Part shown: in pieces, positions 1 to 64,000 of the stretch | Position numbering within the stretch: position 1 is the first letter of the stretch | Layout of the letters: every line of letters starts with the position of its first letter | Virus record (IMG/VR): IMGVR_UViG_3300020183_000016 | Location: 1-64,000 of that record | Source of the DNA: a virus | Length of the DNA: 64,000 nucleotides | Direction: 5' to 3' (one strand) | Translations under genes and position numbers: made by a program | The notes under the pieces: generated by a model | The model's database searches: none | What the model was told of the DNA's origin: nothing | What the model saw: only the letters and a program-made list of their open reading frames with translations

Positions 1-304
1 ATTTTATTTTATCCCCTTCGTATGTACCATTTTCAACATAAGATGTAAAATGAATATTAGGGTATTTTAATTTGGTACCATCATTAAACTCAATAAACGA
101 GTTTCCACTATCACAAGAGTTGTTTAACTTTGGGTTTTGAGAACAAAAACCGAGGTCGGGTTTCCCATATTTCTCTATATAAACTTTAGTTACTATAGGT
201 AATGTATCACCTGTTGATTGTTCCACGATTAATGGTTTTACATCACCGATCGTTGACTCAATTAATTGATAAAATCTTTTCTTATATTCATTAATTGTTC
301 TCAT
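1..304 (-). CDS. Leader-bearing protein, C-terminus beyond window edge
   Basis: The frame opens at an ATG on the complementary strand (304) and runs off the left edge after about 101 codons, so only the N-terminal part is visible. The first 28 residues (starting MRTINEYKKRF) are basic and helix-forming and end in I26-V27-E28, the same layout as the leaders of ten other proteins in this window. After the leader comes a polar region with two cysteines and no domain I recognise. An ATATTTATA element lies 15 bases upstream on the same strand. The gene points away from the sheath operon. Function unknown; membership in the leader group is an inference from the N-terminus alone. Confidence 0.6.
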   Translation of the reverse strand, partial: MRTINEYKKRFYQLIESTIGDVKPLIVEQSTGDTLPIVTKVYIEKYGKPDLGFCSQNPKLNNSCDSGNSFIEFNDGTKLKYPNIHFTSYVENGTYEGDKIK

Positions 305-319
305 AGTATTTTGTTTAAT

Positions 320-328
320 TATAAATAT
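320..328 (-). promoter_or_regulatory. ATATTTATA element
   Basis: An exact ATATTTATA on the complementary strand, 15 bases before the start at 304. It is one of ten exact copies placed just before genes, read here as a candidate phage promoter element. Confidence 0.35.
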
Positions 329-381
329 AAACAATCCGAAAAAAATGTGGTAGAGGGGTTATATAAATTATAATTGTATTA

Positions 382-579
382 CTAATCATTTTTCATTAAT
401 GATTCTAATTGGTTAAAATTGGTACAACTTTCAGGATCCCAACCATTTTCTCTAACATACGGGTTTTCATACATATCATCCATAAATATAACTGATATTG
501 GTTTAATATCAGGAATGTATCAATTAGAACCAAAAGTTTTAGGGACGATAACTAAAAATACTATAATTTTATTATTCAC
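382..579 (-). pseudogene. Small frame interrupted by an in-frame TGA
   Basis: On the complementary strand a GTG at 579, overlapping the end of the upstream gene, opens a 65-codon frame. It is clean except for one TGA at codon 20 (positions 520-522). The two halves read like one protein: a hydrophobic start (NNKIIVFLVIVPKTFGSN), then YIPDIKPISVIFMDD and an acidic, aromatic tail ending at TAG (382-384). A single TGG-to-TGA change would explain the break. Alternatively only the last 33 codons, from an ATG inside the frame, are translated, or nothing is. No family recognised. Confidence 0.35.
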
Positions 580-721
580 CGTATATATCTTTAGGTTTGA
601 GACATTTTTCTTTTATTAATTTTTCTACAAAAGAAAACATCTTTAAACCATTTTGTTCACAATAATCTTTTAAAATTTTATGAGTCATAGGGGTAATTTT
701 TAAATTCTTATCTCTTTTCAT
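572..721 (-). CDS. Small ribbon-helix-helix-like protein
   Basis: A 49-aa protein on the complementary strand, start ATG at 721, stop TAA at 572-574. The sequence has the shape of a ribbon-helix-helix (Arc/CopG-like) DNA-binding unit. There is a short beta-type segment (NLKIT, residues 6-10), then helix A (THKILKDYCEQNG), then helix B (SFVEKLIKEK, about 30-39). Such proteins usually act as dimers on inverted repeats. A perfect 8-bp inverted repeat lies 50 bases upstream, in the gap before the sheath gene, so autoregulation or control of the divergent operon is plausible but not shown. An ATATTTATA element sits 4 bases before the start. Confidence 0.65.
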   Translation of the reverse strand: MKRDKNLKITPMTHKILKDYCEQNGLKMFSFVEKLIKEKCLKPKDIYGE

Positions 722-725
722 ACCA

Positions 726-734
726 TATAAATAT
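726..734 (-). promoter_or_regulatory. ATATTTATA element
   Basis: Exact copy on the complementary strand, 4 bases before the ATG at 721. A TACTTTTG, which fits the Bacteroidota -7 consensus TAnnTTTG, lies further upstream at 745-752 on the same strand but has no good TTTG partner. Confidence 0.35.
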
Positions 735-771
735 GTAAGTATGACAAAAGTAATATAAAAATCATACTAAA

Positions 772-791
772 TTTGTGTTATACAACACAAA
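772..791. promoter_or_regulatory. Inverted repeat, candidate operator
   Basis: TTTGTGTT (772-779) and AACACAAA (784-791) form a perfect 8-bp inverted repeat around the four bases ATAC. It lies in the divergent gap between the small ribbon-helix-helix-like gene and the sheath gene. It overlaps the -33 element of a host-type promoter facing the sheath. No T-run follows, so an operator is more likely than a terminator. Confidence 0.5.
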
Positions 792-802
792 AAATATTTT
801 TT
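772..802 (+). promoter_or_regulatory. Host-type promoter facing the sheath gene
   Basis: TTTG (772-775), 19 bases, then TATTTTTT (795-802). This matches the Bacteroidota primary-sigma consensus TTTG-N19/21-TAnnTTTG in all but the final base. Start of transcription would fall near 807, giving a leader of about 64 bases. Confidence 0.4.
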
Positions 803-815
803 CTAAAAAATCAAT

Positions 816-824
816 ATATTTATA
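816..824 (+). promoter_or_regulatory. ATATTTATA element upstream of sheath
   Basis: Exact copy, 46 bases before the sheath ATG. The leader that follows is almost purely A and T and ends in AAATTAAATTAA directly before the start, an A-rich initiation context. Confidence 0.4.
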
Positions 825-870
825 TTTAAAGAAATTAATAAATAATAAGATAAAAAATAAATTAAATTAA

Positions 871-3720
871 ATGGCATCAACAGACAGAATTTTTGTGAGT
901 CCTGGAGTTTTTACTTCAGAAAAAGACTTAACATTTGTAACTAGACAGGTTGGGGTTACTACGTTAGGATTATTAGGTGAAACACCTAAAGGTCCAGCGT
1001 TTGAACCAGTTTTCATATCTAATTACGATGAATTCATTAGTTATTTTGGTGGGTTAAATCCCGAAAAATTCAAAGCTAGTGGGTTCAATAAATATGAATT
1101 AAATTACATTGCAAAATCATTCCTAACACAAACTAATCAATTATACGTTAGTAGAATTTTAGGTTTATCGGGATATAAGGCAGGAAATGCATGGTCAATC
1201 ACATTAGATTCTTCTGCAGATCCTTCTACTACAGGTATTACAAATACTACATCGTATGGTGTTTTAATGACATATTCTGCAACTACTGCGGGATTACCAG
1301 TAACTATTACTTTTAATGACCCTAATTTAACTGCTTTATATAATGATAACCAAATTAATGGATTCTTTTCGAATATAGGGTTATTAAATACAGGTGATAC
1401 AATAAATGTAACTACACCTTATTATGTAAAAACAGGATGTAATTTTAGTGGGGCAACATTTGATTTAGAAGTTATTTCAGAAGGTAATGCATCAGCAGGA
1501 TTTGTAACAGGTACTACAAGTGGTACAGTTGTTAGTTATACGGCTAGTTGTTATACAGATATAGATGGTAGTGTTATCGCTACTTTAAGATCTAGAGGAT
1601 TCTACGATGGATTAGAAAATTTAACATATTATGTAACGGGAGTAACTGATACATTAATGACAAATACTTCCAATTTACCATCAAATGCATTGGCTTCATT
1701 TAATATATCTGGTGTTACATACAATGGAGATAACTTCAATTATGAGGTTTCTATGGACAAAACTAAAAAGAATTTCTTACCTAGAGTATTTGGGCAATCT
1801 ACACAAGATAAAGAGACTGAATTATGGGTTGAGGAGATTTATAATAATGTTTTAGAAGATTTAATTAGTGCTAACAAAGTAAGAGGTTTGGATGTATCAT
1901 TCGTTAACATCGATTATACAATCACAAATAACTTAAATAATTATTTAGAAAGTTGGAAAACTGCTGCATCACCTTGGGTTCTTTCAGAAGTAAAAGGTGT
2001 TGGTGTAGGTTCTACATTACAAAGATTATTTAGATTAGTAACAATATCTGATGGTAATACGGCGAATCAAGACGTTAAATTTTCAATTTTAAATATTCAA
2101 CCAGATAACAAAACTTTTGATTTAATTGTTAGAAAATTTAATGATACAGATGCTAATCCTAGTGTTGTCGAGAAATTCTCTTCACTTTCTATGGATAGTG
2201 CTTCTATTGGATTTATTGCTAGAAAAATTGGTACAACAGATGGTGAATTTCCATTAAGAAGTAAATATATAATGGTAGAATTGTGGGATGGAAATGATCC
2301 AGATTTGGCTAACCATTTTCCAGCAGGTTTTGAGGGTGTTTTAAATAGAACTTATATTGGTTCTAATAGAACTGCTTTACCACCAAAAATCGAATATAAA
2401 ACTAAATATTCTGATTTCAATACATCTAAATTAAGAAAAACATATTTAGGTTTAAATAGTGATATTGGGGTAGATCAAGACTTCTTTGATTATAAAGGTT
2501 TAAATGCAGTTAATGATGGTGTTTATACTGGAAAAACAGATGGTTTCCATTTAGATGTTAATGCTACTAACTCTTTAATAGATTTAGGTGATCAAAGTTA
2601 TATCCCAACATTACAGGTAGGTATTTCAGCTTTTACAACTGACGCATCTTTAATCGGTGGTCCTTATGAAAAAGTGGCAGCAAGAAAATTCACTTTTGCA
2701 CCTTTTGGTGGATGGGATGGTTGGGATGAGTATAGAACTAAAAGAACTAACGGAGATTCTTATACTAAGAATGGGACTAAAGGTTCATTAGGTTTAACTA
2801 AAGGGATATTTAATACATTTATCACCTCTGAAGGTGATGATGGAATTACTTCTGACTATTACGCATATTTAAATGGTATTTATACTTATAATAATCCTGA
2901 AGCGGTAAATATAAATGTATTTGCTACACCAGGTATAGATTTAAGAGACAATATCAGTTTGATTGAAAATGCGGTTGATATGGTTGAAACTGATAGAGCA
3001 GATTCACTTTATATTATTACAACACCTGATGTTGACGTAGATGGTGTAGCATTAACTCCAGGTGAAGCAGTCGATATCATTGAGGATTCTGGAATCGATT
3101 CTAACTATTCTGCCACATATTGGCCTTGGTTACAAATGAATGACACAGAAAACAATAGATACGTATGGTTACCACCAACAGTAGAAGTTGTAAGAAACAT
3201 CGCATTAACTGATAACGTAGCATTCCCTTGGTTCGCAGCGGCAGGTTTAAATAGAGGTACAACTACGGCAATTAAAGCTAGAGTTAAACTTAAATTAGAT
3301 GATAGAGATGATCTTTATGAAGGAAGAATTAATCCTATGGCAACATTCTCAGATGTAGGTGTAGTTATATTTGGTAACAAAACATTACAAGTTAGAGAAA
3401 GTGCTCTTAATAGAATTAATGTTAGAAGATTGTTACTACAGGCTAGAAAACTTATATCGGCAGTTTCTATCAGACTACTATTTGAACAAAATGACGATGT
3501 AGTAAGAAATCAATTCCTAAGTTTAGTTAACCCAATATTAGATAATATTAGAAAAGAAAGAGGTTTAACTGACTTTAGAGTAACATTAGATGATACTCCA
3601 GAATCAATAGATAGAAATGAATTAAATGGTAGAATATTTATTAAACCAACAAGATCTTTAGAATATATTTCGATAGAATTTAATATTACTAACACAGGAG
3701 CAAGTTTTGATGATATTTAA
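871..3720 (+). CDS. Tail sheath protein (gp18-like)
   Basis: The contractile sheath surrounds the tail tube and shortens on infection. The N-terminus (FVSPGVFTSEKDLTF) is the typical sheath opening, followed by the ETPKGPAFEP type segment. The C-terminal 150 residues carry the conserved sheath domain: the WFAAAGLNRG segment, then SALNRINVRRLL, and a last part on residual beta strands (DFRVTLDDTPES, GRIFIKPTRSLEYI). At 949 aa it is clearly longer than T4 gp18 (about 659 aa). The extra length sits in the middle, which is probably surface-exposed. It is the first gene of the rightward tail block and has an A-rich initiation site, as expected of a very abundant protein. Confidence 0.95.
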   Translation: MASTDRIFVSPGVFTSEKDLTFVTRQVGVTTLGLLGETPKGPAFEPVFISNYDEFISYFGGLNPEKFKASGFNKYELNYIAKSFLTQTNQLYVSRILGLSGYKAGNAWSITLDSSADPSTTGITNTTSYGVLMTYSATTAGLPVTITFNDPNLTALYNDNQINGFFSNIGLLNTGDTINVTTPYYVKTGCNFSGATFDLEVISEGNASAGFVTGTTSGTVVSYTASCYTDIDGSVIATLRSRGFYDGLENLTYYVTGVTDTLMTNTSNLPSNALASFNISGVTYNGDNFNYEVSMDKTKKNFLPRVFGQSTQDKETELWVEEIYNNVLEDLISANKVRGLDVSFVNIDYTITNNLNNYLESWKTAASPWVLSEVKGVGVGSTLQRLFRLVTISDGNTANQDVKFSILNIQPDNKTFDLIVRKFNDTDANPSVVEKFSSLSMDSASIGFIARKIGTTDGEFPLRSKYIMVELWDGNDPDLANHFPAGFEGVLNRTYIGSNRTALPPKIEYKTKYSDFNTSKLRKTYLGLNSDIGVDQDFFDYKGLNAVNDGVYTGKTDGFHLDVNATNSLIDLGDQSYIPTLQVGISAFTTDASLIGGPYEKVAARKFTFAPFGGWDGWDEYRTKRTNGDSYTKNGTKGSLGLTKGIFNTFITSEGDDGITSDYYAYLNGIYTYNNPEAVNINVFATPGIDLRDNISLIENAVDMVETDRADSLYIITTPDVDVDGVALTPGEAVDIIEDSGIDSNYSATYWPWLQMNDTENNRYVWLPPTVEVVRNIALTDNVAFPWFAAAGLNRGTTTAIKARVKLKLDDRDDLYEGRINPMATFSDVGVVIFGNKTLQVRESALNRINVRRLLLQARKLISAVSIRLLFEQNDDVVRNQFLSLVNPILDNIRKERGLTDFRVTLDDTPESIDRNELNGRIFIKPTRSLEYISIEFNITNTGASFDDI

Positions 3721-3740
3721 TTAATAAATAATAACAATAA

Positions 3741-3764
3741 ATTGGGGGGGGTAAATCCCCCAAT
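3741..3764. other. G-rich stem-loop after sheath gene
   Basis: ATTGGGGG (3741-3748) pairs with CCCCCAAT (3757-3764). The run of eight G is striking in this A+T-rich DNA. No T-run follows on the + strand, so it looks more like an attenuator, mRNA 3'-end stabiliser or processing site than a standard terminator. Confidence 0.45.
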
Positions 3765-3786
3765 AAATAAATTAAAATAAAAAGAG

Positions 3787-4134
3787 ATGAAAATTAGAAA
3801 AAACGGAAAAACGATTACTTTATCTGAATCAGATATGAGAAGAATTGTAAAAAAACTTTTAAGAGAAAGTGTTGACCCAGAAACTGCGGTTCTTGATTGT
3901 ATTAAAGAAAATACAACTTTAACAGATTTGACTGAAATACCTGAAGCGTGTGTAACAATGATTGTTGATAAAGATGTTACTAAAGCATTAGAATGTGGAA
4001 CGAGTATGAATCCAAAAACGGCAAAAATAATTCTTAGTAAAATAGAACCTATTTCTAGATGTGTTGCTGGTAAAATGGGCGGTTCAGATGGAGATAGAGT
4101 TAAAGTACCTGGAACTACTGGAGGTTCATATTAA
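3787..4134 (+). CDS. Small leader-bearing protein
   Basis: A 115-aa protein. Residues 1-27 form a basic amphipathic leader containing LSESDMRRIVKKLLRE, closely related to the leaders of the next two genes. The candidate cut site is L25-R26-E27 before S28. The remaining 88 residues hold four cysteines (about residues 38, 55, 69 and 97) and a Gly/Thr-rich tail, and match no family I know. It follows the sheath gene after a G-rich hairpin, so its expression may be lower than that of the sheath. Confidence 0.8.
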   Translation: MKIRKNGKTITLSESDMRRIVKKLLRESVDPETAVLDCIKENTTLTDLTEIPEACVTMIVDKDVTKALECGTSMNPKTAKIILSKIEPISRCVAGKMGGSDGDRVKVPGTTGGSY

Positions 4135-4135
4135 A

Positions 4136-4174
4136 TAAAAAAAATTAAAATAAATTATAAAGATGAAAAGAAGA
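4136..4174 (+). repeat. 39-bp direct repeat, copy 1 (leader cassette)
   Basis: This stretch (T, eight A, TTAAAATAAATTATAAAG, then ATG and the next 9 bases) is identical to 4671-4709. It spans the A-rich ribosome-entry region and the first four codons of the gene at 4163. Similarity continues at protein level to residue 23. Confidence 0.85.
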
Positions 4175-4645
4175 TTAGTTAGATTAACTGAGTCAGATTT
4201 GACTCGAATAGTTCGAAGAGTTATCAAAGAAGAAGACGAAACCGCTCAAGCTGATGAAGTGGTGAAAGATGTTGATGTTGCACAATACTGTTCAGCTAAA
4301 GGAGTACCAGGTTGGGTTACAAAAACATTAAACGCTTTACCTGCCGACAAAAAAGAAGAGGCGATAGAGTTTATCAAAAATTTTGGAAATGCAGTTAGTG
4401 GTAAAAGTGTTAAAGAATTAATTAATCTTAGAAGAGAAATTAAACAACAAAAACAAAAAGCAGAATCTGCAGGAGCAATAAATGAAAATTTGGCCCCTAT
4501 AATTATTGCAGGTGTTTCTATTTCTGCAAGTGTATTAATTGCAATCGCAGCGATTTTATTGATAATTATAATATTTTTAATTGTTAAAAAATCAAGTGGA
4601 AAAAAATACGGTTGTGGTGGTCCAGGTTGGTGGAATGATTTATAA
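4163..4645 (+). CDS. Leader-bearing protein with C-terminal membrane segment
   Basis: A 160-aa protein. The leader (residues 1-23, with RLVRLTESDLTRIVRRVIKE) differs from that of the next gene at only a few positions and ends at I21-K22-E23. The middle is a charged helix (about 60-100). A strongly hydrophobic segment spans residues 111-138 and is followed by KKSSGKKYGCGGPGWW, a basic and aromatic tail suited to a membrane interface. Its body is unrelated to the body of its neighbour despite the near-identical start. I cannot assign a function; a membrane-active injected protein is a guess from the hydrophobic tail and leader. Confidence 0.8.
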   Translation: MKRRLVRLTESDLTRIVRRVIKEEDETAQADEVVKDVDVAQYCSAKGVPGWVTKTLNALPADKKEEAIEFIKNFGNAVSGKSVKELINLRREIKQQKQKAESAGAINENLAPIIIAGVSISASVLIAIAAILLIIIIFLIVKKSSGKKYGCGGPGWWNDL

Positions 4646-4670
4646 AAAACAATAATTATGAATAATTTAC

Positions 4671-4709
4671 TAAAAAAAATTAAAATAAATTATAAAGATG
4701 AAAAGAAGA
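4671..4709 (+). repeat. 39-bp direct repeat, copy 2 (leader cassette)
   Basis: Identical to 4136-4174, covering the A-rich initiation region and first codons of the gene at 4698. Synonymous and conservative differences begin only after the fourth codon. Confidence 0.85.
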
Positions 4710-5291
4710 GTAGTTAGATTAACTGAATCTGATTTAAGAAGAATAGTTAAAAGAGTAATTAAAGAAGATATGGGTGGCATGGATGATGTACACCCAAGAT
4801 TTGGAAATTTAAATTTATCTGATTATAGTCGAGATGAATTAATGGGTATGAATGACGAAGGGGAATTAAGTAGAGGTGAAGTAATTGAGCTAATTGCTGA
4901 CTTTTTAGAACAAAATGTTTTACCTGAATTAGATCCTACTGAAGTAAGTATTTTACAATCTAAAGTAGATTCTTCTAATGCTAGTAATTTAGCGGAAAGA
5001 TATCTTAGAGAAAATGAAGATTTACCTAGAAATATGGGTGGTAGGAACGCAGAATATATGGAAAAGGCAATGATGGGTGGAGGAGCAGGTTTAGCTTTAA
5101 CAGGTGCAGTATCCGCTTTAGGTTCTTTTATGGGTTGGTCAGAATTTTTGTTAACTCAAAAAATTCATCAGTATGTAGATTCGTTAGGTCTAGGTAACTA
5201 TGCTGGTCCAATATCAGTTGCAATGGTTGCTGCAGGTTTAGCTTTAGTGTTAGGTGGAAGAAACATGAAATACAGAAGAACAGGAATATAA
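4698..5291 (+). CDS. Leader-bearing protein with two hydrophobic segments
   Basis: A 197-aa protein. Residues 1-23 are the leader (VVRLTESDLRRIVKRVIKE) with candidate site I21-K22-E23 before D24. An acidic region follows (about 24-115). Two hydrophobic segments (about 124-147, Gly/Ala-rich, and 170-188) flank a short amphipathic stretch, and the end is basic (KYRRTGI). It is the last of the three small leader genes after the sheath and is directly followed by a hairpin terminator. No family recognised. Confidence 0.8.
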   Translation: MKRRVVRLTESDLRRIVKRVIKEDMGGMDDVHPRFGNLNLSDYSRDELMGMNDEGELSRGEVIELIADFLEQNVLPELDPTEVSILQSKVDSSNASNLAERYLRENEDLPRNMGGRNAEYMEKAMMGGGAGLALTGAVSALGSFMGWSEFLLTQKIHQYVDSLGLGNYAGPISVAMVAAGLALVLGGRNMKYRRTGI

Positions 5292-5293
5292 TA

Positions 5294-5320
5294 AAAAACC
5301 CCTATTTTTTAGGGGTTTTT
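5294..5320. terminator. Bidirectional hairpin terminator
   Basis: AAAAACCCCTA (5294-5304) pairs with TAGGGGTTTTT (5310-5320) around five T. It has T-runs in both directions. It ends the sheath transcript and also the leftward gene, whose TAG stop lies inside the stem. Confidence 0.9.
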
Positions 5321-5640
5321 CTTTGTTCTTTGTATGATTCTAATATTTTAATTATTTCATCTACCTCAACTTTATCTTTGTCACTTACCATTTTCCAGTT
5401 TTTTTTCTCATAAAGGTATTTCCAAAAAATAAAAAAATGTGACAATATTATTAAAGATAAAGTAAATAAATTTATTTTACATATTATAAAATAAGGTATC
5501 AATAAAAATAATAATGTTATAATAAAATTAAAATTTTTTGAATTAGATAAAGACAAAAATTTATAATTTAAAATTACTCTTCTAAGTTTGGAATCAGAAA
5601 CATTTTTATAAAGTTCTGCCTCTTTTTGTATTTTAGTCAT
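5302..5640 (-). CDS. Moron: small two-helix membrane protein
   Basis: A 112-aa leftward gene among rightward tail genes. The start chosen is the ATG at 5640 (MTKIQKEAELYKNV). The longer possible start at 5697 would lie upstream of the promoter at 5656-5686 and is therefore unlikely. Residues 1-30 are charged. Two adjacent hydrophobic segments (FIITLLFLLIPYFIICKI and LFTLSLIILSHFFIFW) suggest a membrane hairpin, and the lysine-rich end is cytosolic. It has its own host-type promoter and terminators on both sides, the hallmark of a moron expressed independently of the phage programme. Superinfection exclusion or another membrane role is possible but not shown. Confidence 0.75.
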   Translation of the reverse strand: MTKIQKEAELYKNVSDSKLRRVILNYKFLSLSNSKNFNFIITLLFLLIPYFIICKINLFTLSLIILSHFFIFWKYLYEKKNWKMVSDKDKVEVDEIIKILESYKEQRKTPKK

Positions 5641-5655
5641 AAGATTTATGTTATA

Positions 5656-5686
5656 CAAATATATAATTATATTTTTAATAAACAAA
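5656..5686 (-). promoter_or_regulatory. Host-type (Bacteroidota) promoter for the leftward moron
   Basis: On the complementary strand TTTG (5686-5683), exactly 19 bases, then TATATTTG (5663-5656). This is a full match to the Bacteroidota consensus TTTG-N19/21-TAnnTTTG. Transcription should start near 5651, about 11 bases before the ATG at 5640. Confidence 0.8.
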
Positions 5687-5714
5687 ATTTTTAACAAAAA
5701 TTTTAAATTTTTTA

Positions 5715-5741
5715 AAACCCAATTTAAAGTTGGGTTTTTTA
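5715..5741 (+). terminator. Hairpin terminator in the divergent gap
   Basis: AAACCCAA (5715-5722) pairs with TTGGGTTT (5730-5737), followed by TTTATTTT. It reads rightward although no rightward gene ends here, so it completes an insulated cassette (5294-5741) around the moron. The gene at 5764 then needs its own start signal, offered by the element at 5752. Confidence 0.75.
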
Positions 5742-5751
5742 TTTTATTTAA

Positions 5752-5760
5752 ATATTTATA
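5752..5760 (+). promoter_or_regulatory. ATATTTATA element
   Basis: Exact copy directly downstream of a terminator and 3 bases before the ATG at 5764. If it is a promoter, the transcript would be leaderless or nearly so. Confidence 0.4.
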
Positions 5761-5763
5761 AAT

Positions 5764-8700
5764 ATGAATAGATTATTTTCAGAAAAAGAAATTAAAAAAA
5801 TTAAAGAATTTATTTATAAAAAACCTTTAAATGAACAGCGATGGTTGGATGATGTTATTGATTCTGCCAAAAATTTAGATACTAGTAAAAATATTTTTAA
5901 GAATATACCTGATATAAAAATTAATTTAAAAGGTGCTGGTAAAAGTTTTAATGATTTTATAGACTTAGGAAATTTAATTTTTAAAAAATTAGAAATAGAA
6001 TCACTAATAACTAAATCAGAATTTACTACATTTAGGAAAAACTGGGATGATACTATTAAAGATTTAACTTTAAAAAATATAAAGACAAAAGATATTTCTG
6101 GAACCGATTTAATTAATTTTGTGAAAGGAAAAGAATTATCTGGTGAAAATTTAAAAAAAATAAACACTGATGATTTAGAATATCTTGTTAGTTTACAAGT
6201 ATTAAATAGGCAAATGATTACTAAAATAGATGATATCGAAAGTAATTTTAACAAATTATTCGCAGAAAAATTAAATGAATATATTAGAATTAATGGTGAA
6301 GAAGGTTTTAAACAATTAAAAAGTGATTTAGGATCAGGTAAAAAAACTTCGGAAGAAGTTTGGCAGATTTTGAAAAACCCAACAAAAAAAGAAAAGGATT
6401 TACCTAAAAGTGAAATCCCTAAAAATGATCCTCAACAAATTGTGGGACTTAAATTATCAGATATCCCAAAAGATGAATATGACATTATAGACGCTTCTTT
6501 TAAAAAATATGGTTTTGATAAAGATTGGGGGTTTGATCCAGATACAGGAGAACCAATTTATGTGACATTACAAATAAATGGACAAAATGTAAAATTTTCT
6601 TTAAACAAACAAGGACCAGAAGAGCTAGATTTTATAAAAATAAGAGATGATAAATTAGAAGATTTATACAGATCTGAATTCGATAAGACTTTTGAAAACA
6701 TGGAATGGTATCAAATACCATCTATAATGGATTGGATTAAAAATCAAAAAATATTAAAAGATCCAAATTTAAGAAGTAAATATTTAAAAAGATATGATGT
6801 TCCATTTGGTGTAAAAATGTATGTAAATGATATAAATGGTAATTTTGGGCAATGGGTTATAGTTAACCCAACCGCAATTGCTGATTATAGGAAACCAAAA
6901 AATTTAGAAGATTTAAAAAATAGTATATTTCATGTAATTTATCATGAATTAACTCATGTTTTACAAAATAATCAAACTAGTATACATGGTAATTACACAT
7001 ATAAATCGGGTTATTTTAAAGATGGTAATGAAGCTTGGGGTTATTTAACTGGTAAAAGAGAAATGTCACCGACTAAAGAAATAGAAATTGATGATTTTGA
7101 TTTTTGGGTGTGGCAAAGAGACGATATAAACAATTTGGAATCTGAAGTTAGAAAATTTGGTGCGGAAAAAAATATAGATACCAGTAAAGACTATACATGG
7201 ATAGAAGATTTTAAAACATGGGCAAAAGATAATAAAATTGTTCCTGAAAAATATATTAAAAAAGTTACCAAAAAAGTTGTTACATCTAAATTTAATACAA
7301 ATTTATTTGGTGATGATGTTAAAGTTAAAGCTATAAAACTTTCTTTAGATGACTGGTCAAATTTTAACGATGAATATAAAAAAATAAAACAAAAAACTGA
7401 TAATTTAGATGATGCTAAATTTTTAAAGTTTATTGAGAATAACTTAAACATTAGAGAGATAGAAAGAATTGTTATGGACGCATCTAAAGAATTAAGTTAT
7501 TGGTCTCATGTTCAGGAAATTGAGGCTGAATTTACTGCCAGTATTAAAAATATATTAGAATTAGGTACATTAGAAAAAAATAAAGGATTTGCCACATTTT
7601 TAGTAGACTATTTAAGGGGTACAGATAAATCACAAAAATTAGTGGACATTGATCTACAAAGAATCAAAAATTCTATAAATATAGAAGAACCTAAACCTAG
7701 AGATTTAAATAATTTAGAAAAAATAAAAGAATTTTTTAAAAAATACATAGATAAATTTTTAAATAAAAATATTACTGATGAGGTAAAATTAGAAAAAGAA
7801 ATATCGAGTGTAGATAGTTGGGTTAATAATATACCTAAAGATTTTTTTGAAGTACTGGGTAAATTAGAAAGAAAATGGAAAAAAATATATCCAGAACAAG
7901 CAAAAAAAATGGAAAAGGGTTTATATAGACAGGCATATAATTTAATTTCTAGTGGATTTCCTGCATTGTTACCATTTATTGCTAGTGGTTTATCAGATGA
8001 TGAAACAGAAGAAACTAAAAACGAATCAATTATCTATAAAAAAAGTTATTTAACAGAGTCATTGAAAAAAACTTATTCTTTTGATTGGGATGATAATATA
8101 TTAAAAATGCCAACAAGAATTCATTTAGATTACAAGGTAGGTGGGATATATTGGGTACCAGTTTCAGTATCAACGGAACAATTTAGATCTATTAGACATA
8201 AATTAGGTTCGGAATTTAGATATAAAAATGATAATATAAATGATGCATTTAAAGATTTTAGAAATTATGATTCTTTTATTAAAGACGTTAATTACGCATT
8301 AGATAGAAGAGATTATGCACCTAGTTTTAATGATTTTAAAGAAGCGTTAATTAATGGTGAAGATTTTTCTATTATAACTGCCAGATCGAATTCACCTAAA
8401 TCTTTAATAGATGGTATTAAAATAATTATAGATAAAAATTTTTCATATGGCAATAAAAAACAAATGGAAAAAAATCTTAAAGGTATATCTATAGAAGAAT
8501 ATCTTAGTTTACAAGATTATCATCCAGTTTCATCAAAAGAATTTTTAGATAATTTTAATTTAGATACTACTGAAAGTAAACCTGAAAAAGGAAAAGAGGT
8601 TGCGTTCGAAAACTTTGTTGATAGGGTAGTAAAACAAATAGACGGTATAATAGATAATCCTAATTTTGAGGGTATTAGTGTTGGTTATAGTGATGATGAT

Positions 8701-8835
8701 TTAAGTAATTTAGAAATAATTGAGAATTTAATTAGAGAAAAATTAATTATAAAATACCCAAATATACAATTTAATATATTTGATACCTCTGACCCAAATA
8801 ACCCTAAAAAGAAAAGAATTATTATTAAAAAATAA
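5764..8835 (+). CDS. Leader-bearing zincin metalloprotease fused to HAD-like phosphatase
   Basis: A 1023-aa protein. Residues 1-24 are the leader, ending L22-N23-E24. A helical, lysine-rich region follows. A zinc-peptidase domain has H394-E-L-T-H398 (HExxH) and, about 190 residues later, a helix rich in glutamate (HVQEIEAEF, E585/E587/E589) that can supply the third ligand as in gluzincins. Around 755-765 a second leader-like stretch (IIYKKSYLTE) ends in L763-T764-E765. It is directly followed by a HAD-like domain: D774-W-D776 (motif I), IITARS (about 876-881, motif II-like) and GYSDDD (about 975-980, acidic motif IV-like). The arrangement suggests two enzymes made as one chain. Targets are unknown. 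The gene sits between the sheath and the tube. Confidence 0.75.
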   Translation: MNRLFSEKEIKKIKEFIYKKPLNEQRWLDDVIDSAKNLDTSKNIFKNIPDIKINLKGAGKSFNDFIDLGNLIFKKLEIESLITKSEFTTFRKNWDDTIKDLTLKNIKTKDISGTDLINFVKGKELSGENLKKINTDDLEYLVSLQVLNRQMITKIDDIESNFNKLFAEKLNEYIRINGEEGFKQLKSDLGSGKKTSEEVWQILKNPTKKEKDLPKSEIPKNDPQQIVGLKLSDIPKDEYDIIDASFKKYGFDKDWGFDPDTGEPIYVTLQINGQNVKFSLNKQGPEELDFIKIRDDKLEDLYRSEFDKTFENMEWYQIPSIMDWIKNQKILKDPNLRSKYLKRYDVPFGVKMYVNDINGNFGQWVIVNPTAIADYRKPKNLEDLKNSIFHVIYHELTHVLQNNQTSIHGNYTYKSGYFKDGNEAWGYLTGKREMSPTKEIEIDDFDFWVWQRDDINNLESEVRKFGAEKNIDTSKDYTWIEDFKTWAKDNKIVPEKYIKKVTKKVVTSKFNTNLFGDDVKVKAIKLSLDDWSNFNDEYKKIKQKTDNLDDAKFLKFIENNLNIREIERIVMDASKELSYWSHVQEIEAEFTASIKNILELGTLEKNKGFATFLVDYLRGTDKSQKLVDIDLQRIKNSINIEEPKPRDLNNLEKIKEFFKKYIDKFLNKNITDEVKLEKEISSVDSWVNNIPKDFFEVLGKLERKWKKIYPEQAKKMEKGLYRQAYNLISSGFPALLPFIASGLSDDETEETKNESIIYKKSYLTESLKKTYSFDWDDNILKMPTRIHLDYKVGGIYWVPVSVSTEQFRSIRHKLGSEFRYKNDNINDAFKDFRNYDSFIKDVNYALDRRDYAPSFNDFKEALINGEDFSIITARSNSPKSLIDGIKIIIDKNFSYGNKKQMEKNLKGISIEEYLSLQDYHPVSSKEFLDNFNLDTTESKPEKGKEVAFENFVDRVVKQIDGIIDNPNFEGISVGYSDDDLSNLEIIENLIREKLIIKYPNIQFNIFDTSDPNNPKKKRIIIKK

Positions 8836-8852
8836 ATTTTTTTAAAAATACA

Positions 8853-8861
8853 ATATTTATA
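8853..8861 (+). promoter_or_regulatory. ATATTTATA element upstream of tail tube
   Basis: Exact copy 44 bases before the tube ATG. The rest of the leader ends in a run of A with AAAAAAATTAAG before the start, similar to the sheath leader. Confidence 0.4.
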
Positions 8862-8905
8862 TAATAAATAATACAACTAATAAAAAAAATTAAAAAAAAA
8901 TTAAG

Positions 8906-9394
8906 ATGGCTGATTTATTAATGAGAATGCCTGTTCCTTACGAACCACTAAGAAAGAATAGGTTTATTTTGAGATTTCCAGATGAATTGGGGATTCAAGA
9001 ATGGTGGGTATCTACAACTAGCCGACCAAAATATACGAGTTCAGAGGTGGAGATACCTTTTTTAAATACTTCTACATATGTAATAGGTAGATTTAACTGG
9101 GAATCAATCTCTGTGACATTTAGAGATCCAATCGGACCTTCCGCTACACAAGCGTTAATGGAATGGATTCGTTTACACTCTGAATCAGTAACAGGTAGAC
9201 AAGGTTATGCTGCAGGTTACAAAAAAGATGTAGAATTGGAAATGTTGGACCCAACAGGTGTAGTAGTTCAAAAATGGATATTACAAAGTACTCAGTTAAA
9301 TGATGTGGACTTTGGTTCATTAGATTACTCTTCTTCTGATTTGGCAGATATTACGGCAACGCTTCGTTTTGATAGAGCGATTAACGTATTCTAA
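8906..9394 (+). CDS. Tail tube protein (gp19-like)
   Basis: A 162-aa protein, almost the length of T4 gp19 (about 163 aa). It shows the usual pattern: KNRFILRFPDELGI at the N-terminus, the EVEIPFLNTSTYVIGRFNWESISVTF-type beta region (residues about 51-74), a helical loop (ALMEWIRLHSES), and DITATLRFDRAI at the end. It polymerises into the inner tube through which DNA passes. It is a single-gene transcript with a strong A-rich start and a clear terminator behind it, which fits high expression. It lies about 5 kb after the sheath, separated by leader genes and a moron, whereas in T4 genes 18 and 19 adjoin. Confidence 0.93.
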   Translation: MADLLMRMPVPYEPLRKNRFILRFPDELGIQEWWVSTTSRPKYTSSEVEIPFLNTSTYVIGRFNWESISVTFRDPIGPSATQALMEWIRLHSESVTGRQGYAAGYKKDVELEMLDPTGVVVQKWILQSTQLNDVDFGSLDYSSSDLADITATLRFDRAINVF

Positions 9395-9418
9395 AATATT
9401 TTAAAAAGAATTATAATT

Positions 9419-9451
9419 AATCCCATCATTAGGTGGGATTTTTTATTTTTA
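9419..9451 (+). terminator. Hairpin terminator after tail tube
   Basis: AATCCCA (9419-9425) pairs with TGGGATT (9434-9440), followed by TTTTATTTTT. Confidence 0.9.
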
Positions 9452-9495
9452 TCTAATATTTATTTATTAGAATAATTGTATATAATAAAAAAAAT

Positions 9496-10599
9496 ATGAG
9501 AAATAGAATTTTAAATTTAAATGAAGAAATAAGAAGAATTAAATCTTTATTTACTGAAGAAAGAATGTATGGAAATCTTAATGAAGATGATCCTGGTTGT
9601 CAATGTGATGATGAAACCAAAGAAAAATATGGTAAATATGATCCACAAACTAATCAATGTGACCCAAAATTATGTGAATCTGATAAAGATGAAGAGGGTG
9701 ATGGTGGTACGACAGATAAAAAAGATGATAAAACCACTATGATACCTAAAGGTTTTGTAGAATTAACAGATGATAAGAAAAAAGAGATAGAGGGTGATGA
9801 GGCAGACTCATTAGATTTTTATGAAACTAAGGATATAAACGGAAAAAAATATATTAAACGAATGTCTTTTGAAAAAATCAAAATGAAAGTTGGTTATGTT
9901 GATAAACCTAAACCAGGTAGAGATTTAGACTATGTAAAAAGATTTATCAAAGATGATAAAGGTGTACCTGTTGAAATTTTTATAAGTAAAGATGCAGAAT
10001 TGAACTTTTTATCTAAAAAAGAAGGGAAGGGTATAAGAAAAGATATTAAACAAGATGTTAAAAATGATAAAGACGTAATAGATGATAATATAGATAGTTG
10101 TAAAGAACATCTTAAAGCAATGTATAAAGCATGGTTAAAAGGTGCTGGTCCTGGTGATTTAGAAGAATATGGATTTGAGACTGACGCTTATAAATCAGTA
10201 GAAAGATGTATGGCTAATTTTTATAATCGATTTGAGAAGAATGAAGATATTCTAAGAATGGTTAGAGAATTACAAGATACAAATGATGATGAAGGTAATC
10301 CTTTAATAGGTGATTATAAAACAGGTGAAGGTAAAGTATCTAAAGGAGTTGAGGGGGAGAAATATATAGTTAAAAATGATAGGGGTACTAAATTAGGGGT
10401 AATTAAAAAAATAACTGGAAATCAATATAAATTTAATGGGGTAAGAGGTATGACATTCATACAGAAAAAAGGTGATAGACTTATATTTAGAAATAATATT
10501 TTAACACAAATATTTAAAACTCTTAATTTAGATGTCGATAAAAATAAAATTTCTATTATGAAAGGTGATGAAAATAATTGCATATTTAGAGTTCAATAA
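9496..10599 (+). CDS. Leader-bearing protein of unknown function
   Basis: A 367-aa protein. The leader (residues 1-30) contains LNEEIRRIKSLFTEERMYGN and ends L28-N29-E30. The same motif recurs inside the next protein. Residues 34-59 are cysteine-rich (five Cys, with a CQC pair), followed by a Gly/Asp/Lys-rich linker. The remainder is charged and mixed alpha/beta without a domain I can name. There are two more cysteines around 199 and 236 (SCKEHLKAMYKAWLKG and ERCMANFYNRF). A near-copy of ATATTTATA (9456-9464, last base T) precedes it. It begins a run of three large leader genes spaced only 2-3 bases apart, so they are probably co-translated. Confidence 0.75.
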   Translation: MRNRILNLNEEIRRIKSLFTEERMYGNLNEDDPGCQCDDETKEKYGKYDPQTNQCDPKLCESDKDEEGDGGTTDKKDDKTTMIPKGFVELTDDKKKEIEGDEADSLDFYETKDINGKKYIKRMSFEKIKMKVGYVDKPKPGRDLDYVKRFIKDDKGVPVEIFISKDAELNFLSKKEGKGIRKDIKQDVKNDKDVIDDNIDSCKEHLKAMYKAWLKGAGPGDLEEYGFETDAYKSVERCMANFYNRFEKNEDILRMVRELQDTNDDEGNPLIGDYKTGEGKVSKGVEGEKYIVKNDRGTKLGVIKKITGNQYKFNGVRGMTFIQKKGDRLIFRNNILTQIFKTLNLDVDKNKISIMKGDENNCIFRVQ

Positions 10600-10602
10600 A
10601 TA

Positions 10603-13600
10603 ATGAAAAAAAAAATTTTTATAACTGAAAATCAGTATAAAAGGATTTTTTTAAATGAAAGTGATCCACCAAAGTATACTGTCAAACAAATAGGATATAC
10701 TCCTGTGTGGAATAAGCATTTATTATTATATACACATCCAGCTTATTATGACTATTTAGATGTTCCTAAAGGTTTGTGCTGGAAAAAAAATTCTGACGGT
10801 ACATGGAGTTATGTGTATAGTGATGTACAAATTGCATTATTAGCTAGTCAAGGTAAGAAAACTACTGCCAGTGTAGAAGATAAAGATATTGCAAAAAAAA
10901 GGATTGATGCGGAAAATGAAAAATTTTTTAAACAAAATATAAAAAGTAAAAAAGATTCTGACGCATTTAGATTATGGGTTAATGATCCTGATTTTCCTCA
11001 AAGAATTAAAGATGTAAATAAAGCATTAAAAAGTAATGGTTTACCTGGTACATTAGATAAAACTAGTAACGCACCATATGATAACAAATATATGAAAGTT
11101 GCCTTTAATAAATTAGGTAGATTTTATGTTTTGGATGTCATTGGGATGGAACAAAAGAAAAAAAAGGGATATAATGAGTATGGTACAGAATACGTAAACC
11201 AAAGTCGTATATATAAAGATTATTTAGAAACATTAAAATCTTGGGATTCTTCAAATAAAACATTTGGGTGGACTAACCCTAAAACTGTCAATTCTGATAA
11301 AATACAACAAATATTAGAAGGTAAGGTATCATCATCAACATGTATTAACCCATCTTATATATTGAGATCGATGGAAGAATTAGAGGTTAAGATGTATCAA
11401 TCAATACGTGAATATAATACACAAATTGATCCTCAAGCAATTATGGGTAGATTAGGATTTGATACTGAAATGCAAAATATCTATCCGAAAACAAATAATA
11501 AAAAAGAAAAAGAATTTAACATTTTATCTAAAATGGAAAAAGAAAATCCAGAAATGGCGAAACTGTTAAATTCTTTCCAAAAAGATGTCCCTTCAGTAGA
11601 AAAAGAAATATTACAAAAAGCTGGTCCTAAATTCAAAGAATACTTAGAAGATTATAACACATATAAGATAGTGTTAGATCAAATTGAGTTACATAATATT
11701 ATTATTAGAAATAATACTCCCGAAAAATTAAATAATGCATGTTCAGATCCAGTTTATTATGTGAAAACATATTCTGTACCTGTATCGGCACCAGGATCAG
11801 GTGGCGGAGGTGCTAAAATTAATGAAACTTTTACTTGGAAACAAGCGTGTTCTAAAAATGGTGGGATATTTATGTACCCATCACAATCTGAAGAAGTGGA
11901 AGGTGGTGTAAAAAGAAAAGGATTTATTGGTGGTAGGGCTATTTGTTGTTGTGTTAACCCAAAAGGGAATGCTAATGTAACGGTAAAAGGTGCGGAAGGA
12001 AATTATCAAGCTACTATTAATATAGAAGAATGGTGTGGTAAAAGTACTGGTAACGTTCTAAGTGGGTGGGATAGATTTGATCAATGGACACAAGATTGTG
12101 CTGAAGATTGGCATTGTATTGCAGACATTGCCTCTATCGTAGTTTTGGCAATTGGTCCTTATGGTATTTTAATTAGTGGTATAATTGATGCAATAAGTGC
12201 GGCTGGTTATGTGATAGAGGGTAAAGAAGGATGGAAATTAAATGCAGGATTAACTATGTTAGGTGCATTTGGTGGTTTAGCAGAAGCAGGGAAATTATTA
12301 AAATATGGTTCTAAATTTACAGGTAGATTAGAAGAATTAACCAAAGCTTTAAAAATGGTAGATGGTGACCCAATTAAAAGTAGACAAATTTTAAGAGATT
12401 TTGCAAGAACTTTATCTCCTGATGAAGCTAAACAATTTAAGAATTTTGGTAAGGTTGCTAATAGTGATGAAATAATTAATAAATTTGGTAAAGGTGGTGA
12501 ATTTACAAATGAATATAATAAATTAGATAAAATGCAAAAAGGTGTTTTTGCAGAAATGTTAAAGAAAGAAACACCCGCTAATTTAGAAAAATTATATACT
12601 AAGTCAAATAAAAATTTAAGTAAAATGGTTAATGCTTACAATAAAGGTATTAAACAAGTTATTATACAAGGATCTTTATTTGCTGGTATGTATGTTTATA
12701 GTGAAGAATTAGGTAAAGCGTTAAAAGCTCTTTATGATAAAACTGGTTTTGATCCATTAGGCGTTTTTACTTCTAACGGTGAGATAGATAACTCTAAACT
12801 TAGTCCAGATTTTACTAATATCATTTCTAATGAAGAAAAAATAGATAGTTTATTTTCTCAGTTATCTAAGAGTGGGTTTATAGATAAGAAAAATTTTAAA
12901 GAAGAAACTGATTTATTAGTAAATTTTTATCTTAATATCCAACAAATTATAAAATTACCTAACAAATCTTTAGAAGCGGCAGCTTTATTACTAAATAAAG
13001 AAGTGGCTTTTCAGATAAATGGTAAAAGATATAAACATAAAGATATAAAAGAGGTAATAGATTTAGTTAATCCAATTTTAGAAGGTATATTAAATAAAAC
13101 TTATACAGAACAGGAAGGTATTAATTTAATTAATGATAAAATAGTTGTTTTAAAAACTATGACAAAACCTAATATTAAACCAATAGTTAAAACTGCGGTA
13201 TTAGTTACAGGGGATACTGAATTGACGGATGAACAAATAGACGAATTTCAAAATATGTTAATGACAGGTGAAGGAAATCAAGTTCCAAAAAAAATAGATG
13301 AGGGTATGAAAAAATTAAATGAAGAAATAAAAAGAATGAAATCATTATTTTCAGACGAAAGATTATATGGAAATTTAGTTAACGAAGTATGTGATAATGA
13401 ATCTGAAGCAATTAATTTTTTAAAGGATAAAGGTTATATTGTTAGACAAAGTAATGAAGGAGATTTATGTTTGGGTCCAAATACTCAAATAGGTAAGATT
13501 TACAACAAATACAGATCAAATACACAATTATCATTTCAATCTGGAACATCACCTGACGGTTGTTATTTAGGTATATATAGAAAAGATAAAACTAGTAGAG

Positions 13601-14097
13601 AAAATCACTTTTTTTTAGTGAATCTTTTTGAACAAGGTTTAAATGAAAATAATAGATTTAATATGTATTATATGTTAAATGATAATGATGCATGTGAAAA
13701 AGATATTACGATAGGTTCTTCTAATTTTAAAATGATAATAACTAAAGACGGTTATGATAGTGCAACAAAAGAGTTTGGTATGGGGTTAAGGTTAATAAAA
13801 ATAGAAGGTTTTTGGAATGAGTCTTCAGGTGTAATAAATTTAACTAGTGGTTTAATAGTTAGACTTATGGATAAAGATAAAAAGGCGATTAAAACTAATT
13901 TAAAATTAGGGGTAATAGACGCAGATCTTTCTTCTTTATTAGGTTTAAATAGTGAAAATGGTGGGACAGCTGAATCATTAAAAGATTCCTCAAATGAATG
14001 TACAACAATATTAGAATTTGTTGAAGAGAAATTAGGTTCATCTTTAAATGGACCAATAAATTTAGATGATTTAATAAAAAATAAAATTACGTTATAG
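10603..14097 (+). CDS. Large leader-bearing protein with an internal second leader
   Basis: A 1164-aa protein. Residues 1-19 form the first leader, ending L17-N18-E19. Around 121-175 is a segment (FRLWVNDPDFP, then NKYMKVAFNKLG) that resembles a short domain I recall from other phage virion proteins. Residues about 506-565 are hydrophobic and Gly/Ala-rich (IVVLAIGPYGILISGIID), like membrane-inserting or pre-toxin regions. At 902-928 an internal segment (MKKLNEEIKRMKSLFSDERL, then YGNLVNE) matches the leader of the preceding gene at most positions. It is followed by a new domain of about 235 residues. The chain thus looks like two leader proteins joined. Function unknown. Confidence 0.75.
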   Translation: MKKKIFITENQYKRIFLNESDPPKYTVKQIGYTPVWNKHLLLYTHPAYYDYLDVPKGLCWKKNSDGTWSYVYSDVQIALLASQGKKTTASVEDKDIAKKRIDAENEKFFKQNIKSKKDSDAFRLWVNDPDFPQRIKDVNKALKSNGLPGTLDKTSNAPYDNKYMKVAFNKLGRFYVLDVIGMEQKKKKGYNEYGTEYVNQSRIYKDYLETLKSWDSSNKTFGWTNPKTVNSDKIQQILEGKVSSSTCINPSYILRSMEELEVKMYQSIREYNTQIDPQAIMGRLGFDTEMQNIYPKTNNKKEKEFNILSKMEKENPEMAKLLNSFQKDVPSVEKEILQKAGPKFKEYLEDYNTYKIVLDQIELHNIIIRNNTPEKLNNACSDPVYYVKTYSVPVSAPGSGGGGAKINETFTWKQACSKNGGIFMYPSQSEEVEGGVKRKGFIGGRAICCCVNPKGNANVTVKGAEGNYQATINIEEWCGKSTGNVLSGWDRFDQWTQDCAEDWHCIADIASIVVLAIGPYGILISGIIDAISAAGYVIEGKEGWKLNAGLTMLGAFGGLAEAGKLLKYGSKFTGRLEELTKALKMVDGDPIKSRQILRDFARTLSPDEAKQFKNFGKVANSDEIINKFGKGGEFTNEYNKLDKMQKGVFAEMLKKETPANLEKLYTKSNKNLSKMVNAYNKGIKQVIIQGSLFAGMYVYSEELGKALKALYDKTGFDPLGVFTSNGEIDNSKLSPDFTNIISNEEKIDSLFSQLSKSGFIDKKNFKEETDLLVNFYLNIQQIIKLPNKSLEAAALLLNKEVAFQINGKRYKHKDIKEVIDLVNPILEGILNKTYTEQEGINLINDKIVVLKTMTKPNIKPIVKTAVLVTGDTELTDEQIDEFQNMLMTGEGNQVPKKIDEGMKKLNEEIKRMKSLFSDERLYGNLVNEVCDNESEAINFLKDKGYIVRQSNEGDLCLGPNTQIGKIYNKYRSNTQLSFQSGTSPDGCYLGIYRKDKTSRENHFFLVNLFEQGLNENNRFNMYYMLNDNDACEKDITIGSSNFKMIITKDGYDSATKEFGMGLRLIKIEGFWNESSGVINLTSGLIVRLMDKDKKAIKTNLKLGVIDADLSSLLGLNSENGGTAESLKDSSNECTTILEFVEEKLGSSLNGPINLDDLIKNKITL
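13306..13386 (+). other. Internal copy of an N-terminal leader
   Basis: Codons 902-928 of the surrounding gene begin with ATG and match the leader of the gene at 9496 at about 18 of 23 positions, with clear DNA similarity (for example TTAAATGAAGAAATAA in both). An internal translation start or a proteolytic site could release the C-terminal domain. Confidence 0.75.
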
Positions 14098-14099
14098 TT

Positions 14100-16427
14100 A
14101 TGAAAAATTTTGAGTCGAATATAAATAATATAAAACTTCTTATGGAGAGAATGAATGGTTTTAAAACGTTCAATGAAGTTAGTACAAGTTTAAAAAAATT
14201 AATAGTTGAGGGTATTGGTGATGAATTAATTAAATCGACAAGAAATATAGGAAGATCCATTAATTTTAACACTCCGTCTCTAAAAAATTTAGAGAATAGT
14301 GCTGAAAGAATGGGTGATGCAATCGATAATTATGATACTGCGATAAGGAATATAAGATCAGGTGGTTCATTTGAAAACCTTAAAAATTTATTAAATGCAA
14401 AAAGTCTAAGAATAACAATGGATAATTTTGCAGAAAATTTAACCACTACTTTTTTAAAATATTTTGATGAACAAAATATTTCAGTAAATAGAGTTAATTT
14501 AAAAAATTATATAATGGGTAATACTATGGAAATGCCTGCAGATGTTTTGAGGAATTTAACTCCTTCACAGATAGATGAATTAACTAAATTAAATTACTTA
14601 ATGAACCAATTAGTTATTACAGATTTTCATTTAGATAAATTAAATAAAATAAATGAAATGTGGAATAAATTAAATAAACCTGATGATTTTAGAAACGTAA
14701 TATTAGGTTTTGTAAGTGATGATGGTATTAAATCTATTGATGAATTAGAAAATAATTTTAAAAGATTAGATGATTTAAAAAATGGTAGTACACCAAAGGA
14801 ACAAGAACTTTATGATATTTGGAGAAGGATTAAAGAACAAATAGGGATGAGTGAATGGGACGGAAAGGATTTTAGAACCCTTTTGAAAGATAATTTTTCT
14901 AATGACCCTAAATTTAAAATAATGGAAAGTAGTTTTATAAATAAATTGAAGTTTTGGGGGGACAAAAAAATTAGGGTAAAATTAGAAAAATTATCTACTA
15001 AAGATTTAAATTGGGAGAATGTTATTATTTACCATAATAAAAGTAATGGTAAAACATATATTTTAGAATTTAAATCTAAAAATCAATTTAACTCCTATAA
15101 AAAATATTTACAAGATAGAGGATTAGATTTTACTGCACCAGGTAATAAAGATGAAGGTTTAAGCGCGGTTGAAAAATTGGCTAGGTTTCAGTTATTAAGA
15201 AATAAGATAATGATAGGTACTTATATAACTGTTGGGGCGACTTTACTTTTAGCCACTACTTATTGTTTAATTTCAGCGGCAGATTTAGATCCTGAGTCAA
15301 TATATCTTAGGAAAAAAAGTAGTGGTGGAGAAGCGGTAACAGATACTAGTTATATAAAAAGATTTGCGGAATGTGGTTGGGGGATATTGACATTTGCTTC
15401 TAGTGTAGTAGATTTAGAAGATATATGGAGAAGTGAAATTTTAGGACCTTTTCAGGAATTTGACGGTTATATAATAACACAAATAGAAAAAATATGTCCT
15501 CCCGATACAAGTGGGAATGAAAAATGTTGTATGGAATGTAATAATGACGAAAAATTAAAAACAATTATTGCAGATCCTAAATTTATGAAAATATATGAAG
15601 GAGTTGTTAAAAAGTTGAGTCCTGAAAAATTAAAAGAAATTGCCAATAGAAGTGGTATAGAAAATACTGAATCACTGGTTATTGATATTTTAGAAAAGGC
15701 AAAAACTGATAAAACAGTTGCAGGATATTTAACAGAAGAAGGTAAACCTATGACATTTCAAGAAATTCTTAGAATGAAATGTAACCAACAAGCTTTACCT
15801 TGTGTTGAGAAACGTGTACAAAAAATATATCAAGAAATATTAGATATTGTTGCGACAAAAGATTGTGAATCGATAAAGAATGAAGCCTATAAGAGAGTAG
15901 ATGAATTAAAATCTTATGGTGATGCGGGATATATTACAGTTAATGTTTCAGATAAAACCAATACTAAAAATCCAAAGGTATATATTGATATAATGAAACG
16001 ACAAGATATTTTTGGTAAAGTTACTAATTTAGATGAATTTTTTATAATTCTTAGAAATTGGATTGATATGGTAGTTGTAGAGGCAAAATGTAATACAGGT
16101 GCAGAAGAAACAGAAGAGATTGACGTTAACATAGTTAATGATTTTGAGGTATGGTGTGATGAAAATAGAAAAGATTCATCAAAATCAAAAAATTTAATGG
16201 AATACTTATGGGTTGAGGGTGTTGCTAAATTAGAATGTAATGTTGATGTTACAGAAGAATGGTTTAGTCCTGACCCTAGAAATAAGGCTAATAGGAGTCT
16301 ACAATTATTCTCTATTTTTGATGATCACTTTGAACCTATTTTCCCTTCAATAGATAGATTAGATGCGGATTGGGACGATGCCTTTAATTATTGGTACGAT
16401 AAACAAAAAAGTTATTGTGGATATTAA
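14100..16427 (+). CDS. Leader-bearing protein with a central membrane segment
   Basis: A 775-aa protein starting 2 bases after the previous stop. The N-terminus (MKNFESNINNIKLLMERMNG) is leader-like. Possible cut sites are F24-N25-E26 or, fitting the group pattern better, I35-V36-E37 before G38. Residues about 369-394 are hydrophobic (IMIGTYITVGATLLLATTYC). The C-terminal 380 residues are cysteine-containing (CCMECNN near 480) and mostly helical. No family recognised. The spacing suggests translational coupling to the two genes before it, so the three products may act together. Confidence 0.7.
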   Translation: MKNFESNINNIKLLMERMNGFKTFNEVSTSLKKLIVEGIGDELIKSTRNIGRSINFNTPSLKNLENSAERMGDAIDNYDTAIRNIRSGGSFENLKNLLNAKSLRITMDNFAENLTTTFLKYFDEQNISVNRVNLKNYIMGNTMEMPADVLRNLTPSQIDELTKLNYLMNQLVITDFHLDKLNKINEMWNKLNKPDDFRNVILGFVSDDGIKSIDELENNFKRLDDLKNGSTPKEQELYDIWRRIKEQIGMSEWDGKDFRTLLKDNFSNDPKFKIMESSFINKLKFWGDKKIRVKLEKLSTKDLNWENVIIYHNKSNGKTYILEFKSKNQFNSYKKYLQDRGLDFTAPGNKDEGLSAVEKLARFQLLRNKIMIGTYITVGATLLLATTYCLISAADLDPESIYLRKKSSGGEAVTDTSYIKRFAECGWGILTFASSVVDLEDIWRSEILGPFQEFDGYIITQIEKICPPDTSGNEKCCMECNNDEKLKTIIADPKFMKIYEGVVKKLSPEKLKEIANRSGIENTESLVIDILEKAKTDKTVAGYLTEEGKPMTFQEILRMKCNQQALPCVEKRVQKIYQEILDIVATKDCESIKNEAYKRVDELKSYGDAGYITVNVSDKTNTKNPKVYIDIMKRQDIFGKVTNLDEFFIILRNWIDMVVVEAKCNTGAEETEEIDVNIVNDFEVWCDENRKDSSKSKNLMEYLWVEGVAKLECNVDVTEEWFSPDPRNKANRSLQLFSIFDDHFEPIFPSIDRLDADWDDAFNYWYDKQKSYCGY

Positions 16428-16482
16428 TTTTTTTTTATTTTTTAGTATTTACAATAAATAAAAGTTTTTTATATTATATATT

Positions 16483-17256
16483 ATGATAGAAAATGAATTA
16501 AGTCCTGATTTTATTCCTGAAGAATATAGGACACCTTATGATATTATAGAATTACCTTCACAAGGAATTTTATATAAGAATAATAAGAAATCTGTTAAGG
16601 TTGAATATTTGACTGCGATGGATGAGACTATTCTAACATCACCTAACATTTCTAATGGTGGTAAAATAATAGATATTTTAATTAAAAGAAAAGTAAAGGA
16701 TTTAGGTTTTGATTCATCGGATTTACTTATTGGAGATAGAACCGCTTTAATGATTTTTTTAAGAGTAACTGCATTTGGTGAAGAATACACTCAATTGGTA
16801 TTTAATTCGAAATCTGGTGAGTTTGAGGAAGGGGTAATTAATTTATCGTCACTACAACAAAAAAAATTAACTATAAGACCAGATGAAAATGGTGAGTTTG
16901 AATTTTTATTACCTAAATCAAATAAAAAAGTTACTTTTTCTCTTTTAACAGGTAAAGATGAAGAAATAATAGACATTAGAGAAAAAGAAGATTTAAAAAG
17001 AAATCCTGATGGGGTATCAAATAAATTAATTTTTACTTTAGAACAACAAATTAAATCTATTGATGGTGAAAGGGATAAAATAAAAATTTCTAATATATTA
17101 AAAAAAATCCCTATTATTGATTCTAGATCATTAAGGAAATACATTGAAGAGGTAAATCCTGGATTAGATTTTAAAACTACCGCTAGGACTCAGGGGGGAG
17201 AGTCCGTAGATACCTTTCTTAGATTCAACACGACTTTTTTCTGGCCTGAACTCTGA
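16483..17256 (+). CDS. Tail assembly chaperone, gp26/gp51-like (zero-frame product)
   Basis: A 257-aa protein with the pattern of the T4 gp26/gp51 baseplate family: IIELPSQGILY near the start, EYLTAMDETILTSPN, then GDRTALMIFLRVTAFGEEY. Members are not part of the finished tail; they help hub and tape measure assembly. The frame ends at CTC-TGA (17251-17256) right after FFWPEL, within a region that in relatives continues. The expected continuation (EYLLYLHKEINFLVRVGGYT) is present in the +1 frame up to 17392. T4 has genes 26 and 51 as neighbours near the tape measure, and here too the tape measure is two genes downstream. Confidence 0.85.
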   Translation: MIENELSPDFIPEEYRTPYDIIELPSQGILYKNNKKSVKVEYLTAMDETILTSPNISNGGKIIDILIKRKVKDLGFDSSDLLIGDRTALMIFLRVTAFGEEYTQLVFNSKSGEFEEGVINLSSLQQKKLTIRPDENGEFEFLLPKSNKKVTFSLLTGKDEEIIDIREKEDLKRNPDGVSNKLIFTLEQQIKSIDGERDKIKISNILKKIPIIDSRSLRKYIEEVNPGLDFKTTARTQGGESVDTFLRFNTTFFWPEL

Positions 17257-17392
17257 ATATCTTCTTTATCTTCATAAAGAAATCAATTTTTTAGTTAGAG
17301 TTGGTGGTTATACATATTCAGATATTATGATTATGCCCACTTTTTCTAGAAAAATAATGATTAAACAAAATATTTCAAACAAAGAAAAATAA
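17210..17392 (+). CDS. +1-frame extension of the gp26/gp51-like chaperone
   Basis: This frame is open from 17210 (after a TAG at 17207-17209) to TAA at 17390-17392 and has no usable start of its own. From 17255 it encodes 45 residues ending the family domain, including GGYTYSDIMIMPTFSRK. A shift at CTC-TGA would give a 302-aa fusion reading FFWPEL-EYLLYLHKE. I see this as a frameshift-made long form; a one-base sequencing error in the nearby run of six T (17235-17240) is the alternative. Confidence 0.7.
   Translation: MPFLDSTRLFSGLNSEYLLYLHKEINFLVRVGGYTYSDIMIMPTFSRKIMIKQNISNKEK
17251..17257 (+). promoter_or_regulatory. Candidate programmed +1 frameshift site CTC-TGA-A
   Basis: A CTN codon followed by TGA is the arrangement used in bacterial prfB +1 frameshifting (CTT-TGA-C). 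The peptidyl-tRNA on CTC can re-pair on TCT. A second possible slip is TTT-TTC at 17235-17240. The G-rich AGGGGGG at 17192-17198 is too far upstream to act like the prfB Shine-Dalgarno stimulator. Confidence 0.5.
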
Positions 17393-17410
17393 AATTTTAT
17401 AGTTTTTATA

Positions 17411-17419
17411 ATATTTATA
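17411..17419 (+). promoter_or_regulatory. ATATTTATA element
   Basis: Exact copy, 16 bases before the ATG at 17436 and 18 bases after the stop of the frameshift extension. Confidence 0.35.
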
Positions 17420-17435
17420 TTATAAATGAAAAATC

Positions 17436-18587
17436 ATGTTATATAAAAAAAACGGAAAAATTTTAGACATACTATATTTAATGTCTGAGTCTATTGATAA
17501 TCTTTTAGGTGAAGGTATAATTGTTACACCAGATTCTAATGGAGAAGTCAAAACAAAAAAACAAAAGTTTACGGTAGTTGAAGATGATCAATTACCTCCT
17601 AACACTGATACTGAATTTTATATTGAATTAAAAGATGCTAAAGAATATAAAAGTGACGTAAAAGTAGGTGATGAAATAGAAATAGAGGTGGTTGATATGG
17701 AATCTATGACTGATGATGGACTTTTAGATTTTTTATCTAGTGATGAAATAAGTGCAGAAGATTTAGAAAAAATTGTATTAGCTAGGGGGACAACTATAAG
17801 AGTTGCTGGGAAAGTATTAAAATATGGTCCTAGACAAATAAGTAGAATTAAAAAAGTTGCTAGTGCGGCATTACAAATGAAAAAATATGCCGAAAGATAT
17901 GGAAAAAAAGTAGAACATAGTAGATGTTATTGTTTAACAATATTTGATGATAATGTAGAAGAGGATAGTGGTAAAGCGGATATAAATGTATATAAAGCCT
18001 CAATTGCTGATCAACCAGAACAAATTCAAGAAGATTTATTATCTACTTGGGATTATTGTGAAAATAAATATGGTAAATATATAATTGAGAAAGATGATAG
18101 GGATAAAACCTCTTTATCTTGTTCACAATTAGAAGATTGGTATGAGGATGCAGAAAGTTTAATAGATGATATGATTAGTGATTTACAACAATTTTATAAA
18201 ATAAAAGGTTATAATAAAGAAACCGAAAAGTATAAAGATTATTCAAGTAATAAATCTGTTGGTGAAAAAATAGTTCTTCACGATTACATGTTAATTAAGT
18301 TTAATGGTGATGTAACATATAGTCCTGGTGGTGGTGGATCTACTACAACATTATATAATGATGATCAGGTTGTAAAATTTGAAATATTAAAAACTTATGG
18401 AGAAAGAGGTGATACAGTTTTAGTACAAAAAGAAGGTACAACTAATAGATATATTATGGGGTTTGACACTGAAAAGGTAAAAAAAGCACAAGGAAACAAC
18501 GCTTTTTGGGTTGTTAACGCTGACGGTTCTATTAGTAATATTAAAACTGTTTGGAGTGGTAAAATATTAGAATATATAGATAATTAA
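17436..18587 (+). CDS. Leader-bearing protein between chaperone and tape measure
   Basis: A 383-aa protein. The N-terminus (MLYKKNGKILDILYLMSESI) fits the leader group and ends L24-G25-E26 before G27. An ATG at codon 16 is an alternative start. The body is very acidic, with a helical middle containing a CYC pair near 170 and a C-terminal third of mixed strands with a Gly-rich loop (SPGGGGST). No family recognised. It ends 1 base before the tape measure start, suggesting coupled translation and perhaps a role in tail assembly rather than as cargo. Confidence 0.7.
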   Translation: MLYKKNGKILDILYLMSESIDNLLGEGIIVTPDSNGEVKTKKQKFTVVEDDQLPPNTDTEFYIELKDAKEYKSDVKVGDEIEIEVVDMESMTDDGLLDFLSSDEISAEDLEKIVLARGTTIRVAGKVLKYGPRQISRIKKVASAALQMKKYAERYGKKVEHSRCYCLTIFDDNVEEDSGKADINVYKASIADQPEQIQEDLLSTWDYCENKYGKYIIEKDDRDKTSLSCSQLEDWYEDAESLIDDMISDLQQFYKIKGYNKETEKYKDYSSNKSVGEKIVLHDYMLIKFNGDVTYSPGGGGSTTTLYNDDQVVKFEILKTYGERGDTVLVQKEGTTNRYIMGFDTEKVKKAQGNNAFWVVNADGSISNIKTVWSGKILEYIDN

Positions 18588-18588
18588 A

Positions 18589-20661
18589 ATGGGAGGAGAT
18601 AAGGGTAAAGATTTACAACAACAATTAGAAAAATTAGTTGATCAATTAAAAGTGTTCGCTAAAGATTCAGATATTTCTTCAGAAGCAGATAGAGAAGAAA
18701 TAAAAAAATACGAAGAAGAAATAAAAAAACTTGAGAAGACAAGAGAACTACTCATTGAAAAAGGAGAAATTATTAAGGAGGAAGAAAAAGTTACTGCTAA
18801 ATTAGTAAAACAATCAAAAGAACTTTTAGGGAATCTTAAAAATATAAATACCGCAACTGGTTATATGTATAACCAAATCGCTGCCGCTGGTAATGATTTT
18901 AGAGAGTTTTTAACCAATTCAAAAAAACAATATGAATATGCCGAAAAAATGGCTGAAGTATACAAAAAAATTGGTGTGGATATAGGTATGACTGGAAAAG
19001 GTGCTAAATTCATGGAAAATAGTTTTAAAGGTGCTATGCCAGCAATTGCAGAAATGGGTATGGAAGCATCTTCATTATCTACAATATTCACAGAAATAAG
19101 TGAAGCCACAGGTAGAATGAGTAATTTAACTAGTGAAGACGCTATTAGAATTGCTTCTTTAACCGAAGCTATGGATATGCAATCTAATGAAGCTGCTCAA
19201 ATGGCGGATAGTTTTTCGTTAATGGGTTTGTCTACTGAACAAATGGAAAAAAATGTTTTAGAAACTTATAAATCTGCACAATCTATGGGTTTAAATGCTA
19301 CTAAAGTAATAAAAGAATTACAAAGTAATATGAAAACAATGTCAACATTTTCTTTTAAAAATGGTGTCAAAGGAATGACTGAAATGGCAAAACAGGCAGT
19401 TAAAATGAGAATGGATATGGCAGGTATGCTACAACTAGCAGATAAATTATATCAACCAGATGCTGCTATAGAGACTGCAGCTCAATTACAACTTTTAGGT
19501 GGTGATATTGCAGAAGCTTTTGGTGATCCGTTTACTTTAATGTATGAGGCTAGAAACAAACCCGAAGAATTGGCAAAAAGAATTTCTAAAATGACTGAAA
19601 ATATGCTTCAATTTAATGAAGAAACTGGTGAATATGAATTACCAGCAGAAGCTAGAATGCAATTTCAGGCATTAGATCAACAATTGAATTTAGGGGTGGA
19701 TAATATGATTGAAATGTCCAGACAAGCAGCTAAGATTGGGGACATAAAAATGAAATTTACATCGGTAGGTGATGATGAAATGAAAGAGAGTTTGGCTTCA
19801 ATAGCTAAATTTAAAGATGGTAAATTTGTTATAGAAACTGAAGAATTTGGTGATTTGGGTTTAGATCAAATTACTGATGATATGGCAGAAACTATTATGA
19901 AAGAACAACAAACATCTGAAGAAAGTCTTAGAGATATTGCAACACATACTAAAAAAATGTCTGATCAAGTTGATAATATGAGAGAGGGTGGGAAGTATAA
20001 AGTCGCTGGTTTAACAAATATATATGAATTAACTGCAGATGAAATTGCACCTGTTTTACAAAACATGAAAGATGGGGTTGGTAAGTTATCAGATACTTTT
20101 ATAGATAATAGTAAATCTTTCATCGATGATATGTTTAAAAATTCTGGAGATGAAAAAAGTGTTATAGATGATGCTATGACTGAAATGGATAATTTAAAAA
20201 ATCAAATTAAAGATAAAGTTATAACAACTTTTGGTGATTTAGTAATTAGTAGTAAGAAACTTGAAGAGACTTTTCATGCAATAGGTGGTGGTTCAGGAAA
20301 AGGAAATACTGGTGGTGCGGATCCATATCATGGGGATTTTATGTTAAGATCTTCAGGAGAAATTACAAGTTTTTCTAACGAAGATGATATTATTGGTGCA
20401 AAAAAAGGTGGACCTTTAGATAAATTAATGGATAAAAGTTTAACAATACCCGAAACCACTTCAATGACTTCAAAAATAGAATTTGGTAAAATAGATATAT
20501 CAGGAAAAATAGAAATAACTTCACCAGATGGGTCTTCTAAAAATATCGATATGGAATCTATAAAACCACAAATAGTAAAAACTATAATTTCACATTTAAA
20601 TGGTACATTTAGGAATGGCGGAGTACCTTCAAGTAAAGAAACAACTGATTATATGGGATAA
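18589..20661 (+). CDS. Tape measure protein (gp29-like)
   Basis: A 690-aa protein, a little longer than T4 gp29 (about 590 aa). It begins with a coiled coil of about 85 residues (KGKDLQQQLEKLVDQLKVFA), then a long Ala/Met-rich helical region with regularly spaced small residues (NEAAQMADSFSLMGLSTEQM), typical of proteins that thread the tail lumen. The C-terminal part has a Gly-rich linker (AIGGGSGKGNTGGADPYHGD) and a short beta region. It fixes tail length and is ejected ahead of DNA. The position after the gp26/gp51-like chaperone and before the tube-cap-like gene supports the call. Confidence 0.8.
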   Translation: MGGDKGKDLQQQLEKLVDQLKVFAKDSDISSEADREEIKKYEEEIKKLEKTRELLIEKGEIIKEEEKVTAKLVKQSKELLGNLKNINTATGYMYNQIAAAGNDFREFLTNSKKQYEYAEKMAEVYKKIGVDIGMTGKGAKFMENSFKGAMPAIAEMGMEASSLSTIFTEISEATGRMSNLTSEDAIRIASLTEAMDMQSNEAAQMADSFSLMGLSTEQMEKNVLETYKSAQSMGLNATKVIKELQSNMKTMSTFSFKNGVKGMTEMAKQAVKMRMDMAGMLQLADKLYQPDAAIETAAQLQLLGGDIAEAFGDPFTLMYEARNKPEELAKRISKMTENMLQFNEETGEYELPAEARMQFQALDQQLNLGVDNMIEMSRQAAKIGDIKMKFTSVGDDEMKESLASIAKFKDGKFVIETEEFGDLGLDQITDDMAETIMKEQQTSEESLRDIATHTKKMSDQVDNMREGGKYKVAGLTNIYELTADEIAPVLQNMKDGVGKLSDTFIDNSKSFIDDMFKNSGDEKSVIDDAMTEMDNLKNQIKDKVITTFGDLVISSKKLEETFHAIGGGSGKGNTGGADPYHGDFMLRSSGEITSFSNEDDIIGAKKGGPLDKLMDKSLTIPETTSMTSKIEFGKIDISGKIEITSPDGSSKNIDMESIKPQIVKTIISHLNGTFRNGGVPSSKETTDYMG

Positions 20662-20696
20662 AATAAAAAATTTTTTATTTTTTTTTTAATTTACTA

Positions 20697-20727
20697 TTGA
20701 CTTTACAAAATAAATTTCCTATTATTA
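20697..20727 (+). promoter_or_regulatory. Weak host-type promoter in the gap after the tape measure
   Basis: TTG (20697-20699), 20 bases, TATTATTA (20720-20727). Spacing fits the Bacteroidota pattern but the second element lacks TTTG. The 195-base gap 20662-20856 also holds a T-run (20671-20687) without a stem, and an ATATTTATA element. I see nothing else in it. Confidence 0.3.
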
Positions 20728-20828
20728 CAAGAACCTGCAAATACAAGTAAATAATAATATATATTTTATATTAAAACAAGAACAAATATAAATAATATTA
20801 TTTAATTATCCAGAATTTTATTGATCTA

Positions 20829-20837
20829 ATATTTATA
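20829..20837 (+). promoter_or_regulatory. ATATTTATA element
   Basis: Exact copy 19 bases before the ATG at 20857, at the end of the longest gap of the tail block. Confidence 0.4.
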
Positions 20838-20856
20838 TAATAAGAAAATATTATAT

Positions 20857-23800
20857 ATGGCAGGAATATTAGATTACAATAAAGGTATTTTTTCTACACA
20901 AGAATTTAGGAATAGTTTATTAAGTAGAAATTTACCACCACCTGTAAATCAAACTTTAACTCAGGCAGGATTAACTTCATTTTTAAATGATATTGGTAAA
21001 GTTATTAATGTACCTGTAAATGGTACTGCAAATGAGAATATACCAGTTCATTATAATGAAAATGAAAAACTATTTCCTTTAGGTACATTTTATAGAACAA
21101 CACAAAATGTTAATCTAAACAGATTTATTCCACAAGATGAACAATATGAAGTTTATGAATTAACTATTCCACCTAATTTAGGTTATCCACTACCTGAAGG
21201 TTTTGGTGAAAAGGTAAGAGATGATTATCCTTCATCGTATAATCAAGAACAATTTTTTTTAGTAAACAAAGGTGATCAAAAAGGAGTAAAGTTTCCATTT
21301 AATGTTATTGATACATATAAATCTTTGAATTTTCAAAGAGAAAGTTCATTAGGATTGTTAGGTGGTCAACAATTAGAAAAAACTATAATAGATAAAATTG
21401 CACAAGTTTCAGAAGAAACAGGTAATTCTAATAAAAAAACAGGATACATTACAGAACCAGTTGGTAATATAGTAGATAACTATGTTAATAGATTAAGGGG
21501 TAATGATCAATTCTTCAATACATTACCTAATAATGCAATTGGGTGGAATGAATATAATAGTAGTGTTAAATCAGGTGATGAATTATTAAAATCAGATTTA
21601 GATTTAAAAGAAGGTGTTGAACCAACTATGTCTACTGAAATAAGAATGAATACATTATTAAGTAGAACTAGTGTTACACAAGTATCATTCGCATTTAATT
21701 TAATGAATAGAAATGATTATCGACCATTGTATGAAGATAGAAGATTGGATGGTACGTCAGATGCGGGATTAAATGCAAGATATTATATTGGTACAGAAAA
21801 AAATACTAATAGGGGGAAACTAATAACTCAAACTTTCAAAAGTGAAGATTTTAATGGATTAACTGATACATCTGGAAACGCAAAAAGAACTACTATAGAA
21901 GGTATAGGTGAACCATCAGGTGAACCAAATAAATTCTTTTGGGCAACTGGTGGTGAACAAAATTTTAACGAAAAAACACTTTTATATAAAACACAACAAT
22001 TAGTTAATAATAATCAGAACGATGTTTTTATTAATCAAACTAAAAAATATTTTAAAGATAAACAACAAGGTAGAATTATAAGTAGGGGTAACGCAATTAA
22101 AACTATAGATTTAATAGATATAGATGGTAATGGTAATTTTTGTAGAGTTTGGACTGTTAATGATAGATATAGTTATGCAAACGCAATAAGAAATACTGGT
22201 TTATTTAGTTCACCAAGTGTAGATTTACAAGGTTTTTCTGTAAGTAAAGATAGGGCATCTCAAAGCGTTTTAATGGAAAATGGTATTCCCAAGTATCATC
22301 CCACAATATTAGATTCTTCAACAACACGTAAAAAGTTTATGTTATCTATCGAAAATTTAGCTTGGGCAGATAATTTGGCAGATTTACCTTTAAGTGAAAT
22401 TGGTCCTGGAGATATTTTAAGTGGTACAAAAGGTAGAATAATGTGGTTTCCACCATATGAGTTAACTTTTGATGATAGTACTTCTGCAAATTGGACTAAA
22501 AATGAATTTATAGGTAGAAGTGAACCTGTATTTACTTATAATAATTCTAGTAGGTCAGGTTCATTAGGTTTTAAAATAATTGTGGATCATCCTAGAGTTA
22601 TTAATTGTTATAGAGGAAATTCTACAAATCTTACTGAAAGATTTTTTGCTGGGTGTGCCACACCTGAAGAATTTTTAAGGGCGTTAGAATGTGCAGTACC
22701 TCAATCTGATTTAGAAGAAATTAAAAAGAAAATAAAAGAAAAAGAACCTCAAAAAAGAGTAGATGTTGAAAAAGATACTGATAAAGGTGATGTTAAATTA
22801 ATACAGGATGTTGAATGTAATGATGCGACTGAAAATTGTAAAGCTAAACGAACTCCATCTGAACCTGATATAAATACAATAGTAAGTCAGATTAAAACTT
22901 TTTTAGAAAAACAAAGTAATAATACAAACCCAAAAGTAAAAATAACATTGAATGGTTGGGTCGGTAATGGATCAACTGAAAACTTGTTAGGTGAAACAAT
23001 TACAGATGGAAAAGATTTAAGTAAAAGTTTTGCAGATAAAGTCAAATCTGAAATTGAAAGTAAGTTACAATCTTCTGGAATAGATCCAAAATTAATTTTA
23101 AATATTAGTTGGGAAGTAAAAGGAAATATCGCAACATCTAATGACACTGAAAATGATTATAGAGTTGCGGTTGTTATGGAAAATGATACAGAAAACTCTA
23201 AAGATTTGGGGGTTAAGGAAGAAGAGAAAGATGGTGAAAGTTCTTTTAATCCTGAAGATATAAGATTAATCGATAATTTGATTATAGATGAAAATGTATA
23301 TTTTGATTTTATAGATGAAAATTATCCTAATTATTTTAGATATATTTCACAAAAAATAAAATATTTTCATCCAGGATTCCATAGTATTACACCAGAAGGT
23401 TTTAATAGTAGATTAACATTCTTAAATCAATGTATGAGGCAGGGTCCTAGTATATATGACAAAAAAACTTTGAAGGACGGTACAGAAGTTGGGGTTCAAC
23501 CACAAAATCTATCTTTTGGTAGACCACCTATTTGTATATTACGTATAGGAGATTTTTTTCATACAAAAATTGCCATTAATAGTTTATCAATAACTTATGA
23601 CGGGCCTCAATGGGATATTAATCCCGAAGGTATAGGGGTTCAACCAATGATTGCAACAGTATCTTTATCTATCGATTATATTGGTGGTCATTCATTAGTT
23701 GGTCCACTTAATAGGTTACAAAACGCAGTTTCATTTAATTATTATGCAAATACTGAAATGTATGATGTTAGATCAGACAGTATAGACGATTCAACAGGAA

Positions 23801-24465
23801 AAGTTGTAGACGGTATAAAATTAGGTGAATTTAAAAAAAAATTAGTAGGGGAAGAAAATTTAAATAAGTATATAAATAGTTTAAAGAAAGAAGGTATTAT
23901 TGATCAAGAAAAAGAAAACGAAAAAAATGAAAACAGTGAAAAAAATACTGAAAATACTGGAGTTTTAGAAATTTCTAAAAAAGATGGTCAATCTATTATT
24001 GTTAAAACAAAAAATGGTAAACCTGCGGCGGAACAAGAAATAGATGGAAAAACAGAAGAAAATAATAAAATAGTATTAATTGTAGAAGTAGGAAATTCTA
24101 AAGAAGAAATAACTGGAGATAATTCAGAATCTTTTATCGAAACAGATGTTTTTGATGTCGCAATATTCCCTAAATTCGAAGGTAAAATAATGGATTTTAA
24201 AACATTAGAAGACTTAGAAACTGCGGTTACGGACTCTAAGAATTTTTTAGATACTTTAATAGCTGAAAAACAATTATATCCTTCATCGGTATCTAATTCA
24301 GAAATTAGAAAAGCAGAAAATGATTTAAAACAAAAAGAGAAAGATTTAGAAAAATATAAATCAAGTGTTTCGGATAAAGTTACTGTAACTGCTTACTTAT
24401 CTAAAAATAAAAAAACAACAACAACAAATAAATCATTTACTATCACTAAAGATGGGTTAAATTAA
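20857..24465 (+). CDS. Baseplate tube-cap-like protein (gp48/gp54-like) with OmpA-like insert
   Basis: A 1202-aa baseplate protein. The region about 900-970 (FFHTKIAINSLSITYDGPQW, then GVQPMIATVSLSIDYIGGHS and LQNAVSFNYYANTEMYD) has the pattern of proteins that join the baseplate hub to the tail tube. It is much longer than T4 gp48 or gp54. Residues about 669-780 look like an inserted OmpA-like domain (ITLNGWVGNG, then DLSKSFADKVKSEIESKL, then YRVAVVME), a fold that binds peptidoglycan. A charged Lys/Glu linker and a coiled coil (RKAENDLKQKEKDLEKYK) end the protein. The neighbours (tape measure before, gp53-like after) fit. The tube-cap call is fairly safe, the OmpA-like part less so. Confidence 0.65.
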   Translation: MAGILDYNKGIFSTQEFRNSLLSRNLPPPVNQTLTQAGLTSFLNDIGKVINVPVNGTANENIPVHYNENEKLFPLGTFYRTTQNVNLNRFIPQDEQYEVYELTIPPNLGYPLPEGFGEKVRDDYPSSYNQEQFFLVNKGDQKGVKFPFNVIDTYKSLNFQRESSLGLLGGQQLEKTIIDKIAQVSEETGNSNKKTGYITEPVGNIVDNYVNRLRGNDQFFNTLPNNAIGWNEYNSSVKSGDELLKSDLDLKEGVEPTMSTEIRMNTLLSRTSVTQVSFAFNLMNRNDYRPLYEDRRLDGTSDAGLNARYYIGTEKNTNRGKLITQTFKSEDFNGLTDTSGNAKRTTIEGIGEPSGEPNKFFWATGGEQNFNEKTLLYKTQQLVNNNQNDVFINQTKKYFKDKQQGRIISRGNAIKTIDLIDIDGNGNFCRVWTVNDRYSYANAIRNTGLFSSPSVDLQGFSVSKDRASQSVLMENGIPKYHPTILDSSTTRKKFMLSIENLAWADNLADLPLSEIGPGDILSGTKGRIMWFPPYELTFDDSTSANWTKNEFIGRSEPVFTYNNSSRSGSLGFKIIVDHPRVINCYRGNSTNLTERFFAGCATPEEFLRALECAVPQSDLEEIKKKIKEKEPQKRVDVEKDTDKGDVKLIQDVECNDATENCKAKRTPSEPDINTIVSQIKTFLEKQSNNTNPKVKITLNGWVGNGSTENLLGETITDGKDLSKSFADKVKSEIESKLQSSGIDPKLILNISWEVKGNIATSNDTENDYRVAVVMENDTENSKDLGVKEEEKDGESSFNPEDIRLIDNLIIDENVYFDFIDENYPNYFRYISQKIKYFHPGFHSITPEGFNSRLTFLNQCMRQGPSIYDKKTLKDGTEVGVQPQNLSFGRPPICILRIGDFFHTKIAINSLSITYDGPQWDINPEGIGVQPMIATVSLSIDYIGGHSLVGPLNRLQNAVSFNYYANTEMYDVRSDSIDDSTGKVVDGIKLGEFKKKLVGEENLNKYINSLKKEGIIDQEKENEKNENSEKNTENTGVLEISKKDGQSIIVKTKNGKPAAEQEIDGKTEENNKIVLIVEVGNSKEEITGDNSESFIETDVFDVAIFPKFEGKIMDFKTLEDLETAVTDSKNFLDTLIAEKQLYPSSVSNSEIRKAENDLKQKEKDLEKYKSSVSDKVTVTAYLSKNKKTTTTNKSFTITKDGLN

Positions 24466-24470
24466 TAAAA

Positions 24471-24797
24471 ATGGGAAAAGAATATTTTGATAGATATCAG
24501 AGTTTTAAATTTGATGGTAAATATTTACCTTTACCTTATATAGGTATTCCACCTAAAGGATCTGATAAAAGTGTGGTTTATGAATCACAATTTTCTAGAT
24601 TAGATAAATTAAGTCAAAAATATTACAATAATCCTTATCATGGATGGTTAATAATGTTGGCAAATCCACAATACGGTGGTGTGGAAGAAAATATACCTGA
24701 TGGTGAAATTATAAGAATACCTTTTCCATTTAGAGACAGTATACAACAGTATATAGATGAAACTCAAAAATATATTAATTATTATATCAAAAAGTAA
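24471..24797 (+). CDS. Baseplate wedge protein with LysM-like fold (gp53-like)
   Basis: A 108-aa protein. The core (YESQFSRLDKLSQKYYNNPY, then HGWLIMLANPQ, then IPDGEIIRIPFP) follows the LysM pattern of short helix, helix and closing strand seen in T4 gp53 and in LysM proteins of contractile injection systems. T4 gp53 is longer (about 196 aa); this is the compact version. It sits 5 bases after the tube-cap-like gene and 6 bases before the giant hub-like gene, so the three are one translational unit. Confidence 0.8.
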   Translation: MGKEYFDRYQSFKFDGKYLPLPYIGIPPKGSDKSVVYESQFSRLDKLSQKYYNNPYHGWLIMLANPQYGGVEENIPDGEIIRIPFPFRDSIQQYIDETQKYINYYIKK

Positions 24798-24803
24798 AAT
24801 TTA

Positions 24804-27800
24804 ATGGCTAAAGTTGAAAAAGTTGGAAAAGCGTTTATTGTAGATCCAAACCCGCCAGGTATGGAGATAGTTCCACCAGAAGATTTATTCATTTATGTTA
24901 AATTTTCTGCCTATCCTAGAAGTAGAGTTACGTATGGTGGACAAACATTGGAAGGTAATGCCATTAATTTTAATAATGGTATTGAGGATGAGGTACACTT
25001 CATCTCAACTAAAATAAAATATGATTATAAAACAGGTAAGCTTGATCCTCCTTTACAAAAAACATATGCAACTACAGATTGGACTAACATAGGTGGTTTT
25101 AATGCTTCAGACACTAAAAGTGCTGGTGTGTTAGAAGGTTTTGGTATAAAATCTATAGATATTAAATACAATTCTAGTTTAGTACCTACTGTGGATATCA
25201 CATTTACAGATGTGAGGGGTGGTGCATTATTTGACGTAATTAAAGATGAAGACAGATTATCACCATATAGTATATTTTTTAAAATGCCTTACCCTGTATT
25301 TAATTTATCGGTAAAAGGTTATTTTGGACAAAAAGTAGATTTTTGTTTACATATGATTAATTGGACATCTAATTTTGATGGGAGTACAGGTAATTTTGAC
25401 ATTACCGCCAACTTCTTAGGTTTTCAGCAGGCTTTTTTAAATGATATGGTTTTAGGGAATATTATAGGTACAATTAATACTACTGAAGGTTATAATAATT
25501 TAAATCGTATATTTGATGAAAGTAAATCTGAAATAGGTAGTTCTGATTTAGGTGGAAAAACTTTAGAAGATTTAAGAAATAGTGGTGAATTAAATATAAG
25601 AAAAATAGATGATTTTTTTACACAAATTAGTAAGTTACAAGTACAATCAGAAATAATTAAAACTGAAATAAACAGTTTTCAATTCCTAAAAGATTTAAAT
25701 GGTAAATTAAGTCTTTTAAAAACACTTAAATCTTTTATAGGTAATGCAATTCAAAAAGAACCTAAAAGTGATTCTAATGGTAGTGATGAAAAAACAGTAC
25801 AATCTAAATCTTATTTAGAATTAGAAAATAGAATTGATATTATTGATACATCACCAATAAAAGACGATGAATTAATAAAAAATAAAAATTATTTATCTAT
25901 AAGGGATTATGTTGTTTTTAATTCTATAAATAGGGCATCTTTTAAATCTTATATTTCTACTTTAAATTCTATTATTTTAAAATATAAAGAATATTTAAAA
26001 TCTGATCAAAGAATAAAATATCAACCTAACAACACCTTAGAAAGTGCAAAATTAAAAGATATTTTAAAAACACAAAAAATCAAAACAAATGAGACAGTTG
26101 AATCTACTAAAGATAGGGATTTAATTGATTCATTTTTTGATATAACTAATGAAGAAAATTGGGAGAACTATATAGTATCACCAACTAAAGGAGTTAATTT
26201 AAAACCAGATCCAAAAAGATTAGATTTTATTTTAGAAAGTTTTTATACAACTGGTTCAGAAATTAATTTACTTAAAAATTATGATAAAGGCCCTGACATA
26301 AATAATAATTTAAATACAGATAGATTAAAAAAAAATATTTCAGATAAAATTTATTATTCACCAAAAACTAATTTGTTACCTACATCAAATGTTTTAGTTG
26401 CAGATTTTAGGAAACAAAGAGCGTTATTAGAAGATAGTATAATTGATTTGGAAGAAATAGTGAAAATACAAAAAGAAATTGTACAGGAAGAAATTAACGA
26501 AAAATTATTAGAAAATTTTAGAAAAGAATTTAATTTTAATCCTACCATTGGTAAATGTTTTGAGATTATTGCGAATAATACTCAGGCAATGGTAGAAACA
26601 ATATATGATATAAGTGTTGCGGCAGAAGATAAAACTAAAGCCGAAAATAGAAAGTCCATTTTAAAAACATATGAAACAGATGTCCCAACAGGTATAGACG
26701 GTGTTGCTTGGCCTTCAATATATCAAAAAGGAGATAAAGGTGATTTAGAAGAAATTTATATGGGAGATGTTTTGGGTATTAATACTTCAGATTTTCCTGA
26801 ATTGGATTTTGTTGAGAGAGTTTTTGAAAATATTGTTGGTAAAACAAAAACTTTAGAAGATGTCACAAAAGCTAGTGTTTTAAAAAATGGTTTAGATACA
26901 GATAATTGGTTTCCTATTAATCCAATAGATTATAAAGTAAATCCTTGGATAAAATTAAATTCACTGAATGATGTACAAAGTATAGGTAATGAATTATTAG
27001 AAAAGTTTTTTACTAGAGTATCATTATTAAATAATTACACAAAGTTCTCTCCATCGACAGGATTAAGAAATATAGATGAATACGCTAGGTTAGAATCCAT
27101 TTCTGCAAATAAAACAATATTTTCAGAAAAAGCTAGAAAAATAATTTCTAATTTATTAATAGAAATTGAAAATCAATTAAATAATCCTAATACACCTGTT
27201 GTTGCAGCAGAATCTTTTAATATAAAAAAATGTAAATTTTATAATGATTTTATTATTGAAAATAATATAGGGTATGAAATAAGTGAGGTAAATGGGTATC
27301 AAAAGATAGGGGATTTTAAAATTAGTGGAATTTTTTCTGATGATATAGAATATATTTTATTTGATGAAAAAGGTATTGTTAATAATAATAAAAAATTATT
27401 TCAAGAAATTAAAGATGATGAAATTTATAGAAAATTAACCGATCCTAATGCTGGTAACATTATTAATAAAGAAGTAAAAGGTCCAGAGTTATTCTATAAA
27501 AACTTCTACTCAGGTGCAAATAATTTAACCACGTATAATTCATATAATATTTGGTATAAAGAAGTAGGGAATAGAATTTTAAAAAATAGTAATAATTTAA
27601 TTTTAGGTGATTTATCTAAATGTAGGTTAGAGGATGTAAATCCTACTGGTTCAACTAATGATAGTCTTTATATAAACTCAACTTATTTTAATAAAACATA
27701 TACAGGAAAAACAGATTATGGTGATATAATGACTGATAATGATTTATATGAAGGACAAACTTCTAATTATTCTAGGGCACTATTATTATTATCAACATTT

Positions 27801-30482
27801 CCATTTAGAAATTTTAAAGAAGGATTTTTAAATTCAGTTTTTGATAATTTAGTTTTTAATGGCGCTAGAATAATTAACCTCCCAAAATTATATGTTTATT
27901 ATATTGGGGCACTTCTATGGCGGTATGAAGAATCTTTAGTGACTTCTGATCCAATTAAAAAAACAAATTTAAATAATAAAGATTATTCATTATTTATTAC
28001 CCCACCAAATTGTTATTTAAATAGAATTGGATATAGGGCGGCATCATCAACAAATAAAATAGATAAAATAGCGTCTGAATATTTAGAAGATGAATTATTA
28101 TATTTACCAAAATCAGTAAAAAATAAGTTAATAAATACATTTAAAAATTGGGTAGATTCAGAAAACTTTAATTCATCATTAACGGGTACTTTTGAAAAAA
28201 ATATAAAAAAATATGTACCCGATTTAATTACTCAATCGACATTAACTAAACAAGATAAAGATTTAGCAAAATCATACGTCCATTCTAAAATAAAAGAGAC
28301 AACTGATTTAATTCTTTTGAATCCAGATATATTTGATAAAGTTAAAATTCAGTTTAATAAAACAAATTACAAAGGTTTAGTGGTAGATAAAAATTCTTTA
28401 TTGAGTTATATAACTAATTTTAAACAAAAATTTAATGAAGTTGGTAAAGACAATAAAAATGGTGAAGAAGGGACTAATGAATTTAAAAATGATAAAAAAA
28501 ATCTTACACCTATTAAGTTACAGTTATATAACTATTTTAAAAATATAAATAATAAATGGGTTGGTAGTGAAGAAAAATCATTTAATATTTGTGGTGATCC
28601 TAATAATAAAAATTTATTTGATTATTTTAAATTTATAGATAGAGGTTGGAGATTTATTGGTGATGAAGCCACCTTTAATTTAAAAAGTTTTCTTACTTTG
28701 GGTAGTAATTTAAACACCAGTGTTTATTTTTTCATATCTAAATTATTAAGAGATAGTAATTTTTTATTTCAAATTTTACCTACATACATAAATTTCAAAA
28801 ATGCAGAAGAGGTAGGTAAGATATTTCAACCACAAACAGTGTTACAAAATAATGAATCTACAGGACCAATATTCTGTTGTATATATATTGGTGGTGCATC
28901 AGAAAGATTAGATATAGGAGAAAGAAGTAATTATTATTTTAAAGACGATGGTTTTAGTTTAACTACTGGTGAAATACCAGCAGATTTAACCGATACCAAT
29001 AAAGCCCTTATTGATAATAATGGTAACATTGGTATAGATGAGACATCATTAGTGGCATTTAGAGTATCTTTTGGTGCCCAGAATCAAACAGTATTTAAAA
29101 ATTTATCTTTGAGTCAGCAAGAACATAGAGAAACTGGCGAATATTTTTCAGCATTATCTGATATTATTGATAAGAGAGGGGGTACTCAAAAAACATATGT
29201 GGGTACAGATTTATTAAGATTATTTAAAGCTAGATCTTATACTTGTAAGGTTGATGCTATGGGTTGTATGAATATACAACCTTTAATGTATTTTGACTTA
29301 CAAAATGTACCATTTTTTAATGGTGCGTATTTAATAACAAGTGTGTCACATAGCATTTCTCCAAATGAAATGTCAACTAGCTTTGATGGTGTTAGACAAT
29401 CCAGATTTAAAACTTCCCCAACAAAAGAAATAACTGCGGATTTAGATATTGATTTAAATGAAAGTAGTGAAACACCAAAAATAGAGTTTACCAATTTAAA
29501 TAATAAAAATGAATTATTTAGTATTGGTGTTTTAAACCCTAACGATAAATTTGATTTCGACATTAATTTTAATGGTCAATCAGGTATTGATAAATTTAAA
29601 AATATTGGTGTGACAAGTTTTACTGATGAAAATTTAAGGAACTTAATAGATTATTTCAGAATTAATTTAGAGTCAGAAAAAATAGTAACAAATTCTCAAG
29701 TGACTATGGCATTATCAGCAATTTTTTCTAATTCCGAAAATTTATTAAGCACTGAAATGAAATGGGATGCGGAAAATAAAGAAACTTATATAAGAAGATT
29801 TCCTGAAAATGATATAAATAATGGTAAAATTAAATACTATGGCATTACAACATCTAATGAAAAATATTTAAAAGTGCAACCAATATTCACTGCGGGTACT
29901 ATAGATGACATTTCTTATTTATTACCAGGTAATGACGATTTGAAGGAATTTTTAATAAATGATCGGATTGAAAACAGAAAAAAAGAAATAAATGATAAAT
30001 TACCTAATTTAGATGTTAATAATGCAACTGAAAAAACCGAAAAAGAAAAATTAGAAAAAGAATTAAAAAAATTAAATGATCAAGAGGCTAATTTAAGTGC
30101 TACTACTAAATATTATAATATTTTTGAGGGTGATGCTTATAGATTTAGACCTAGAGGATACCTTTATATGGTAGGTAGAAAACAATACACAGATATCTAT
30201 TCAGATTTAGGACAAATAGACCCAAAACAATTTTCTAAAACACCTGAACAGGCGTTTTTTACTTCTTTAAAAATATGGAAATATCTAAAAGAAAATTCTA
30301 AAAGTGCTTACGATTATTCATCATTAAATAGTGGTTCTGCCACTATTTATAAAAAATGTATAGACATTACACACCAATATAATGGTAAAGGTATTGAGGT
30401 AGTCTTTTCTACTTTTGAAAAAGTGTTAACAATATTTACAGATAAGAATGGTAACCCATTAATTAATTATTTTAATCCTTGA
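24804..30482 (+). CDS. Giant baseplate hub-like protein
   Basis: A 1892-aa protein. The N-terminal 220 residues (SIDIKYNSSLVPTVDITFTD, then SPYSIFFKMPYPVFNLSVKG and NFDITANFLGF) have the beta-rich pattern of hub proteins. A long helical insert with little similarity to anything follows (about 230-1350). Around 1479-1520 a second hub signature appears (MNIQPLMYFDLQNVPFFNGA, then YLITSVSHSI), as in gp27/gpD-type proteins. A further C-terminal domain of about 370 residues carries a short coiled coil (KEKLEKELKKLNDQE). Its role would be at the centre of the baseplate, linking tube and spike. The large insertions are unusual. The last two codons precede a TGA stop. Confidence 0.65.
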   Translation: MAKVEKVGKAFIVDPNPPGMEIVPPEDLFIYVKFSAYPRSRVTYGGQTLEGNAINFNNGIEDEVHFISTKIKYDYKTGKLDPPLQKTYATTDWTNIGGFNASDTKSAGVLEGFGIKSIDIKYNSSLVPTVDITFTDVRGGALFDVIKDEDRLSPYSIFFKMPYPVFNLSVKGYFGQKVDFCLHMINWTSNFDGSTGNFDITANFLGFQQAFLNDMVLGNIIGTINTTEGYNNLNRIFDESKSEIGSSDLGGKTLEDLRNSGELNIRKIDDFFTQISKLQVQSEIIKTEINSFQFLKDLNGKLSLLKTLKSFIGNAIQKEPKSDSNGSDEKTVQSKSYLELENRIDIIDTSPIKDDELIKNKNYLSIRDYVVFNSINRASFKSYISTLNSIILKYKEYLKSDQRIKYQPNNTLESAKLKDILKTQKIKTNETVESTKDRDLIDSFFDITNEENWENYIVSPTKGVNLKPDPKRLDFILESFYTTGSEINLLKNYDKGPDINNNLNTDRLKKNISDKIYYSPKTNLLPTSNVLVADFRKQRALLEDSIIDLEEIVKIQKEIVQEEINEKLLENFRKEFNFNPTIGKCFEIIANNTQAMVETIYDISVAAEDKTKAENRKSILKTYETDVPTGIDGVAWPSIYQKGDKGDLEEIYMGDVLGINTSDFPELDFVERVFENIVGKTKTLEDVTKASVLKNGLDTDNWFPINPIDYKVNPWIKLNSLNDVQSIGNELLEKFFTRVSLLNNYTKFSPSTGLRNIDEYARLESISANKTIFSEKARKIISNLLIEIENQLNNPNTPVVAAESFNIKKCKFYNDFIIENNIGYEISEVNGYQKIGDFKISGIFSDDIEYILFDEKGIVNNNKKLFQEIKDDEIYRKLTDPNAGNIINKEVKGPELFYKNFYSGANNLTTYNSYNIWYKEVGNRILKNSNNLILGDLSKCRLEDVNPTGSTNDSLYINSTYFNKTYTGKTDYGDIMTDNDLYEGQTSNYSRALLLLSTFPFRNFKEGFLNSVFDNLVFNGARIINLPKLYVYYIGALLWRYEESLVTSDPIKKTNLNNKDYSLFITPPNCYLNRIGYRAASSTNKIDKIASEYLEDELLYLPKSVKNKLINTFKNWVDSENFNSSLTGTFEKNIKKYVPDLITQSTLTKQDKDLAKSYVHSKIKETTDLILLNPDIFDKVKIQFNKTNYKGLVVDKNSLLSYITNFKQKFNEVGKDNKNGEEGTNEFKNDKKNLTPIKLQLYNYFKNINNKWVGSEEKSFNICGDPNNKNLFDYFKFIDRGWRFIGDEATFNLKSFLTLGSNLNTSVYFFISKLLRDSNFLFQILPTYINFKNAEEVGKIFQPQTVLQNNESTGPIFCCIYIGGASERLDIGERSNYYFKDDGFSLTTGEIPADLTDTNKALIDNNGNIGIDETSLVAFRVSFGAQNQTVFKNLSLSQQEHRETGEYFSALSDIIDKRGGTQKTYVGTDLLRLFKARSYTCKVDAMGCMNIQPLMYFDLQNVPFFNGAYLITSVSHSISPNEMSTSFDGVRQSRFKTSPTKEITADLDIDLNESSETPKIEFTNLNNKNELFSIGVLNPNDKFDFDINFNGQSGIDKFKNIGVTSFTDENLRNLIDYFRINLESEKIVTNSQVTMALSAIFSNSENLLSTEMKWDAENKETYIRRFPENDINNGKIKYYGITTSNEKYLKVQPIFTAGTIDDISYLLPGNDDLKEFLINDRIENRKKEINDKLPNLDVNNATEKTEKEKLEKELKKLNDQEANLSATTKYYNIFEGDAYRFRPRGYLYMVGRKQYTDIYSDLGQIDPKQFSKTPEQAFFTSLKIWKYLKENSKSAYDYSSLNSGSATIYKKCIDITHQYNGKGIEVVFSTFEKVLTIFTDKNGNPLINYFNP

Positions 30483-30507
30483 CCTTAACATTTTAAAAAA
30501 AAATTAT

Positions 30508-30515
30508 TATATTTG
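30508..30515 (+). promoter_or_regulatory. Host-type -7 element directly before a start codon
   Basis: TATATTTG fits TAnnTTTG exactly. The -33 side is weak: a TTG lies 26 bases upstream (30479-30481), and at the normal distance only TTAA is present. Transcription would start at about 30520, the A of the ATG, giving a leaderless mRNA. Confidence 0.5.
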
Positions 30516-30519
30516 CAAT

Positions 30520-31119
30520 ATGTATTTTGGAAATATAATATCAGATTCAGAAATTCGTATAGACGGATTTAAAAAGTTTAACTCAGATGAAATCATTGAC
30601 AATGATTTACCTACAATAATAATTGGTTGGGAATTAACAAAAAAAATTTATGAAAATAAAGTTTCTATTCTTCATAAAACAATAAATATAAAAACTTTTT
30701 GGACATTTTCACCAAAGGAAAGGAAAGTTGATTTTGAAGTAGATTTAGAGGGTTTCAAAGAATTTTGTTACAATACTTTTGGTAATAACATACCATATGT
30801 ATATTTAGATTTACTTTATGGTAAAAAATCGATAAATAAAAAAATAATTAAAAAAATATTTTCACTAGTTAATCCATATATATACATTTCAGATAATAAT
30901 ATGGTTTATGTTTATGGGGATAATATAATATTTGGGATAGATTTAAATGTTATTAGTTATTTTGAAAATAAGAAGGAAAAAGTTATTAAAAAAATAAAAA
31001 ATTTAAAAAATAATGTTTTGATAGATTCTGAGATATTTAATAATTATGGGGATTTTATTTATAAAATAAAAAATAAAAATAGATTAATCCCTTATATTAT
31101 TAAAAATGGAAACTACTAA
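30520..31119 (+). CDS. Unknown protein, possibly leaderless transcript
   Basis: A 199-aa protein with no domain I recognise. The first 110 residues are mixed alpha/beta (LPTIIIGWELTKKIYEN, then FWTFSPKERKVDFEVD); the rest is very rich in Lys, Ile and Asn. It has no leader. Its 3' end overlaps the start of the next gene by 14 bases, so the pair is translationally coupled. A host-type -7 element directly precedes the ATG, suggesting that transcription restarts here after the long hub gene and that the pair may belong to an earlier class than the tail genes. Confidence 0.75.
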   Translation: MYFGNIISDSEIRIDGFKKFNSDEIIDNDLPTIIIGWELTKKIYENKVSILHKTINIKTFWTFSPKERKVDFEVDLEGFKEFCYNTFGNNIPYVYLDLLYGKKSINKKIIKKIFSLVNPYIYISDNNMVYVYGDNIIFGIDLNVISYFENKKEKVIKKIKNLKNNVLIDSEIFNNYGDFIYKIKNKNRLIPYIIKNGNY

Positions 31120-31516
31120 TAAAATTATTACGTTAGCATCTTTTATTTATACAGATAAAATAGATTCTTTTAAAAAATATTTAAAAAAAAGATTTAAAAT
31201 AAACGAAGAAAATGTTTTTATTTATTCTTATGAAGAAAAAAATAAAAAACTTATAACATATAGAGTTATATTACAAAATGAAGGTAGAGTGGATATCACA
31301 TCAATAATCCCACCAACTGTAATTGTCCATAAAAAAGGTGAATGTTTTTATACTATTAATGCCTTAAATAAATTAATTGAAAAAATTAATTACTTAGAAA
31401 ACGGTAACATTAATCATTTAGATTATAAAATAAATTGGGATGAATACCAGAATAAAATTATAATCATTAAAAATGAAGAGTTAAAAATAATAGATATAGT
31501 TAGAGATTTTTCTTAA
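31106..31516 (+). CDS. Unknown 136-aa protein
   Basis: The start overlaps the preceding gene in another frame (14 bases). The sequence alternates strands and helices (ITLASFIYTDKIDSFKKYL, then GECFYTINALNKLIEKINY). A compact alpha/beta fold is likely. I do not recognise the family. It is followed after 32 bases by the small acidic gene at 31549. Confidence 0.75.
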   Translation: METTNKIITLASFIYTDKIDSFKKYLKKRFKINEENVFIYSYEEKNKKLITYRVILQNEGRVDITSIIPPTVIVHKKGECFYTINALNKLIEKINYLENGNINHLDYKINWDEYQNKIIIIKNEELKIIDIVRDFS

Positions 31517-31548
31517 ATAGTAGATATTTATTAATAAAAAACAAATTT

Positions 31549-31737
31549 ATGGAAGATAATAAAAATAAAAAAAATAGCGAAAATTTAGAATCTAAATTAG
31601 ATAATTTTTTATCTAACAAACCAAACCAAACTGAAGAGTGTGTTGGAGATGAATGTTTGATAAATGATGGAAAAGAAATTGTTGAGAGAGTAAATAAAGT
31701 TTACAAAACAAACGATGGTAGACAACTTTTAATATAA
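31549..31737 (+). CDS. Small acidic protein, unknown
   Basis: A 62-aa hydrophilic protein with a disordered N-terminal half rich in Asn, Lys and Glu. It has a closing segment (IVERVNKVYKTNDGRQLLI) that looks structured. Two cysteines lie in ECVGDECL. It is placed 5 bases before the acidic leader protein and preceded by a near-copy of ATATTTATA (31524-31532, last base T). No family recognised. Confidence 0.65.
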   Translation: MEDNKNKKNSENLESKLDNFLSNKPNQTEECVGDECLINDGKEIVERVNKVYKTNDGRQLLI

Positions 31738-31742
31738 AAAAT

Positions 31743-32459
31743 ATGAATAAAAATAGACTTATTTCTGAAGATTTAAAAAGGTATAAACAACTTTTAGAAT
31801 ATACTTTTTATGTGCCAGAAGAAAAAGAAAAAGATTTAAATGGAGATTTATTATTAGATGATTCTTTTTTAACTGAACAAGATCCTGCAGGTGACGATCC
31901 TTTTATGGATGTCGCAGATGACGAAGGCGGACAAGCACCAACTACTGGTGACACTGAAACTACTACAGATGACGAAGGTGGACAAGCACCAACTACTGGT
32001 GACACTGAAACTACAACAGGTGCTGAGGAAGTTGAAATAGAAGATGAATTTGCGGATGAAGGTGATGATACTATTGAAGTTGATGTAACAGATATTGTAG
32101 ATAATACTGAAGAAACAAAAAAATCTGTAGATAATGTAAGTAATAAAATGGAGGATTTACTTGCCAAATTATCAGAGTTAGAACAACAAGTTAGTGGTAT
32201 GGATAAAGTTATTGATAAGATAGATTCGTTAGAAAAGGAAATAGAAAAGAGAAATCCTACACCTGTTGAAAGATTAGAACTTAGATCTATGGACTCTTTT
32301 CCATATAGTGTAAAATTAACTGATTTTTGGAAAGATAAAGATGGTTACGATGTAGAAGGTGAAGAAGAAAATGAATATGTTTTAAGACAAAGTGATGTCG
32401 ATAATTTTGATAGGAATCAAATAAAGGCATCGTTTAATTATTCAGAAAAAAAAGATTAA
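31743..32459 (+). CDS. Acidic leader-bearing protein with tandem repeat and coiled coil
   Basis: A 238-aa protein. The start (MNKNRLISEDLKRYKQLLEY) is leader-like, and the first (I/L)xE that fits the pattern is L43-T44-E45 before Q46, later than in the other members. Residues 59-92 are two copies of a 17-residue Asp/Glu/Thr-rich repeat. A coiled coil follows (about 130-175, KMEDLLAKLSELEQQVSGMD), then a compact end (VERLELRSMDSFPYSVKL). Highly acidic composition plus coiled coil recalls scaffold or core proteins, but that is only an analogy. It closes the rightward block before the replication module, with a terminator behind it. Confidence 0.7.
   Translation: MNKNRLISEDLKRYKQLLEYTFYVPEEKEKDLNGDLLLDDSFLTEQDPAGDDPFMDVADDEGGQAPTTGDTETTTDDEGGQAPTTGDTETTTGAEEVEIEDEFADEGDDTIEVDVTDIVDNTEETKKSVDNVSNKMEDLLAKLSELEQQVSGMDKVIDKIDSLEKEIEKRNPTPVERLELRSMDSFPYSVKLTDFWKDKDGYDVEGEEENEYVLRQSDVDNFDRNQIKASFNYSEKKD
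31917..32018 (+). repeat. Two tandem 51-bp units inside an acidic protein
   Basis: Units 31917-31967 and 31968-32018 encode the same 17 residues (DDEGGQAPTTGDTETTT) and differ at only a few third codon positions, pointing to a recent duplication. Confidence 0.9.
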
Positions 32460-32479
32460 AACAAATGATATAAAAAAAG

Positions 32480-32506
32480 AACCTCACTAACAAAGTGGGG
32501 TTTTTT
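32480..32506 (+). terminator. Hairpin terminator before the replication module
   Basis: AACCTCACT-type arm (32480-32488) pairs with AGTGGGGTT (32494-32502, one G-T pair), followed by a run of six T. Confidence 0.85.
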
Positions 32507-32518
32507 GTTATATACATA

Positions 32519-32549
32519 TTGACTTTTTAATATTTTGTTAGTATCATTG
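32519..32549 (+). promoter_or_regulatory. Host-type promoter of the replication module
   Basis: TTG (32519-32521, in ATTGAC), 20 bases, TATCATTG (32542-32549): one mismatch to TAnnTTTG. It follows a terminator directly. Transcription would start near 32554, about 23 bases before the ssDNA-binding protein gene. This suggests the host polymerase reads the replication genes. Confidence 0.65.
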
Positions 32550-32576
32550 TATATTATTAATTTTAAAAAATAAAAA

Positions 32577-33488
32577 ATGAGTAAAACTTTAGATGCAATT
32601 TTATCACAGTATGAAAAAAATACTGAAGATAAAAAAACTACTACTAAGTTGTCTAATGAAGACAGACTTAAAAAGTATTTTAGTGAAAAATTACCCAAAG
32701 GAGTAAAATCCCAAACTAAAAGGTTTAGGATTTTACCTAACAAAGATGGAAGTAGTCCATTCACTGAGGTATATTATCACGAAAAACAAGTTAACGGTAA
32801 ATGGGAAAAAATTTACTGTAACCATTTAAACGATGGTGAACATTGCCCATTATGTGAGGCAAAAGACGCTCTTTATGAGGATGGTTCTGAAAGGGCTAAA
32901 AAATTAGCAAAAGAATTTATTGCTAGAAAATTCTACGTTGTTAAAGGTATTGACAGAGACAATGAAGAAGATGGTGTTAAATTTTGGAGATTTAAACATA
33001 AATATACTGGTGACGGTATTATGGATAAAATCATTCCTTTATTTAAATTAAAAGGTGATATCAGTGACCCTAGAGAAGGTAGAGATATTATCATAACTAC
33101 AGGTAAAAACGACAAAGGTTATAGTGTAGTTAACTCTATTATGGCAGATGATACATCTATTCTTACAAAAGACAAAGAAAAGGCAAATGATTGGTTTAAT
33201 AATGAAGAAACACATAGAGATGTTTATTCTAAAAAACCACAAGAGTATCTAGATATTGTTGCCACAAATAAAACCCCAATTTGGGATTCTGAACAAAAGA
33301 AATTTGTAGCTGAAGAAGACAAAGAAGAAAAAGAAACTGCGTCTTTAACTGAAGAAATCAATATGATGAAATCAGAAACTTTTAAAACAAAAGATTTAAA
33401 ATATACTGATGATTCAGATGACGAAGATGAAGATGACGATTTTTATTCTACTAGTTTAGAAGATGACGATGATGAATTACCGTTTTAA
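32577..33488 (+). CDS. Single-stranded DNA-binding protein (gp32-like)
   Basis: A 303-aa protein, the same length class as T4 gp32 (about 301 aa). It has a basic N-terminal arm, a zinc site formed by CNHLNDGEHCPLC (residues about 81-93, Cys/His/Cys/Cys) within an OB-type core (KRFRILPNKDGSSPF, then KEFIARKFYVVKGIDR), and a long acidic tail (about 270-303). The last residues, DDDDELPF, end in Pro-Phe like the tip of bacterial SSB, which recruits host replication proteins. gp32-type proteins coat ssDNA and organise UvsX and helicase. It leads the replication operon, 9 bases before uvsX. Confidence 0.88.
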   Translation: MSKTLDAILSQYEKNTEDKKTTTKLSNEDRLKKYFSEKLPKGVKSQTKRFRILPNKDGSSPFTEVYYHEKQVNGKWEKIYCNHLNDGEHCPLCEAKDALYEDGSERAKKLAKEFIARKFYVVKGIDRDNEEDGVKFWRFKHKYTGDGIMDKIIPLFKLKGDISDPREGRDIIITTGKNDKGYSVVNSIMADDTSILTKDKEKANDWFNNEETHRDVYSKKPQEYLDIVATNKTPIWDSEQKKFVAEEDKEEKETASLTEEINMMKSETFKTKDLKYTDDSDDEDEDDDFYSTSLEDDDDELPF

Positions 33489-33497
33489 TAATAAAAC

Positions 33498-34547
33498 ATG
33501 TCTAAAACACCATTAAAGAAAAAAGCTTCTGATTTTTCATCTATTAGAAAAAAGTTTTCCTCTAGTGATAAATATAAAGAACAAAAATACTTTGATCTAG
33601 GGGAAGCTTTCCAAAAGTCTACAGGATTACCAGGTCCTGCTATGGGTCAGATAAACATGCTTTTAGGTCATTCGGACACTGGTAAAACAACTGCACTTAT
33701 TAAAACTGCGGTAGATGCGCAGAAAAAAAATGTTTTACCTGTTTTTATAATTACTGAACAAAAATTTAGTTTTGAACATGCTAAACAAATGGGTTTAGAT
33801 GCTGAATATATTGAAGAGGTAGATGAAAAAACTGGAGAAGTTAGTGCATATTGGGACGGTTTTCTTTTATATAAGTTAGGGTTTGATTATATTGAACAAG
33901 CTTTTCATTATGTAACTGAAGTATTGGATGCCCAAAAAAGTGGAGAAATTCCTTATGATATAGTATTTTTATGGGACTCAATAGGTACAATCCCTTGTCA
34001 AATGAGTTTTGAAGGTAAAGGAGGTAATCAACATACTGCAAGAGTTATTTCAGAAAAATGGGGTATGGGTTTAGCTCAAAGAATTACTTCTTCGAGAAAA
34101 GAAAGTTTTCCTTATACTAATACTATGATTTTTGTAAATCAGCCTTGGGTGGCATTACCTGATAATCCATTCGGACAACCTACTATTCAACCAAAAGGAG
34201 GTAATTCTATTTATCTTTCTTGTGCATTAGTATTCTTATTTGGCAACCAAAAAAGTTCTGGAGTTTCTAAACTTTCTGCCACTAATAAAGGTAGAAAAGT
34301 TAATTTTGCGATTAGAACAAAAGTAGGTATCCATAAAAATCATATGAATGGTTTAGGTTATGCCGATAATAAAATATTAGCAACTACACACGGATTTATA
34401 GAGGATGATAAAAAATCAATTGATGATTACAAATCAGAAAACAAAGATTATTGGGCAGAAGTGTTTGATACTGTTGGTGATGAGGATTCATTTGATGTTG
34501 TTGAGGAGAACTTTATAGAATCTCCTGTTGATTATTCTGATGATTGA
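33498..34547 (+). CDS. uvsX: UvsX/RecA-like recombinase
   Basis: A 349-aa RecA-family ATPase. The Walker A motif is G57-HSDTGKTT, the Walker B strand is DIVFLWDSIG (about 155-164), and a motif NTMIFVNQPW (about 210-219) precedes the DNA-binding loop region (PKGGNSIYLSCALVF). The N-terminal and C-terminal extensions are short and the end is acidic. It promotes strand invasion for recombination-dependent replication and repair together with the gp32-like protein. It is slightly shorter than T4 UvsX (about 391 aa). The downstream exonuclease gene starts 25 bases after its TGA stop. Confidence 0.92.
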   Translation: MSKTPLKKKASDFSSIRKKFSSSDKYKEQKYFDLGEAFQKSTGLPGPAMGQINMLLGHSDTGKTTALIKTAVDAQKKNVLPVFIITEQKFSFEHAKQMGLDAEYIEEVDEKTGEVSAYWDGFLLYKLGFDYIEQAFHYVTEVLDAQKSGEIPYDIVFLWDSIGTIPCQMSFEGKGGNQHTARVISEKWGMGLAQRITSSRKESFPYTNTMIFVNQPWVALPDNPFGQPTIQPKGGNSIYLSCALVFLFGNQKSSGVSKLSATNKGRKVNFAIRTKVGIHKNHMNGLGYADNKILATTHGFIEDDKKSIDDYKSENKDYWAEVFDTVGDEDSFDVVEENFIESPVDYSDD

Positions 34548-34553
34548 CTGTTT

Positions 34554-34571
34554 AACCATTAAATGATGGTT
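34554..34571 (+). promoter_or_regulatory. Stem-loop at the exonuclease start, candidate translational operator
   Basis: AACCAT (34554-34559) and ATGGTT (34566-34571) enclose the loop TAAATG, ending 1 base before the GTG start at 34573. A hairpin here could mask the start codon. It has no T-run. Confidence 0.45.
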
Positions 34572-34572
34572 T

Positions 34573-35616
34573 GTGAAAATCCCAAATAGAAAAACAAAAA
34601 CATTTCAAAAAACACTTATTGTAGACGGAGATTCGTTAATAAAAACCGCCTATCATGGAGCAAAAGATCTTTATTATAAAGATACTCACATAGGCGGTAT
34701 TTTTCAATTCCTTACTATGATTAGAAAACTTATAAATGAATATAAGTTTGATAAAGTATATGTGTTTTGGGATGGACAATTTAGCGGTAGGTTAAGGTAT
34801 GACATTTATGAAGATTATAAATCAAATAGAGATAAAGATTTTTATAATGATCAACCACCATCAGAAATAGAATTATACCTACAAAAAGAAAGAGTTAAAT
34901 TTTACTGTGAGGAATTGTTTATTAGACAATATAGTGATGATATTGTTGAGGCAGATGATTTAATCGGTTATTATATAAAAAACATTTCAGATGATGAAAA
35001 AGTTGTTATAATGACTAATGATAGAGATATGTGTCAACTAATTGGAGAAAGAGTTGGTATTTACGTAATTAATTTAAAAAGGATAGTTACTAAAGATAAT
35101 TATTTAGAACATTTTAATCATCACTATACTAATTTAAAACTAATTAAAATCATATCTGGTGATGTTAGTGATAATATAAAAGGTATCACAGGTGTAAGTG
35201 AAAAAACTTTATTGAAATTTTTTCCCGAAATTAAAGAAAAAACTTTGACATTGGAATATATTTTTAGTAAAATTAAAGATATACAAAAAGATAGAAAAAG
35301 TAATTTAAAATCGTTAGATAATATCATAAATAAAGTGACTAAGGGTAAACAAAAAGAAAATATATTTGAAATAAATCAAAAGATAATTGATTTAAGTAAC
35401 CCTATCATAACAGAAAACACAAAATCAGATTTAGATTATTTAATGTCAACAACAATTGATCCTGAAGGTAGAGAAATTAAAAATGTAATTAAAATGATGA
35501 TGGAAGATGGTTTAATGATGGCAATACCTGGAGGACAAGATGGGTATTTAAATTTTCTACAACCATTTCTTTCATTAATAAAAAAAGAAAAAAAATATTA
35601 TAACAGTTTAAAATGA
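34573..35616 (+). CDS. 5'-3' exonuclease / RNase H (FEN-like)
   Basis: A 347-aa protein of the flap-endonuclease family, comparable with T4 RNase H (about 305 aa). Metal-binding acidic residues lie in LIVDGDSLI (near 20), VFWDGQ (near 70), EADDLIGYY (about 130-138) and MTNDRDMCQ (about 152-160). The ISGDVSDNIKGITGVSEKT segment (about 196-214) is the helix-hairpin-helix region. It removes RNA primers and flaps. The start is GTG (34573); the nearby ATGs are in other frames that close at once. A stem-loop precedes the start. The last bases overlap the next gene as ATGA. Confidence 0.87.
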   Translation: MKIPNRKTKTFQKTLIVDGDSLIKTAYHGAKDLYYKDTHIGGIFQFLTMIRKLINEYKFDKVYVFWDGQFSGRLRYDIYEDYKSNRDKDFYNDQPPSEIELYLQKERVKFYCEELFIRQYSDDIVEADDLIGYYIKNISDDEKVVIMTNDRDMCQLIGERVGIYVINLKRIVTKDNYLEHFNHHYTNLKLIKIISGDVSDNIKGITGVSEKTLLKFFPEIKEKTLTLEYIFSKIKDIQKDRKSNLKSLDNIINKVTKGKQKENIFEINQKIIDLSNPIITENTKSDLDYLMSTTIDPEGREIKNVIKMMMEDGLMMAIPGGQDGYLNFLQPFLSLIKKEKKYYNSLK

Positions 35617-36110
35617 ATACAAATATGAAAAATAGTTATCAAAGTTACCCATATGAATTCTTATTTATGATTAACGGTAATCCTATTGTTGGAAGGAATT
35701 TCCCAATAAAAAATTTTAATAGAGAAAGTTTAAGTTCTTTAGATTTAAAAGATGTAATAGATGATGTAGTAAATGTAATTAAATTACATTTTAAAAACAA
35801 TACTTATGAGTATTTGTATAAATATTATAGTTATTTTGCAGAAAATAATAACAATGAAGAATATGGAGTGAGAGACATTTACGAAAATGAAGATTTTTTT
35901 ACTTTCCAAATAAAAATCAATAATAGAGTAATAATTAAAAAGATTTTCACAGGAAATGATTTTCCACCAAAAGTAAGATATGATGTAGATATAAGAAAAA
36001 TTATACCTAAAATCATTGAAATCATACAAATAGGATTAAGTCAAAAAAATTATACAAAAAATTATGGTGATTATGACTTAACTAAGATATTTATTAATAA
36101 CCAAATCTAA
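35613..36110 (+). CDS. Unknown protein coupled to the exonuclease
   Basis: A 165-aa protein starting in an ATGA overlap with the exonuclease stop, so probably translated by the same ribosomes. It has a beta-rich N-terminus (YEFLFMINGNPIVGRNFPI), a helical middle, then KINNRVIIKKIFTGNDFPP and a C-terminal helix. The motif NGNPIVGRNF recurs in varied form later (NNRVIIKKIFTGNDF), hinting at an internal two-fold repeat. No known family. Position between exonuclease and helicase suggests a replication accessory role, nothing more. Confidence 0.75.
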   Translation: MNTNMKNSYQSYPYEFLFMINGNPIVGRNFPIKNFNRESLSSLDLKDVIDDVVNVIKLHFKNNTYEYLYKYYSYFAENNNNEEYGVRDIYENEDFFTFQIKINNRVIIKKIFTGNDFPPKVRYDVDIRKIIPKIIEIIQIGLSQKNYTKNYGDYDLTKIFINNQI

Positions 36111-36117
36111 AAACGTT

Positions 36118-37500
36118 ATGGCGAAAAATGAAAGTTCTAATTTAGGTTATTTAGGATATAGTTTCCAAATAAAACTAGTAAAACAATTAATAGAGGATCA
36201 AAAATTTTCAGAAAGTATTATTTCAATAATTGACCCAAATTATTTTGATAATGAATATATGAGATTAGTTGTTGCTAGTGTTAAAAACTACTATGAAAAA
36301 TATGAAACCATACCGTCTTATGATACCATCTTTAACCTTGTTAAAACAGAAGTAAGAAGAGAAATTACCAGAGAGTCAGCAAATGAGTTAATTAAAGAAG
36401 TTAAAGATTCAGATAATAAGGATTGTTTACACACACAAGACGTTGCCATTAAGTTTTGCAAACAACAAGAGCTTAAGAAGGCTACTTTAAAAATTCAGAA
36501 AATTTTAGATACTGGAGATTTTGATAGATATGATGAGTGTGAAGAAATAGTTAAACAAGCTATAACTGTGGGTACAGAAAAAGACAATGGTGTGGATGTT
36601 TTTCACGGAATTAAAAACGTTTTATCTGCGGATTTTAGAAACCCTATCCCAACAGGATTAATTGGTATAGATAATTTAATGGGTGGAGGTTTATCAAAAG
36701 GTGAGATAGGAGTTATTTTGGCGGCGTTTGGTGTAGGTAAAACTACATTGATGACTAGAATGGCAAATACTGCATTTAAGATGGGTAAAAATGTTGTACA
36801 AATATTCTTTGAGGATACTACAGAAGTTATTCAAAGAAAACATTACACATGTTTTACTGAAGTACCTTTGAGTGAATTAGAAGACAGAAGTGATGAAGTA
36901 GAACAAAAGTTATCTAATTTTCAAGAATTACCTGGAAATTTAATTTTAAAAAGAATGCCTAGTGATGGGACAACAATACCACATATTAGACAATATCTTA
37001 AAAAATTAATTTCTAATGGTATTAAACCTGATGTTATTTTCTTAGATTACATTGACTGTGTTCAGCCAAATAAACAATTTAAAGATGAATTTAGTGGTGA
37101 AGGTAATGTAATGAGACAATTTGAAACTATGGTATCTGAATTAGGGGTGGCAGGATGGACTGCAGTACAAGGTAACAGAAGTGCTATTGGTGCGGAATTA
37201 GTAGAGGCAAATATGATGGGTGGTTCTATTAAAAAAGGACAGATTGGGCATTTTATTTTATCGGCAGCTAAAACATTGGATCAAAAAGAACAAGGAAGAG
37301 CTACTTTAGCTATACTTAAATCTAGATTTGGTAAAGACGGTGTTGTATTTGAAGACATTTTATTTGATAATGGTACATTAGTTATTGATACTAGTGATAG
37401 TAGAGATATAACGTTATTAGAACATGATAAATTGTCTAAGAAAAAAGATTCTAATTTTATACAAGAAACTTTAAACAAAAAAAGAGAATCACTTAATTAA
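36118..37500 (+). CDS. Replicative DNA helicase (DnaB/gp41-like)
   Basis: A 460-aa helicase, near T4 gp41 (about 475 aa). An N-terminal helical domain of about 150 residues (starting QIKLVKQLIEDQKFSESII) is followed by the RecA-type motor. Walker A is F204-GVGKTT (G205-T210), preceded by GLIGIDNLMGGGLSKGE. The Walker B strand is PDVIFLDYIDCV (about 301-312), and the sensor region is AVQGNRSAIG. It moves 5'-3' on the lagging strand as a hexamer. No primase or loader gene is visible in the window. It ends 98 bases before the reductase. Confidence 0.92.
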   Translation: MAKNESSNLGYLGYSFQIKLVKQLIEDQKFSESIISIIDPNYFDNEYMRLVVASVKNYYEKYETIPSYDTIFNLVKTEVRREITRESANELIKEVKDSDNKDCLHTQDVAIKFCKQQELKKATLKIQKILDTGDFDRYDECEEIVKQAITVGTEKDNGVDVFHGIKNVLSADFRNPIPTGLIGIDNLMGGGLSKGEIGVILAAFGVGKTTLMTRMANTAFKMGKNVVQIFFEDTTEVIQRKHYTCFTEVPLSELEDRSDEVEQKLSNFQELPGNLILKRMPSDGTTIPHIRQYLKKLISNGIKPDVIFLDYIDCVQPNKQFKDEFSGEGNVMRQFETMVSELGVAGWTAVQGNRSAIGAELVEANMMGGSIKKGQIGHFILSAAKTLDQKEQGRATLAILKSRFGKDGVVFEDILFDNGTLVIDTSDSRDITLLEHDKLSKKKDSNFIQETLNKKRESLN

Positions 37501-37518
37501 AGTAAAAAAAATAAAAAA

Positions 37519-37584
37519 ATGATGAGTTACAAATTAAGTCATATAGGAATTTACACACCAAAAATTAATAATAAAAAAAATTAA
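37519..37584 (+). CDS. Possible 21-aa peptide upstream of the reductase
   Basis: A short frame (MMSYKLSHIGIYTPKINNKK) with a run of A directly before its ATG, lying in the 98-base gap between helicase and reductase. Such A-rich context marks real starts in this genome. Length gives little statistical support. It could be a real micropeptide, a leader for the reductase, or chance. Confidence 0.3.
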   Translation: MMSYKLSHIGIYTPKINNKKN

Positions 37585-37598
37585 AAAACTATTAAAAA

Positions 37599-39458
37599 AT
37601 GGAATTATCAAACAGAATTTTGTCTGACATTACAGTTTATATGAAATATGCAAAATTCTTACCAGAAAAAAACAGAAGGGAGAGTTGGGAAGAATTAGTC
37701 ACTAGAAACAAAGAAATGCATCAAAAAAAATACCCTAATATTAAAGATGAAATTGAAGAGGTATATAAATTAGTGTATGATAAAAAAATATTACCATCAA
37801 TGAGAAGTTTACAATTTGGAGGTAAACCAATAGAGATATCACCTAATAGGGTATATAATTGCGCATATTTACCTATTGATCACGTTGACGCATTTTCTGA
37901 AACAATGTTTTTATTGTTAGGTGGTACTGGTGTAGGGTATTCAGTTCAAAAACATCACGTAGAAAAATTACCTGAGATTAGAAAACCTAATCCTGATAGA
38001 AAAAGAAGATACCTTATTAGTGATTCGATTGAAGGTTGGGCAGATGCAATTAAATTATTAGTTGAATCTTATTTTGGTGTAAAATCATCTACACCTATAT
38101 TTGACTATTCTGATATTAGACAAAAAGGGGCGTTATTAGTTACTTCAGGTGGTAAGGCACCTGGACCTCAACCTTTAAAAGATTGTATACATAATATTAA
38201 AAAAGTATTAGATTCTAAAAATGATGGTGAAAAATTAACACCTATTGAAACTCACGATATTATATGTCATATTGCGGACGCAGTATTGGCAGGGGGTATC
38301 CGTAGAGCTGCATTAATTAGTTTATTCTCAGCGGATGATAATGAAATGATTTCTTGTAAGTCTGGAAATTGGTGGGAATTGAATCCACAAAGAGGTAGAG
38401 CAAATAATTCGGCAGTTTTATTAAGACATAAAGTTACAAAAGAATTCTTTTTGGATCTATGGAAAAGAATTGAATTAAGTGGGGCAGGTGAACCAGGAAT
38501 TTATTTTTCAAATGATAAAGATTGGGGAACTAATCCTTGTTGTGAGATAGGTTTAAGACCATATCAGTTCTGTAATTTATGTGAGGTAAACGCTTCAGGT
38601 ATTGAATCACAAGAAGATTTTGAAAAAAGAGTTAAAGGGGCGGCGTTTATTGGAACATTACAGGCTGGTTATACTGATTTCCATTATTTAAGAGATGTAT
38701 GGAAAAGAACTACTGAAAAGGATGCACTTATTGGTGTAGGTATGACAGGTATTGGATCTGGTGTAGTTTTAGGTTATGATATGAAAGCTGCGTCTGAAGC
38801 GGTTAAAGAAGAAAACGAAAGAGTTGCAAAATTAATAGGGATTAATTCTGCAGCTAGAACTACTACAGTTAAACCATCAGGGACATCATCATTAGTTTTG
38901 GGTACTTCATCAGGTATACATGCTTGGCATAATGATTATTATGTTAGAAGAATAAGAGTGGGTAAAAATGAAGCTATTTACACATACCTTTCTATTAATC
39001 ATCCTGAATTGATAGAAGACGAAATTTTTAGACCTCATGATACTGCAGTTATATCGATACCGCAAAAATCACCAGAGGGATCTATTTTGAGGTATGAATC
39101 TCCTTTTGATTTATTAGAAAGAGTTAAAAAAGTTTCACAAGAATGGATTAAGCCAGGACATAGAGGTGGGCAAAATACTCATAATGTATCTGCAACAATT
39201 TCTTTAAAAGAAGAAGATTGGGAATTGGCTGGTGAATGGATGTGGACTAATAGAAAATTCTATAATGGTTTATCTGTTTTACCGTATAACGGAGGAACTT
39301 ACCAACAAGCACCTTTTGAAGATTGTGATAAAGAAACTTATGAAAATATGATGAAATCTTTATCATCTGTAGATTTATCTAAGGTAATTGAATTACAAGA
39401 TAATACTAATCTTTCTGGTGAGGTTGCTTGTGCAGGAGGAGCTTGTGAAATTGTTTAA
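37599..39458 (+). CDS. nrdJ: Class II (adenosylcobalamin-dependent) ribonucleotide reductase
   Basis: A 619-aa single-chain reductase. Visible signatures are NRVYNCAYLPIDHVDAFSETMF with the redox cysteine near 85, FLLLGGTGVGYSVQKHH, the active-site N312-PCCEI, VKPSGTSSLVLGTSSGIHAW, and a C-terminal CAGGAC pair (C611 and C616) like the CxxxxC swinging thiols of the Lactobacillus leichmannii enzyme (739 aa). No small-subunit gene is near, as expected for class II, which generates its radical from vitamin B12 coenzyme and needs no oxygen. It supplies dNTPs for replication. Two tiny genes flank it. Confidence 0.88.
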   Translation: MELSNRILSDITVYMKYAKFLPEKNRRESWEELVTRNKEMHQKKYPNIKDEIEEVYKLVYDKKILPSMRSLQFGGKPIEISPNRVYNCAYLPIDHVDAFSETMFLLLGGTGVGYSVQKHHVEKLPEIRKPNPDRKRRYLISDSIEGWADAIKLLVESYFGVKSSTPIFDYSDIRQKGALLVTSGGKAPGPQPLKDCIHNIKKVLDSKNDGEKLTPIETHDIICHIADAVLAGGIRRAALISLFSADDNEMISCKSGNWWELNPQRGRANNSAVLLRHKVTKEFFLDLWKRIELSGAGEPGIYFSNDKDWGTNPCCEIGLRPYQFCNLCEVNASGIESQEDFEKRVKGAAFIGTLQAGYTDFHYLRDVWKRTTEKDALIGVGMTGIGSGVVLGYDMKAASEAVKEENERVAKLIGINSAARTTTVKPSGTSSLVLGTSSGIHAWHNDYYVRRIRVGKNEAIYTYLSINHPELIEDEIFRPHDTAVISIPQKSPEGSILRYESPFDLLERVKKVSQEWIKPGHRGGQNTHNVSATISLKEEDWELAGEWMWTNRKFYNGLSVLPYNGGTYQQAPFEDCDKETYENMMKSLSSVDLSKVIELQDNTNLSGEVACAGGACEIV

Positions 39459-39461
39459 GTT

Positions 39462-39542
39462 ATGGATGTTAAATGGGGTAATGATGTAACGTTAACATAT
39501 CAAGTATTGTTAGCGTTCTATAATCAAAGAAAAAACAATTAA
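39462..39542 (+). CDS. 26-aa conserved-looking small protein
   Basis: ATG at 39462, 3 bases after the reductase stop, TAA at 39540-39542, and 2 bases before the next ATG. This tight packing and its ordinary composition (MDVKWGNDVTLTYQVLLAFY) argue for a real gene. Function unknown. Confidence 0.55.
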   Translation: MDVKWGNDVTLTYQVLLAFYNQRKNN

Positions 39543-39544
39543 TA

Positions 39545-39757
39545 ATGAATGTAGGTGCGTCAAAAGATTGGATCCAACAACTATATGTAAGAGAATTTGA
39601 ACCTAAACTACAACCAAATGAATTTTATTATGATAATCAAGGTAGGATAGTGATGACTGAAGAGTATCATAAAAGAAGAGGTAGTTGTTGTGGTAGTGGT
39701 TGTAAACATTGTCCTTACGAACCTAAACATTTAAAAGGTAATACTTTTATAAAGTAA
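39545..39757 (+). CDS. DUF5522-like cysteine-rich protein
   Basis: A 70-aa protein with YYDNQGRIVMTEEYHKRRGS followed by CCGSGCKHCPY (about 48-58). This cysteine-histidine cluster is the hallmark of the DUF5522 family, common in Bacteroidota genomes. It probably binds a metal; the role is unknown. Its presence supports the host assignment and suggests acquisition from a host. It is the last gene of the replication-nucleotide block, with its stop just before a terminator hairpin. Confidence 0.8.
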   Translation: MNVGASKDWIQQLYVREFEPKLQPNEFYYDNQGRIVMTEEYHKRRGSCCGSGCKHCPYEPKHLKGNTFIK

Positions 39758-39790
39758 ATAAAAGTCGGATTTCTCCGACTTTTATTTTTT
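39758..39790. terminator. Bidirectional hairpin terminator
   Basis: ATAAAAGTCGGA (39758-39769) pairs with TCCGACTTTTAT (39774-39785), a 12-bp stem with loop TTTC and T-rich tails in both directions. It ends the replication block and the convergent moron, whose TAA stop lies in the stem. Confidence 0.93.
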
Positions 39791-40339
39791 ATATAATAAG
39801 GAAATCATTTCTTTATCCCTTTCTGTCATATCAACGCTTTTACTTTTTAAAATAGTATTTTTCTCATTTTCTTGATGGCAAAAACCTAAAATATGGAACA
39901 TTTCGTGTCTTATGGTTATCGGAGTACATTTATGTTTACCACACTCTATAATATCTATATGAGTTCTACATTTGACTATTTTTTTACCAGCGTGATATAT
40001 GTATGTTATTCCAGTAGAATTTTTTACATCTTTTGAACTCCAATCAAATAATTTTATGAATTCATCATCTGAAGTAAAATATATTACAGAGTTAGATTTA
40101 TCGATATCATCAACAATTGTTATTTTTATTGATTCCATAAGAGAATTAAATTCTTTTACGGTACTTACCACAGTTTCATAGTTTTCTTGAGTATAATTAC
40201 CGTAAAGAAATAATTTTATGTCTGTATTCCATTTTTCACCATAATGAGTGGCATTATCAAATTCAATTTTGGTAAAATTTTCTTGAGAAAAACAAGAGAT
40301 ACTATTTAAAATTAATAGTGATAAAAGTATTTTTTTCAT
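39782..40339 (-). CDS. Moron: secreted metzincin-type zinc protease
   Basis: A 185-aa leftward gene. The start chosen is ATG 40339 (MKKILLSLLILNSISCFSQE), giving a typical flavobacterial signal peptide with cleavage near CFSQ-EN. The in-frame ATG at 40363 lies in the promoter. The mature protein carries H145-E-M-F-H149-I-L-G152-F-C-H155, the full HExxHxxGxxH zinc motif of metzincins. A C-terminal DMTERDKEMISLLY segment resembles the end of matrixin-like and DUF2927 proteins. Four cysteines (near 123, 132, 137 and 154) may form disulfides. It should act in the periplasm or outside the host cell. Substrate unknown. The gene is insulated by its own promoter and terminator. Confidence 0.82.
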   Translation of the reverse strand: MKKILLSLLILNSISCFSQENFTKIEFDNATHYGEKWNTDIKLFLYGNYTQENYETVVSTVKEFNSLMESIKITIVDDIDKSNSVIYFTSDDEFIKLFDWSSKDVKNSTGITYIYHAGKKIVKCRTHIDIIECGKHKCTPITIRHEMFHILGFCHQENEKNTILKSKSVDMTERDKEMISLLYKK

Positions 40340-40360
40340 AGTTGTTAAGTATTTATATAA

Positions 40361-40392
40361 CAAATATAATATTTATTTTTTTAACTGCCAAA
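40361..40392 (-). promoter_or_regulatory. Host-type promoter for the metzincin moron
   Basis: On the complementary strand TTTG (40392-40389), exactly 20 bases, then TATATTTG (40368-40361), a full consensus match. Transcription would start near 40356, 17 bases before the ATG at 40339. Confidence 0.8.
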
Positions 40393-40410
40393 AAAAATTA
40401 TAATTAATTT

Positions 40411-42315
40411 ATGAGGAATTTATTTGAGGAATTACAAAGGATGAAAAATTTGATGGTGTATGATAAGGGTTCATACATTATGGAAGTGAGTACCTCATCA
40501 CAACCCAATATAAATAAGAGTAGTGATAAACCTGCAACAGATAAACCTGCAGCAGATAAACCTGAACAAAATCAAGATACTAAATCATCATCAGAAGGTG
40601 GTCAAAAAACTGCAGATAAAAATGATTGTTTTTTTGTGAAAGCTACGGGAAGATTTGTGGTAGATGTCCCTACAGGATCAAAAGCAGTAGAAAATTTTAT
40701 AATAGAACTTAGAAAAGTTGTTAGTGCCAATCCTGAATACCAAGAAGCATTGGATAGTGGTACAATGTATATAAGAGATATTACGTTACAAGGTTTTGCT
40801 AGTAATTTTTATGGTGGACCTGTAGAACCCCAATTTGATAATGACTATTGTAAAAAATGGGAAATACCTCCAGATAGGAAATATGGTGGTGTTTGTACAC
40901 AATTTGAATTTAAACCTTTTAGTGGTAAAAAATTACCTAAATCCCAATATAAAGGTGATCAAGCCACCAATCAAAAATTGGCTAGAAAAAGGGCAGAGAA
41001 TTTATTTGCCGTAATTAAAGAAACTTTAGAAAAACATGGAAAAACTTATGGTATAAAATTAGATCCAACCACCGAACCTAAATATATTGAGGGGGGTAGT
41101 TTATATACTAAAGATAATGTTGATGAGTATTGGAGGACGTTAATCGCTACAGGAAAACTTAATCCTGGACAAATAGTTGCGGTAACCGCAAATGTGTGTT
41201 ATACTCTTAAAGAACCTTGTCCTGATCCTTGTATGGAAAAAGATGATTCTGGTAATTGTAAATGTCCTGAAGGTATGACATATAACGAAGAAACTAAACA
41301 ATGTGAATGTCCTCCTGAACAAATTAAAGAAGGTTGTTTATGTAAAACCAAAGAAAAAGAACCTTGTCCTGATTGTATGGAAAGGTTAGAAGAGGACGGA
41401 GAATGTGAATGTAAAAAAGGGTTATATAAAGTAGACGGTAAATGTTTTTGTGATAAGGCAGGTAAGAAATCTCCTGATGAAAATTGTGAGTGTGGTTGCC
41501 CTAAATGTATGAAACGTGATGAAAATGGTGAATGTAAATGTCCTGATGGGATGACATATAATGAAAAAACTGAAAAATGTGATTGTCCAGAAGGTAAAAT
41601 AAAACCAACAGAGGATGCGTGTAATTGTATTACACCTAAACCCCCAATAAAATGTAATCAAGAGTATAAAAAAGAAGGTGCTAGAGGAACAAAACAAAAT
41701 AATTTTGTTGCGGCAACAGTTAAAAGTAGTTTTCCTGCTGGTGCTGGTGATGTTATAACAATCGCATTTGATTCATTAGTAGTTCCTGACGCATTTTATG
41801 TTAGATATGGAGATCAAGAATTCTTTAGTGGATTTATGGGGGATGTTTATAATACAGAATATAGACAAATTGCGCTAAGTATTCCAGAAAGAAAAAAAAT
41901 GTTACCGTTACAATCAAAAACAACAAAAGAAAAGATTAAAAAATCTTTAGCTGATGGTGATAACGATTATAGTCAAATGGAAAACATTGTAAGAAATTTT
42001 GTTGGTGAATTAATAATCTATAAACGTGAAGATGGTTTATTAGAAAGTATTAATGCGGCGATTAAATCTGAGGGTGGTAAGTTAAACGTAAAAGATATAT
42101 TTAAAAATGGTGATGCTGAAGCGGAAAAAATAACCGATGACATAATAAATTCAGGAAGTATTGCGGATAACATAGGTAGATATGGTTCTATAATGAAATC
42201 AGGTGCTTCTTTTAAAATTAATAAAGAAACAGAAAATCTTGAATTAATAGTATTGGCATTTTCCCCACTAGATAGAACAATATTCAATATGCAAATTAAA
42301 TGTAGTCAAGAATAA
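40411..42315 (+). CDS. Leader-bearing protein with OmpA-like and EGF-like cysteine-rich parts
   Basis: A 634-aa protein. Residues 1-25 are the leader, ending I23-M24-E25. A low-complexity linker with DKPA/DKPE repeats follows (about 37-55). Residues about 85-290 resemble an OmpA-like domain (DITLQGFASNFYGG, then NQKLARKRAENLFAVIKETL). Residues about 270-405 contain three cysteine-rich repeats of about 42-45 residues built on CPxxCM, GxCxCPxGMxYN, CxCP and a final CxC, similar in spacing to EGF-like modules. The C-terminal 220 residues have a beta-rich domain (SFPAGAGDVITIAFDSLVVP). Binding to cell wall or surface would fit, but is inference. It starts the second tail block. Confidence 0.7.
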   Translation: MRNLFEELQRMKNLMVYDKGSYIMEVSTSSQPNINKSSDKPATDKPAADKPEQNQDTKSSSEGGQKTADKNDCFFVKATGRFVVDVPTGSKAVENFIIELRKVVSANPEYQEALDSGTMYIRDITLQGFASNFYGGPVEPQFDNDYCKKWEIPPDRKYGGVCTQFEFKPFSGKKLPKSQYKGDQATNQKLARKRAENLFAVIKETLEKHGKTYGIKLDPTTEPKYIEGGSLYTKDNVDEYWRTLIATGKLNPGQIVAVTANVCYTLKEPCPDPCMEKDDSGNCKCPEGMTYNEETKQCECPPEQIKEGCLCKTKEKEPCPDCMERLEEDGECECKKGLYKVDGKCFCDKAGKKSPDENCECGCPKCMKRDENGECKCPDGMTYNEKTEKCDCPEGKIKPTEDACNCITPKPPIKCNQEYKKEGARGTKQNNFVAATVKSSFPAGAGDVITIAFDSLVVPDAFYVRYGDQEFFSGFMGDVYNTEYRQIALSIPERKKMLPLQSKTTKEKIKKSLADGDNDYSQMENIVRNFVGELIIYKREDGLLESINAAIKSEGGKLNVKDIFKNGDAEAEKITDDIINSGSIADNIGRYGSIMKSGASFKINKETENLELIVLAFSPLDRTIFNMQIKCSQE

Positions 42316-42352
42316 TTATTTTATTATTTCTTTTCAAAAATTTTATAGTATT

Positions 42353-42361
42353 ATATTTATA
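42353..42361 (+). promoter_or_regulatory. ATATTTATA element upstream of gp25
   Basis: Exact copy, 5 bases before the ATG at 42367. Confidence 0.35.
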
Positions 42362-42366
42362 TACAT

Positions 42367-42750
42367 ATGGCAAAGACTAGGTATATAAATATTGATTTTC
42401 CTTTTAGAGATGCTGGAAACGGTTTTTATTTTAAATTGAATAAAAGTGATAAAGATGCGATTAGGGCAGATTTATTACATCTTTTATTAACGAATAAAGG
42501 TGAAAGATTATATCTTCCTGATTTTGGTAGTGATTTAAAAAAATTCATTTTCGAACCAAATGATGAGATAACACATGCGGATATAAGGAATAATCTAAAT
42601 GATACAATTAAATTATATATACCTAATTTAATTATAAATGATATTTCATTTAGGAATAATGACATAGAAGAATTAATAATTGTGGAGTTAACTTATACTG
42701 TTACAGAGGGAACTTTCACAAGTACAGATACAGTAACCTTAACATTCTAA
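42367..42750 (+). CDS. Baseplate wedge protein gp25-like
   Basis: A 127-aa protein, close to T4 gp25 (about 132 aa). The pattern IDFPFRDAGNGF, then ADLLHLLLTNKGERLYLPDF and GSDLKKFIFEP is that of the gp25/GPW family, the lysozyme-like-fold wedge part that starts sheath assembly. It is followed after 3 bases by the gp6-like gene, the usual order in contractile tails and injection systems. Confidence 0.93.
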   Translation: MAKTRYINIDFPFRDAGNGFYFKLNKSDKDAIRADLLHLLLTNKGERLYLPDFGSDLKKFIFEPNDEITHADIRNNLNDTIKLYIPNLIINDISFRNNDIEELIIVELTYTVTEGTFTSTDTVTLTF

Positions 42751-42753
42751 GAT

Positions 42754-44583
42754 ATGGTAAAAAAAATTGATTATAATGCACGTAATTTTTCTGACGTAAG
42801 ATTACAACTTATAGAATTCATTCAAAAATATTATCCAGAAATTTTTTCAGATTTTAATGATGCTTCTGTTGGTATGATGTTATTAGAATTAAACGCTGCG
42901 GTTGGAGATATGTTATCATTCCATACTGATAGAATGTTTAATGAAACTCAAATTAGTTACGCACAAGAAAGATCTTCTATATTAGAATTGGCTAGAACAT
43001 TTGGTTTAAATATACCAGGTAAAAGACCTAGTATTACTATTGTAGATTGGACTGTGACTAATATACCTGTAAATGGTGATACATTTGATATAAGTTATGC
43101 ACCTAAAATTTTAAAAGGTTCACAGGCAACAGGTGCAGGTAAAGTATTTGAACTTATTGAGGATTGTGATTTTTCATCTCCTTTCACTACTGGAGGAATA
43201 CCTAACAGATTAGTAATACCTAATATTGACGGTAATGGAATTATCCAAAACTACTCACTTACAAAAAGAGAAATAATGTTAAATGGTTTTACTAAAATTT
43301 ATAAAAAAACATTAGGTAGGGGAGATTATAGACCATTTTTAGAAATAATATTACCAGAAGATAATGTCTTATCTATTGAAAATATTATAATAAAAGAAGG
43401 TACTAACTTTGTAAATAACCCAACAGAAGATGAATTTTCTAATTTTGATTTAAGTTGGTATGAGGTACCTGCATTGGCACAGGCAGAAATTTATATTGAG
43501 GATGAAAATGCGGTATCAGATAGAGAAGGTGTAGTTGTCGGAAAATGGAAAAATGCACCTAAAAGGTTCATAAAAGAATTTACAGATAATGGATTTTGTA
43601 AAATTACTTTTGGTGCAGGTGATGCCGATATTTCTGAATTAAATGATTTTGTAGGATGTAGAGGACAAATAGATAGAATAGGTAGAGTAGTAAATAACCT
43701 TTCTTTAGGTGAGATACCACAAACAAATAATACTTTATATGTAAGGTATAGAATAGGTGGGGGACAAGATTCTAATATTGGTCCTAACACAATAACTACT
43801 TTGGGTACAGTTAGTACAATTATTAATGGAGACGATTCCAATATAAATAGAATTATTAGTAATAGTATTAGTGTTAATAACCCAATTCCTGCGTTAGGTG
43901 GTAAAGAAGAACCATCTGTGGAAGAAATAAGAAATTTAGTTAAATATAATTTTTCGGCACAAAATAGATGTGTAACTATAAAAGATTATCAAAGTAGAAT
44001 ACCATTGATGCCTGGTAAATTTGGAGTTCCTTTTAGAACAGGTGTGTGGGAAGAAAGAAATAAAATAAATGTTTATATATTAGCATTAGACGCTAGTAGT
44101 AAATTAACTACTGAAGCCACTTCAGCATTAAAACAAAATATTGCCGAATATTTGGCTGATTTTAGAATGATAAATGATTATGTTACGGTTAAAAATGGTA
44201 GGGTAATAAATTTAGGTTTTGAGGTAGATATTTTTGCAGATAAGGCAGTACCAAAAGGAGAAGTTATTTCAGGGGTTATTTCATCTATTACACAATATTT
44301 TGATATAAATAAATGGGAAATGGGTGATAATATCTATCTTTCACAATTAGTTGAAAATATTAACAATGTGGCAGGTGTATTAAATGTTACCGATCTTAGA
44401 GTTTATAATAAAGTTAACGAAAATGGTAAATATTCTTTAAATGAGATAGCTCAACCATATATTGATGATGTTACAAGACAAATTGATTTATTAGGTAGAT
44501 ATACTTTATTCGGTGCACCTAATGCGATGTTTGAGATTAAATACCCAAATAAAGATATTAAAGTTACAATTTCAACCTCATAG
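42754..44583 (+). CDS. Baseplate wedge protein gp6-like (baseplate J family)
   Basis: A 609-aa protein, similar in size to T4 gp6 (about 660 aa). The start (YNARNFSDVRLQLIEFIQKY) and the block DASVGMMLLELNAAVGDMLS, then FHTDRMFNETQISYAQERSS are diagnostic. The central beta domain and the C-terminal dimerisation part (RVINLGFEVDIFADKAVPKG) follow as in the family. gp6 dimers form the iris-like ring of the baseplate. It pairs with gp25 just upstream. Confidence 0.93.
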   Translation: MVKKIDYNARNFSDVRLQLIEFIQKYYPEIFSDFNDASVGMMLLELNAAVGDMLSFHTDRMFNETQISYAQERSSILELARTFGLNIPGKRPSITIVDWTVTNIPVNGDTFDISYAPKILKGSQATGAGKVFELIEDCDFSSPFTTGGIPNRLVIPNIDGNGIIQNYSLTKREIMLNGFTKIYKKTLGRGDYRPFLEIILPEDNVLSIENIIIKEGTNFVNNPTEDEFSNFDLSWYEVPALAQAEIYIEDENAVSDREGVVVGKWKNAPKRFIKEFTDNGFCKITFGAGDADISELNDFVGCRGQIDRIGRVVNNLSLGEIPQTNNTLYVRYRIGGGQDSNIGPNTITTLGTVSTIINGDDSNINRIISNSISVNNPIPALGGKEEPSVEEIRNLVKYNFSAQNRCVTIKDYQSRIPLMPGKFGVPFRTGVWEERNKINVYILALDASSKLTTEATSALKQNIAEYLADFRMINDYVTVKNGRVINLGFEVDIFADKAVPKGEVISGVISSITQYFDINKWEMGDNIYLSQLVENINNVAGVLNVTDLRVYNKVNENGKYSLNEIAQPYIDDVTRQIDLLGRYTLFGAPNAMFEIKYPNKDIKVTISTS

Positions 44584-44633
44584 TAATTACTTTTTTAAAA
44601 AAATAATTAGTTTTAATAAAAAAAATTAAAGTT

Positions 44634-45041
44634 ATGGAATGTAAAACATGTAATCAAAAAAGTAAAAAAGGGGGTAAACAAAATCAAACTATGGATATTA
44701 ATTTAATTCCTGAATCAATTCAGAATGGGAATTATAATGGTAATTTCTTTTTTAAAATCATTGCGTTTTTATCGATAGTGGTTGTATTACCACTAATTAT
44801 TTTAGTTTTAGTTGGACAAATTTTTATGACATTCTTTTTACCAAAGTCTTTACCTAAAGTAAGTAAAAAATTTAAAGACTTTTTTATTGGTATTTTAACT
44901 TCTTATGCGAAATTTAAACATAACAGAGAAGTTAAGAAACGTGAAAGACAATTTAAAGATACAGTTTCTTACAAAGAAAAAAAAGAAAATAAAACTAAAA
45001 CAGAATTTGATGATATAGAAATTTTTGAAAATAAAAAATAA
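44634..45041 (+). CDS. Small membrane-anchored or hydrophobic protein
   Basis: A 135-aa protein with an N-terminal CKTCNQKSKKGG motif (Cys pair), a strong hydrophobic stretch at about 41-72 (IIAFLSIVVVLPLIILVLVG), and a basic then acidic C-terminus. One membrane span is likely. It lies between the gp6-like gene and a giant baseplate gene and has an A-rich start (AAAAAAAATTAAAG). An A/T-only inverted repeat occurs in the gap before it (44584-44609). No family recognised. Confidence 0.7.
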   Translation: MECKTCNQKSKKGGKQNQTMDINLIPESIQNGNYNGNFFFKIIAFLSIVVVLPLIILVLVGQIFMTFFLPKSLPKVSKKFKDFFIGILTSYAKFKHNREVKKRERQFKDTVSYKEKKENKTKTEFDDIEIFENKK

Positions 45042-45064
45042 TAAAAGGATAAAATGATATTAAT

Positions 45065-48000
45065 ATGTCTAAATCATTTAGAATTAGGACAACACCAGGT
45101 AATGACAATGGGTATTTAAAGGTTAATGTTGATCTTAGTCAAAATTATGATCATTTAGAAATATTAAGTTTAAAAATATCACAAAAAGACGATTACCAAA
45201 GTTTTTGTTCTGAATATGGAGTAATTGCGGGTAGGGTTATAATCAATAATGGATTTGGTGTACCAAATGTTAGAGTTTCTATATTTGTACCTGTAGATGA
45301 TAATGATTTACAAGATCCTGTTAAATCATCAATCTATCCTTATACAGAACCATTTCCTGATCAAAAAAATAAAAATGGTATACGATATAATGTATTACCT
45401 AAAAATCAACAAACATTAGATCATACACCTGTTGGTACATTTCCTAAAAAAAGAGAAATATTAGATAATAATACTACTTTAGAAATTTATGAGAAGTATT
45501 ATAAATATACTACTACAACAAATGAGGCGGGAGATTATATTTTATTTGGTGTTCCAGTAGGTGATCATTTCTTACATTATGATATGGATGTAAGTGATAT
45601 AGGGTTTTTATCTGTGAGACCTTTTGAATTAATAGAACAAGGATATAGTGATGATTTATTTAAAGATAGATTTAAATTTAAATCTTCTAATAATTTAGAT
45701 AGTTTACCACAAATTTTTTCTGAAAATATACCTGTAAGAATTGAACCTTATTGGTGTGATAGTTTAAGTGTCGGTAATGGGTTAGGTATAAATAGATATG
45801 ATATCTCTATCGATAATTTAGAATTAGTACCCACTGCCATTTTTATGGGTAGTGTTTTTTCTGACGATGAAAAAGATTCTTTAAATAAGAATTGTAAACC
45901 AGCCAGAGAAATGGGTAAAATGAATGAAGTTATTACTGGTGCAGGTAATATAGAGGCATTAAGGAGAACAGTTGATGGTAGAATAGAAAAATATAGTTTT
46001 AAAGGTAATGGTATTGACGATAATGGTAACTGGTCTTTATTAGTTCCTATGAACATAAGAAAAGTGGTAACTGATGAGTTTGGTAATTTAGTACCTTCTC
46101 CTGATGGAATTAAAGGTGTTGCCACTGAAGGTGATTATAGATTTAGGATTTCTATGGATGCCACTTCTAATGATAAAAGATTAAGACAAAGGGCGAAATT
46201 TTTAGTCCCTAATACAAATAATAATTTTAATTTTAGTGAATATAGTCCCGAAGATTTAAAGAATAGTCAGGATTTTACCATAAACCAACAGTTATCTACA
46301 ATAACTACTGGTACACCGTATGCAAATGATTTAAGAAACCAATATAACTATTTAGAAGAATTTTATCCTTTTAGGTGGAAAAAAGTTTATACTGTAAAAC
46401 AATATATAAGTAGGTATCAAAAATTAGGTGGTAAGAATGGAGATGAGGCAAGAGGTTTTATAGGTATTAAAGATATATTAAATGCGGAAGGTGTTAATAA
46501 ATTCCCAACAAATAGAATTGATATTAATTTAAATCCTTTATATACTATAATATGTCTTATATTAACTTTTTTTGGTCATATAGTAGGATTCATTAATGGG
46601 ATATTAAACATCATTAATGGACTTATAACCCAAATATGCTCAATAAAAATACCTGTTGGGTTGACAATTTATTTAGTTTATTGTTTTAACTTACCAGCTG
46701 GATTTGAATTTTGTAACCAACCATATAAAAATTTATATTGCCCTCAACCAGGTGGAGTTGGTGATTGTGGTGATGGTACGAATGGTTGTGGGAATGAATG
46801 TGCCGCTTCGGGTGGTACAGTATTTACTTTAAAAATTTATATAAAATGGAGATGTATTTTTAGTCCTTTATTGTGTAATAAATGTAAAGGAATATGTCCT
46901 GCTTCTTCTACCCATAGTTGTTGCCCCTCATCCCAAACCAATCCATCATATCCTTATAATGGATGTCCTAGTAATAATGCGACTATACAGGCTTTAGCCA
47001 CTGCAGGTGTCCCTTCTAGTCCACCTTGTTGTAGTAAATGTTGTGTTAAAATACCTCTAATAGGTTTAAAATGTGCAGATGAAGGTTTGGATATAAGGGT
47101 TACTTTAATAAAGAGTCCATTTGGTAATTCACAAGGTTGTAATTCACCATTTGTTGAACCATTTAAATGTTTGAATTGTGGTGGTTTACAAACTGCAGGA
47201 ATTAAAGATTGGGTTTCTTGTGTAATGGAGCCTGTAGCAGTTTTTCTTAGAATGTTGAAATTTGATTTTTATAATGATTGGGTTGGTGGTACTTTATATT
47301 TCCCACTAATTAAAAGAAAATATAAATTAAAAAAATCTAAACGTAAATTTGGACAAATTAAAAAAGATAAATTTTGTGATTTTGATTGTAGAGAAAGAGG
47401 TAACAGTCAAAATTTTCAGGGAGATCCCTCATTTACCCAATGGAGAATTAAAATACCATCGATACTATTTTCTAATCCAACATTAAGTGTTAATGGATGT
47501 AATGCAAAGATAAAAGGTAGAAGAGTTACTGATTGGTATGGTACAGAAGAAAATGATTTACAAACACCTAATTTAAATTTGGCAGTAAAAGAGTTAGAAT
47601 TTAAAGGGAACACTCCATCATTTGATGGTTGTACAATAAAATTTAATTCCTTTACAGACTTTCAAAATACATTTAATGCTCAAGGTATCCCATATGAAAT
47701 AAAAGATAGAGAAGTTCCTGGAGTTCACGGAAAACCTGAGTATGTTGAAACTGATGGCGGAGACGGTACAACTTCTTGGGAAAACATAGGTGGTCACGGT
47801 CACCATAGAAATATTTGTGACGATACAAGAATGATGGAAAGAAAAGAATATTTCAAAACATCTAATGATTGTTCATTATATACTACTAGTTTACCCTCAG
47901 TCGAATTTTTACCTGATAATCAAAATTTCTTTGAGAATATAACCCAACCTGAAGGAGAAACTTCAGATGCGAATGAAGAATCTGAATGCCCAACACCTAC

Positions 48001-49246
48001 TTGTGAACCAGATTGTGGCTCTAATGGTGTTGCACCTTGCGTATATGATGTAACTTCATATAATAATTACATTAAAATAATAAAACATGGTTTAATAACT
48101 TGGTGGGATAATGAAATATATTATACACCATATATTCCTAGTAACGATGTTAAATATAATTTATCAGAATATAAAGCAAATTTAATGTTACCTACCACTA
48201 TTATGGAATTAGGTAGTAGTGTTTTTTGCGATATAGATGACATACCTTTTATTTTAAACGATATCCCAACAACTACATTCAATGTTAGTTATGAAGAATT
48301 TAAAACTAAATTGGGTAGTGCCACACCATACTTAAATGGTAATATTAAAGAAATTAAAAAATTTGATGATAAAAAAGATTTATCACTTAATTTAAGGGCA
48401 TATGTAGAATTTAGTTGTTTTAGTACAGTTTGTTCTAATATTGCGGCAACAGTAAATCAATCACAAGTTGGTGTTGAAATTATCGATGCAAATGATATTG
48501 GTATAGAAATAGGTAATTGTTTTTTACGTTTCAATCATGATACTGATGTAAGAAATTATTTTTGTAGAAGATTTAATGGTTATAAAGCTTCTAACTTAAA
48601 ATTTCATCATATGAGACCCGGTTCAATAGAATTTAATAATGACTACCAAACATATCAACCATTAACTTTAACAGATGGTACACCACTTTATTATAATTTA
48701 GATGGTGAAATAATTTTATCAGAATATAATGATGGTGATTCATTTATAACAGGTGATGCGTGTGGTTATTATAAAACAAATGGTAGTGTCGATTATTTTT
48801 ATGGTTTAGCGCCAGGTCAAACCTCATCTTATGTAAATTACCCTAATGGTGGCTCTTTAAATTTTGGGCAAACCGCAAATGGTGGTATTGATGAAACTGA
48901 TGATGGATTAAATGGTTTAGACACAATTAAAGGTATTAAATTTAACAGAACACAAACCCCTTATTATCTTTATTTTGGTTTAGTACCAGGAAAGACTGCA
49001 TTGCATAAAACCGTTTCACTATTTTTTGCAGATAAAATAAATGCTACAACACTTAAAGGTATTGGTCCATCTAATTCTACTGTTGATGAGAATATTAATA
49101 ATTCTCCTAATGTTGGGAATGAGAATCAAAATCCATTTACTATTTATAAAACTTGTTTAGGTGAAACTTTATTACAACAAGTTGAGGTAGGTTCACCACC
49201 AATACTAACAAATACTAATTTTAGTGGAAATTTTCAAACTGATTAA
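45065..49246 (+). CDS. Large baseplate or fibre-network protein with cysteine-rich insert
   Basis: A 1393-aa protein directly in the baseplate cluster. T4 has gp7 at this place after gp6, but I see only positional support for that name. Residues about 49-175 look like a carboxypeptidase-regulatory-type beta sandwich (GVIAGRVIINNGFGVPNVRV, then TTTTNEAGDYILFGVPVG). At about 495-560 there is a hydrophobic stretch (LYTIICLILTFFGHIVGFIN) and then a region to about 720 with over twenty cysteines, including CC pairs (SCCPS, PPCCSKCCVK). The rest is beta-rich. Cysteine clusters in an intracellularly assembled particle suggest metal binding or late disulfide formation. Confidence 0.65.
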   Translation: MSKSFRIRTTPGNDNGYLKVNVDLSQNYDHLEILSLKISQKDDYQSFCSEYGVIAGRVIINNGFGVPNVRVSIFVPVDDNDLQDPVKSSIYPYTEPFPDQKNKNGIRYNVLPKNQQTLDHTPVGTFPKKREILDNNTTLEIYEKYYKYTTTTNEAGDYILFGVPVGDHFLHYDMDVSDIGFLSVRPFELIEQGYSDDLFKDRFKFKSSNNLDSLPQIFSENIPVRIEPYWCDSLSVGNGLGINRYDISIDNLELVPTAIFMGSVFSDDEKDSLNKNCKPAREMGKMNEVITGAGNIEALRRTVDGRIEKYSFKGNGIDDNGNWSLLVPMNIRKVVTDEFGNLVPSPDGIKGVATEGDYRFRISMDATSNDKRLRQRAKFLVPNTNNNFNFSEYSPEDLKNSQDFTINQQLSTITTGTPYANDLRNQYNYLEEFYPFRWKKVYTVKQYISRYQKLGGKNGDEARGFIGIKDILNAEGVNKFPTNRIDINLNPLYTIICLILTFFGHIVGFINGILNIINGLITQICSIKIPVGLTIYLVYCFNLPAGFEFCNQPYKNLYCPQPGGVGDCGDGTNGCGNECAASGGTVFTLKIYIKWRCIFSPLLCNKCKGICPASSTHSCCPSSQTNPSYPYNGCPSNNATIQALATAGVPSSPPCCSKCCVKIPLIGLKCADEGLDIRVTLIKSPFGNSQGCNSPFVEPFKCLNCGGLQTAGIKDWVSCVMEPVAVFLRMLKFDFYNDWVGGTLYFPLIKRKYKLKKSKRKFGQIKKDKFCDFDCRERGNSQNFQGDPSFTQWRIKIPSILFSNPTLSVNGCNAKIKGRRVTDWYGTEENDLQTPNLNLAVKELEFKGNTPSFDGCTIKFNSFTDFQNTFNAQGIPYEIKDREVPGVHGKPEYVETDGGDGTTSWENIGGHGHHRNICDDTRMMERKEYFKTSNDCSLYTTSLPSVEFLPDNQNFFENITQPEGETSDANEESECPTPTCEPDCGSNGVAPCVYDVTSYNNYIKIIKHGLITWWDNEIYYTPYIPSNDVKYNLSEYKANLMLPTTIMELGSSVFCDIDDIPFILNDIPTTTFNVSYEEFKTKLGSATPYLNGNIKEIKKFDDKKDLSLNLRAYVEFSCFSTVCSNIAATVNQSQVGVEIIDANDIGIEIGNCFLRFNHDTDVRNYFCRRFNGYKASNLKFHHMRPGSIEFNNDYQTYQPLTLTDGTPLYYNLDGEIILSEYNDGDSFITGDACGYYKTNGSVDYFYGLAPGQTSSYVNYPNGGSLNFGQTANGGIDETDDGLNGLDTIKGIKFNRTQTPYYLYFGLVPGKTALHKTVSLFFADKINATTLKGIGPSNSTVDENINNSPNVGNENQNPFTIYKTCLGETLLQQVEVGSPPILTNTNFSGNFQTD

Positions 49247-49248
49247 AA

Positions 49249-51264
49249 ATGGAAGATACAAATAAAATATTATTAAATAGTGTTAGATTACCTAATAATG
49301 TAAATGTAGATACACAAATACAATTTGGTTTAGAAAATGTTAATAAACCTATACCACTTAATAAAGTTGATACAACAGTAAGTCAGTTTGAACAATTCGA
49401 AAAGGAAAGAAGAGAAAGTGGTATATATAGATTTTATGGCGTAGTTAAACCAGTTATAAGTAACACTATTTTTAATGAAAATATAAAAATTTATAGGAAT
49501 CAAAACCAAAATATTGTAAGTAAACCAATTTTAAGTAGTGCAATATTTGAGAAAGATGGCTGGATAGGTTATTATAATGATGAACCTGATGAAGATGCGT
49601 TACAATTTAATGATAACAAAAGTGCGTTATGCGAATTCTTCCCATTTGATCCTGGTTATGATAGATTAAATTTTTTGGATAGTGATGGTATTCAGAATTT
49701 TTTATTGAAAATAACATACCCGTTTAAAAGTAAAGATATAGTTATAGTTAAAAATGGTGCAAATATTTCATTAAAAGACGGAATACCAATTATAGAACAG
49801 TTTACAATCAAACTTAATGGTAGAAAATATACTGGTTTTAGAACTGCAATGAATCACGGATTAATAGATGGTGATAGAATAAGTTTATTAAACTTTATTG
49901 ATAACACACTAAATAATACTTTAAATTTAGGGGTAAAACCTTTTAAAGTTTTTAAATTAGGTAACCAAACTAATGATAATAAACTTAGAACTTTTGTAAT
50001 TGATGTTAATCCATCGGATATAAGTTTTACTGTTGGTATTAGTACAGTTAAAAGAGTAGTTAGAAATAAACCATCATCTTATTATGTTAGACAATTTAAA
50101 TCTTTAACTAGTTCTGATTATAAAGATTATGATATATACCCTGCCGCATATGGGGTTACATATTTTAATGACGATGTTGCGGCATTTAATTTTAAAAAAG
50201 ACGTTGATGTTAATGGATTAGTAGATAATTTAAATAGACCATTAAGTGAATTATATTTGACTATTGTAAAAAATGATAACGATAACGATCCAACATCGAT
50301 TAATACACAATATTGGCAATATAAACAACAAAATTTACCGACACCATTTAATACAAGATTTTGGACTAAGATTTCCGCAGGTTATCTATTAGAAAATGAT
50401 ACAAATGTAAACTATAATGTAAGATCATATGGTGATACTAATTTTGTTGGTTCATTCTATTATGAAAATATAGATGAATCAGATGATATTTTTGATGGTG
50501 ATATTGTAGAATATAATGAAAATGAATTATTGGAAAGAAGGTTAGAAGTAATATACCATAGAATTAATACAGTTTATAGAGAAAGATTAAATGAAATAGA
50601 TAATACAAAAGAAAATAAAACAGAGGGTTATATATATTCACCTTTTAATTTAATACAAATTAGAGAATTTGCGAATTTTATAAATCCAGTAGTTAATTTA
50701 CAATCTATTATTGATAAATATAACATTACTAACCCAACAGATTTAGTTAAGTTAAGAAAATCATTTAGAATACCTGATTATGCGACAGAGATTTCTCCAA
50801 ACGTGTTTAAATGGAGAGATTTATTAGAAATAGGTGAAATAGATAGTACTGGTAATGGAGTAGATTACCCATTTGAAGATGGGGCACATTACCTATATTT
50901 AGATAAAAGATTTTATTTCCAAAGGCAAGATCCGCCATGTGAATTTCTATTGATATCGGAAACTCTTACATTAGGGGCATCTGATGTAAATAACGTAAAT
51001 CAAAATAAATTTTTAAAATTAATAGAAGATCCTACTTTTTTACGATATACTTTTACTTCTGGTACATTAGTATCTAATATTGTTAATGCTGGTGGATCAG
51101 ATGGTTTATTAAATTTAGTTAATTATAATGGTTTTATACCTATTGAGTTGGAGGTGACTTTAGGGGATTATATTGGTGACTATGAATTAGGTAAAAGAGA
51201 TATTGGTGGTGGGTGTATTGATTTCTCAGTATTAAAAGAAAAAGAAATTGACGATGTTTGTTGA
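49249..51264 (+). CDS. Baseplate-associated structural protein, unknown
   Basis: A 671-aa protein starting 2 bases after the previous stop. Composition and spacing suggest a virion protein: beta-rich, Asn/Asp-rich, with an N-terminal arm (NSVRLPNNVNVDTQIQFGLE). No domain recognised. It ends in TGA-TAA, overlapping the next gene by 11 bases (ATGTTTGTTGA), so translation is coupled. Confidence 0.7.
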   Translation: MEDTNKILLNSVRLPNNVNVDTQIQFGLENVNKPIPLNKVDTTVSQFEQFEKERRESGIYRFYGVVKPVISNTIFNENIKIYRNQNQNIVSKPILSSAIFEKDGWIGYYNDEPDEDALQFNDNKSALCEFFPFDPGYDRLNFLDSDGIQNFLLKITYPFKSKDIVIVKNGANISLKDGIPIIEQFTIKLNGRKYTGFRTAMNHGLIDGDRISLLNFIDNTLNNTLNLGVKPFKVFKLGNQTNDNKLRTFVIDVNPSDISFTVGISTVKRVVRNKPSSYYVRQFKSLTSSDYKDYDIYPAAYGVTYFNDDVAAFNFKKDVDVNGLVDNLNRPLSELYLTIVKNDNDNDPTSINTQYWQYKQQNLPTPFNTRFWTKISAGYLLENDTNVNYNVRSYGDTNFVGSFYYENIDESDDIFDGDIVEYNENELLERRLEVIYHRINTVYRERLNEIDNTKENKTEGYIYSPFNLIQIREFANFINPVVNLQSIIDKYNITNPTDLVKLRKSFRIPDYATEISPNVFKWRDLLEIGEIDSTGNGVDYPFEDGAHYLYLDKRFYFQRQDPPCEFLLISETLTLGASDVNNVNQNKFLKLIEDPTFLRYTFTSGTLVSNIVNAGGSDGLLNLVNYNGFIPIELEVTLGDYIGDYELGKRDIGGGCIDFSVLKEKEIDDVC

Positions 51265-52138
51265 TAAAAGAAAAATATTGATTGATAAAATTGGTAGTGG
51301 AACTACTATTGATATCGCATTGGGTACAAATTTTTTTCCTGTTGATAATGCAGAACTAATACAAGATAAATTTGTAGATGAAGAAGTAGAAAATTCTATA
51401 AATCCGATAATAGATTATAAAAAAGTTATTTTTAAACCCGCAGATAATAATTGGAATTTAATAAGTAAGTTTAAAATAAATTTAAATTTTTATACACCAG
51501 AAAGTATTGCGTTAGGTGCACCTCTACATAGGGGAACAGGTGCGGTACCTGGTTTATATAAAGATATTGGTTTTATATTTGATGATATTTTTTGTAGAAC
51601 TAATAGATTTATAAATAGTTTTATAAGATTTTCACTTTTTGATAAACCTTATAGTGGACAAAATGAATTACTTTCATTTTATGATGTTTATGTGCAGGTA
51701 GGTAAAGAACAAGAAAATTCATTCGGGTTTGTCTTACCCATAGATGATTGTCCTATAACTTTTACTTTAGGTGATCCTGTAACACAACCAGAAGAAATAA
51801 ATGAAGGATTTCAAATATATTGGTTTAAGGATTTAGTTGATACCGCACCTAATCAAGAATATATTATTTATGGTGCAGTGCAATTTAACAATGCTGGTAA
51901 TGGTAAAACATATGATATGGCAGCATCTAAAACCATTAACCCAAATAATATAACAATAACTAGTTTAGAAGGTGAAAATGGTATTTTTTATTTAAAAATT
52001 ATTCTTAAAAATGATAATGGAATATATAAATACAAATTTTCACCTAATGCTAAACAATTACAATTACCTCCAGGTGTTAATCTAAACCCATCAAACGGTG
52101 GAATTCCTACACTAACATTTTGGCAAATCACTCCTTAG
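51254..52138 (+). CDS. Baseplate-associated structural protein, unknown
   Basis: A 294-aa protein. The start is taken as ATG 51254 (MFVDKRKILIDKI); a TTG two codons upstream is less likely. It has a beta-rich body with two cysteines near 114 and 171. The centre (FIFDDIFCRTNRFINSFIRF, then SLFDKPYSGQNELLSFYDVY) may be an interface. No family recognised. Part of a run of five tightly spaced genes. Confidence 0.7.
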   Translation: MFVDKRKILIDKIGSGTTIDIALGTNFFPVDNAELIQDKFVDEEVENSINPIIDYKKVIFKPADNNWNLISKFKINLNFYTPESIALGAPLHRGTGAVPGLYKDIGFIFDDIFCRTNRFINSFIRFSLFDKPYSGQNELLSFYDVYVQVGKEQENSFGFVLPIDDCPITFTLGDPVTQPEEINEGFQIYWFKDLVDTAPNQEYIIYGAVQFNNAGNGKTYDMAASKTINPNNITITSLEGENGIFYLKIILKNDNGIYKYKFSPNAKQLQLPPGVNLNPSNGGIPTLTFWQITP

Positions 52139-52147
52139 ATATTTATA
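52139..52147 (+). promoter_or_regulatory. ATATTTATA element
   Basis: Exact copy directly at the end of the previous gene (stop 52136-52138), 6 bases before the ATG at 52154. Confidence 0.3.
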
Positions 52148-52153
52148 AATGAT

Positions 52154-53029
52154 ATGGAAATAATAAGGAAAAAAAGAAATTTAGAAAATTATACTATAAG
52201 AAGTATACCTAAAAGTGTTTTGATAAAAAATTCTGAAGGTAAAACTATAATAGATGAAACAAACCCTAATTATTATTATGGTAAAATACCTAATTTTAAA
52301 ATAGATAAAGAAGGTAACTTTATTTTAGATTCTTTTGGACAAAAAATACCTAATACTATCGATATAAATGTTTTTCTAAAACAAGATATTGATGACATGG
52401 GGTTATTTACTGATGAATCATTTATACCAAAAAATCCGTCATTAATTAATAAACCTGTTGGTTTTAATTCTTTTGAATACGGTAGATTGGCGGGTGCACC
52501 ATTAAATTTTTATTTTAGTCCTGTTGCTACTATAACTGGCACTACTGATGATGGGTTACTTAAACAGGTTAAATCTTATAGAAAAGATATTAACGGAAAT
52601 GATATATATGTCACAAATTTAAATGTTTCTGATGATCCTAAAAATATATTTAATGGGGTTATAAATGATAGTTTAACAGAAACTACATATAAAATAGGTT
52701 CATTGGTAAATGATATACAAAATACAGGTGTTTTTTATAAAACATTTAAAGATGAATACCAAAAATCAATAGATGAATACGGTAAAGAAATAAGTTATAA
52801 TAAAACAGAATTTATAGCTTCAAATGGTGGATGGAATCAATTTAATACATCTATTAACGCAAATACAAAAAAAGAAGAATATTTAGGTGTAGTTTTTAAA
52901 CCAGAAGTTAAGAGTGTGGTATTTATAAATAGAGGTATTGCTGATATATTTGAAAGACACGCAATTTTATCAGAAATCAAATCAACTAATGACATTGACA
53001 CAAATAGAGGTGGATTTATAAGAATATAA
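52154..53029 (+). CDS. Baseplate-associated structural protein, unknown
   Basis: A 291-aa protein with a basic start (MEIIRKKRNLENYTIRSIPK) and a mixed body; the centre contains GRLAGAPLNFYFSPVATITG. The start does not fit the leader pattern closely, because no (I/L)xE occurs in the right place. The C-terminus (SVVFINRGIADIFERHAILS) looks helical and conserved. Context places it in the baseplate or fibre-attachment network. Confidence 0.65.
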   Translation: MEIIRKKRNLENYTIRSIPKSVLIKNSEGKTIIDETNPNYYYGKIPNFKIDKEGNFILDSFGQKIPNTIDINVFLKQDIDDMGLFTDESFIPKNPSLINKPVGFNSFEYGRLAGAPLNFYFSPVATITGTTDDGLLKQVKSYRKDINGNDIYVTNLNVSDDPKNIFNGVINDSLTETTYKIGSLVNDIQNTGVFYKTFKDEYQKSIDEYGKEISYNKTEFIASNGGWNQFNTSINANTKKEEYLGVVFKPEVKSVVFINRGIADIFERHAILSEIKSTNDIDTNRGGFIRI

Positions 53030-53039
53030 AAATAAAGTT

Positions 53040-53942
53040 ATGGCAACAGGAAATTATGGAACAATAAGACCAGCAGATGTATCAGTAGAAGATGTAGAAA
53101 TTTTTTACAGTTATACACCTAATAGAGAATCAATAACATCGGTAGAGTTATTTCCTTTGGACCCTGCACAAGTATTGATACCCGCATCAAATCCTAGTAA
53201 TATAAGTGAAATATTTGGTGGATTATACACATTAAAACTACCTACATCAGTTTTTGGGGCAAAAGGTTATTATAATATTATTATACGACCAAAACAAATT
53301 AGAGCCATAATACAAGATTGTGCGGTTCTTATTGATAATCAAGATGTGAAGGGAATAGTCTTTAATATAAATCAAATACCATTAGAGTTTCAAAATAGAT
53401 TTGAGAATGGTAACTTAGTTGGGTATAGGATAGAATATCTTAAAGAACAAACTGGTACTGGACAAGACAAAATTCAAAATTTATTTAGGATAGTCACATC
53501 AAATAATAGGGCATTACCCATTACACAAAATCAAGGTAATTCAAATGCGTCACAAGCTTATACATTTAACGACAATTCAACAAGTGTTTTTTGTACAGTT
53601 ACTCCAGCTTCCGCACCATCAATAAAACCAAATGCGACTCCTTTTATTGGTAATCCACAACAAGAAGTTATTATTACAAATACGTTTTTTAATCCAGTTA
53701 TGTTGGAAATAGAGATGGTAGAGTTTGATGAAGAAACTTTAGCATATGCATTATTCTCCAACCAAACAAAATCTTTGGAAGATGGTATTTATACTATATA
53801 CAATTTCGGTAATGAAATTTATAGACAATACAATTTATATGAAGTTAAAGATCAATTTACAGGTAAACCATTGTATGAAGTTAGAGAACAGAAGTTTACT
53901 ATTGATCCAACAAAAGATTTTGATGACATAACTAATTTTTAA
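53040..53942 (+). CDS. Tail or baseplate structural protein, unknown
   Basis: A 300-aa protein. It has a beta-rich N-terminal half (VELFPLDPAQVLIPASNPSN, then KGYYNIIIRPKQIRAIIQD), a central Asn/Ser/Thr-rich loop, and a C-terminal part ending in YNLYEVKDQFTGKPLYEVRE. It is 10 bases after the previous gene and 8 bases before the 2818-aa gene, so all are probably one transcript. It may form an adaptor for the giant protein; that is inferred from position only. Confidence 0.65.
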   Translation: MATGNYGTIRPADVSVEDVEIFYSYTPNRESITSVELFPLDPAQVLIPASNPSNISEIFGGLYTLKLPTSVFGAKGYYNIIIRPKQIRAIIQDCAVLIDNQDVKGIVFNINQIPLEFQNRFENGNLVGYRIEYLKEQTGTGQDKIQNLFRIVTSNNRALPITQNQGNSNASQAYTFNDNSTSVFCTVTPASAPSIKPNATPFIGNPQQEVIITNTFFNPVMLEIEMVEFDEETLAYALFSNQTKSLEDGIYTIYNFGNEIYRQYNLYEVKDQFTGKPLYEVREQKFTIDPTKDFDDITNF

Positions 53943-53950
53943 AAACCTAA

Positions 53951-56900
53951 ATGGTGAATAAAAGAATAAAAGTAGCGGGATATGCTCAAAGAATATTTTT
54001 CAATGATAACATTGAGTATAGGGATTTTAGTCCTGATTTAGTAGGTTTTCAACTTACTAGTGATGGAGGTACTACGTTATTCACAAACGGTAATTTTTCA
54101 ATATCCGTAAATTTAGATCCTAAACCAGATATTTTATTTAAACAGGGTGCTAGATCTAAATTTTTTACATTAGATGATATTGTAAATGAAGGTACAGTTC
54201 AATTAGACATTCAAAAAAATATTAGAACTAAATTAAATTTAGATATAACAAATCCATTAAGTTATATATGGTATGGATCAGCTAAAGAATTAATTAGGGC
54301 ATCCCTTATTGAAATTCAAGAAAAATGGCCTGCCGCTATTTATGTTGATAATAAAGTTGGTAGTATAACAGGATACAATATTACTGATTATGTGTATGAT
54401 ATTGAAGCGGACGAATCTACTTTTTCAGTAAATAGTAATTTCTTTGTTAACCCTTACAATATTAAATACACATTGGATTCTCAATACGTTGGTAATAACG
54501 ATACATCCAATCCATTAAGAAATTTTACATTAAAATATGGTTCTTATGTTGTAGAGCATAATGGTATTGTTAGGAAAATTAAAAATATAACACCGTCAGT
54601 TCAAAAAACAAATTCTGTTTTAGGATTAGTTGTTGAGGGTAATCCATTTCCTGAATTAACGGGTATCTTTATACCCCAATTATCTTTCTTATTTAACAAT
54701 GTAAACGCATCGATACCTTATTTTATAAAACCAAATGAGGATGAAATAGAAAAATTCTTTAGTGGATTAAATGACTTCCAATTAAACATTTTAAATAGAA
54801 ATATATACCCAAAATATAAATCTGAAATAATAAGTACTAATTATACTGATGATGGTGTATTATTAACATCTAAGTCTATATTAAACTTCCCAATATTAGA
54901 AGATGGATACAATTTAAATTTTTTCGATAGTTTTTATATTGCATACTTAGATTCGTTAAATAAATTAGGTGAAGGTTTAGATGAGACAAAAACTGATACT
55001 ATAATTAGAAAATATACTACTGAAGCAATAAGTAGTTTTGATTCATTGCCTAAGGCAGATGGTAATGATTATGTAATAAATGGTGAAAAGGCTACTAAAT
55101 TACTTAGAATATATGGTGTTGAATTTGATTATGTAAAAAAATATATAAATGCGATAAAATTTGCACATGTAGTAACATACGATAAAAGAAATAATGTACC
55201 AGATTCTTTAGTAAAAGATTTGGCTTTTATGTTAGGGTTAGAACCTATAAATTTTATCACTGATGCTTCATTTAGTAAATTATTTTTACCTAGTAATGGT
55301 TCTACTACTTTTAGTGGGACATCGGTAAATATGACACAAGCTGAAATAGATATTGAACTTTATAGGAGATTAATTCTTAATATTGCTTGGTTATGGAAAA
55401 GTAAGGGTAGTAGAAAGGCAGTAGAATTTTTATTTAGATTCATTGGGGCACCAGAATCGTTAGTTAATTTTAATGAATATATTGTCATTGTGGATAAACC
55501 TTTAGATATAGAAGAAATTAAAAAACTTTTATATCTTTATACGGGACAAGTTAATTTAGATAATATACCGTATGATGAAAATGGTTTTCCATTACCACCT
55601 ATTAATGGTGACATAGTAATAAGTAATTTTATTGATCCAGAAACTGGTGGTTTAGTAGAAAATGATTTTACTGAAATGTACTTTCAAAAAGCTGGAGGAT
55701 GGTATAGGGAAACTTACGGTTCTAATGTTGTATCAGTTTTGAACGGTAATAATCCTCATGTTGGACCTTATGATGGCGGTAACGAATATTTACAATATTT
55801 TAGTAGATGTTTTATACCTAATTTTGATAATGAGCCAACAGTAACTATAACCGCGAATACCTTAGTCCAAAATTACTTTTTAAACTATAACTATGGTATT
55901 TTTAACGGTATAAGTGATAATTCTGATATTTATACTACACAAATTACGTTTAACTCATTAATTAACGGTTACCAACCAATTGAAGAATGTTTAGATGTTG
56001 AATATAGTATAATTGAAACCCCACTACAAAACGATGGTAAAACTACTTTACAACAATCTTTTGATGAGGCAGAAACTCAATATAATGCATTTTTAGAATT
56101 AATAAAAAAAGATAATTATTTGATTTATTCACCTGAATGGCAAATTATAAAAAATAACTATGAATTATCGCTAAAAAATTGTTTAAATGAAGTCGCTACA
56201 GAAAATTGTGATATTAATAAAACATTACAAATTTGTTTAAATAAAACAGAAAAGGATTTAATTGAGTATAGTTGTTCTAATTTAAATTTGGAAGAATGTA
56301 GTCCTTTTTATTATTATACTAATGACGATGGTTTAAAAGTATCATTTGACGAATTCCCTTCTTGTTGTGTATCATTAGGGGGTAATTATGTTTCATATGT
56401 AAATGAATATGGTAGACAGACAGAATATTGTTCTAAGTTGGCACCTTGTATAGGTACACCTAATTCATTTTTACCTAATGGTATAGTAGTATTTACTATG
56501 ACTAATAATACTACCCCACAAGAAGGAACATATCAAATCAATGGTAAATGTTACCAATACATAAATACTCAGATATCATTGACAGAATTCCAACAACAAT
56601 ATGGGTCACCAGAAAGTTATATATCAAACTATTGTATTGCTAATAATAATCCTAGTCTATTAACTAATAGTCTTATAGGTGTACCTATATTATCTAATTG
56701 TAGTAATTATTTTAATGAAATAAGTTGTAATCAAACTTCAATTGTAAGTAGTCCAGAGTGTTGTGCTTGGTACGGTTTTGATTATCAAGTGGTAACTCAA
56801 AATTCGTCAAATCAGTCAACACCATCAACTTCTTTAAATGTTGCTACACCTAAGATATCTCTACAAAATAATCAAGTATCTAGTTATATTGTTTGTTTAA

Positions 56901-59900
56901 AAACAAATGAAAATACTGTTACGGAATTAACAACATCAAGTAGTAATTATACTTTACCTTATATAGATTTTTCAGTTAATAATAGTTATTATAATTTACA
57001 AAACCCAGTAGGTTCTGTTTATAATTACTATGCGACTGAAATATTTTGGGATTGTTTTAATGAGGCTAGAATAGTTAAAGGTTTGGCTAATGGAACAATA
57101 TCTATTGCACCATTACCTAACTCTATTTTACAAGATCCATCTCTTATGACACCATCAAATTGGGAAGTAGAATCGATAGATGAGTATGGTAGAATAAGTT
57201 TTACGCCTATTATATACGATAATAATTTTATTTTAGATTGGAATAGTTCTGATGAGTTAAGTAATCTTTATAAAAACATTGCAGAATATTATGGATATCA
57301 GTTTGGTCAATTTACTATTGATTATACTAATAATACTTTGATTCCTTTTAATGGGAATAACCCTTATACGACAAATCCTAATAGTATAATAACTGCGGCG
57401 GTTGACCCTACAAAATTATCGTGCGATGCAATAAATAACGTATCAATTGTATTTGCTAGTGAAAAATGGAGTGGTTTTAAATTACCTGAATTAGATGATT
57501 GTAGTTGTACTATTGATTTTTCATTTGACTATATGTTAAAATATGAGGCACAAAATTTAATAGATTGTGCGGATCAAATAACTTGTCATCCAGCTATAAT
57601 ATATGATGCAACTAAAACAAATATAAATTGTTTAAATTTTGTTGCATTTACTAATAGTGATGAAGAATCTCAAAATTTACAAACTAACTTTAATGATAGT
57701 TTAGATCCTGTAGAAGAATATGTGATATGGCAAAATACTAATGTCTTAGAACCAAATAATGAATGTTGTATCGGAATTGGGGGTAATGTAGTTTCAGTAA
57801 ATCAATGGGCATCCACTAATCAAGTTTGGGTTAATACTATCATACAAAACTATAATACATTGTCAAATAATCCTTCGAATGAATTTTTAAATTCATTGAA
57901 TTTTAATTATTCAGAACTTTTATCTTACATAAAGGCGTATGTTAAAATTAAAAATGAATTAATTTTATTATTAGATAATTGTTACAATATTAATTTTAAT
58001 GTAGATGCATGTGAAATCAATTATGGTGAATATATAACAACACAAAATATATGCTCATTACAATTACCGTTAGAGTGTGGTTTATGGAGTAAAGTTAATT
58101 CTGATTTTCAAAAGTTACTATCTGAAATAGATAGAATTATTGATTTATACAATACAAATTGTGTTAATTCTCCTGTTAGTGGTGGTAATTCTACTAATAC
58201 GCCTATTGGTGTCGATCCTATTTTATTAGTGGAATTAAATAAAGAAACTAATTTTATAGATACTCAAAAAGATGAACAAATACAAGTGTATAGTTCTCAG
58301 GAAACTGCACTTAAAAATAAATTGGCTCAGACTACAAATATTATTAGTAAAAAAGAAAGTGATATTGTAGTTCTACAAAAAGCTTTAACTAATGTAGATA
58401 CTAGTTTGGATTGTAGTATTTATGAAAACAAAATAAAAGAATTAAAAAGTTTTGATTATTTTAGTTATTGTACCATAATTGTTTATGGTAATCAAAAAAA
58501 TGATGGTTCTAAAAATAAAGAATATAATAATTGTGTTTCCTCTAAAACAAAAGAAAATGAAGAACAAATAATCATTTATTCCCAATTGTTTAGTGATTGT
58601 GTAAATGTAAATCAATTAAATGAACAATTAGTAAAGGCAAAATTTGATAATAATTCTGTTTTAATAATTGAATTAGAAAAACAAATACAAGATTTAACAA
58701 CTAATATAAATAGATTAACAACAAACGCTAATAGTTTTTTAAGTTATGACGAATCATTGCGAAAATCTACATTATTATCTAATGATACAAAAAACACTAT
58801 TAGTAGAACTGCCAAAATTTTAGGTGTAACTGAAAAAAGTATAACGGATACTAGTGGTTATATAACACTTACTGATAAACAAAAAGTTAGACTAAATATT
58901 GAATTAACTAAAAATCAAAATCAGATTAATACTTTAACTAATGAAAAATCTGAAATAGAAACTCTTTTAAAAGAAAATAATAGTAATCAACAGGTAATAG
59001 AAAAAAATAGTAATCAACAACAAAATGTTTATAAATCTATTACAGTAGCTGGTGGGGGTAAAGGTGGTGGTGGAACACCTATTGTCTACGGATGTACATT
59101 AACTATAGGTAGTTATGTTTATGATTATGGTAATGGATATAAATATTTAATAAACCCTGCTAGTGGACCAACTCCTGCGGGAGCAGTTATGGATCCATCT
59201 TATTATAATGAAGATTGGACTTTAATTCCTGGCACAAATCCACAATTATATAAAAAAGGACCTTGTTATGGTATTAGGAGTTTAATAACTACTGGTGGCG
59301 GAACGAGTGGTACGGGTATACTTACTAACCCAGCAGGACCTGTAGGACCTGTAGGACTTGTAGGACCTGTAGGACCTGTAGGACTTGTAGGACCTGTAGG
59401 ACCTGTAGGACCTGTAGGTCCTGTAGGGCCTGTAGGTGGTACAGGTGTAGTTATTGCACTTGAACCAGAAGAAATAGATAATTTTGCGGTAAATTGTAAT
59501 ACCTTATATCCACTTAATAGTATCGCTATTACACCAAATGGGGTAATATTAAGTAATGGTGAAACAATTTCTGTAGAATGTTGTACTAAAGAAGTTACTG
59601 GTGTTGAGTCAATTTATGATTCCTCTCAAAAACAATGTATTTTAGTTACAATTAATAATATATGTTGTGATTCTAATATATTAATAGAATTAGAAAAATA
59701 TCTAGAAGAAGTAAATGAAATATTATTAAATATAGGATTAAAGGTTGAGGAATGTTATAACAATTGGTATAATACATTATTAAGTAATTATGAGTTATAT
59801 GAGGAAACAAATAATAACAATTATTTAAATTACATTGATGATTTAAAAATAAATTTTAAATTATTTGTTGATAATAATAATATAACTACTCAAAATAGTG

Positions 59901-62407
59901 TTGATACAAACTTAACATATTTACCATACACACAATCGGTGAACCCTATTTGGGAGTTTGATCCGACACAAGGTTATAGTGGTATTATTATAGATGGTGA
60001 CGAACAATTATTGGCACAAATAGAAGACTCTATATTCAGTCAATTATCTTCACAAAATATAGTATATAACAGTAATTTATTTGAACCAGATTGGAAAACA
60101 TTTAATTTTACTATTCCTGAATGTGTATGTGATGATTTAAGGAGATTATATCCGAATAAAGAGTTCTTTTTCTCTATAGAAATAGAAAACTATGAATGTA
60201 ATGTTTGTCTATTAGTGGATAATATAATGGTTAATGTTTCTGATTGTAAAACTAATAGAATATTATCCATAAATGATTGTATGATACCACAATTGAGTTG
60301 TGTTATTGACAATAAAAAATCTTGGGTGTATTATGAAGGTGGTGTTAAAAAAGAAACTGTTTATCCTGATGGTGAATGTAACACTGCATCAACAAATAAC
60401 TATGAGATTGTTAAATTCAGTAGTCCAGAAGATAGATTATGGACTGAATTAGAATATCGTTATACTAATTATGATGTATACCATTCTGATTTAATTTTAA
60501 ATGTTAAAAATACAACATTTAGTATTGATCCAGCAAAATCAATTGAGTGTGACGTATTTAATTTTTGGAAAAAAATAGATTGTGATAACTGCCCTACAAA
60601 TTGTGAAACAGATAATAAGATATTCCAATCGGGAGAAGATATGTTATTCCAACAGGCAGAAGAATACATTTTTCAAGATCAAATATCTACCTACATTAAT
60701 TTTAATGGTGTATTAAATATTAATAATACACTCACAAATTATACTATTGATTTAGGTGCATCCACATCTAGTAGTATACCATTTAGTTGTGAGACATTTA
60801 CTGATGTTTTACAAAATCAATTATTAGAGTTAAAAAATGATTATTATTCATTAACAGGTAATTATTCTGAATCCCTTAATGTCAACTATTACGATTTATT
60901 AGATAAAGGTGAAACACTTTCTAAATTTTATATAGATAAAGATAGTTGTAATAGTGATATTTTAGTTCTAAACAATAATAAAAATTTAGATAATTTATTT
61001 AGTCTTATTGTTGAGGACAGTGATGGGACAATTAATTTATTTGAAATATATGTTTATTCAGGTACACCACTTTATACTGGTGGTGTTGAACAACAAATTG
61101 GGGTAGGAATAACCGCACAAACATTTAATCAAAGTAGTGAAATCACAAAAGAATGTTGTTTATCTATTAATAAATTATTAAATGATACTGGTGTAGATGG
61201 ATTAGGTTTAGGTAAAAATTATCGTTGGGATGAACTTAATGAAGTTTGTTATTGGAGGGATATTGATGAGTGTGCAAATTGTAAAGGTGATTGTGAGTAT
61301 TGTGGTAAAATGAAAGAATGTGTTTCAGGTGTTACTACTAATAATACATATTCAGTTTGTATTAACCCATTAGATTATTTTGATACTGACCCAACTACTA
61401 TAATGGTTAAGGATGTATTTGATCAAATGGTTTTACGTAATTTAATTGATGTCAAAAGTAGACAAACTATAAGTGATTACCCATTACTTAGATTATTCTA
61501 CGAATTGTACTTAAACGCTAGTAATTGTGGTAAAGATTTATCGGGTAAATTTACATATGATACGATGTTTGAATTTATGGATAAAATTGGTGACTATTGG
61601 TTAGATTTAATTGAGCAAGTAGTTCCTGCAACTACAATATGGGAAGGTTGTGATAATTCGGGTAAAATTTATAGGAATACTATATTTGATCAAAATAAAT
61701 TTAAATATAAAAAATATAGTTTAAATTTTATTGATGTTGAAAATGATTGTCCTTTAAGTGCCCAAACTGATTTCAGTATAGGTGAAGAAACTTTGTATTC
61801 TTTAGTAGAACAAAAACCAATATATCCGACTAGTGATGAGATAAATAACATTAAAAATCAAATACGTAATAAAGAGATTGAAATTGCGATTGCAAACCAA
61901 CAATTAAATTTATTAAATAGTAAATTATGTTCTTTAAATTTACAGGATACTAATACACCTAATTTAAGTGTTAGTATTTCAGAAATTAATTTAGAGATAA
62001 GTGAAAAAAATAATTTAATAACACAACTTAATAATCAATTAACTGAGTTATTAGATAACCTATCTCAGTTAGAGACTGAATATATAGAACAACAAAATAA
62101 TTATTTAAATAATTTTATGAGTTGTAGTGGCATAACACAATCATTGATACAGGCGCAAAATAATCTTTCTAATTTTACGCCAGGTACTACATCATATGAA
62201 AGACAAAGAAACTTTATTGCGGGACTTAGGAATAAATATGATAAATGTGTTAGAAAAGCGAATACATTAATTAGTGATTATAATACAGTTTTTATTACAC
62301 AGATTTATGATAGTAATGAATATGAAGGAAATGTTACTATTTTGGGTGATCCAGATTGGGAAGAGGGTGGTCCTTTTTATAATCAAGAATTAATTCATAA
62401 TTGTTAG
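53951..62407 (+). CDS. Giant 2818-aa tail/baseplate protein with double-cysteine modules, coiled coils and collagen-like stretch
   Basis: The largest gene of the window. The N-terminal 700 residues look like a tail-associated domain ([20 protein letters not shown] near 480 is a conserved-looking helix, as in tail proteins of the gpI type). After this, CC-containing modules recur near residues 803, 936, 1271, 1876 and 2402, two of them sharing CC-x2-[LI]-GGN-x-VS. A long coiled coil covers about 1433-1690, and a second about 2626-2716. Eleven G-x-y triplets form a collagen-like rod near 1796-1828. It likely forms an extended trimeric or fibrous structure connecting baseplate and fibres. Exact role unknown. 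Confidence 0.65.
59336..59434 (+). repeat. Collagen-like G-x-y repeat (9-bp units)
   Basis: Eleven triplets, nine GPV and two GLV, from nearly identical 9-bp units (GGACCTGTA). The order GPV-GPV-GLV occurs twice and is followed by five GPV. Slippage-prone; length may vary between isolates. Confidence 0.92.
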
Positions 62408-62426
62408 TAATAATGTTGTAAAGATA

Positions 62427-62435
62427 ATATTTATA
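62427..62435 (+). promoter_or_regulatory. ATATTTATA element upstream of tail fibre
   Basis: Exact copy, 14 bases before the ATG at 62450. Confidence 0.4.
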
Positions 62436-62449
62436 AATAAAAGAATAAA

Positions 62450-64000
62450 ATGGCAAAACAAAGACTAACCGATAGAATAATAACTAACAGTGTAGGATTA
62501 AACGATCTTATTCATGTAGTGAAAACAGGTGATACTTCACAAAATCCTGCGGGTTCTTCATATGCATCAACTATTGGGGTATTATTATCTTCTATTAGTG
62601 GTGGAACAGTAACAGGTAATTATTTACCTTTAAGTGGTGGAACAGTATCGGGGGCAACAAATTTTACAAATGGATTAACTGCGAATACTATATCTACCAC
62701 TAATTTATTAGTTAACGGTGTTCAGATAACTGGTGATACTTACGTTACGGGTGGTACATATTCTAGCGGGACATTAACATTTACTAATAATCAAAATAAT
62801 AGTTTTCAAGTTACAGGAGTTACATCATCTGGTGGAAGTGGAACGTTTACTGGAAATACTTCTGCAACATGTATAACTGATTTATATTTAACAAATTTAC
62901 ACGGATGCTCACCGATAACTGTACATGATGAAGTTCGGTCTATCGGATCAACATCAACGGGAATATTAAGTTTTTCATTTGGTGACGGAGTTACTGCTTC
63001 AGGAGATTATTCTCACGCTGAAGGGTATTTAACAATTGCTTCTGGAACAAGTTCTCACGCTGAAGGTAGTGAAACAATTGCATTAGGAGATTATTCTCAC
63101 GCTGAAGGGTATTTAACAATTGCATCAGGAGATTATTCTCACGCTGAAGGGTATTTAACAATTGCTTCTGGAACAAGTTCTCACGCTGAAGGTGGATTAA
63201 CAATTGCTTCTGGAACAAGTTCTCATGCTGAAGGGTATTTAACAATTGCATTAGGAGATTATTCTCACGCTGAAGGTAGTGAAACAATTGCATTAGGAGA
63301 TGCTTCTCACGCTGAAGGGTATTTAACAATTGCATCAGGAGATTATTCTCACGCTGAAGGTAGTGAAACAATTGCATTAGGAGATGCTTCTCACGCTGAA
63401 GGGTATTTAACAATTGCATCAGGAGATTATTCTCACGCTGAAGGGTATTTAACAATTGCTTCTGGAACAAGTTCTCACGCTGAAGGTGGATTAACAATTG
63501 CTTCTGGAACAAGTTCTCATGCTGAAGGGTATTTAACAATTGCATCAGGAGATTATTCTCACGCTGAAGGTAGTGAAACAACGGCATCAGGATTATATTC
63601 TCATGCTGAGGGTATAGGTACCATCGCTTACGAAGATTACCAGCATGTGTCAGGTAGATTTAATAATACCTCAAATGCAAGCCAATATTTTATAATAGGT
63701 GGGGGAACGTCAAATGTTGCTAGGGCAAATCTTTTAAGGGTTAGTAGTAATGGTAATTTAAATATTGCTGGAACATTAACAATGTCTTCTGCTGACTATG
63801 CTGAATATTTTGAATCGTTATCAGGTGATTCATTACCTTTTGGTACGGTAGTAGAATTAGTAGGTAAAAAAATAAAAGTTTGTGAAAACCCAAATAACGC
63901 AATAGGGGTAATTTCATCTAAGCCTTTGATATTAGGGAATGCAGAAGAAGGTACTGCCGATGAGTGGATCGATAAATACGAAAAAGATGAATGGGGTAGA
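62450..64000 (+). CDS. Tail fibre with SHAEG head repeats and chaperone-type C-terminus, truncated by window edge
   Basis: 517 codons are visible and the frame runs off the right edge. The N-terminus (AKQRLTDRIITNSVGLNDLI) looks like a fibre attachment part. Residues about 40-185 contain beta-rich repeats with LSGGTV. From S188 fifteen 14-residue repeats of the type SHAEGYLTIASGDY form what should be a left-handed trimeric beta-roll, as in YadA-like heads and many phage fibres. After them come FIIGGGTSNVARANLLRVSS and MSSADYAEYFE, the usual entry of a self-cleaving chaperone (Peptidase G2-like) domain, which continues with VVELVGKKIKVCENPNNAIG. The fibre binds the host surface. Confidence 0.85.
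   Translation, partial: MAKQRLTDRIITNSVGLNDLIHVVKTGDTSQNPAGSSYASTIGVLLSSISGGTVTGNYLPLSGGTVSGATNFTNGLTANTISTTNLLVNGVQITGDTYVTGGTYSSGTLTFTNNQNNSFQVTGVTSSGGSGTFTGNTSATCITDLYLTNLHGCSPITVHDEVRSIGSTSTGILSFSFGDGVTASGDYSHAEGYLTIASGTSSHAEGSETIALGDYSHAEGYLTIASGDYSHAEGYLTIASGTSSHAEGGLTIASGTSSHAEGYLTIALGDYSHAEGSETIALGDASHAEGYLTIASGDYSHAEGSETIALGDASHAEGYLTIASGDYSHAEGYLTIASGTSSHAEGGLTIASGTSSHAEGYLTIASGDYSHAEGSETTASGLYSHAEGIGTIAYEDYQHVSGRFNNTSNASQYFIIGGGTSNVARANLLRVSSNGNLNIAGTLTMSSADYAEYFESLSGDSLPFGTVVELVGKKIKVCENPNNAIGVISSKPLILGNAEEGTADEWIDKYEKDEWGR
63011..63640 (+). repeat. Fifteen 42-bp tandem repeats in the tail fibre
   Basis: Each unit starts TCTCAYGCTGARGG and encodes SHAEG plus nine residues. Variants of the unit recur with a period of seven units (294 bp): 63095-63251 is identical to 63389-63545 over 157 bp, including a silent CAC-to-CAT change. 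Confidence 0.93.

Follow-up and report, generated by a model that had tools for sequence, protein, structure and literature searches.

In phage T4, propeptides of 10 to 19 residues are cut at L/I-X-E (PMC9026906), and capsid-targeting sequences (CTSs) are carried by IPI, IPII, IPIII, and Alt and are cut by gp21 (PMC9026906, PMC3012670, PMC7411985). Propeptides are also known from phiKZ, where the cut is at S/A-x-E (PMC9026906), and from SPN3US, where it is at A-x-E and where a targeting role has been proposed for the propeptides of gp47 and of the protease (PMC7411985). In P1, the N-terminal 30 residues of DarB suffice to carry a reporter into the head, and a separate scaffold is apparently absent (PMC9024508).

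We analyzed the viral record IMGVR_UViG_3300020183_000016 (125,740 bp); its positions 1 to 64,000, the whole stretch presented, are referred to as the window. An earlier note on this DNA had claimed eleven ORFs with an N-terminal leader ending in (I/L)xE and had inferred an expanded, T4 CTS-like system of targeting and processing. The ten plus-strand ORFs are all present with the starts it assigned, and on visual inspection the leaders look like basic amphipathic helices with a final E. The inferred system is supported by sequence, and its best reading is that of an enlarged counterpart of the T4 CTS that is unrelated to it in sequence. We consider it probable that the leaders are capsid-targeting propeptides, with packaging, cleavage, and ejection inferred in the absence of proteomics. 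This role is supported because there are (i) leader families with an L-x-E conservation boundary, (ii) an S77 protease and a gp23-type capsid protein in relatives, (iii) L/I/M-x-E junctions in the capsid proteins (mostly V-x-E in the immuto clade), (iv) a resemblance of one leader class to the scaffold end that covaries between lineages, and (v) leader genes within the protease-scaffold head cluster of some relatives. The basic amphipathic helix would dock the cargo on the assembling prohead (there are no binding data), in one leader class through mimicry of the helix that closes a gp22-like scaffold at its C-terminus; the S77 (gp21-like) prohead protease would cut after the (L/I)xE beyond the helix; and the mature protein would stay inside the head, many cargo proteins probably being ejected along with the DNA into the host.

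Eight of the eleven claimed leaders scored above the profile cutoffs (those of 3787, 4163, 4698, 9496, 10603, 14100, 31743, and 40411), whereas 5764 and 17436 fell below them but are both backed by orthologues. The remaining one, MRTINEYKK...PLIVE (221..304, minus strand), belongs to an ORF with its ATG at 304 that is truncated by the record start and was outside the set searched with the profiles. Three A-type leaders on the plus strand, LSESDMRRIVKKLLRE (3787..3867), LTESDLTRIVRRVIKE (4163..4231), and LTESDLRRIVKRVIKE (4698..4766), have predicted cuts after residues 27, 23, and 23, respectively. The leader LFSEKEIKKIKEFIYKKPLNE (5764..5835, plus strand) starts a 1,023-aa protein in which we recognized by eye an HExxH motif and a HAD-like domain; its site reads PLNE in this record and LISE in the supporting G010 orthologue. 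Directly before the HAD-like domain, the same protein contains an internal LTE-S (8050..8058, plus strand) that aligns with the leader LKE-T of stand-alone HAD genes (L010 and L021). For 17436, a 383-aa protein (leader 17436..17489, plus strand), the LGE that had been proposed as the site is not conserved; an (L/I/M)xE-(S/T) is found at one position in 8 of 8 sequences, its own included, which in this genome is M-S-E at residue 18.

Conservation supports further leaders of the plus strand. For both the C-type leader LNEEIRRIKSLFTEERMYGNLNE of 9496 (9496..9585) and the B-type leader FITENQYKRIFLNE of 10603 (10603..10659), the dense run of invariant columns in the orthologues stops at L-x-E: residues 1 to 30 of 9496 hold 16 of 29 invariant columns, and residues 1 to 19 of 10603 hold 9 of 26, the next invariant position being residue 250. 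Protein 10603 also contains an internal C-type leader, MKKLNEEIKRMKSLFSDERLYGNLVNE (residues 902 to 928; 13306..13386, plus strand), with the site V-N-E, and other phages encode the domain downstream of it as a gene of its own with a leader. The leader of 14100 (14100..14210, plus strand) ends in LIVE at residue 37, where its orthologues have IITE, ILTE, ILLE, or VLLE; that of 31743, LISEDLKRYKQLLE... (31743..31877, plus strand), has SFLTE-Q at residue 45 and TLNE-Q in G009; and the C-type leader FEELQRMKNLMVYDKGSYIME of 40411 (40411..40485, plus strand) has NINE as its counterpart in G010.

The profile search of the genome and its relatives that the earlier note had called for recovered the leaders as real families, and their existence is confirmed. 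Four leader profiles matched 380 of 3,374 distinct N-termini. In this pooled set, sequences sharing the same first 60 residues were counted once, proteins shorter than 60 aa were excluded from the search, and L031 and L033 were left out because they are parts of G009 and G010. The cutoffs were set on internal control segments to allow there at most 2% as many matches, and the 2,653 segments, the same ones used for the cutoffs, gave 1 to 4 matches per profile. Only bases 1 to 150,000 of the 160,410 of immuto were covered, and each of the two lists of related loci was limited to the top 80 among at least 600. The earlier note had placed the leaders among the tail genes; by profile search they are genome-wide, on 15 of the 127 genes of this record and 43 of the 309 of G010, or 14 and 39 once matches judged false are removed. 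Of the 81 tagged proteins in G0, G9, G10, and immuto, 8 were so judged, a share above the 2% of the control; among them were two proteins that passed the C profile, the gp32-type 77116 of G009 and the 656-aa 183445 of G010. The family scan excluded these probable false matches (123128; G010 183445, 229726, 239783, and 245042; G009 4807 and 77116; and immuto 28447), and 5764 and 17436 were added to it. A tblastn search of single leaders of 26 and 31 residues against the phage collection matched nothing.

The (I/L)xE pattern, said to need a test against chance, is enriched near N-termini, but the motif alone is weak. Single [IL]xE sites prove little because 34 to 45% of random 40-residue windows contain one (40 to 45% in G0, G9, and G10), and motif counting on its own was rejected as evidence. 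In these three genomes, [IL]xE density was 2.65 per 100 at residues 11 to 20 and 2.39 per 100 at residues 21 to 30, compared with 1.27 to 1.68 per 100 across residues 31 to 100 (seven bins of 10 residues), an N-terminal excess with a Poisson p of 6e-14 (orthologues not removed). A further [IL]xE contrast, 274 of 334 versus 1,110 of 2,446, is partly circular because the profiles include the E. Counted by body cluster, C-type leaders with a recognizable core had an [IL]xE within 25 residues in at least one member of 21 of 22 clusters and in all members of 19. Unlike (I/L)xE alone, helix plus site is not weak evidence, the dense conserved run of two orthologue sets stopping at L-x-E.

The prohead protease gene, which had been named as a target, was found in the relative G010 (S77, E 4e-24) but had no match in the record itself. 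G010 also encodes a gp23-type capsid protein (E 4e-62), both proteins are annotated in the cultured relative immuto, and the S77 protease is Pfam-confirmed in L077 and L114. Neither an S77 nor a gp23 match was found in the 125,740 bp of the record, which seems to be a fragment, so that the protease link rests on relatives. Among leader contigs of 117 kb or more, 13 of 16 had S77 (80 of 120 matches listed). Random contigs had it in 4 of 14 cases when 51 kb or longer, and in 4 of 7 when only those from 73 kb upward were counted (80 of 117 listed). Because S77 does not discriminate leader contigs from random ones, being frequent in large viral contigs in any case, co-occurrence was dropped as evidence. 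The three S77-negative leader contigs lacked gp23 too, and a fourth, G023, has S77 and no gp23 match.

An alternative that we regard as unlikely is that the leaders dock on the prohead or shell and are generally no protease substrate, the E merely ending the amphipathic helix. Many leaders do finish with a K/R-rich helix plus E, chance motifs are as common as noted above, the P1' residues of A and B leaders (E, Q, N, and S) are unlike those of the capsid junctions (A, S, Q, and T), and V occupies P3 of the capsid junction in 66 of 74 immuto-clade cases. However, C-type leaders with a recognizable core have an [IL]xE beyond it, within 25 residues, in 35 of 38 cases (16.2 expected from shuffles), the 10603 orthologues with an intact N-terminus (n = 8) fix L at P3 and E at P1 while P2 varies among N, K, T, and V, and the same kind of site, L/I/M-x-E, is present in 76 of 76 G010-clade capsid loci in which the junction was found.

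The new finding is a resemblance between one leader class and the C-terminal helix of the phage's own scaffold, the two changing together from lineage to lineage. Profiles of the scaffold end were built from scaffold sequences only and counted by bit score. At 8 bits, a line picked from a table of four thresholds, (i) the clade A profile matched 10 of 1,910 own N-termini, 0 of 7,598 own internal segments, and 0 of 1,105 immuto-clade N-termini, and (ii) the clade B profile matched 9 of 1,105 own N-termini, 0 of 4,089 own internal segments, and 3 of 1,910 N-termini of the other clade. For the clade A profile, the counts for N-termini and own internal segments were 17 and 14 at 6 bits and 30 and 34 at 4 bits, and scores up to 7.7 bits occurred among the other clade's internal segments. 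No protein of this record reached 8 bits, the best being 40411 (6.7 bits), whose leader contains the scaffold-end motif RMKxLM. Within G010-clade head loci, the clade A motif was absent from all 262,398 internal residues and occurred 46 times at C-termini, 43 of which were matched scaffolds; the motifs for this count were chosen after seeing both ends, and L031 and L033 remain in its gp26-region group, whose 8 N-terminal matches were not used. The resemblance is limited to the C and LAG types, no scaffold counterpart of the A, B, and D types having been found here. Mel-JY01 and RM378 have a LAG-type scaffold end, yet N-terminal copies number 0 of 217 and 0 of 154, and both were ruled out as a third lineage with scaffold-like leaders. 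Four ORFs in L077 and one in L114 are profile-positive leader genes located between the S77 protease gene and the scaffold gene; small leader genes of the immuto clade lie there as well.

These data also bear on the possibility, which we consider slightly less likely still, that the leaders are helices binding membranes, tail or baseplate, or host factors and that the proteins are located outside the head. The leaders do look basic, amphipathic, and helical, several leader genes adjoin the sheath and tube genes in the window, and the M23, NlpC/P60, CHAP, and peptidoglycan-binding domains found among the cargo occur in tails too. The A-type pattern moreover had 23 matches in genome contigs, with two leader ORFs on isolate chromosomes (Segatella baroniae B14 and Prevotella sp. 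MA2016) without phage neighbors seen, and an S77 match was absent from 11 of 13 such assemblies tested; these lone Prevotella copies count against capsid targeting and are left without explanation. Speaking for the head are the covarying scaffold-end resemblance, the leader-type genes between protease and scaffold, and the absence of leaders from sheath, tube, baseplate, and replication genes, a claim that held for 21 of 21 listed reference genes of the record (34573 is absent from the gene list and so outside this count). Pfam confirms sheath, gp32, DnaB, and gp25 among these, with RecA and Baseplate_J slightly under the cutoffs; for the others we assume the labels, some of which come from the earlier note.

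The bodies behind the leaders are diverse. The 39 profile-tagged G010 proteins of at least 90 aa (two judged false) group into 37 body clusters unrelated to one another, a short N-terminal segment being common to otherwise unrelated proteins. The 189242-type domain retains its leader both as a separate gene and as a fusion. LTESDLxRIVK lies within the first 45 residues in 114 of 117 ORFs and at the extreme C-terminus in the other 3; one of the 114 is a 49-aa ORF with the motif at its C-terminus. It is very improbable that the leader is merely a shuffling N-terminal module, a recombination or expression element without targeting role, as one superfamily before 37 body clusters and the fusion and fission of leader genes might suggest, given the protein-level conservation, the L-x-E end with variable P2, and the similar helices at the C-termini of scaffolds and a few other proteins, which an expression element would leave unexplained. 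An upstream TAnnTTTG promoter was rejected as a link, since it showed no association (2 of 43 tagged versus 31 of 265 untagged G010 genes). In Pfam and PHROGs searches, the ten plus-strand window proteins gave only weak, mainly coiled-coil-type matches besides a NusA_N match above cutoff in 17436. AlphaFold models of 9496 and 10603 had mean pLDDT values of 55 and 57, Foldseek returned nothing at E 0.001 or better, and no cargo function was obtained from these models.

Beyond capsid targeting itself, we tentatively put forward, as possible rather than favored, a head address-tag system in which leader classes copy the termini of different prohead-core components (the scaffold C-terminus and small proteins in the positions of T4 gp67/68) and load about 1 gene in 8. 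The cargo would include multidomain precursors, such as 10603 and perhaps 5764, whose internal leaders would allow them to be cut apart inside the prohead, and a large injected proteome could be read from uncultured genomes on the basis of sequence only. If true, a leader profile would predict head-carried, probably injected, proteins of a large, mostly uncultured T4-like phage group; the scaffold-terminus resemblance would provide a molecular basis for targeting, testable in one cultured Flavobacterium phage; and an N-terminus family without a function found in print would gain one. Among the papers searched, we found none with LTESDL, KLTESDL, or RMQKLAGI and no virion proteomics of Flavobacterium T4-like phages.

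Among the known systems, phiKZ and SPN3US have numerous head or ejection proteins with propeptides that are cleaved off, as is inferred here, but the cut is at S/A-x-E or A-x-E, and the available parts of the sources do not mention a scaffold resemblance. For P1 DarB, protease removal of the leader is likewise not mentioned in the available part of the source (PMC9024508). As in the T4 CTS, the leaders are short, N-terminal, placed before unrelated bodies, and end in (I/L)xE (exceptions are M-S-E in 17436 and V-N-E in the internal leader of 10603), and the leader-phage group has a gp21-type protease. The T4 leaders are nevertheless not relatives by profile: IPI, IPII, and IPIII scored at most 0 bits with the four leader profiles, except IPI with 0.2 (profile D), and gp24 scored 6.2 bits with profile A, under the cutoff of 9.5; IPII and IPIII start with MKTYQEFIAE-A. 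Unlike the T4 CTS, the window leaders are longer (18 to 45 residues) and of at least four sequence types, they precede dozens of genes rather than about four (43 of 309 in G010 by profile, 39 after pruning), and one type resembles the scaffold C-terminus.

Open reading frames (ORFs) were read in the remainder of the window's record (G000, 125,740 bp, of which the window comprises bases 1-64,000), in G010 (253,879 bp, the largest relative), and in the relative G009 (129,345 bp). The motif [IL]xE by itself is weak evidence for a leader, because it is present in 40-45% of random internal 40-residue windows of these three records and in 34-37% of those of the cultured relative Flavobacterium phage vB_FspM_immuto (immuto; host Flavobacterium sp. 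LMO8) and phage Mel-JY01. Its density is about 1.8-fold increased at residues 11-30 (p = 6e-14). We used four profile hidden Markov models, seeded from regular expressions and extended in one round, namely, A (LTESDLxRIVKRVIKE), B (ITENQYKRLxxNE), C (NEExxRMKxLM/F...LxE), and D (MKxxIKKILKEE). The cutoff of each profile was the lowest value giving at most 2% as many matches in 2,653 internal 45-residue segments as among the N-termini. The profile search of the genome and its relatives, proposed in the earlier note, tagged 380 of 3,374 distinct N-termini, with many proteins shared among the matches of profiles A, B, and D. Control matches numbered 1 to 4 per profile; this control is not independent, since the cutoffs were set on the same segments. 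Eight tagged proteins were judged false, so that the actual proportion of false matches is closer to 10% than to 2%. Tagged proteins amounted to 15 of 127 in G000 (14 after removal of those judged false), 13 of 114 in G009 (11), 43 of 309 in G010 (39), and 10 of 208 in the first 150 kb of immuto (9). The five matches among 231 proteins of Mel-JY01, none of which was assessed for falseness, include the capsid protein and an annotated protease. The 39 tagged G010 proteins of at least 90 amino acids (two judged false) formed 37 body clusters. That these leader families are real is, in our judgment, virtually certain.

The eleven N-termini on which the earlier note was based match their description, the minus-strand ORF starting at 304 being cut by the record end. 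Eight of them pass the profile cutoffs; proteins 5764 and 17436 fall below, though their orthologues are leader-like. In 17436, the LGE previously proposed as the cleavage site had to be abandoned, since the orthologue alignment places the conserved site at residue 18. Small leader genes occur in runs in the left part of G010, whose first 40 kb hold 67 genes, 17 of them tagged, an arrangement that recalls a variable internal-protein locus. A further repeated immuto leader (FDLKKFLVENKLTxNSKLLKE-like; at 1803, 103806, 117631, and 118632) resembles the N-terminus of gp069, a neighbor of the protease.

The cut site is predicted to lie after E (P1). In C-type leaders with a recognizable core, a set that includes several orthologues, [IL]xE follows within the next 25 residues in 35 of 38 cases, compared to 16.2 expected from shuffled segments (p = 2e-10). 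Counted by unrelated body, 21 of 22 clusters have at least one such member, and in 19 of the 22 all members comply. Nine of the 26 invariant columns in the alignment of nine 10603 family proteins (two rows only 25% identical to the first) lie within the first 19 residues, the last being L17 and E19; after these, none occurs until residue 250. Residue 18 is N, K, T, or V among the eight orthologues with an intact N-terminus, the ninth being truncated. Similarly, 16 of 29 invariant columns of the 9496 family (seven proteins) are within the first 30 residues, ending with L28 and E30 and followed next by residue 47; two rows have one extra residue between L and E (NLITE).

The search for a prohead protease, also suggested in the earlier note, succeeded in G010, which has an S77 (gp21-type) and a gp23 (capsid protein) match; neither was found in G000 or in the records of 12 of the 13 relatives. 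Where T4 gp23 has FLTE-A, capsid proteins of the G010 clade read ...NQAS.LLNE-STS or variants (placement by eye), with I, L, or M at P3 in 76 of 76 loci and mostly N at P2. P3 in the immuto clade is V in 66 of 74 loci and I in 8, and the match to the I/L of the leaders is therefore looser there. Several [ILM]xE-S sites were seen by eye in the G010 scaffold. These capsid and scaffold cut sites are predicted from position, and we have seen no cleavage data for these phages.

Leader genes are also present among the head genes of some relatives. Between the Pfam-confirmed S77 protease and the scaffold (gp22-like) there are four profile-positive leader ORFs in locus L077 and one in L114. Both loci were missed by the automatic count, which required a particular protease motif and detected a tagged ORF in this interval in 7 of 68 loci; most of the 68 intervals had none. 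The same count found a tagged ORF of 77-88 amino acids upstream of the protease in 11 immuto-clade loci; where the portal could be placed, these ORFs are located between portal and protease, where T4 has genes 67 and 68. Small immuto-clade ORFs between protease and scaffold carry leaders of the LAG type (one of the immuto-clade leader types; two in L206, one each in L209 and L223), the FN/FD type (L157, L158, and L173), or the MKxSEL type (two each in L220 and L233). As counted by eye, 11 of 28 ORFs of 50-130 amino acids in this interval bear leaders, including the near-duplicates L158/L173 and L220/L233.

At the gp22 position, the ORF preceding the capsid gene has (L/I)xE-S...RMKDLMxKL or a variant of it as its C-terminus in the G010 clade, the immuto-clade counterpart being (I/V)xE...RMQKLAGIIK, again with variants. 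A helix matching the scaffold end of the own clade is found in leaders, namely, RMKxLM or RIKxLM in 40411, G010 161747, 225860, 189242, and others, and RMQxLAGIITE-S in immuto 25061 and 111675. The mature immuto proteins are predicted to start with SEMWDR... for KNV73_gp230 (25061-25456) and SQFNEE... for gp083 (111675-112139), with cleavage at an ILSE-Q located earlier as an alternative. The loose RMKxLM pattern occurred 46 times C-terminally (43 in matched scaffolds), never N-terminally, and never in 262,398 internal residues of G010-clade head loci. In G000, G009, and G010 together it was found 7 times N-terminally, once C-terminally, and not in 117,200 internal residues; there was none in the immuto clade. 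The LAG pattern, not found in the G010 clade, occurred in immuto-clade loci 68 times C-terminally (61 in matched scaffolds), 7 times N-terminally, and twice in 232,345 internal residues. Both patterns were picked after both ends were known, and profiles built from scaffold ends only are the fairer test. At 8 bits, one of four tabulated thresholds, scaffold-end profile A matched N-termini of its own clade in 10 of 1,910 cases and those of the other clade in 0 of 1,105, and it had 0 matches among 12,355 internal segments from all clades together; the figures for profile B were 9 of 1,105, 3 of 1,910, and 1 of 12,355 (own-clade Fisher p of 1e-7 and 9e-7, respectively). Profile A was poorer lower down (17/1,910 versus 14/7,598 at 6 bits and 30/1,910 versus 34/7,598 at 4 bits). 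No G000 protein reached 8 bits, 40411 scoring 6.7. The outcome was similar in a prior run with 550 proteins, in which a non-leader ranked among the top three below the scaffold itself. Judged by sequence, the resemblance appears in C-type and LAG-type leaders only, and for these two types scaffold mimicry is reasonably likely to be the basis of targeting. Leader-type helices were also noted at the extreme C-terminus of proteins encoded at L266 2475-3650, L278 1687-2835 (leader-like at both ends), L356 7152-7415, L260 48-197, and L038 99-1487.

Internal leader-like sequences occur in two window proteins. Residues 902-928 of protein 10603 (window positions 13306-13386) form a second, complete leader, the former start Met included. 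The domain that follows is encoded separately, behind a leader of its own, in G010 (189242), G009 (95369), L019, L022, and L024; the fused form is present in L010, L012, and L014, and the pattern used detected no internal leader in L016. This internal leader is the trace of a gene fusion, with possible in-head cleavage. In 5764, an internal LTE-S precedes a HAD-like domain and aligns with the leader LKE-T of stand-alone HAD-like genes in L010 and L021. The sequences suggest, by inference, that 10603 and 5764 may be precursors cut into several products. Two pairs of similar DNA segments (74% identity) lie immediately upstream of genes: 4639-4700 (before 4698) pairs with 8839-8908 (before the tube gene), and 5652-5715 (before 5764) with G000 85901-85965 (before 85977).

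A DNA pattern for LTESDLxRIVK retrieved at least 120 stretches from IMG/VR. Among the matches listed, the motif was within the first 45 residues in 114 of 117 ORFs and at the extreme C-terminus in the other three. A search of 84,980 genomes of bacteria and archaea with the same pattern gave 23 stretches, 18 of them with the motif in a called ORF; most were from Bacteroidales, and many were metagenome assembled. In two isolates, Segatella baroniae B14 (L371 1104-1367) and Prevotella sp. MA2016 (L376 5795-6823), a LTESDLHRIVKESVN-type leader is found on a lone chromosomal gene, with no phage genes seen in the surrounding 8-kb stretch. An S77 match was absent from 11 of the 13 tested assemblies with hits of this kind. 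These copies are possibly relics of phages, which is untested, and we have no good account of them.

Pfam, PHROGs, and NCBIfam were run on 75 leader proteins. Peptidase M23 (3 proteins) and peptidoglycan-binding domains (4) were identified, and NlpC/P60, CHAP, and protein-phosphatase domains were each seen in a single protein. No fewer than 53 of the 75 had no Pfam match at an E value of 0.001. One M23 domain is at the C-terminus of G010 111654, the orthologue of G000 92796. Cell-wall enzymes would fit proteins ejected into the host but also tails, and ejection of most of the leader cargo is favored only slightly. Targeting to the prohead with cleavage at the site stated is probable; our confidence is slightly lowered by the V at P3 of the immuto capsid and by the higher false rate.

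We found no description of these leaders in the literature, of which the subscription part could not be searched. According to PMC9024508, the first 30 residues of P1 DarB are sufficient for head entry, and a targeting role has been proposed for propeptides of SPN3US (PMC7411985). In T4, according to PMC9026906, N-terminal propeptides of 10-19 residues direct internal proteins to the core and gp21 cuts after L/I-X-E; residues 4 and 7 of IPIII matter for targeting, and residues 8 and 10 for processing. IPII and IPIII, read from T4 DNA, start with MKTYQEFIAE-A. The T4 scaffold starts with MLKEQLIAEA, whose resemblance by eye to QEFIAEA, the end of the T4 capsid-targeting sequence (CTS), is no more than a lead. 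The T4 leaders gave no match to our profiles, and the leaders described here are therefore not called members of the T4 CTS family by descent. In our reading, they work like the T4 CTS yet differ from it in sequence by profile.

Follow-up and report, generated by a model that had tools for sequence, protein, structure and literature searches.

The putative tail chaperone gene and its two reading frames

The window (the whole stretch of DNA analysed here, 64,000 nucleotides of a 125,740-base record from a large environmental phage of T4-like type) carries a gp26-like putative tail chaperone gene with tail sheath and tail tube genes upstream of it, other genes lying between, and a candidate tape measure gene that gave no match in the profile search (Table 1). 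In frame 0, the chaperone gene ends with T-T-F-F-W-P-E-L, encoded by ACT TTT TTC TGG CCT GAA CTC TGA, where CTC TGA occupies positions 17251-17256 and a run of six T occupies 17235-17240. Between a TAG at 17207-17209 and the closing TAA, the +1 frame contains no stop codon (17210-17389) and reads ...GLNSEYLLYLHKEINFLVRVGGYTYSDIMIMPTFSRKIMIKQN. Re-reading of frame 0 and of the +1 frame confirmed the coordinates originally given for both. Gene callers lose the C-terminal domain encoded in the +1 frame or label it a stray ORF.

The gene occurs once in the window's own record and in each of the other large records with a profile match, with the exception of one weak second fragment, and no separate gp51 gene was seen in any of these records, which may be incomplete. 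In the isolates immuto, SP-15, LIS04 and, broadly, Mel-JY01, the gene is found between the tail tube and tape measure genes.

Table 1. Features of the chaperone locus and its surroundings in the window
Feature	Position	Strand	Remarks
Tail sheath protein (context)	871..3720	+	phrog_23, 2e-60
Tail tube protein (context)	8906..9394	+	phrog_4542, 1e-25
Frame-0 ORF, short product, gp26-like tail/tape-measure chaperone	16483..17256	+	257 aa; phrog_150 match
Hairpin GGACTC-AGGGGGGA-GAGTCC, inside the coding sequence	17186..17205	+	6 bp, 8-base G-rich loop
TTT CTT AG	17215..17222	+	Either another possible +1-slippable codon (UUU_CUU) or a component of a 5' signal
Proposed shift site UUU_UUC	17236..17241	+	P-site UUU 17236-17238 to UUU 17237-17239; next codon UCU 17240-17242
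+1 extension, gp51-like C-terminal domain, 50 codons	17240..17389	+	Long product 302 aa; stop 17390-17392
Double-coded stretch CCT GAA CTC	17245..17253	+	P-E-L in frame 0, L-N-S in +1
Frame-0 stop TGA, end of short product	17254..17256	+	TGA, TAA or TAG in relatives
Candidate tape measure protein	18589..20661	+	Position and composition only

Several other features of the window were noted. An N-terminal motif (such as LTESDLTRIVRRVIKE / ITENQYKRIFLNE / LNEEIRRIKSLF) is shared by the proteins encoded at 4163-4645, 4698-5291, 9496-10599, 10603-14097, 31743-32459 and 40411-42315, and may serve all of them for targeting or as a propeptide signal; the motif of the protein at 9496 reappears within the protein at 10603. 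The protein encoded directly downstream of the chaperone gene (17436-18587), in the tail region, has a Pfam NusA_N match of 1e-5, just above the cut-off, and a minus-strand ORF near the window end (62991-63587) contains a tandem repeat array of LQRENNLLMQLLNT units. No tRNA genes were found in the window and no phage-encoded ribosomal protein S21 in the whole record.

Conservation of the frame relation

Relatives were collected by a scan of IMG/VR (35 relatives, 27-100% identity) and by an alignment-based scan that contributed 80 more from 571 candidates; 106 gp26-like loci were kept, some of the relatives being fragments. The extension lies in the +1 frame at 101 of these loci and in the -1 frame at four (L095, L111, L129 and L141), and is cut off early at one. 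The 101 loci that keep the extension support the original prediction that a tail chaperone of the gp26/gp51 type is apparently subject to programmed +1 frameshifting. Relatives whose gene is unbroken and lacks CTC-TGA had been named as evidence against it; none of the 106 loci is unbroken, and CTC-TGA is missing from many. An alignment with relatives, which had been proposed as a check, keeps the frame relation down to 26% identity.

At least 40 open +1 codons follow the frame-0 stop in 100 of the 104 relatives with enough DNA, which is beyond chance, since the chance of so many open codons is only 0.04 per locus in first-order Markov sequences; these counts overstate independence, as the loci share ancestry and neither the Markov nor the shuffle controls model phylogeny. 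Within the 28 loci of the window's clade, the extension protein conforms to the pattern [YF][ST]YSD[IL]..MPT..R apart from a small number of deviations. Over 8,771 bases, the window sequence recurs unchanged in L001 and L002, two contigs that come from different metagenomes. The +1 layout is also present in isolates, namely Flavobacterium phage immuto, Microcystis phage Mel-JY01, the 484-kb phage LR756508, Rhodothermus phage RM378, Bacillus phage SP-15, Listeria phage LIS04 and Streptococcus phage SagM-GXN1, with Xanthomonas phiXF1 as a weak case. SPO1 gave no match in the profile comparison.

Position of the proposed shift site

At the F-F position, which in the window lies five codons before CTC, all +1 loci carry a [UC]UU codon with a pyrimidine after it. 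The usual context in the +1 loci is UUU UUU UGG CCU, and the window has UUU_UUC UGG CCU (17236-17247). The seven-T form, TTT TTT TGG, is found in 62 of the 106 loci, and CUU_U stands before UGG in L035, L097, L114 and L143. Where the permitted interval is strict, at 8-12 codons, [UC]UU_Y is in most loci the only slippable codon or one of two. Where a +1 stop is near on the upstream side, it is mostly TTT_TTT or TTT_TGG alone that can re-pair, and at L102, L110 and L133 TTT_TGG is the sole slippable codon left. The only loci without any +1-slippable codon are L111, L129 and L141, whose F-F codons are TTC TTC. The extension is in the -1 frame at all three, as it is at L095, where the tract reads TTT TTT TTC; judged by their sequences, these four loci are a natural direction switch inside one family.

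The pattern of synonymous variation points to the same place. Over the 74 wider loci, this variation is about as expected until one codon before the tract and then drops; the second tract codon is TTT or CTT in all 74, and CCT encodes 67 of the 70 prolines that follow. In the window's clade, CCT is identical in 28 of 28 members and GAA and CTC are strongly constrained, CTC having a frequency of only 0.2 per 1000 codons here, while codons 248-250, which separate UUU_CUU from the U tract, are unconstrained. The conservation of CCT is explained by double coding, as it specifies Pro in frame 0 and Leu in +1. Because [UC]UU_Y is universal among the +1 loci whereas the last frame-0 codon and its stop vary, because slippable codons are limited and because the constraint starts there, we place the site at the U tract rather than at CTC-TGA. 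The presence of UUU-Y by itself carries little weight, TTT being the common Phe codon (87% here; site versus rest, p = 0.014). Between the two candidate sites of the window's clade, the sequence evidence makes UUU_UUC the likely one over the upstream UUU_CUU. A downstream stem or pseudoknot was sought with alifold over +0..+60, and nothing of note is conserved on the 3' side.

An upstream hairpin and the UUUCUU element

The window's clade has a hairpin upstream of the tract, with GGRGG in the loop in nearly all relatives. Across 30 distinct sequences, 92% of cells are paired, versus 28-61% with the partner slid; 12 two-sided changes occur, and none of 500 shuffles matches either the covariation score or the percentage paired. 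The arm variants GGACTC/GAGTCC, CGACTC/GAGTCG, GGACGC/GCGTCC and GGATTC/GAATCC all keep the pairing. The codons of the hairpin are rare in the window's genome, and in the clade a second zone of constraint extends over 17186-17222. This zone includes the TTT CTT element nine bases past the hairpin, which is identical in 28 of 28 clade members (expected same-codon fractions 0.71 for TTT and 0.54 for CTT, CTT making up about 10% of Leu codons here). In four loci (L077, L086, L088 and L089) a U7 tract accompanies the hairpin/TTTCTT module, and the wider relatives have the tract only.

In the window's clade, G-rich loops lie around -42, and in 20 of the 74 wider loci GGAGG starts 31 bases before the tract; predicted anti-Shine-Dalgarno binding in the wider loci is -7.4 kcal/mol, stronger than the -5.3 (sd 0.25) of synonymous shuffles. 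Almost none of the 28 window genes checked has a Shine-Dalgarno sequence upstream of its start, as in phages of Bacteroidota, so a role of the G-rich element in initiation is unlikely. A Shine-Dalgarno-driven shift signal was considered for this element and rejected, the distance being unsuited and the window's genes being without Shine-Dalgarno sequences. We infer that the hairpin and UUUCUU perhaps stimulate the shift.

Alternative explanations

The original prediction had placed the shift at CTC-TGA, as a prfB-type site; the slow stop codon would prompt it there. In prfB, the A-site stop codon stimulates the +1 shift (CUU-UGA, with the Shine-Dalgarno-like AGGGGG three bases upstream). The +1 site of Listeria PSA, CCC-UGA, also has a stop in the A site (PMC5009743), and CTC is an extremely rare codon here. 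Among relatives, however, codon and stop vary freely, with GCC-TGA, GTA-TAA, GAG-TGA, ATC-TAA or AAG-TAA in the same place and the frame relation unchanged; GAA-TGA, AAG-TAA, GAG-TGA and GTA-TAA are unable to re-pair, a slip of CTC to UCU was rejected for its poor re-pairing, and the constraint on CCT and GAA begins ahead of the CTC codon. The prfB motif was likewise set aside, as the codon here is CTC, the stop is variable and the G-rich element lies about 52 bases before CTC, in the hairpin loop. This part of the prediction did not hold, and a shift at CTC-TGA is highly improbable. A better candidate, although still an unlikely one, is a hairpin-aided shift in the window's clade at the invariant UUU_CUU (17215-17220), which would make the U tract an ancestral relic. 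Its complete conservation in the clade, the re-pairing of UUU with UUC and the fixed distance of 9 bases to the hairpin would all be accounted for, but identity is mostly low (0.12-0.58) among the +1 residues that separate the two sites, frame-0 codons 248-250 show no extra synonymous constraint, the module coexists with an intact U7 in the four loci named above, and the wider relatives have only the tract. A Ty1-like CUU-AGA site was also rejected at this position, since the codon after CTT is ACG, ACA or AAC in L025, L075 and L024 and the later +1 residues are poorly conserved.

Routes to the same frame that do not involve a +1 slip have also to be considered. As +1 and -2 are the same frame and seven T are so frequent at these loci, the extension might also be reached if the polymerase slipped in the T run or the ribosome shifted by -2. 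For polymerase slippage, however, the runs at the TTTATTTTGG, TTTCTTTGG, TTTTTATGG and TTTCTATGG loci are interrupted or not long enough. At TTA_TTT_TGG, a -2 slip would bring tRNA-Phe onto UAU, a mismatch, whereas a +1 slip re-pairs in all; since TTATTTTGG, TTTCTTTGG and TTTTTATGG serve equally, both routes are very unlikely. It would be more surprising still if the extension were a small gene in its own right that overlaps the gp26-like gene and is translated from its own start. Small downstream ORFs were indeed called in the annotations of immuto and Mel-JY01, and some ATG, GTG or TTG occurs in the +1 frame at 70 of the 101 loci. At 31 of the 101, however, no such codon is present as far as 5 codons beyond the frame-0 stop (no ATG at 68), and in the window the first +1 start comes 24 codons beyond that stop and would give 21 aa; the separate gene is unlikely because the window has no start codon ahead of the domain, and it would leave unexplained why double coding sets in precisely with the U tract. 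The homopolymer at this spot might also raise the suspicion of an assembly or sequencing error, or of a decayed gene. The identical contigs come from two other metagenomes, and the frame relation is kept to 26% identity with different bases; on these sequences an error is excluded, and decay has next to no probability.

Family match, fold and proposed mechanism

The short form matches phrog_150 ('baseplate hub') at 1.1e-6 over profile positions 11-233 of 282. Fusion of the +1 extension improves the match to 6.3e-10 and carries it to position 273, so that the prediction that the +1 frame encodes the end of the family domain is supported. The same profile covers T4 gp26 (positions 10-236) and gp51 (3-281), in agreement with the earlier suggestion that T4 splits the equivalent function over genes 26 and 51, and the part beyond position ~236 belongs to the long (gp51) form only. 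Since the fusion moves the end of the match from 233 to 273, the short form is, by this profile, the counterpart of T4 gp26 and the long form that of gp51; the link to T4 rests on phrog_150, direct profile comparison with single T4 sequences being too weak. PF12322 (T4_baseplate) is reached by the relatives L038 (4e-15) and L076 (9e-8) and not by the window protein itself.

The short form was folded with AlphaFold (pLDDT 88), and a search of BFVD with this model found baseplate hub (assembly) proteins of the T4 type, for example that of SP-15 (TM 0.79-0.83, E 1e-17). A PDB fold search with the short form found nothing significant, the HK97 tail assembly chaperone 2ob9 appearing weakly (prob 0.35), and single-sequence structure prediction of the fusion was not usable (pLDDT 32).

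Taken from the sequences, it is probable that this gp26/gp51-family gene makes two proteins from one start by a +1 slip at the U tract. Most ribosomes would halt at the TGA at 17254 and release the short gp26-like chaperone. In a minority, tRNA-Phe on the P-site UUU would move forward by one base, after which UCU-GGC-CUG-AAC would be read and the long protein with its gp51-like C-terminal domain produced. The lambda G/GT pair suggests, by analogy, that the short form may coat the tape measure protein, while tail-tube subunits may be recruited by the domain that the long form has in addition; the protein would thus be a tape measure chaperone with an optional tube-recruiting domain.

Changes in the direction of the proposed shift

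The C-terminal part is found in the -1 frame, behind an FF-like motif, in the cyanophages Syn9 (L053) and P-SSM2 (L055), Pelagibacter phage HTVC008M (L056), Kuttervirus SH19 (L057) and Vibrio phage KVP40 (L058). In P-SSM2 and Syn9, the -1 extension is accompanied by a T TTT TTC heptamer. These sequences make a -1 programmed frameshift likely in the gp26 genes of cyanophages and some T4-like phages. A broader reading, which we offer tentatively and consider rather doubtful as a whole, is that the hairpin with its GGRGG loop and UUUCUU form a new 5' stimulator of +1 shifting, refolding behind the ribosome and favouring a forward slip in a phage without Shine-Dalgarno use, and that the gp26/gp51 pair is encoded in three ways (+1, -1 and two genes), the shift being ancestral.

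Comparison with known systems

Frameshifts in lambda G/GT and related tail assembly chaperones were reportedly described by Xu, Hendrix and Duda in 2004. No report of a gp26/gp51 frameshift was found in the open-access literature, subscription papers lying outside this coverage. As in lambda G/GT, a short and an apparently frameshift-extended chaperone overlap, conserved in overlapping frames (101 of 106 loci in +1, 4 in -1), and the gene, in the isolates, is near the tube and tape measure genes. Lambda, however, shifts by -1 and the window apparently by +1, and the window protein belongs to the gp26/gp51 family; the lambda-type -1 slippery heptamer X XXY YYZ does not apply to the window, whose extension is +1. 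The direction is shared with prfB, and so is CUU_U in the four loci noted above, but here there is neither an A-site stop nor a Shine-Dalgarno sequence three bases upstream.

The haloarchaeal myoviruses of the HF1 group and HSTV-2 also have a proposed +1 shift between the tail tube and tape measure genes: in HSTV-2 it is considered very likely (PMC5009743), and for HF1-like haloviruses it was proposed at TTT-CGC in a 2020 paper (PMC7230728). Their hosts are Archaea. TTT-CGN, resembling the halovirus site, occurs in L084, L087, L090, L091 and SagM-GXN1. Influenza A PA-X arises by a +1 shift at UCC_UUU_CGU through P-site slippage, for which a slow A-site codon has been proposed (PMC3498833). There, as suggested here, tRNA-Phe in the P site moves from UUU onto a UUY that overlaps it, and UUU_Y is found in the +1 loci (CUU_U in L035). 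In PA-X the ribosome is eukaryotic; in the phage loci most A-site codons are UGG, that of the window being UUC. The loci described here provide a large natural series of +1 sites, together with an upstream RNA element that covaries, in phages that make no use of Shine-Dalgarno sequences.

A review describes G-T frameshifting as a conserved trait of all long-tailed phages 'except T4' (PMC5009743), which makes T4 the named exception to the general rule of a short and a frameshift-extended tail chaperone. The baseplate hub assembly proteins gp26 and gp51 of T4 share phrog_150 with the window protein, but they are the products of two separate genes, whereas here there is one gene with a frame change. 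Our analysis suggests that the rule holds for T4's relatives, whose lineages differ in shift direction, and that T4 itself holds both forms as genes 26 and 51.
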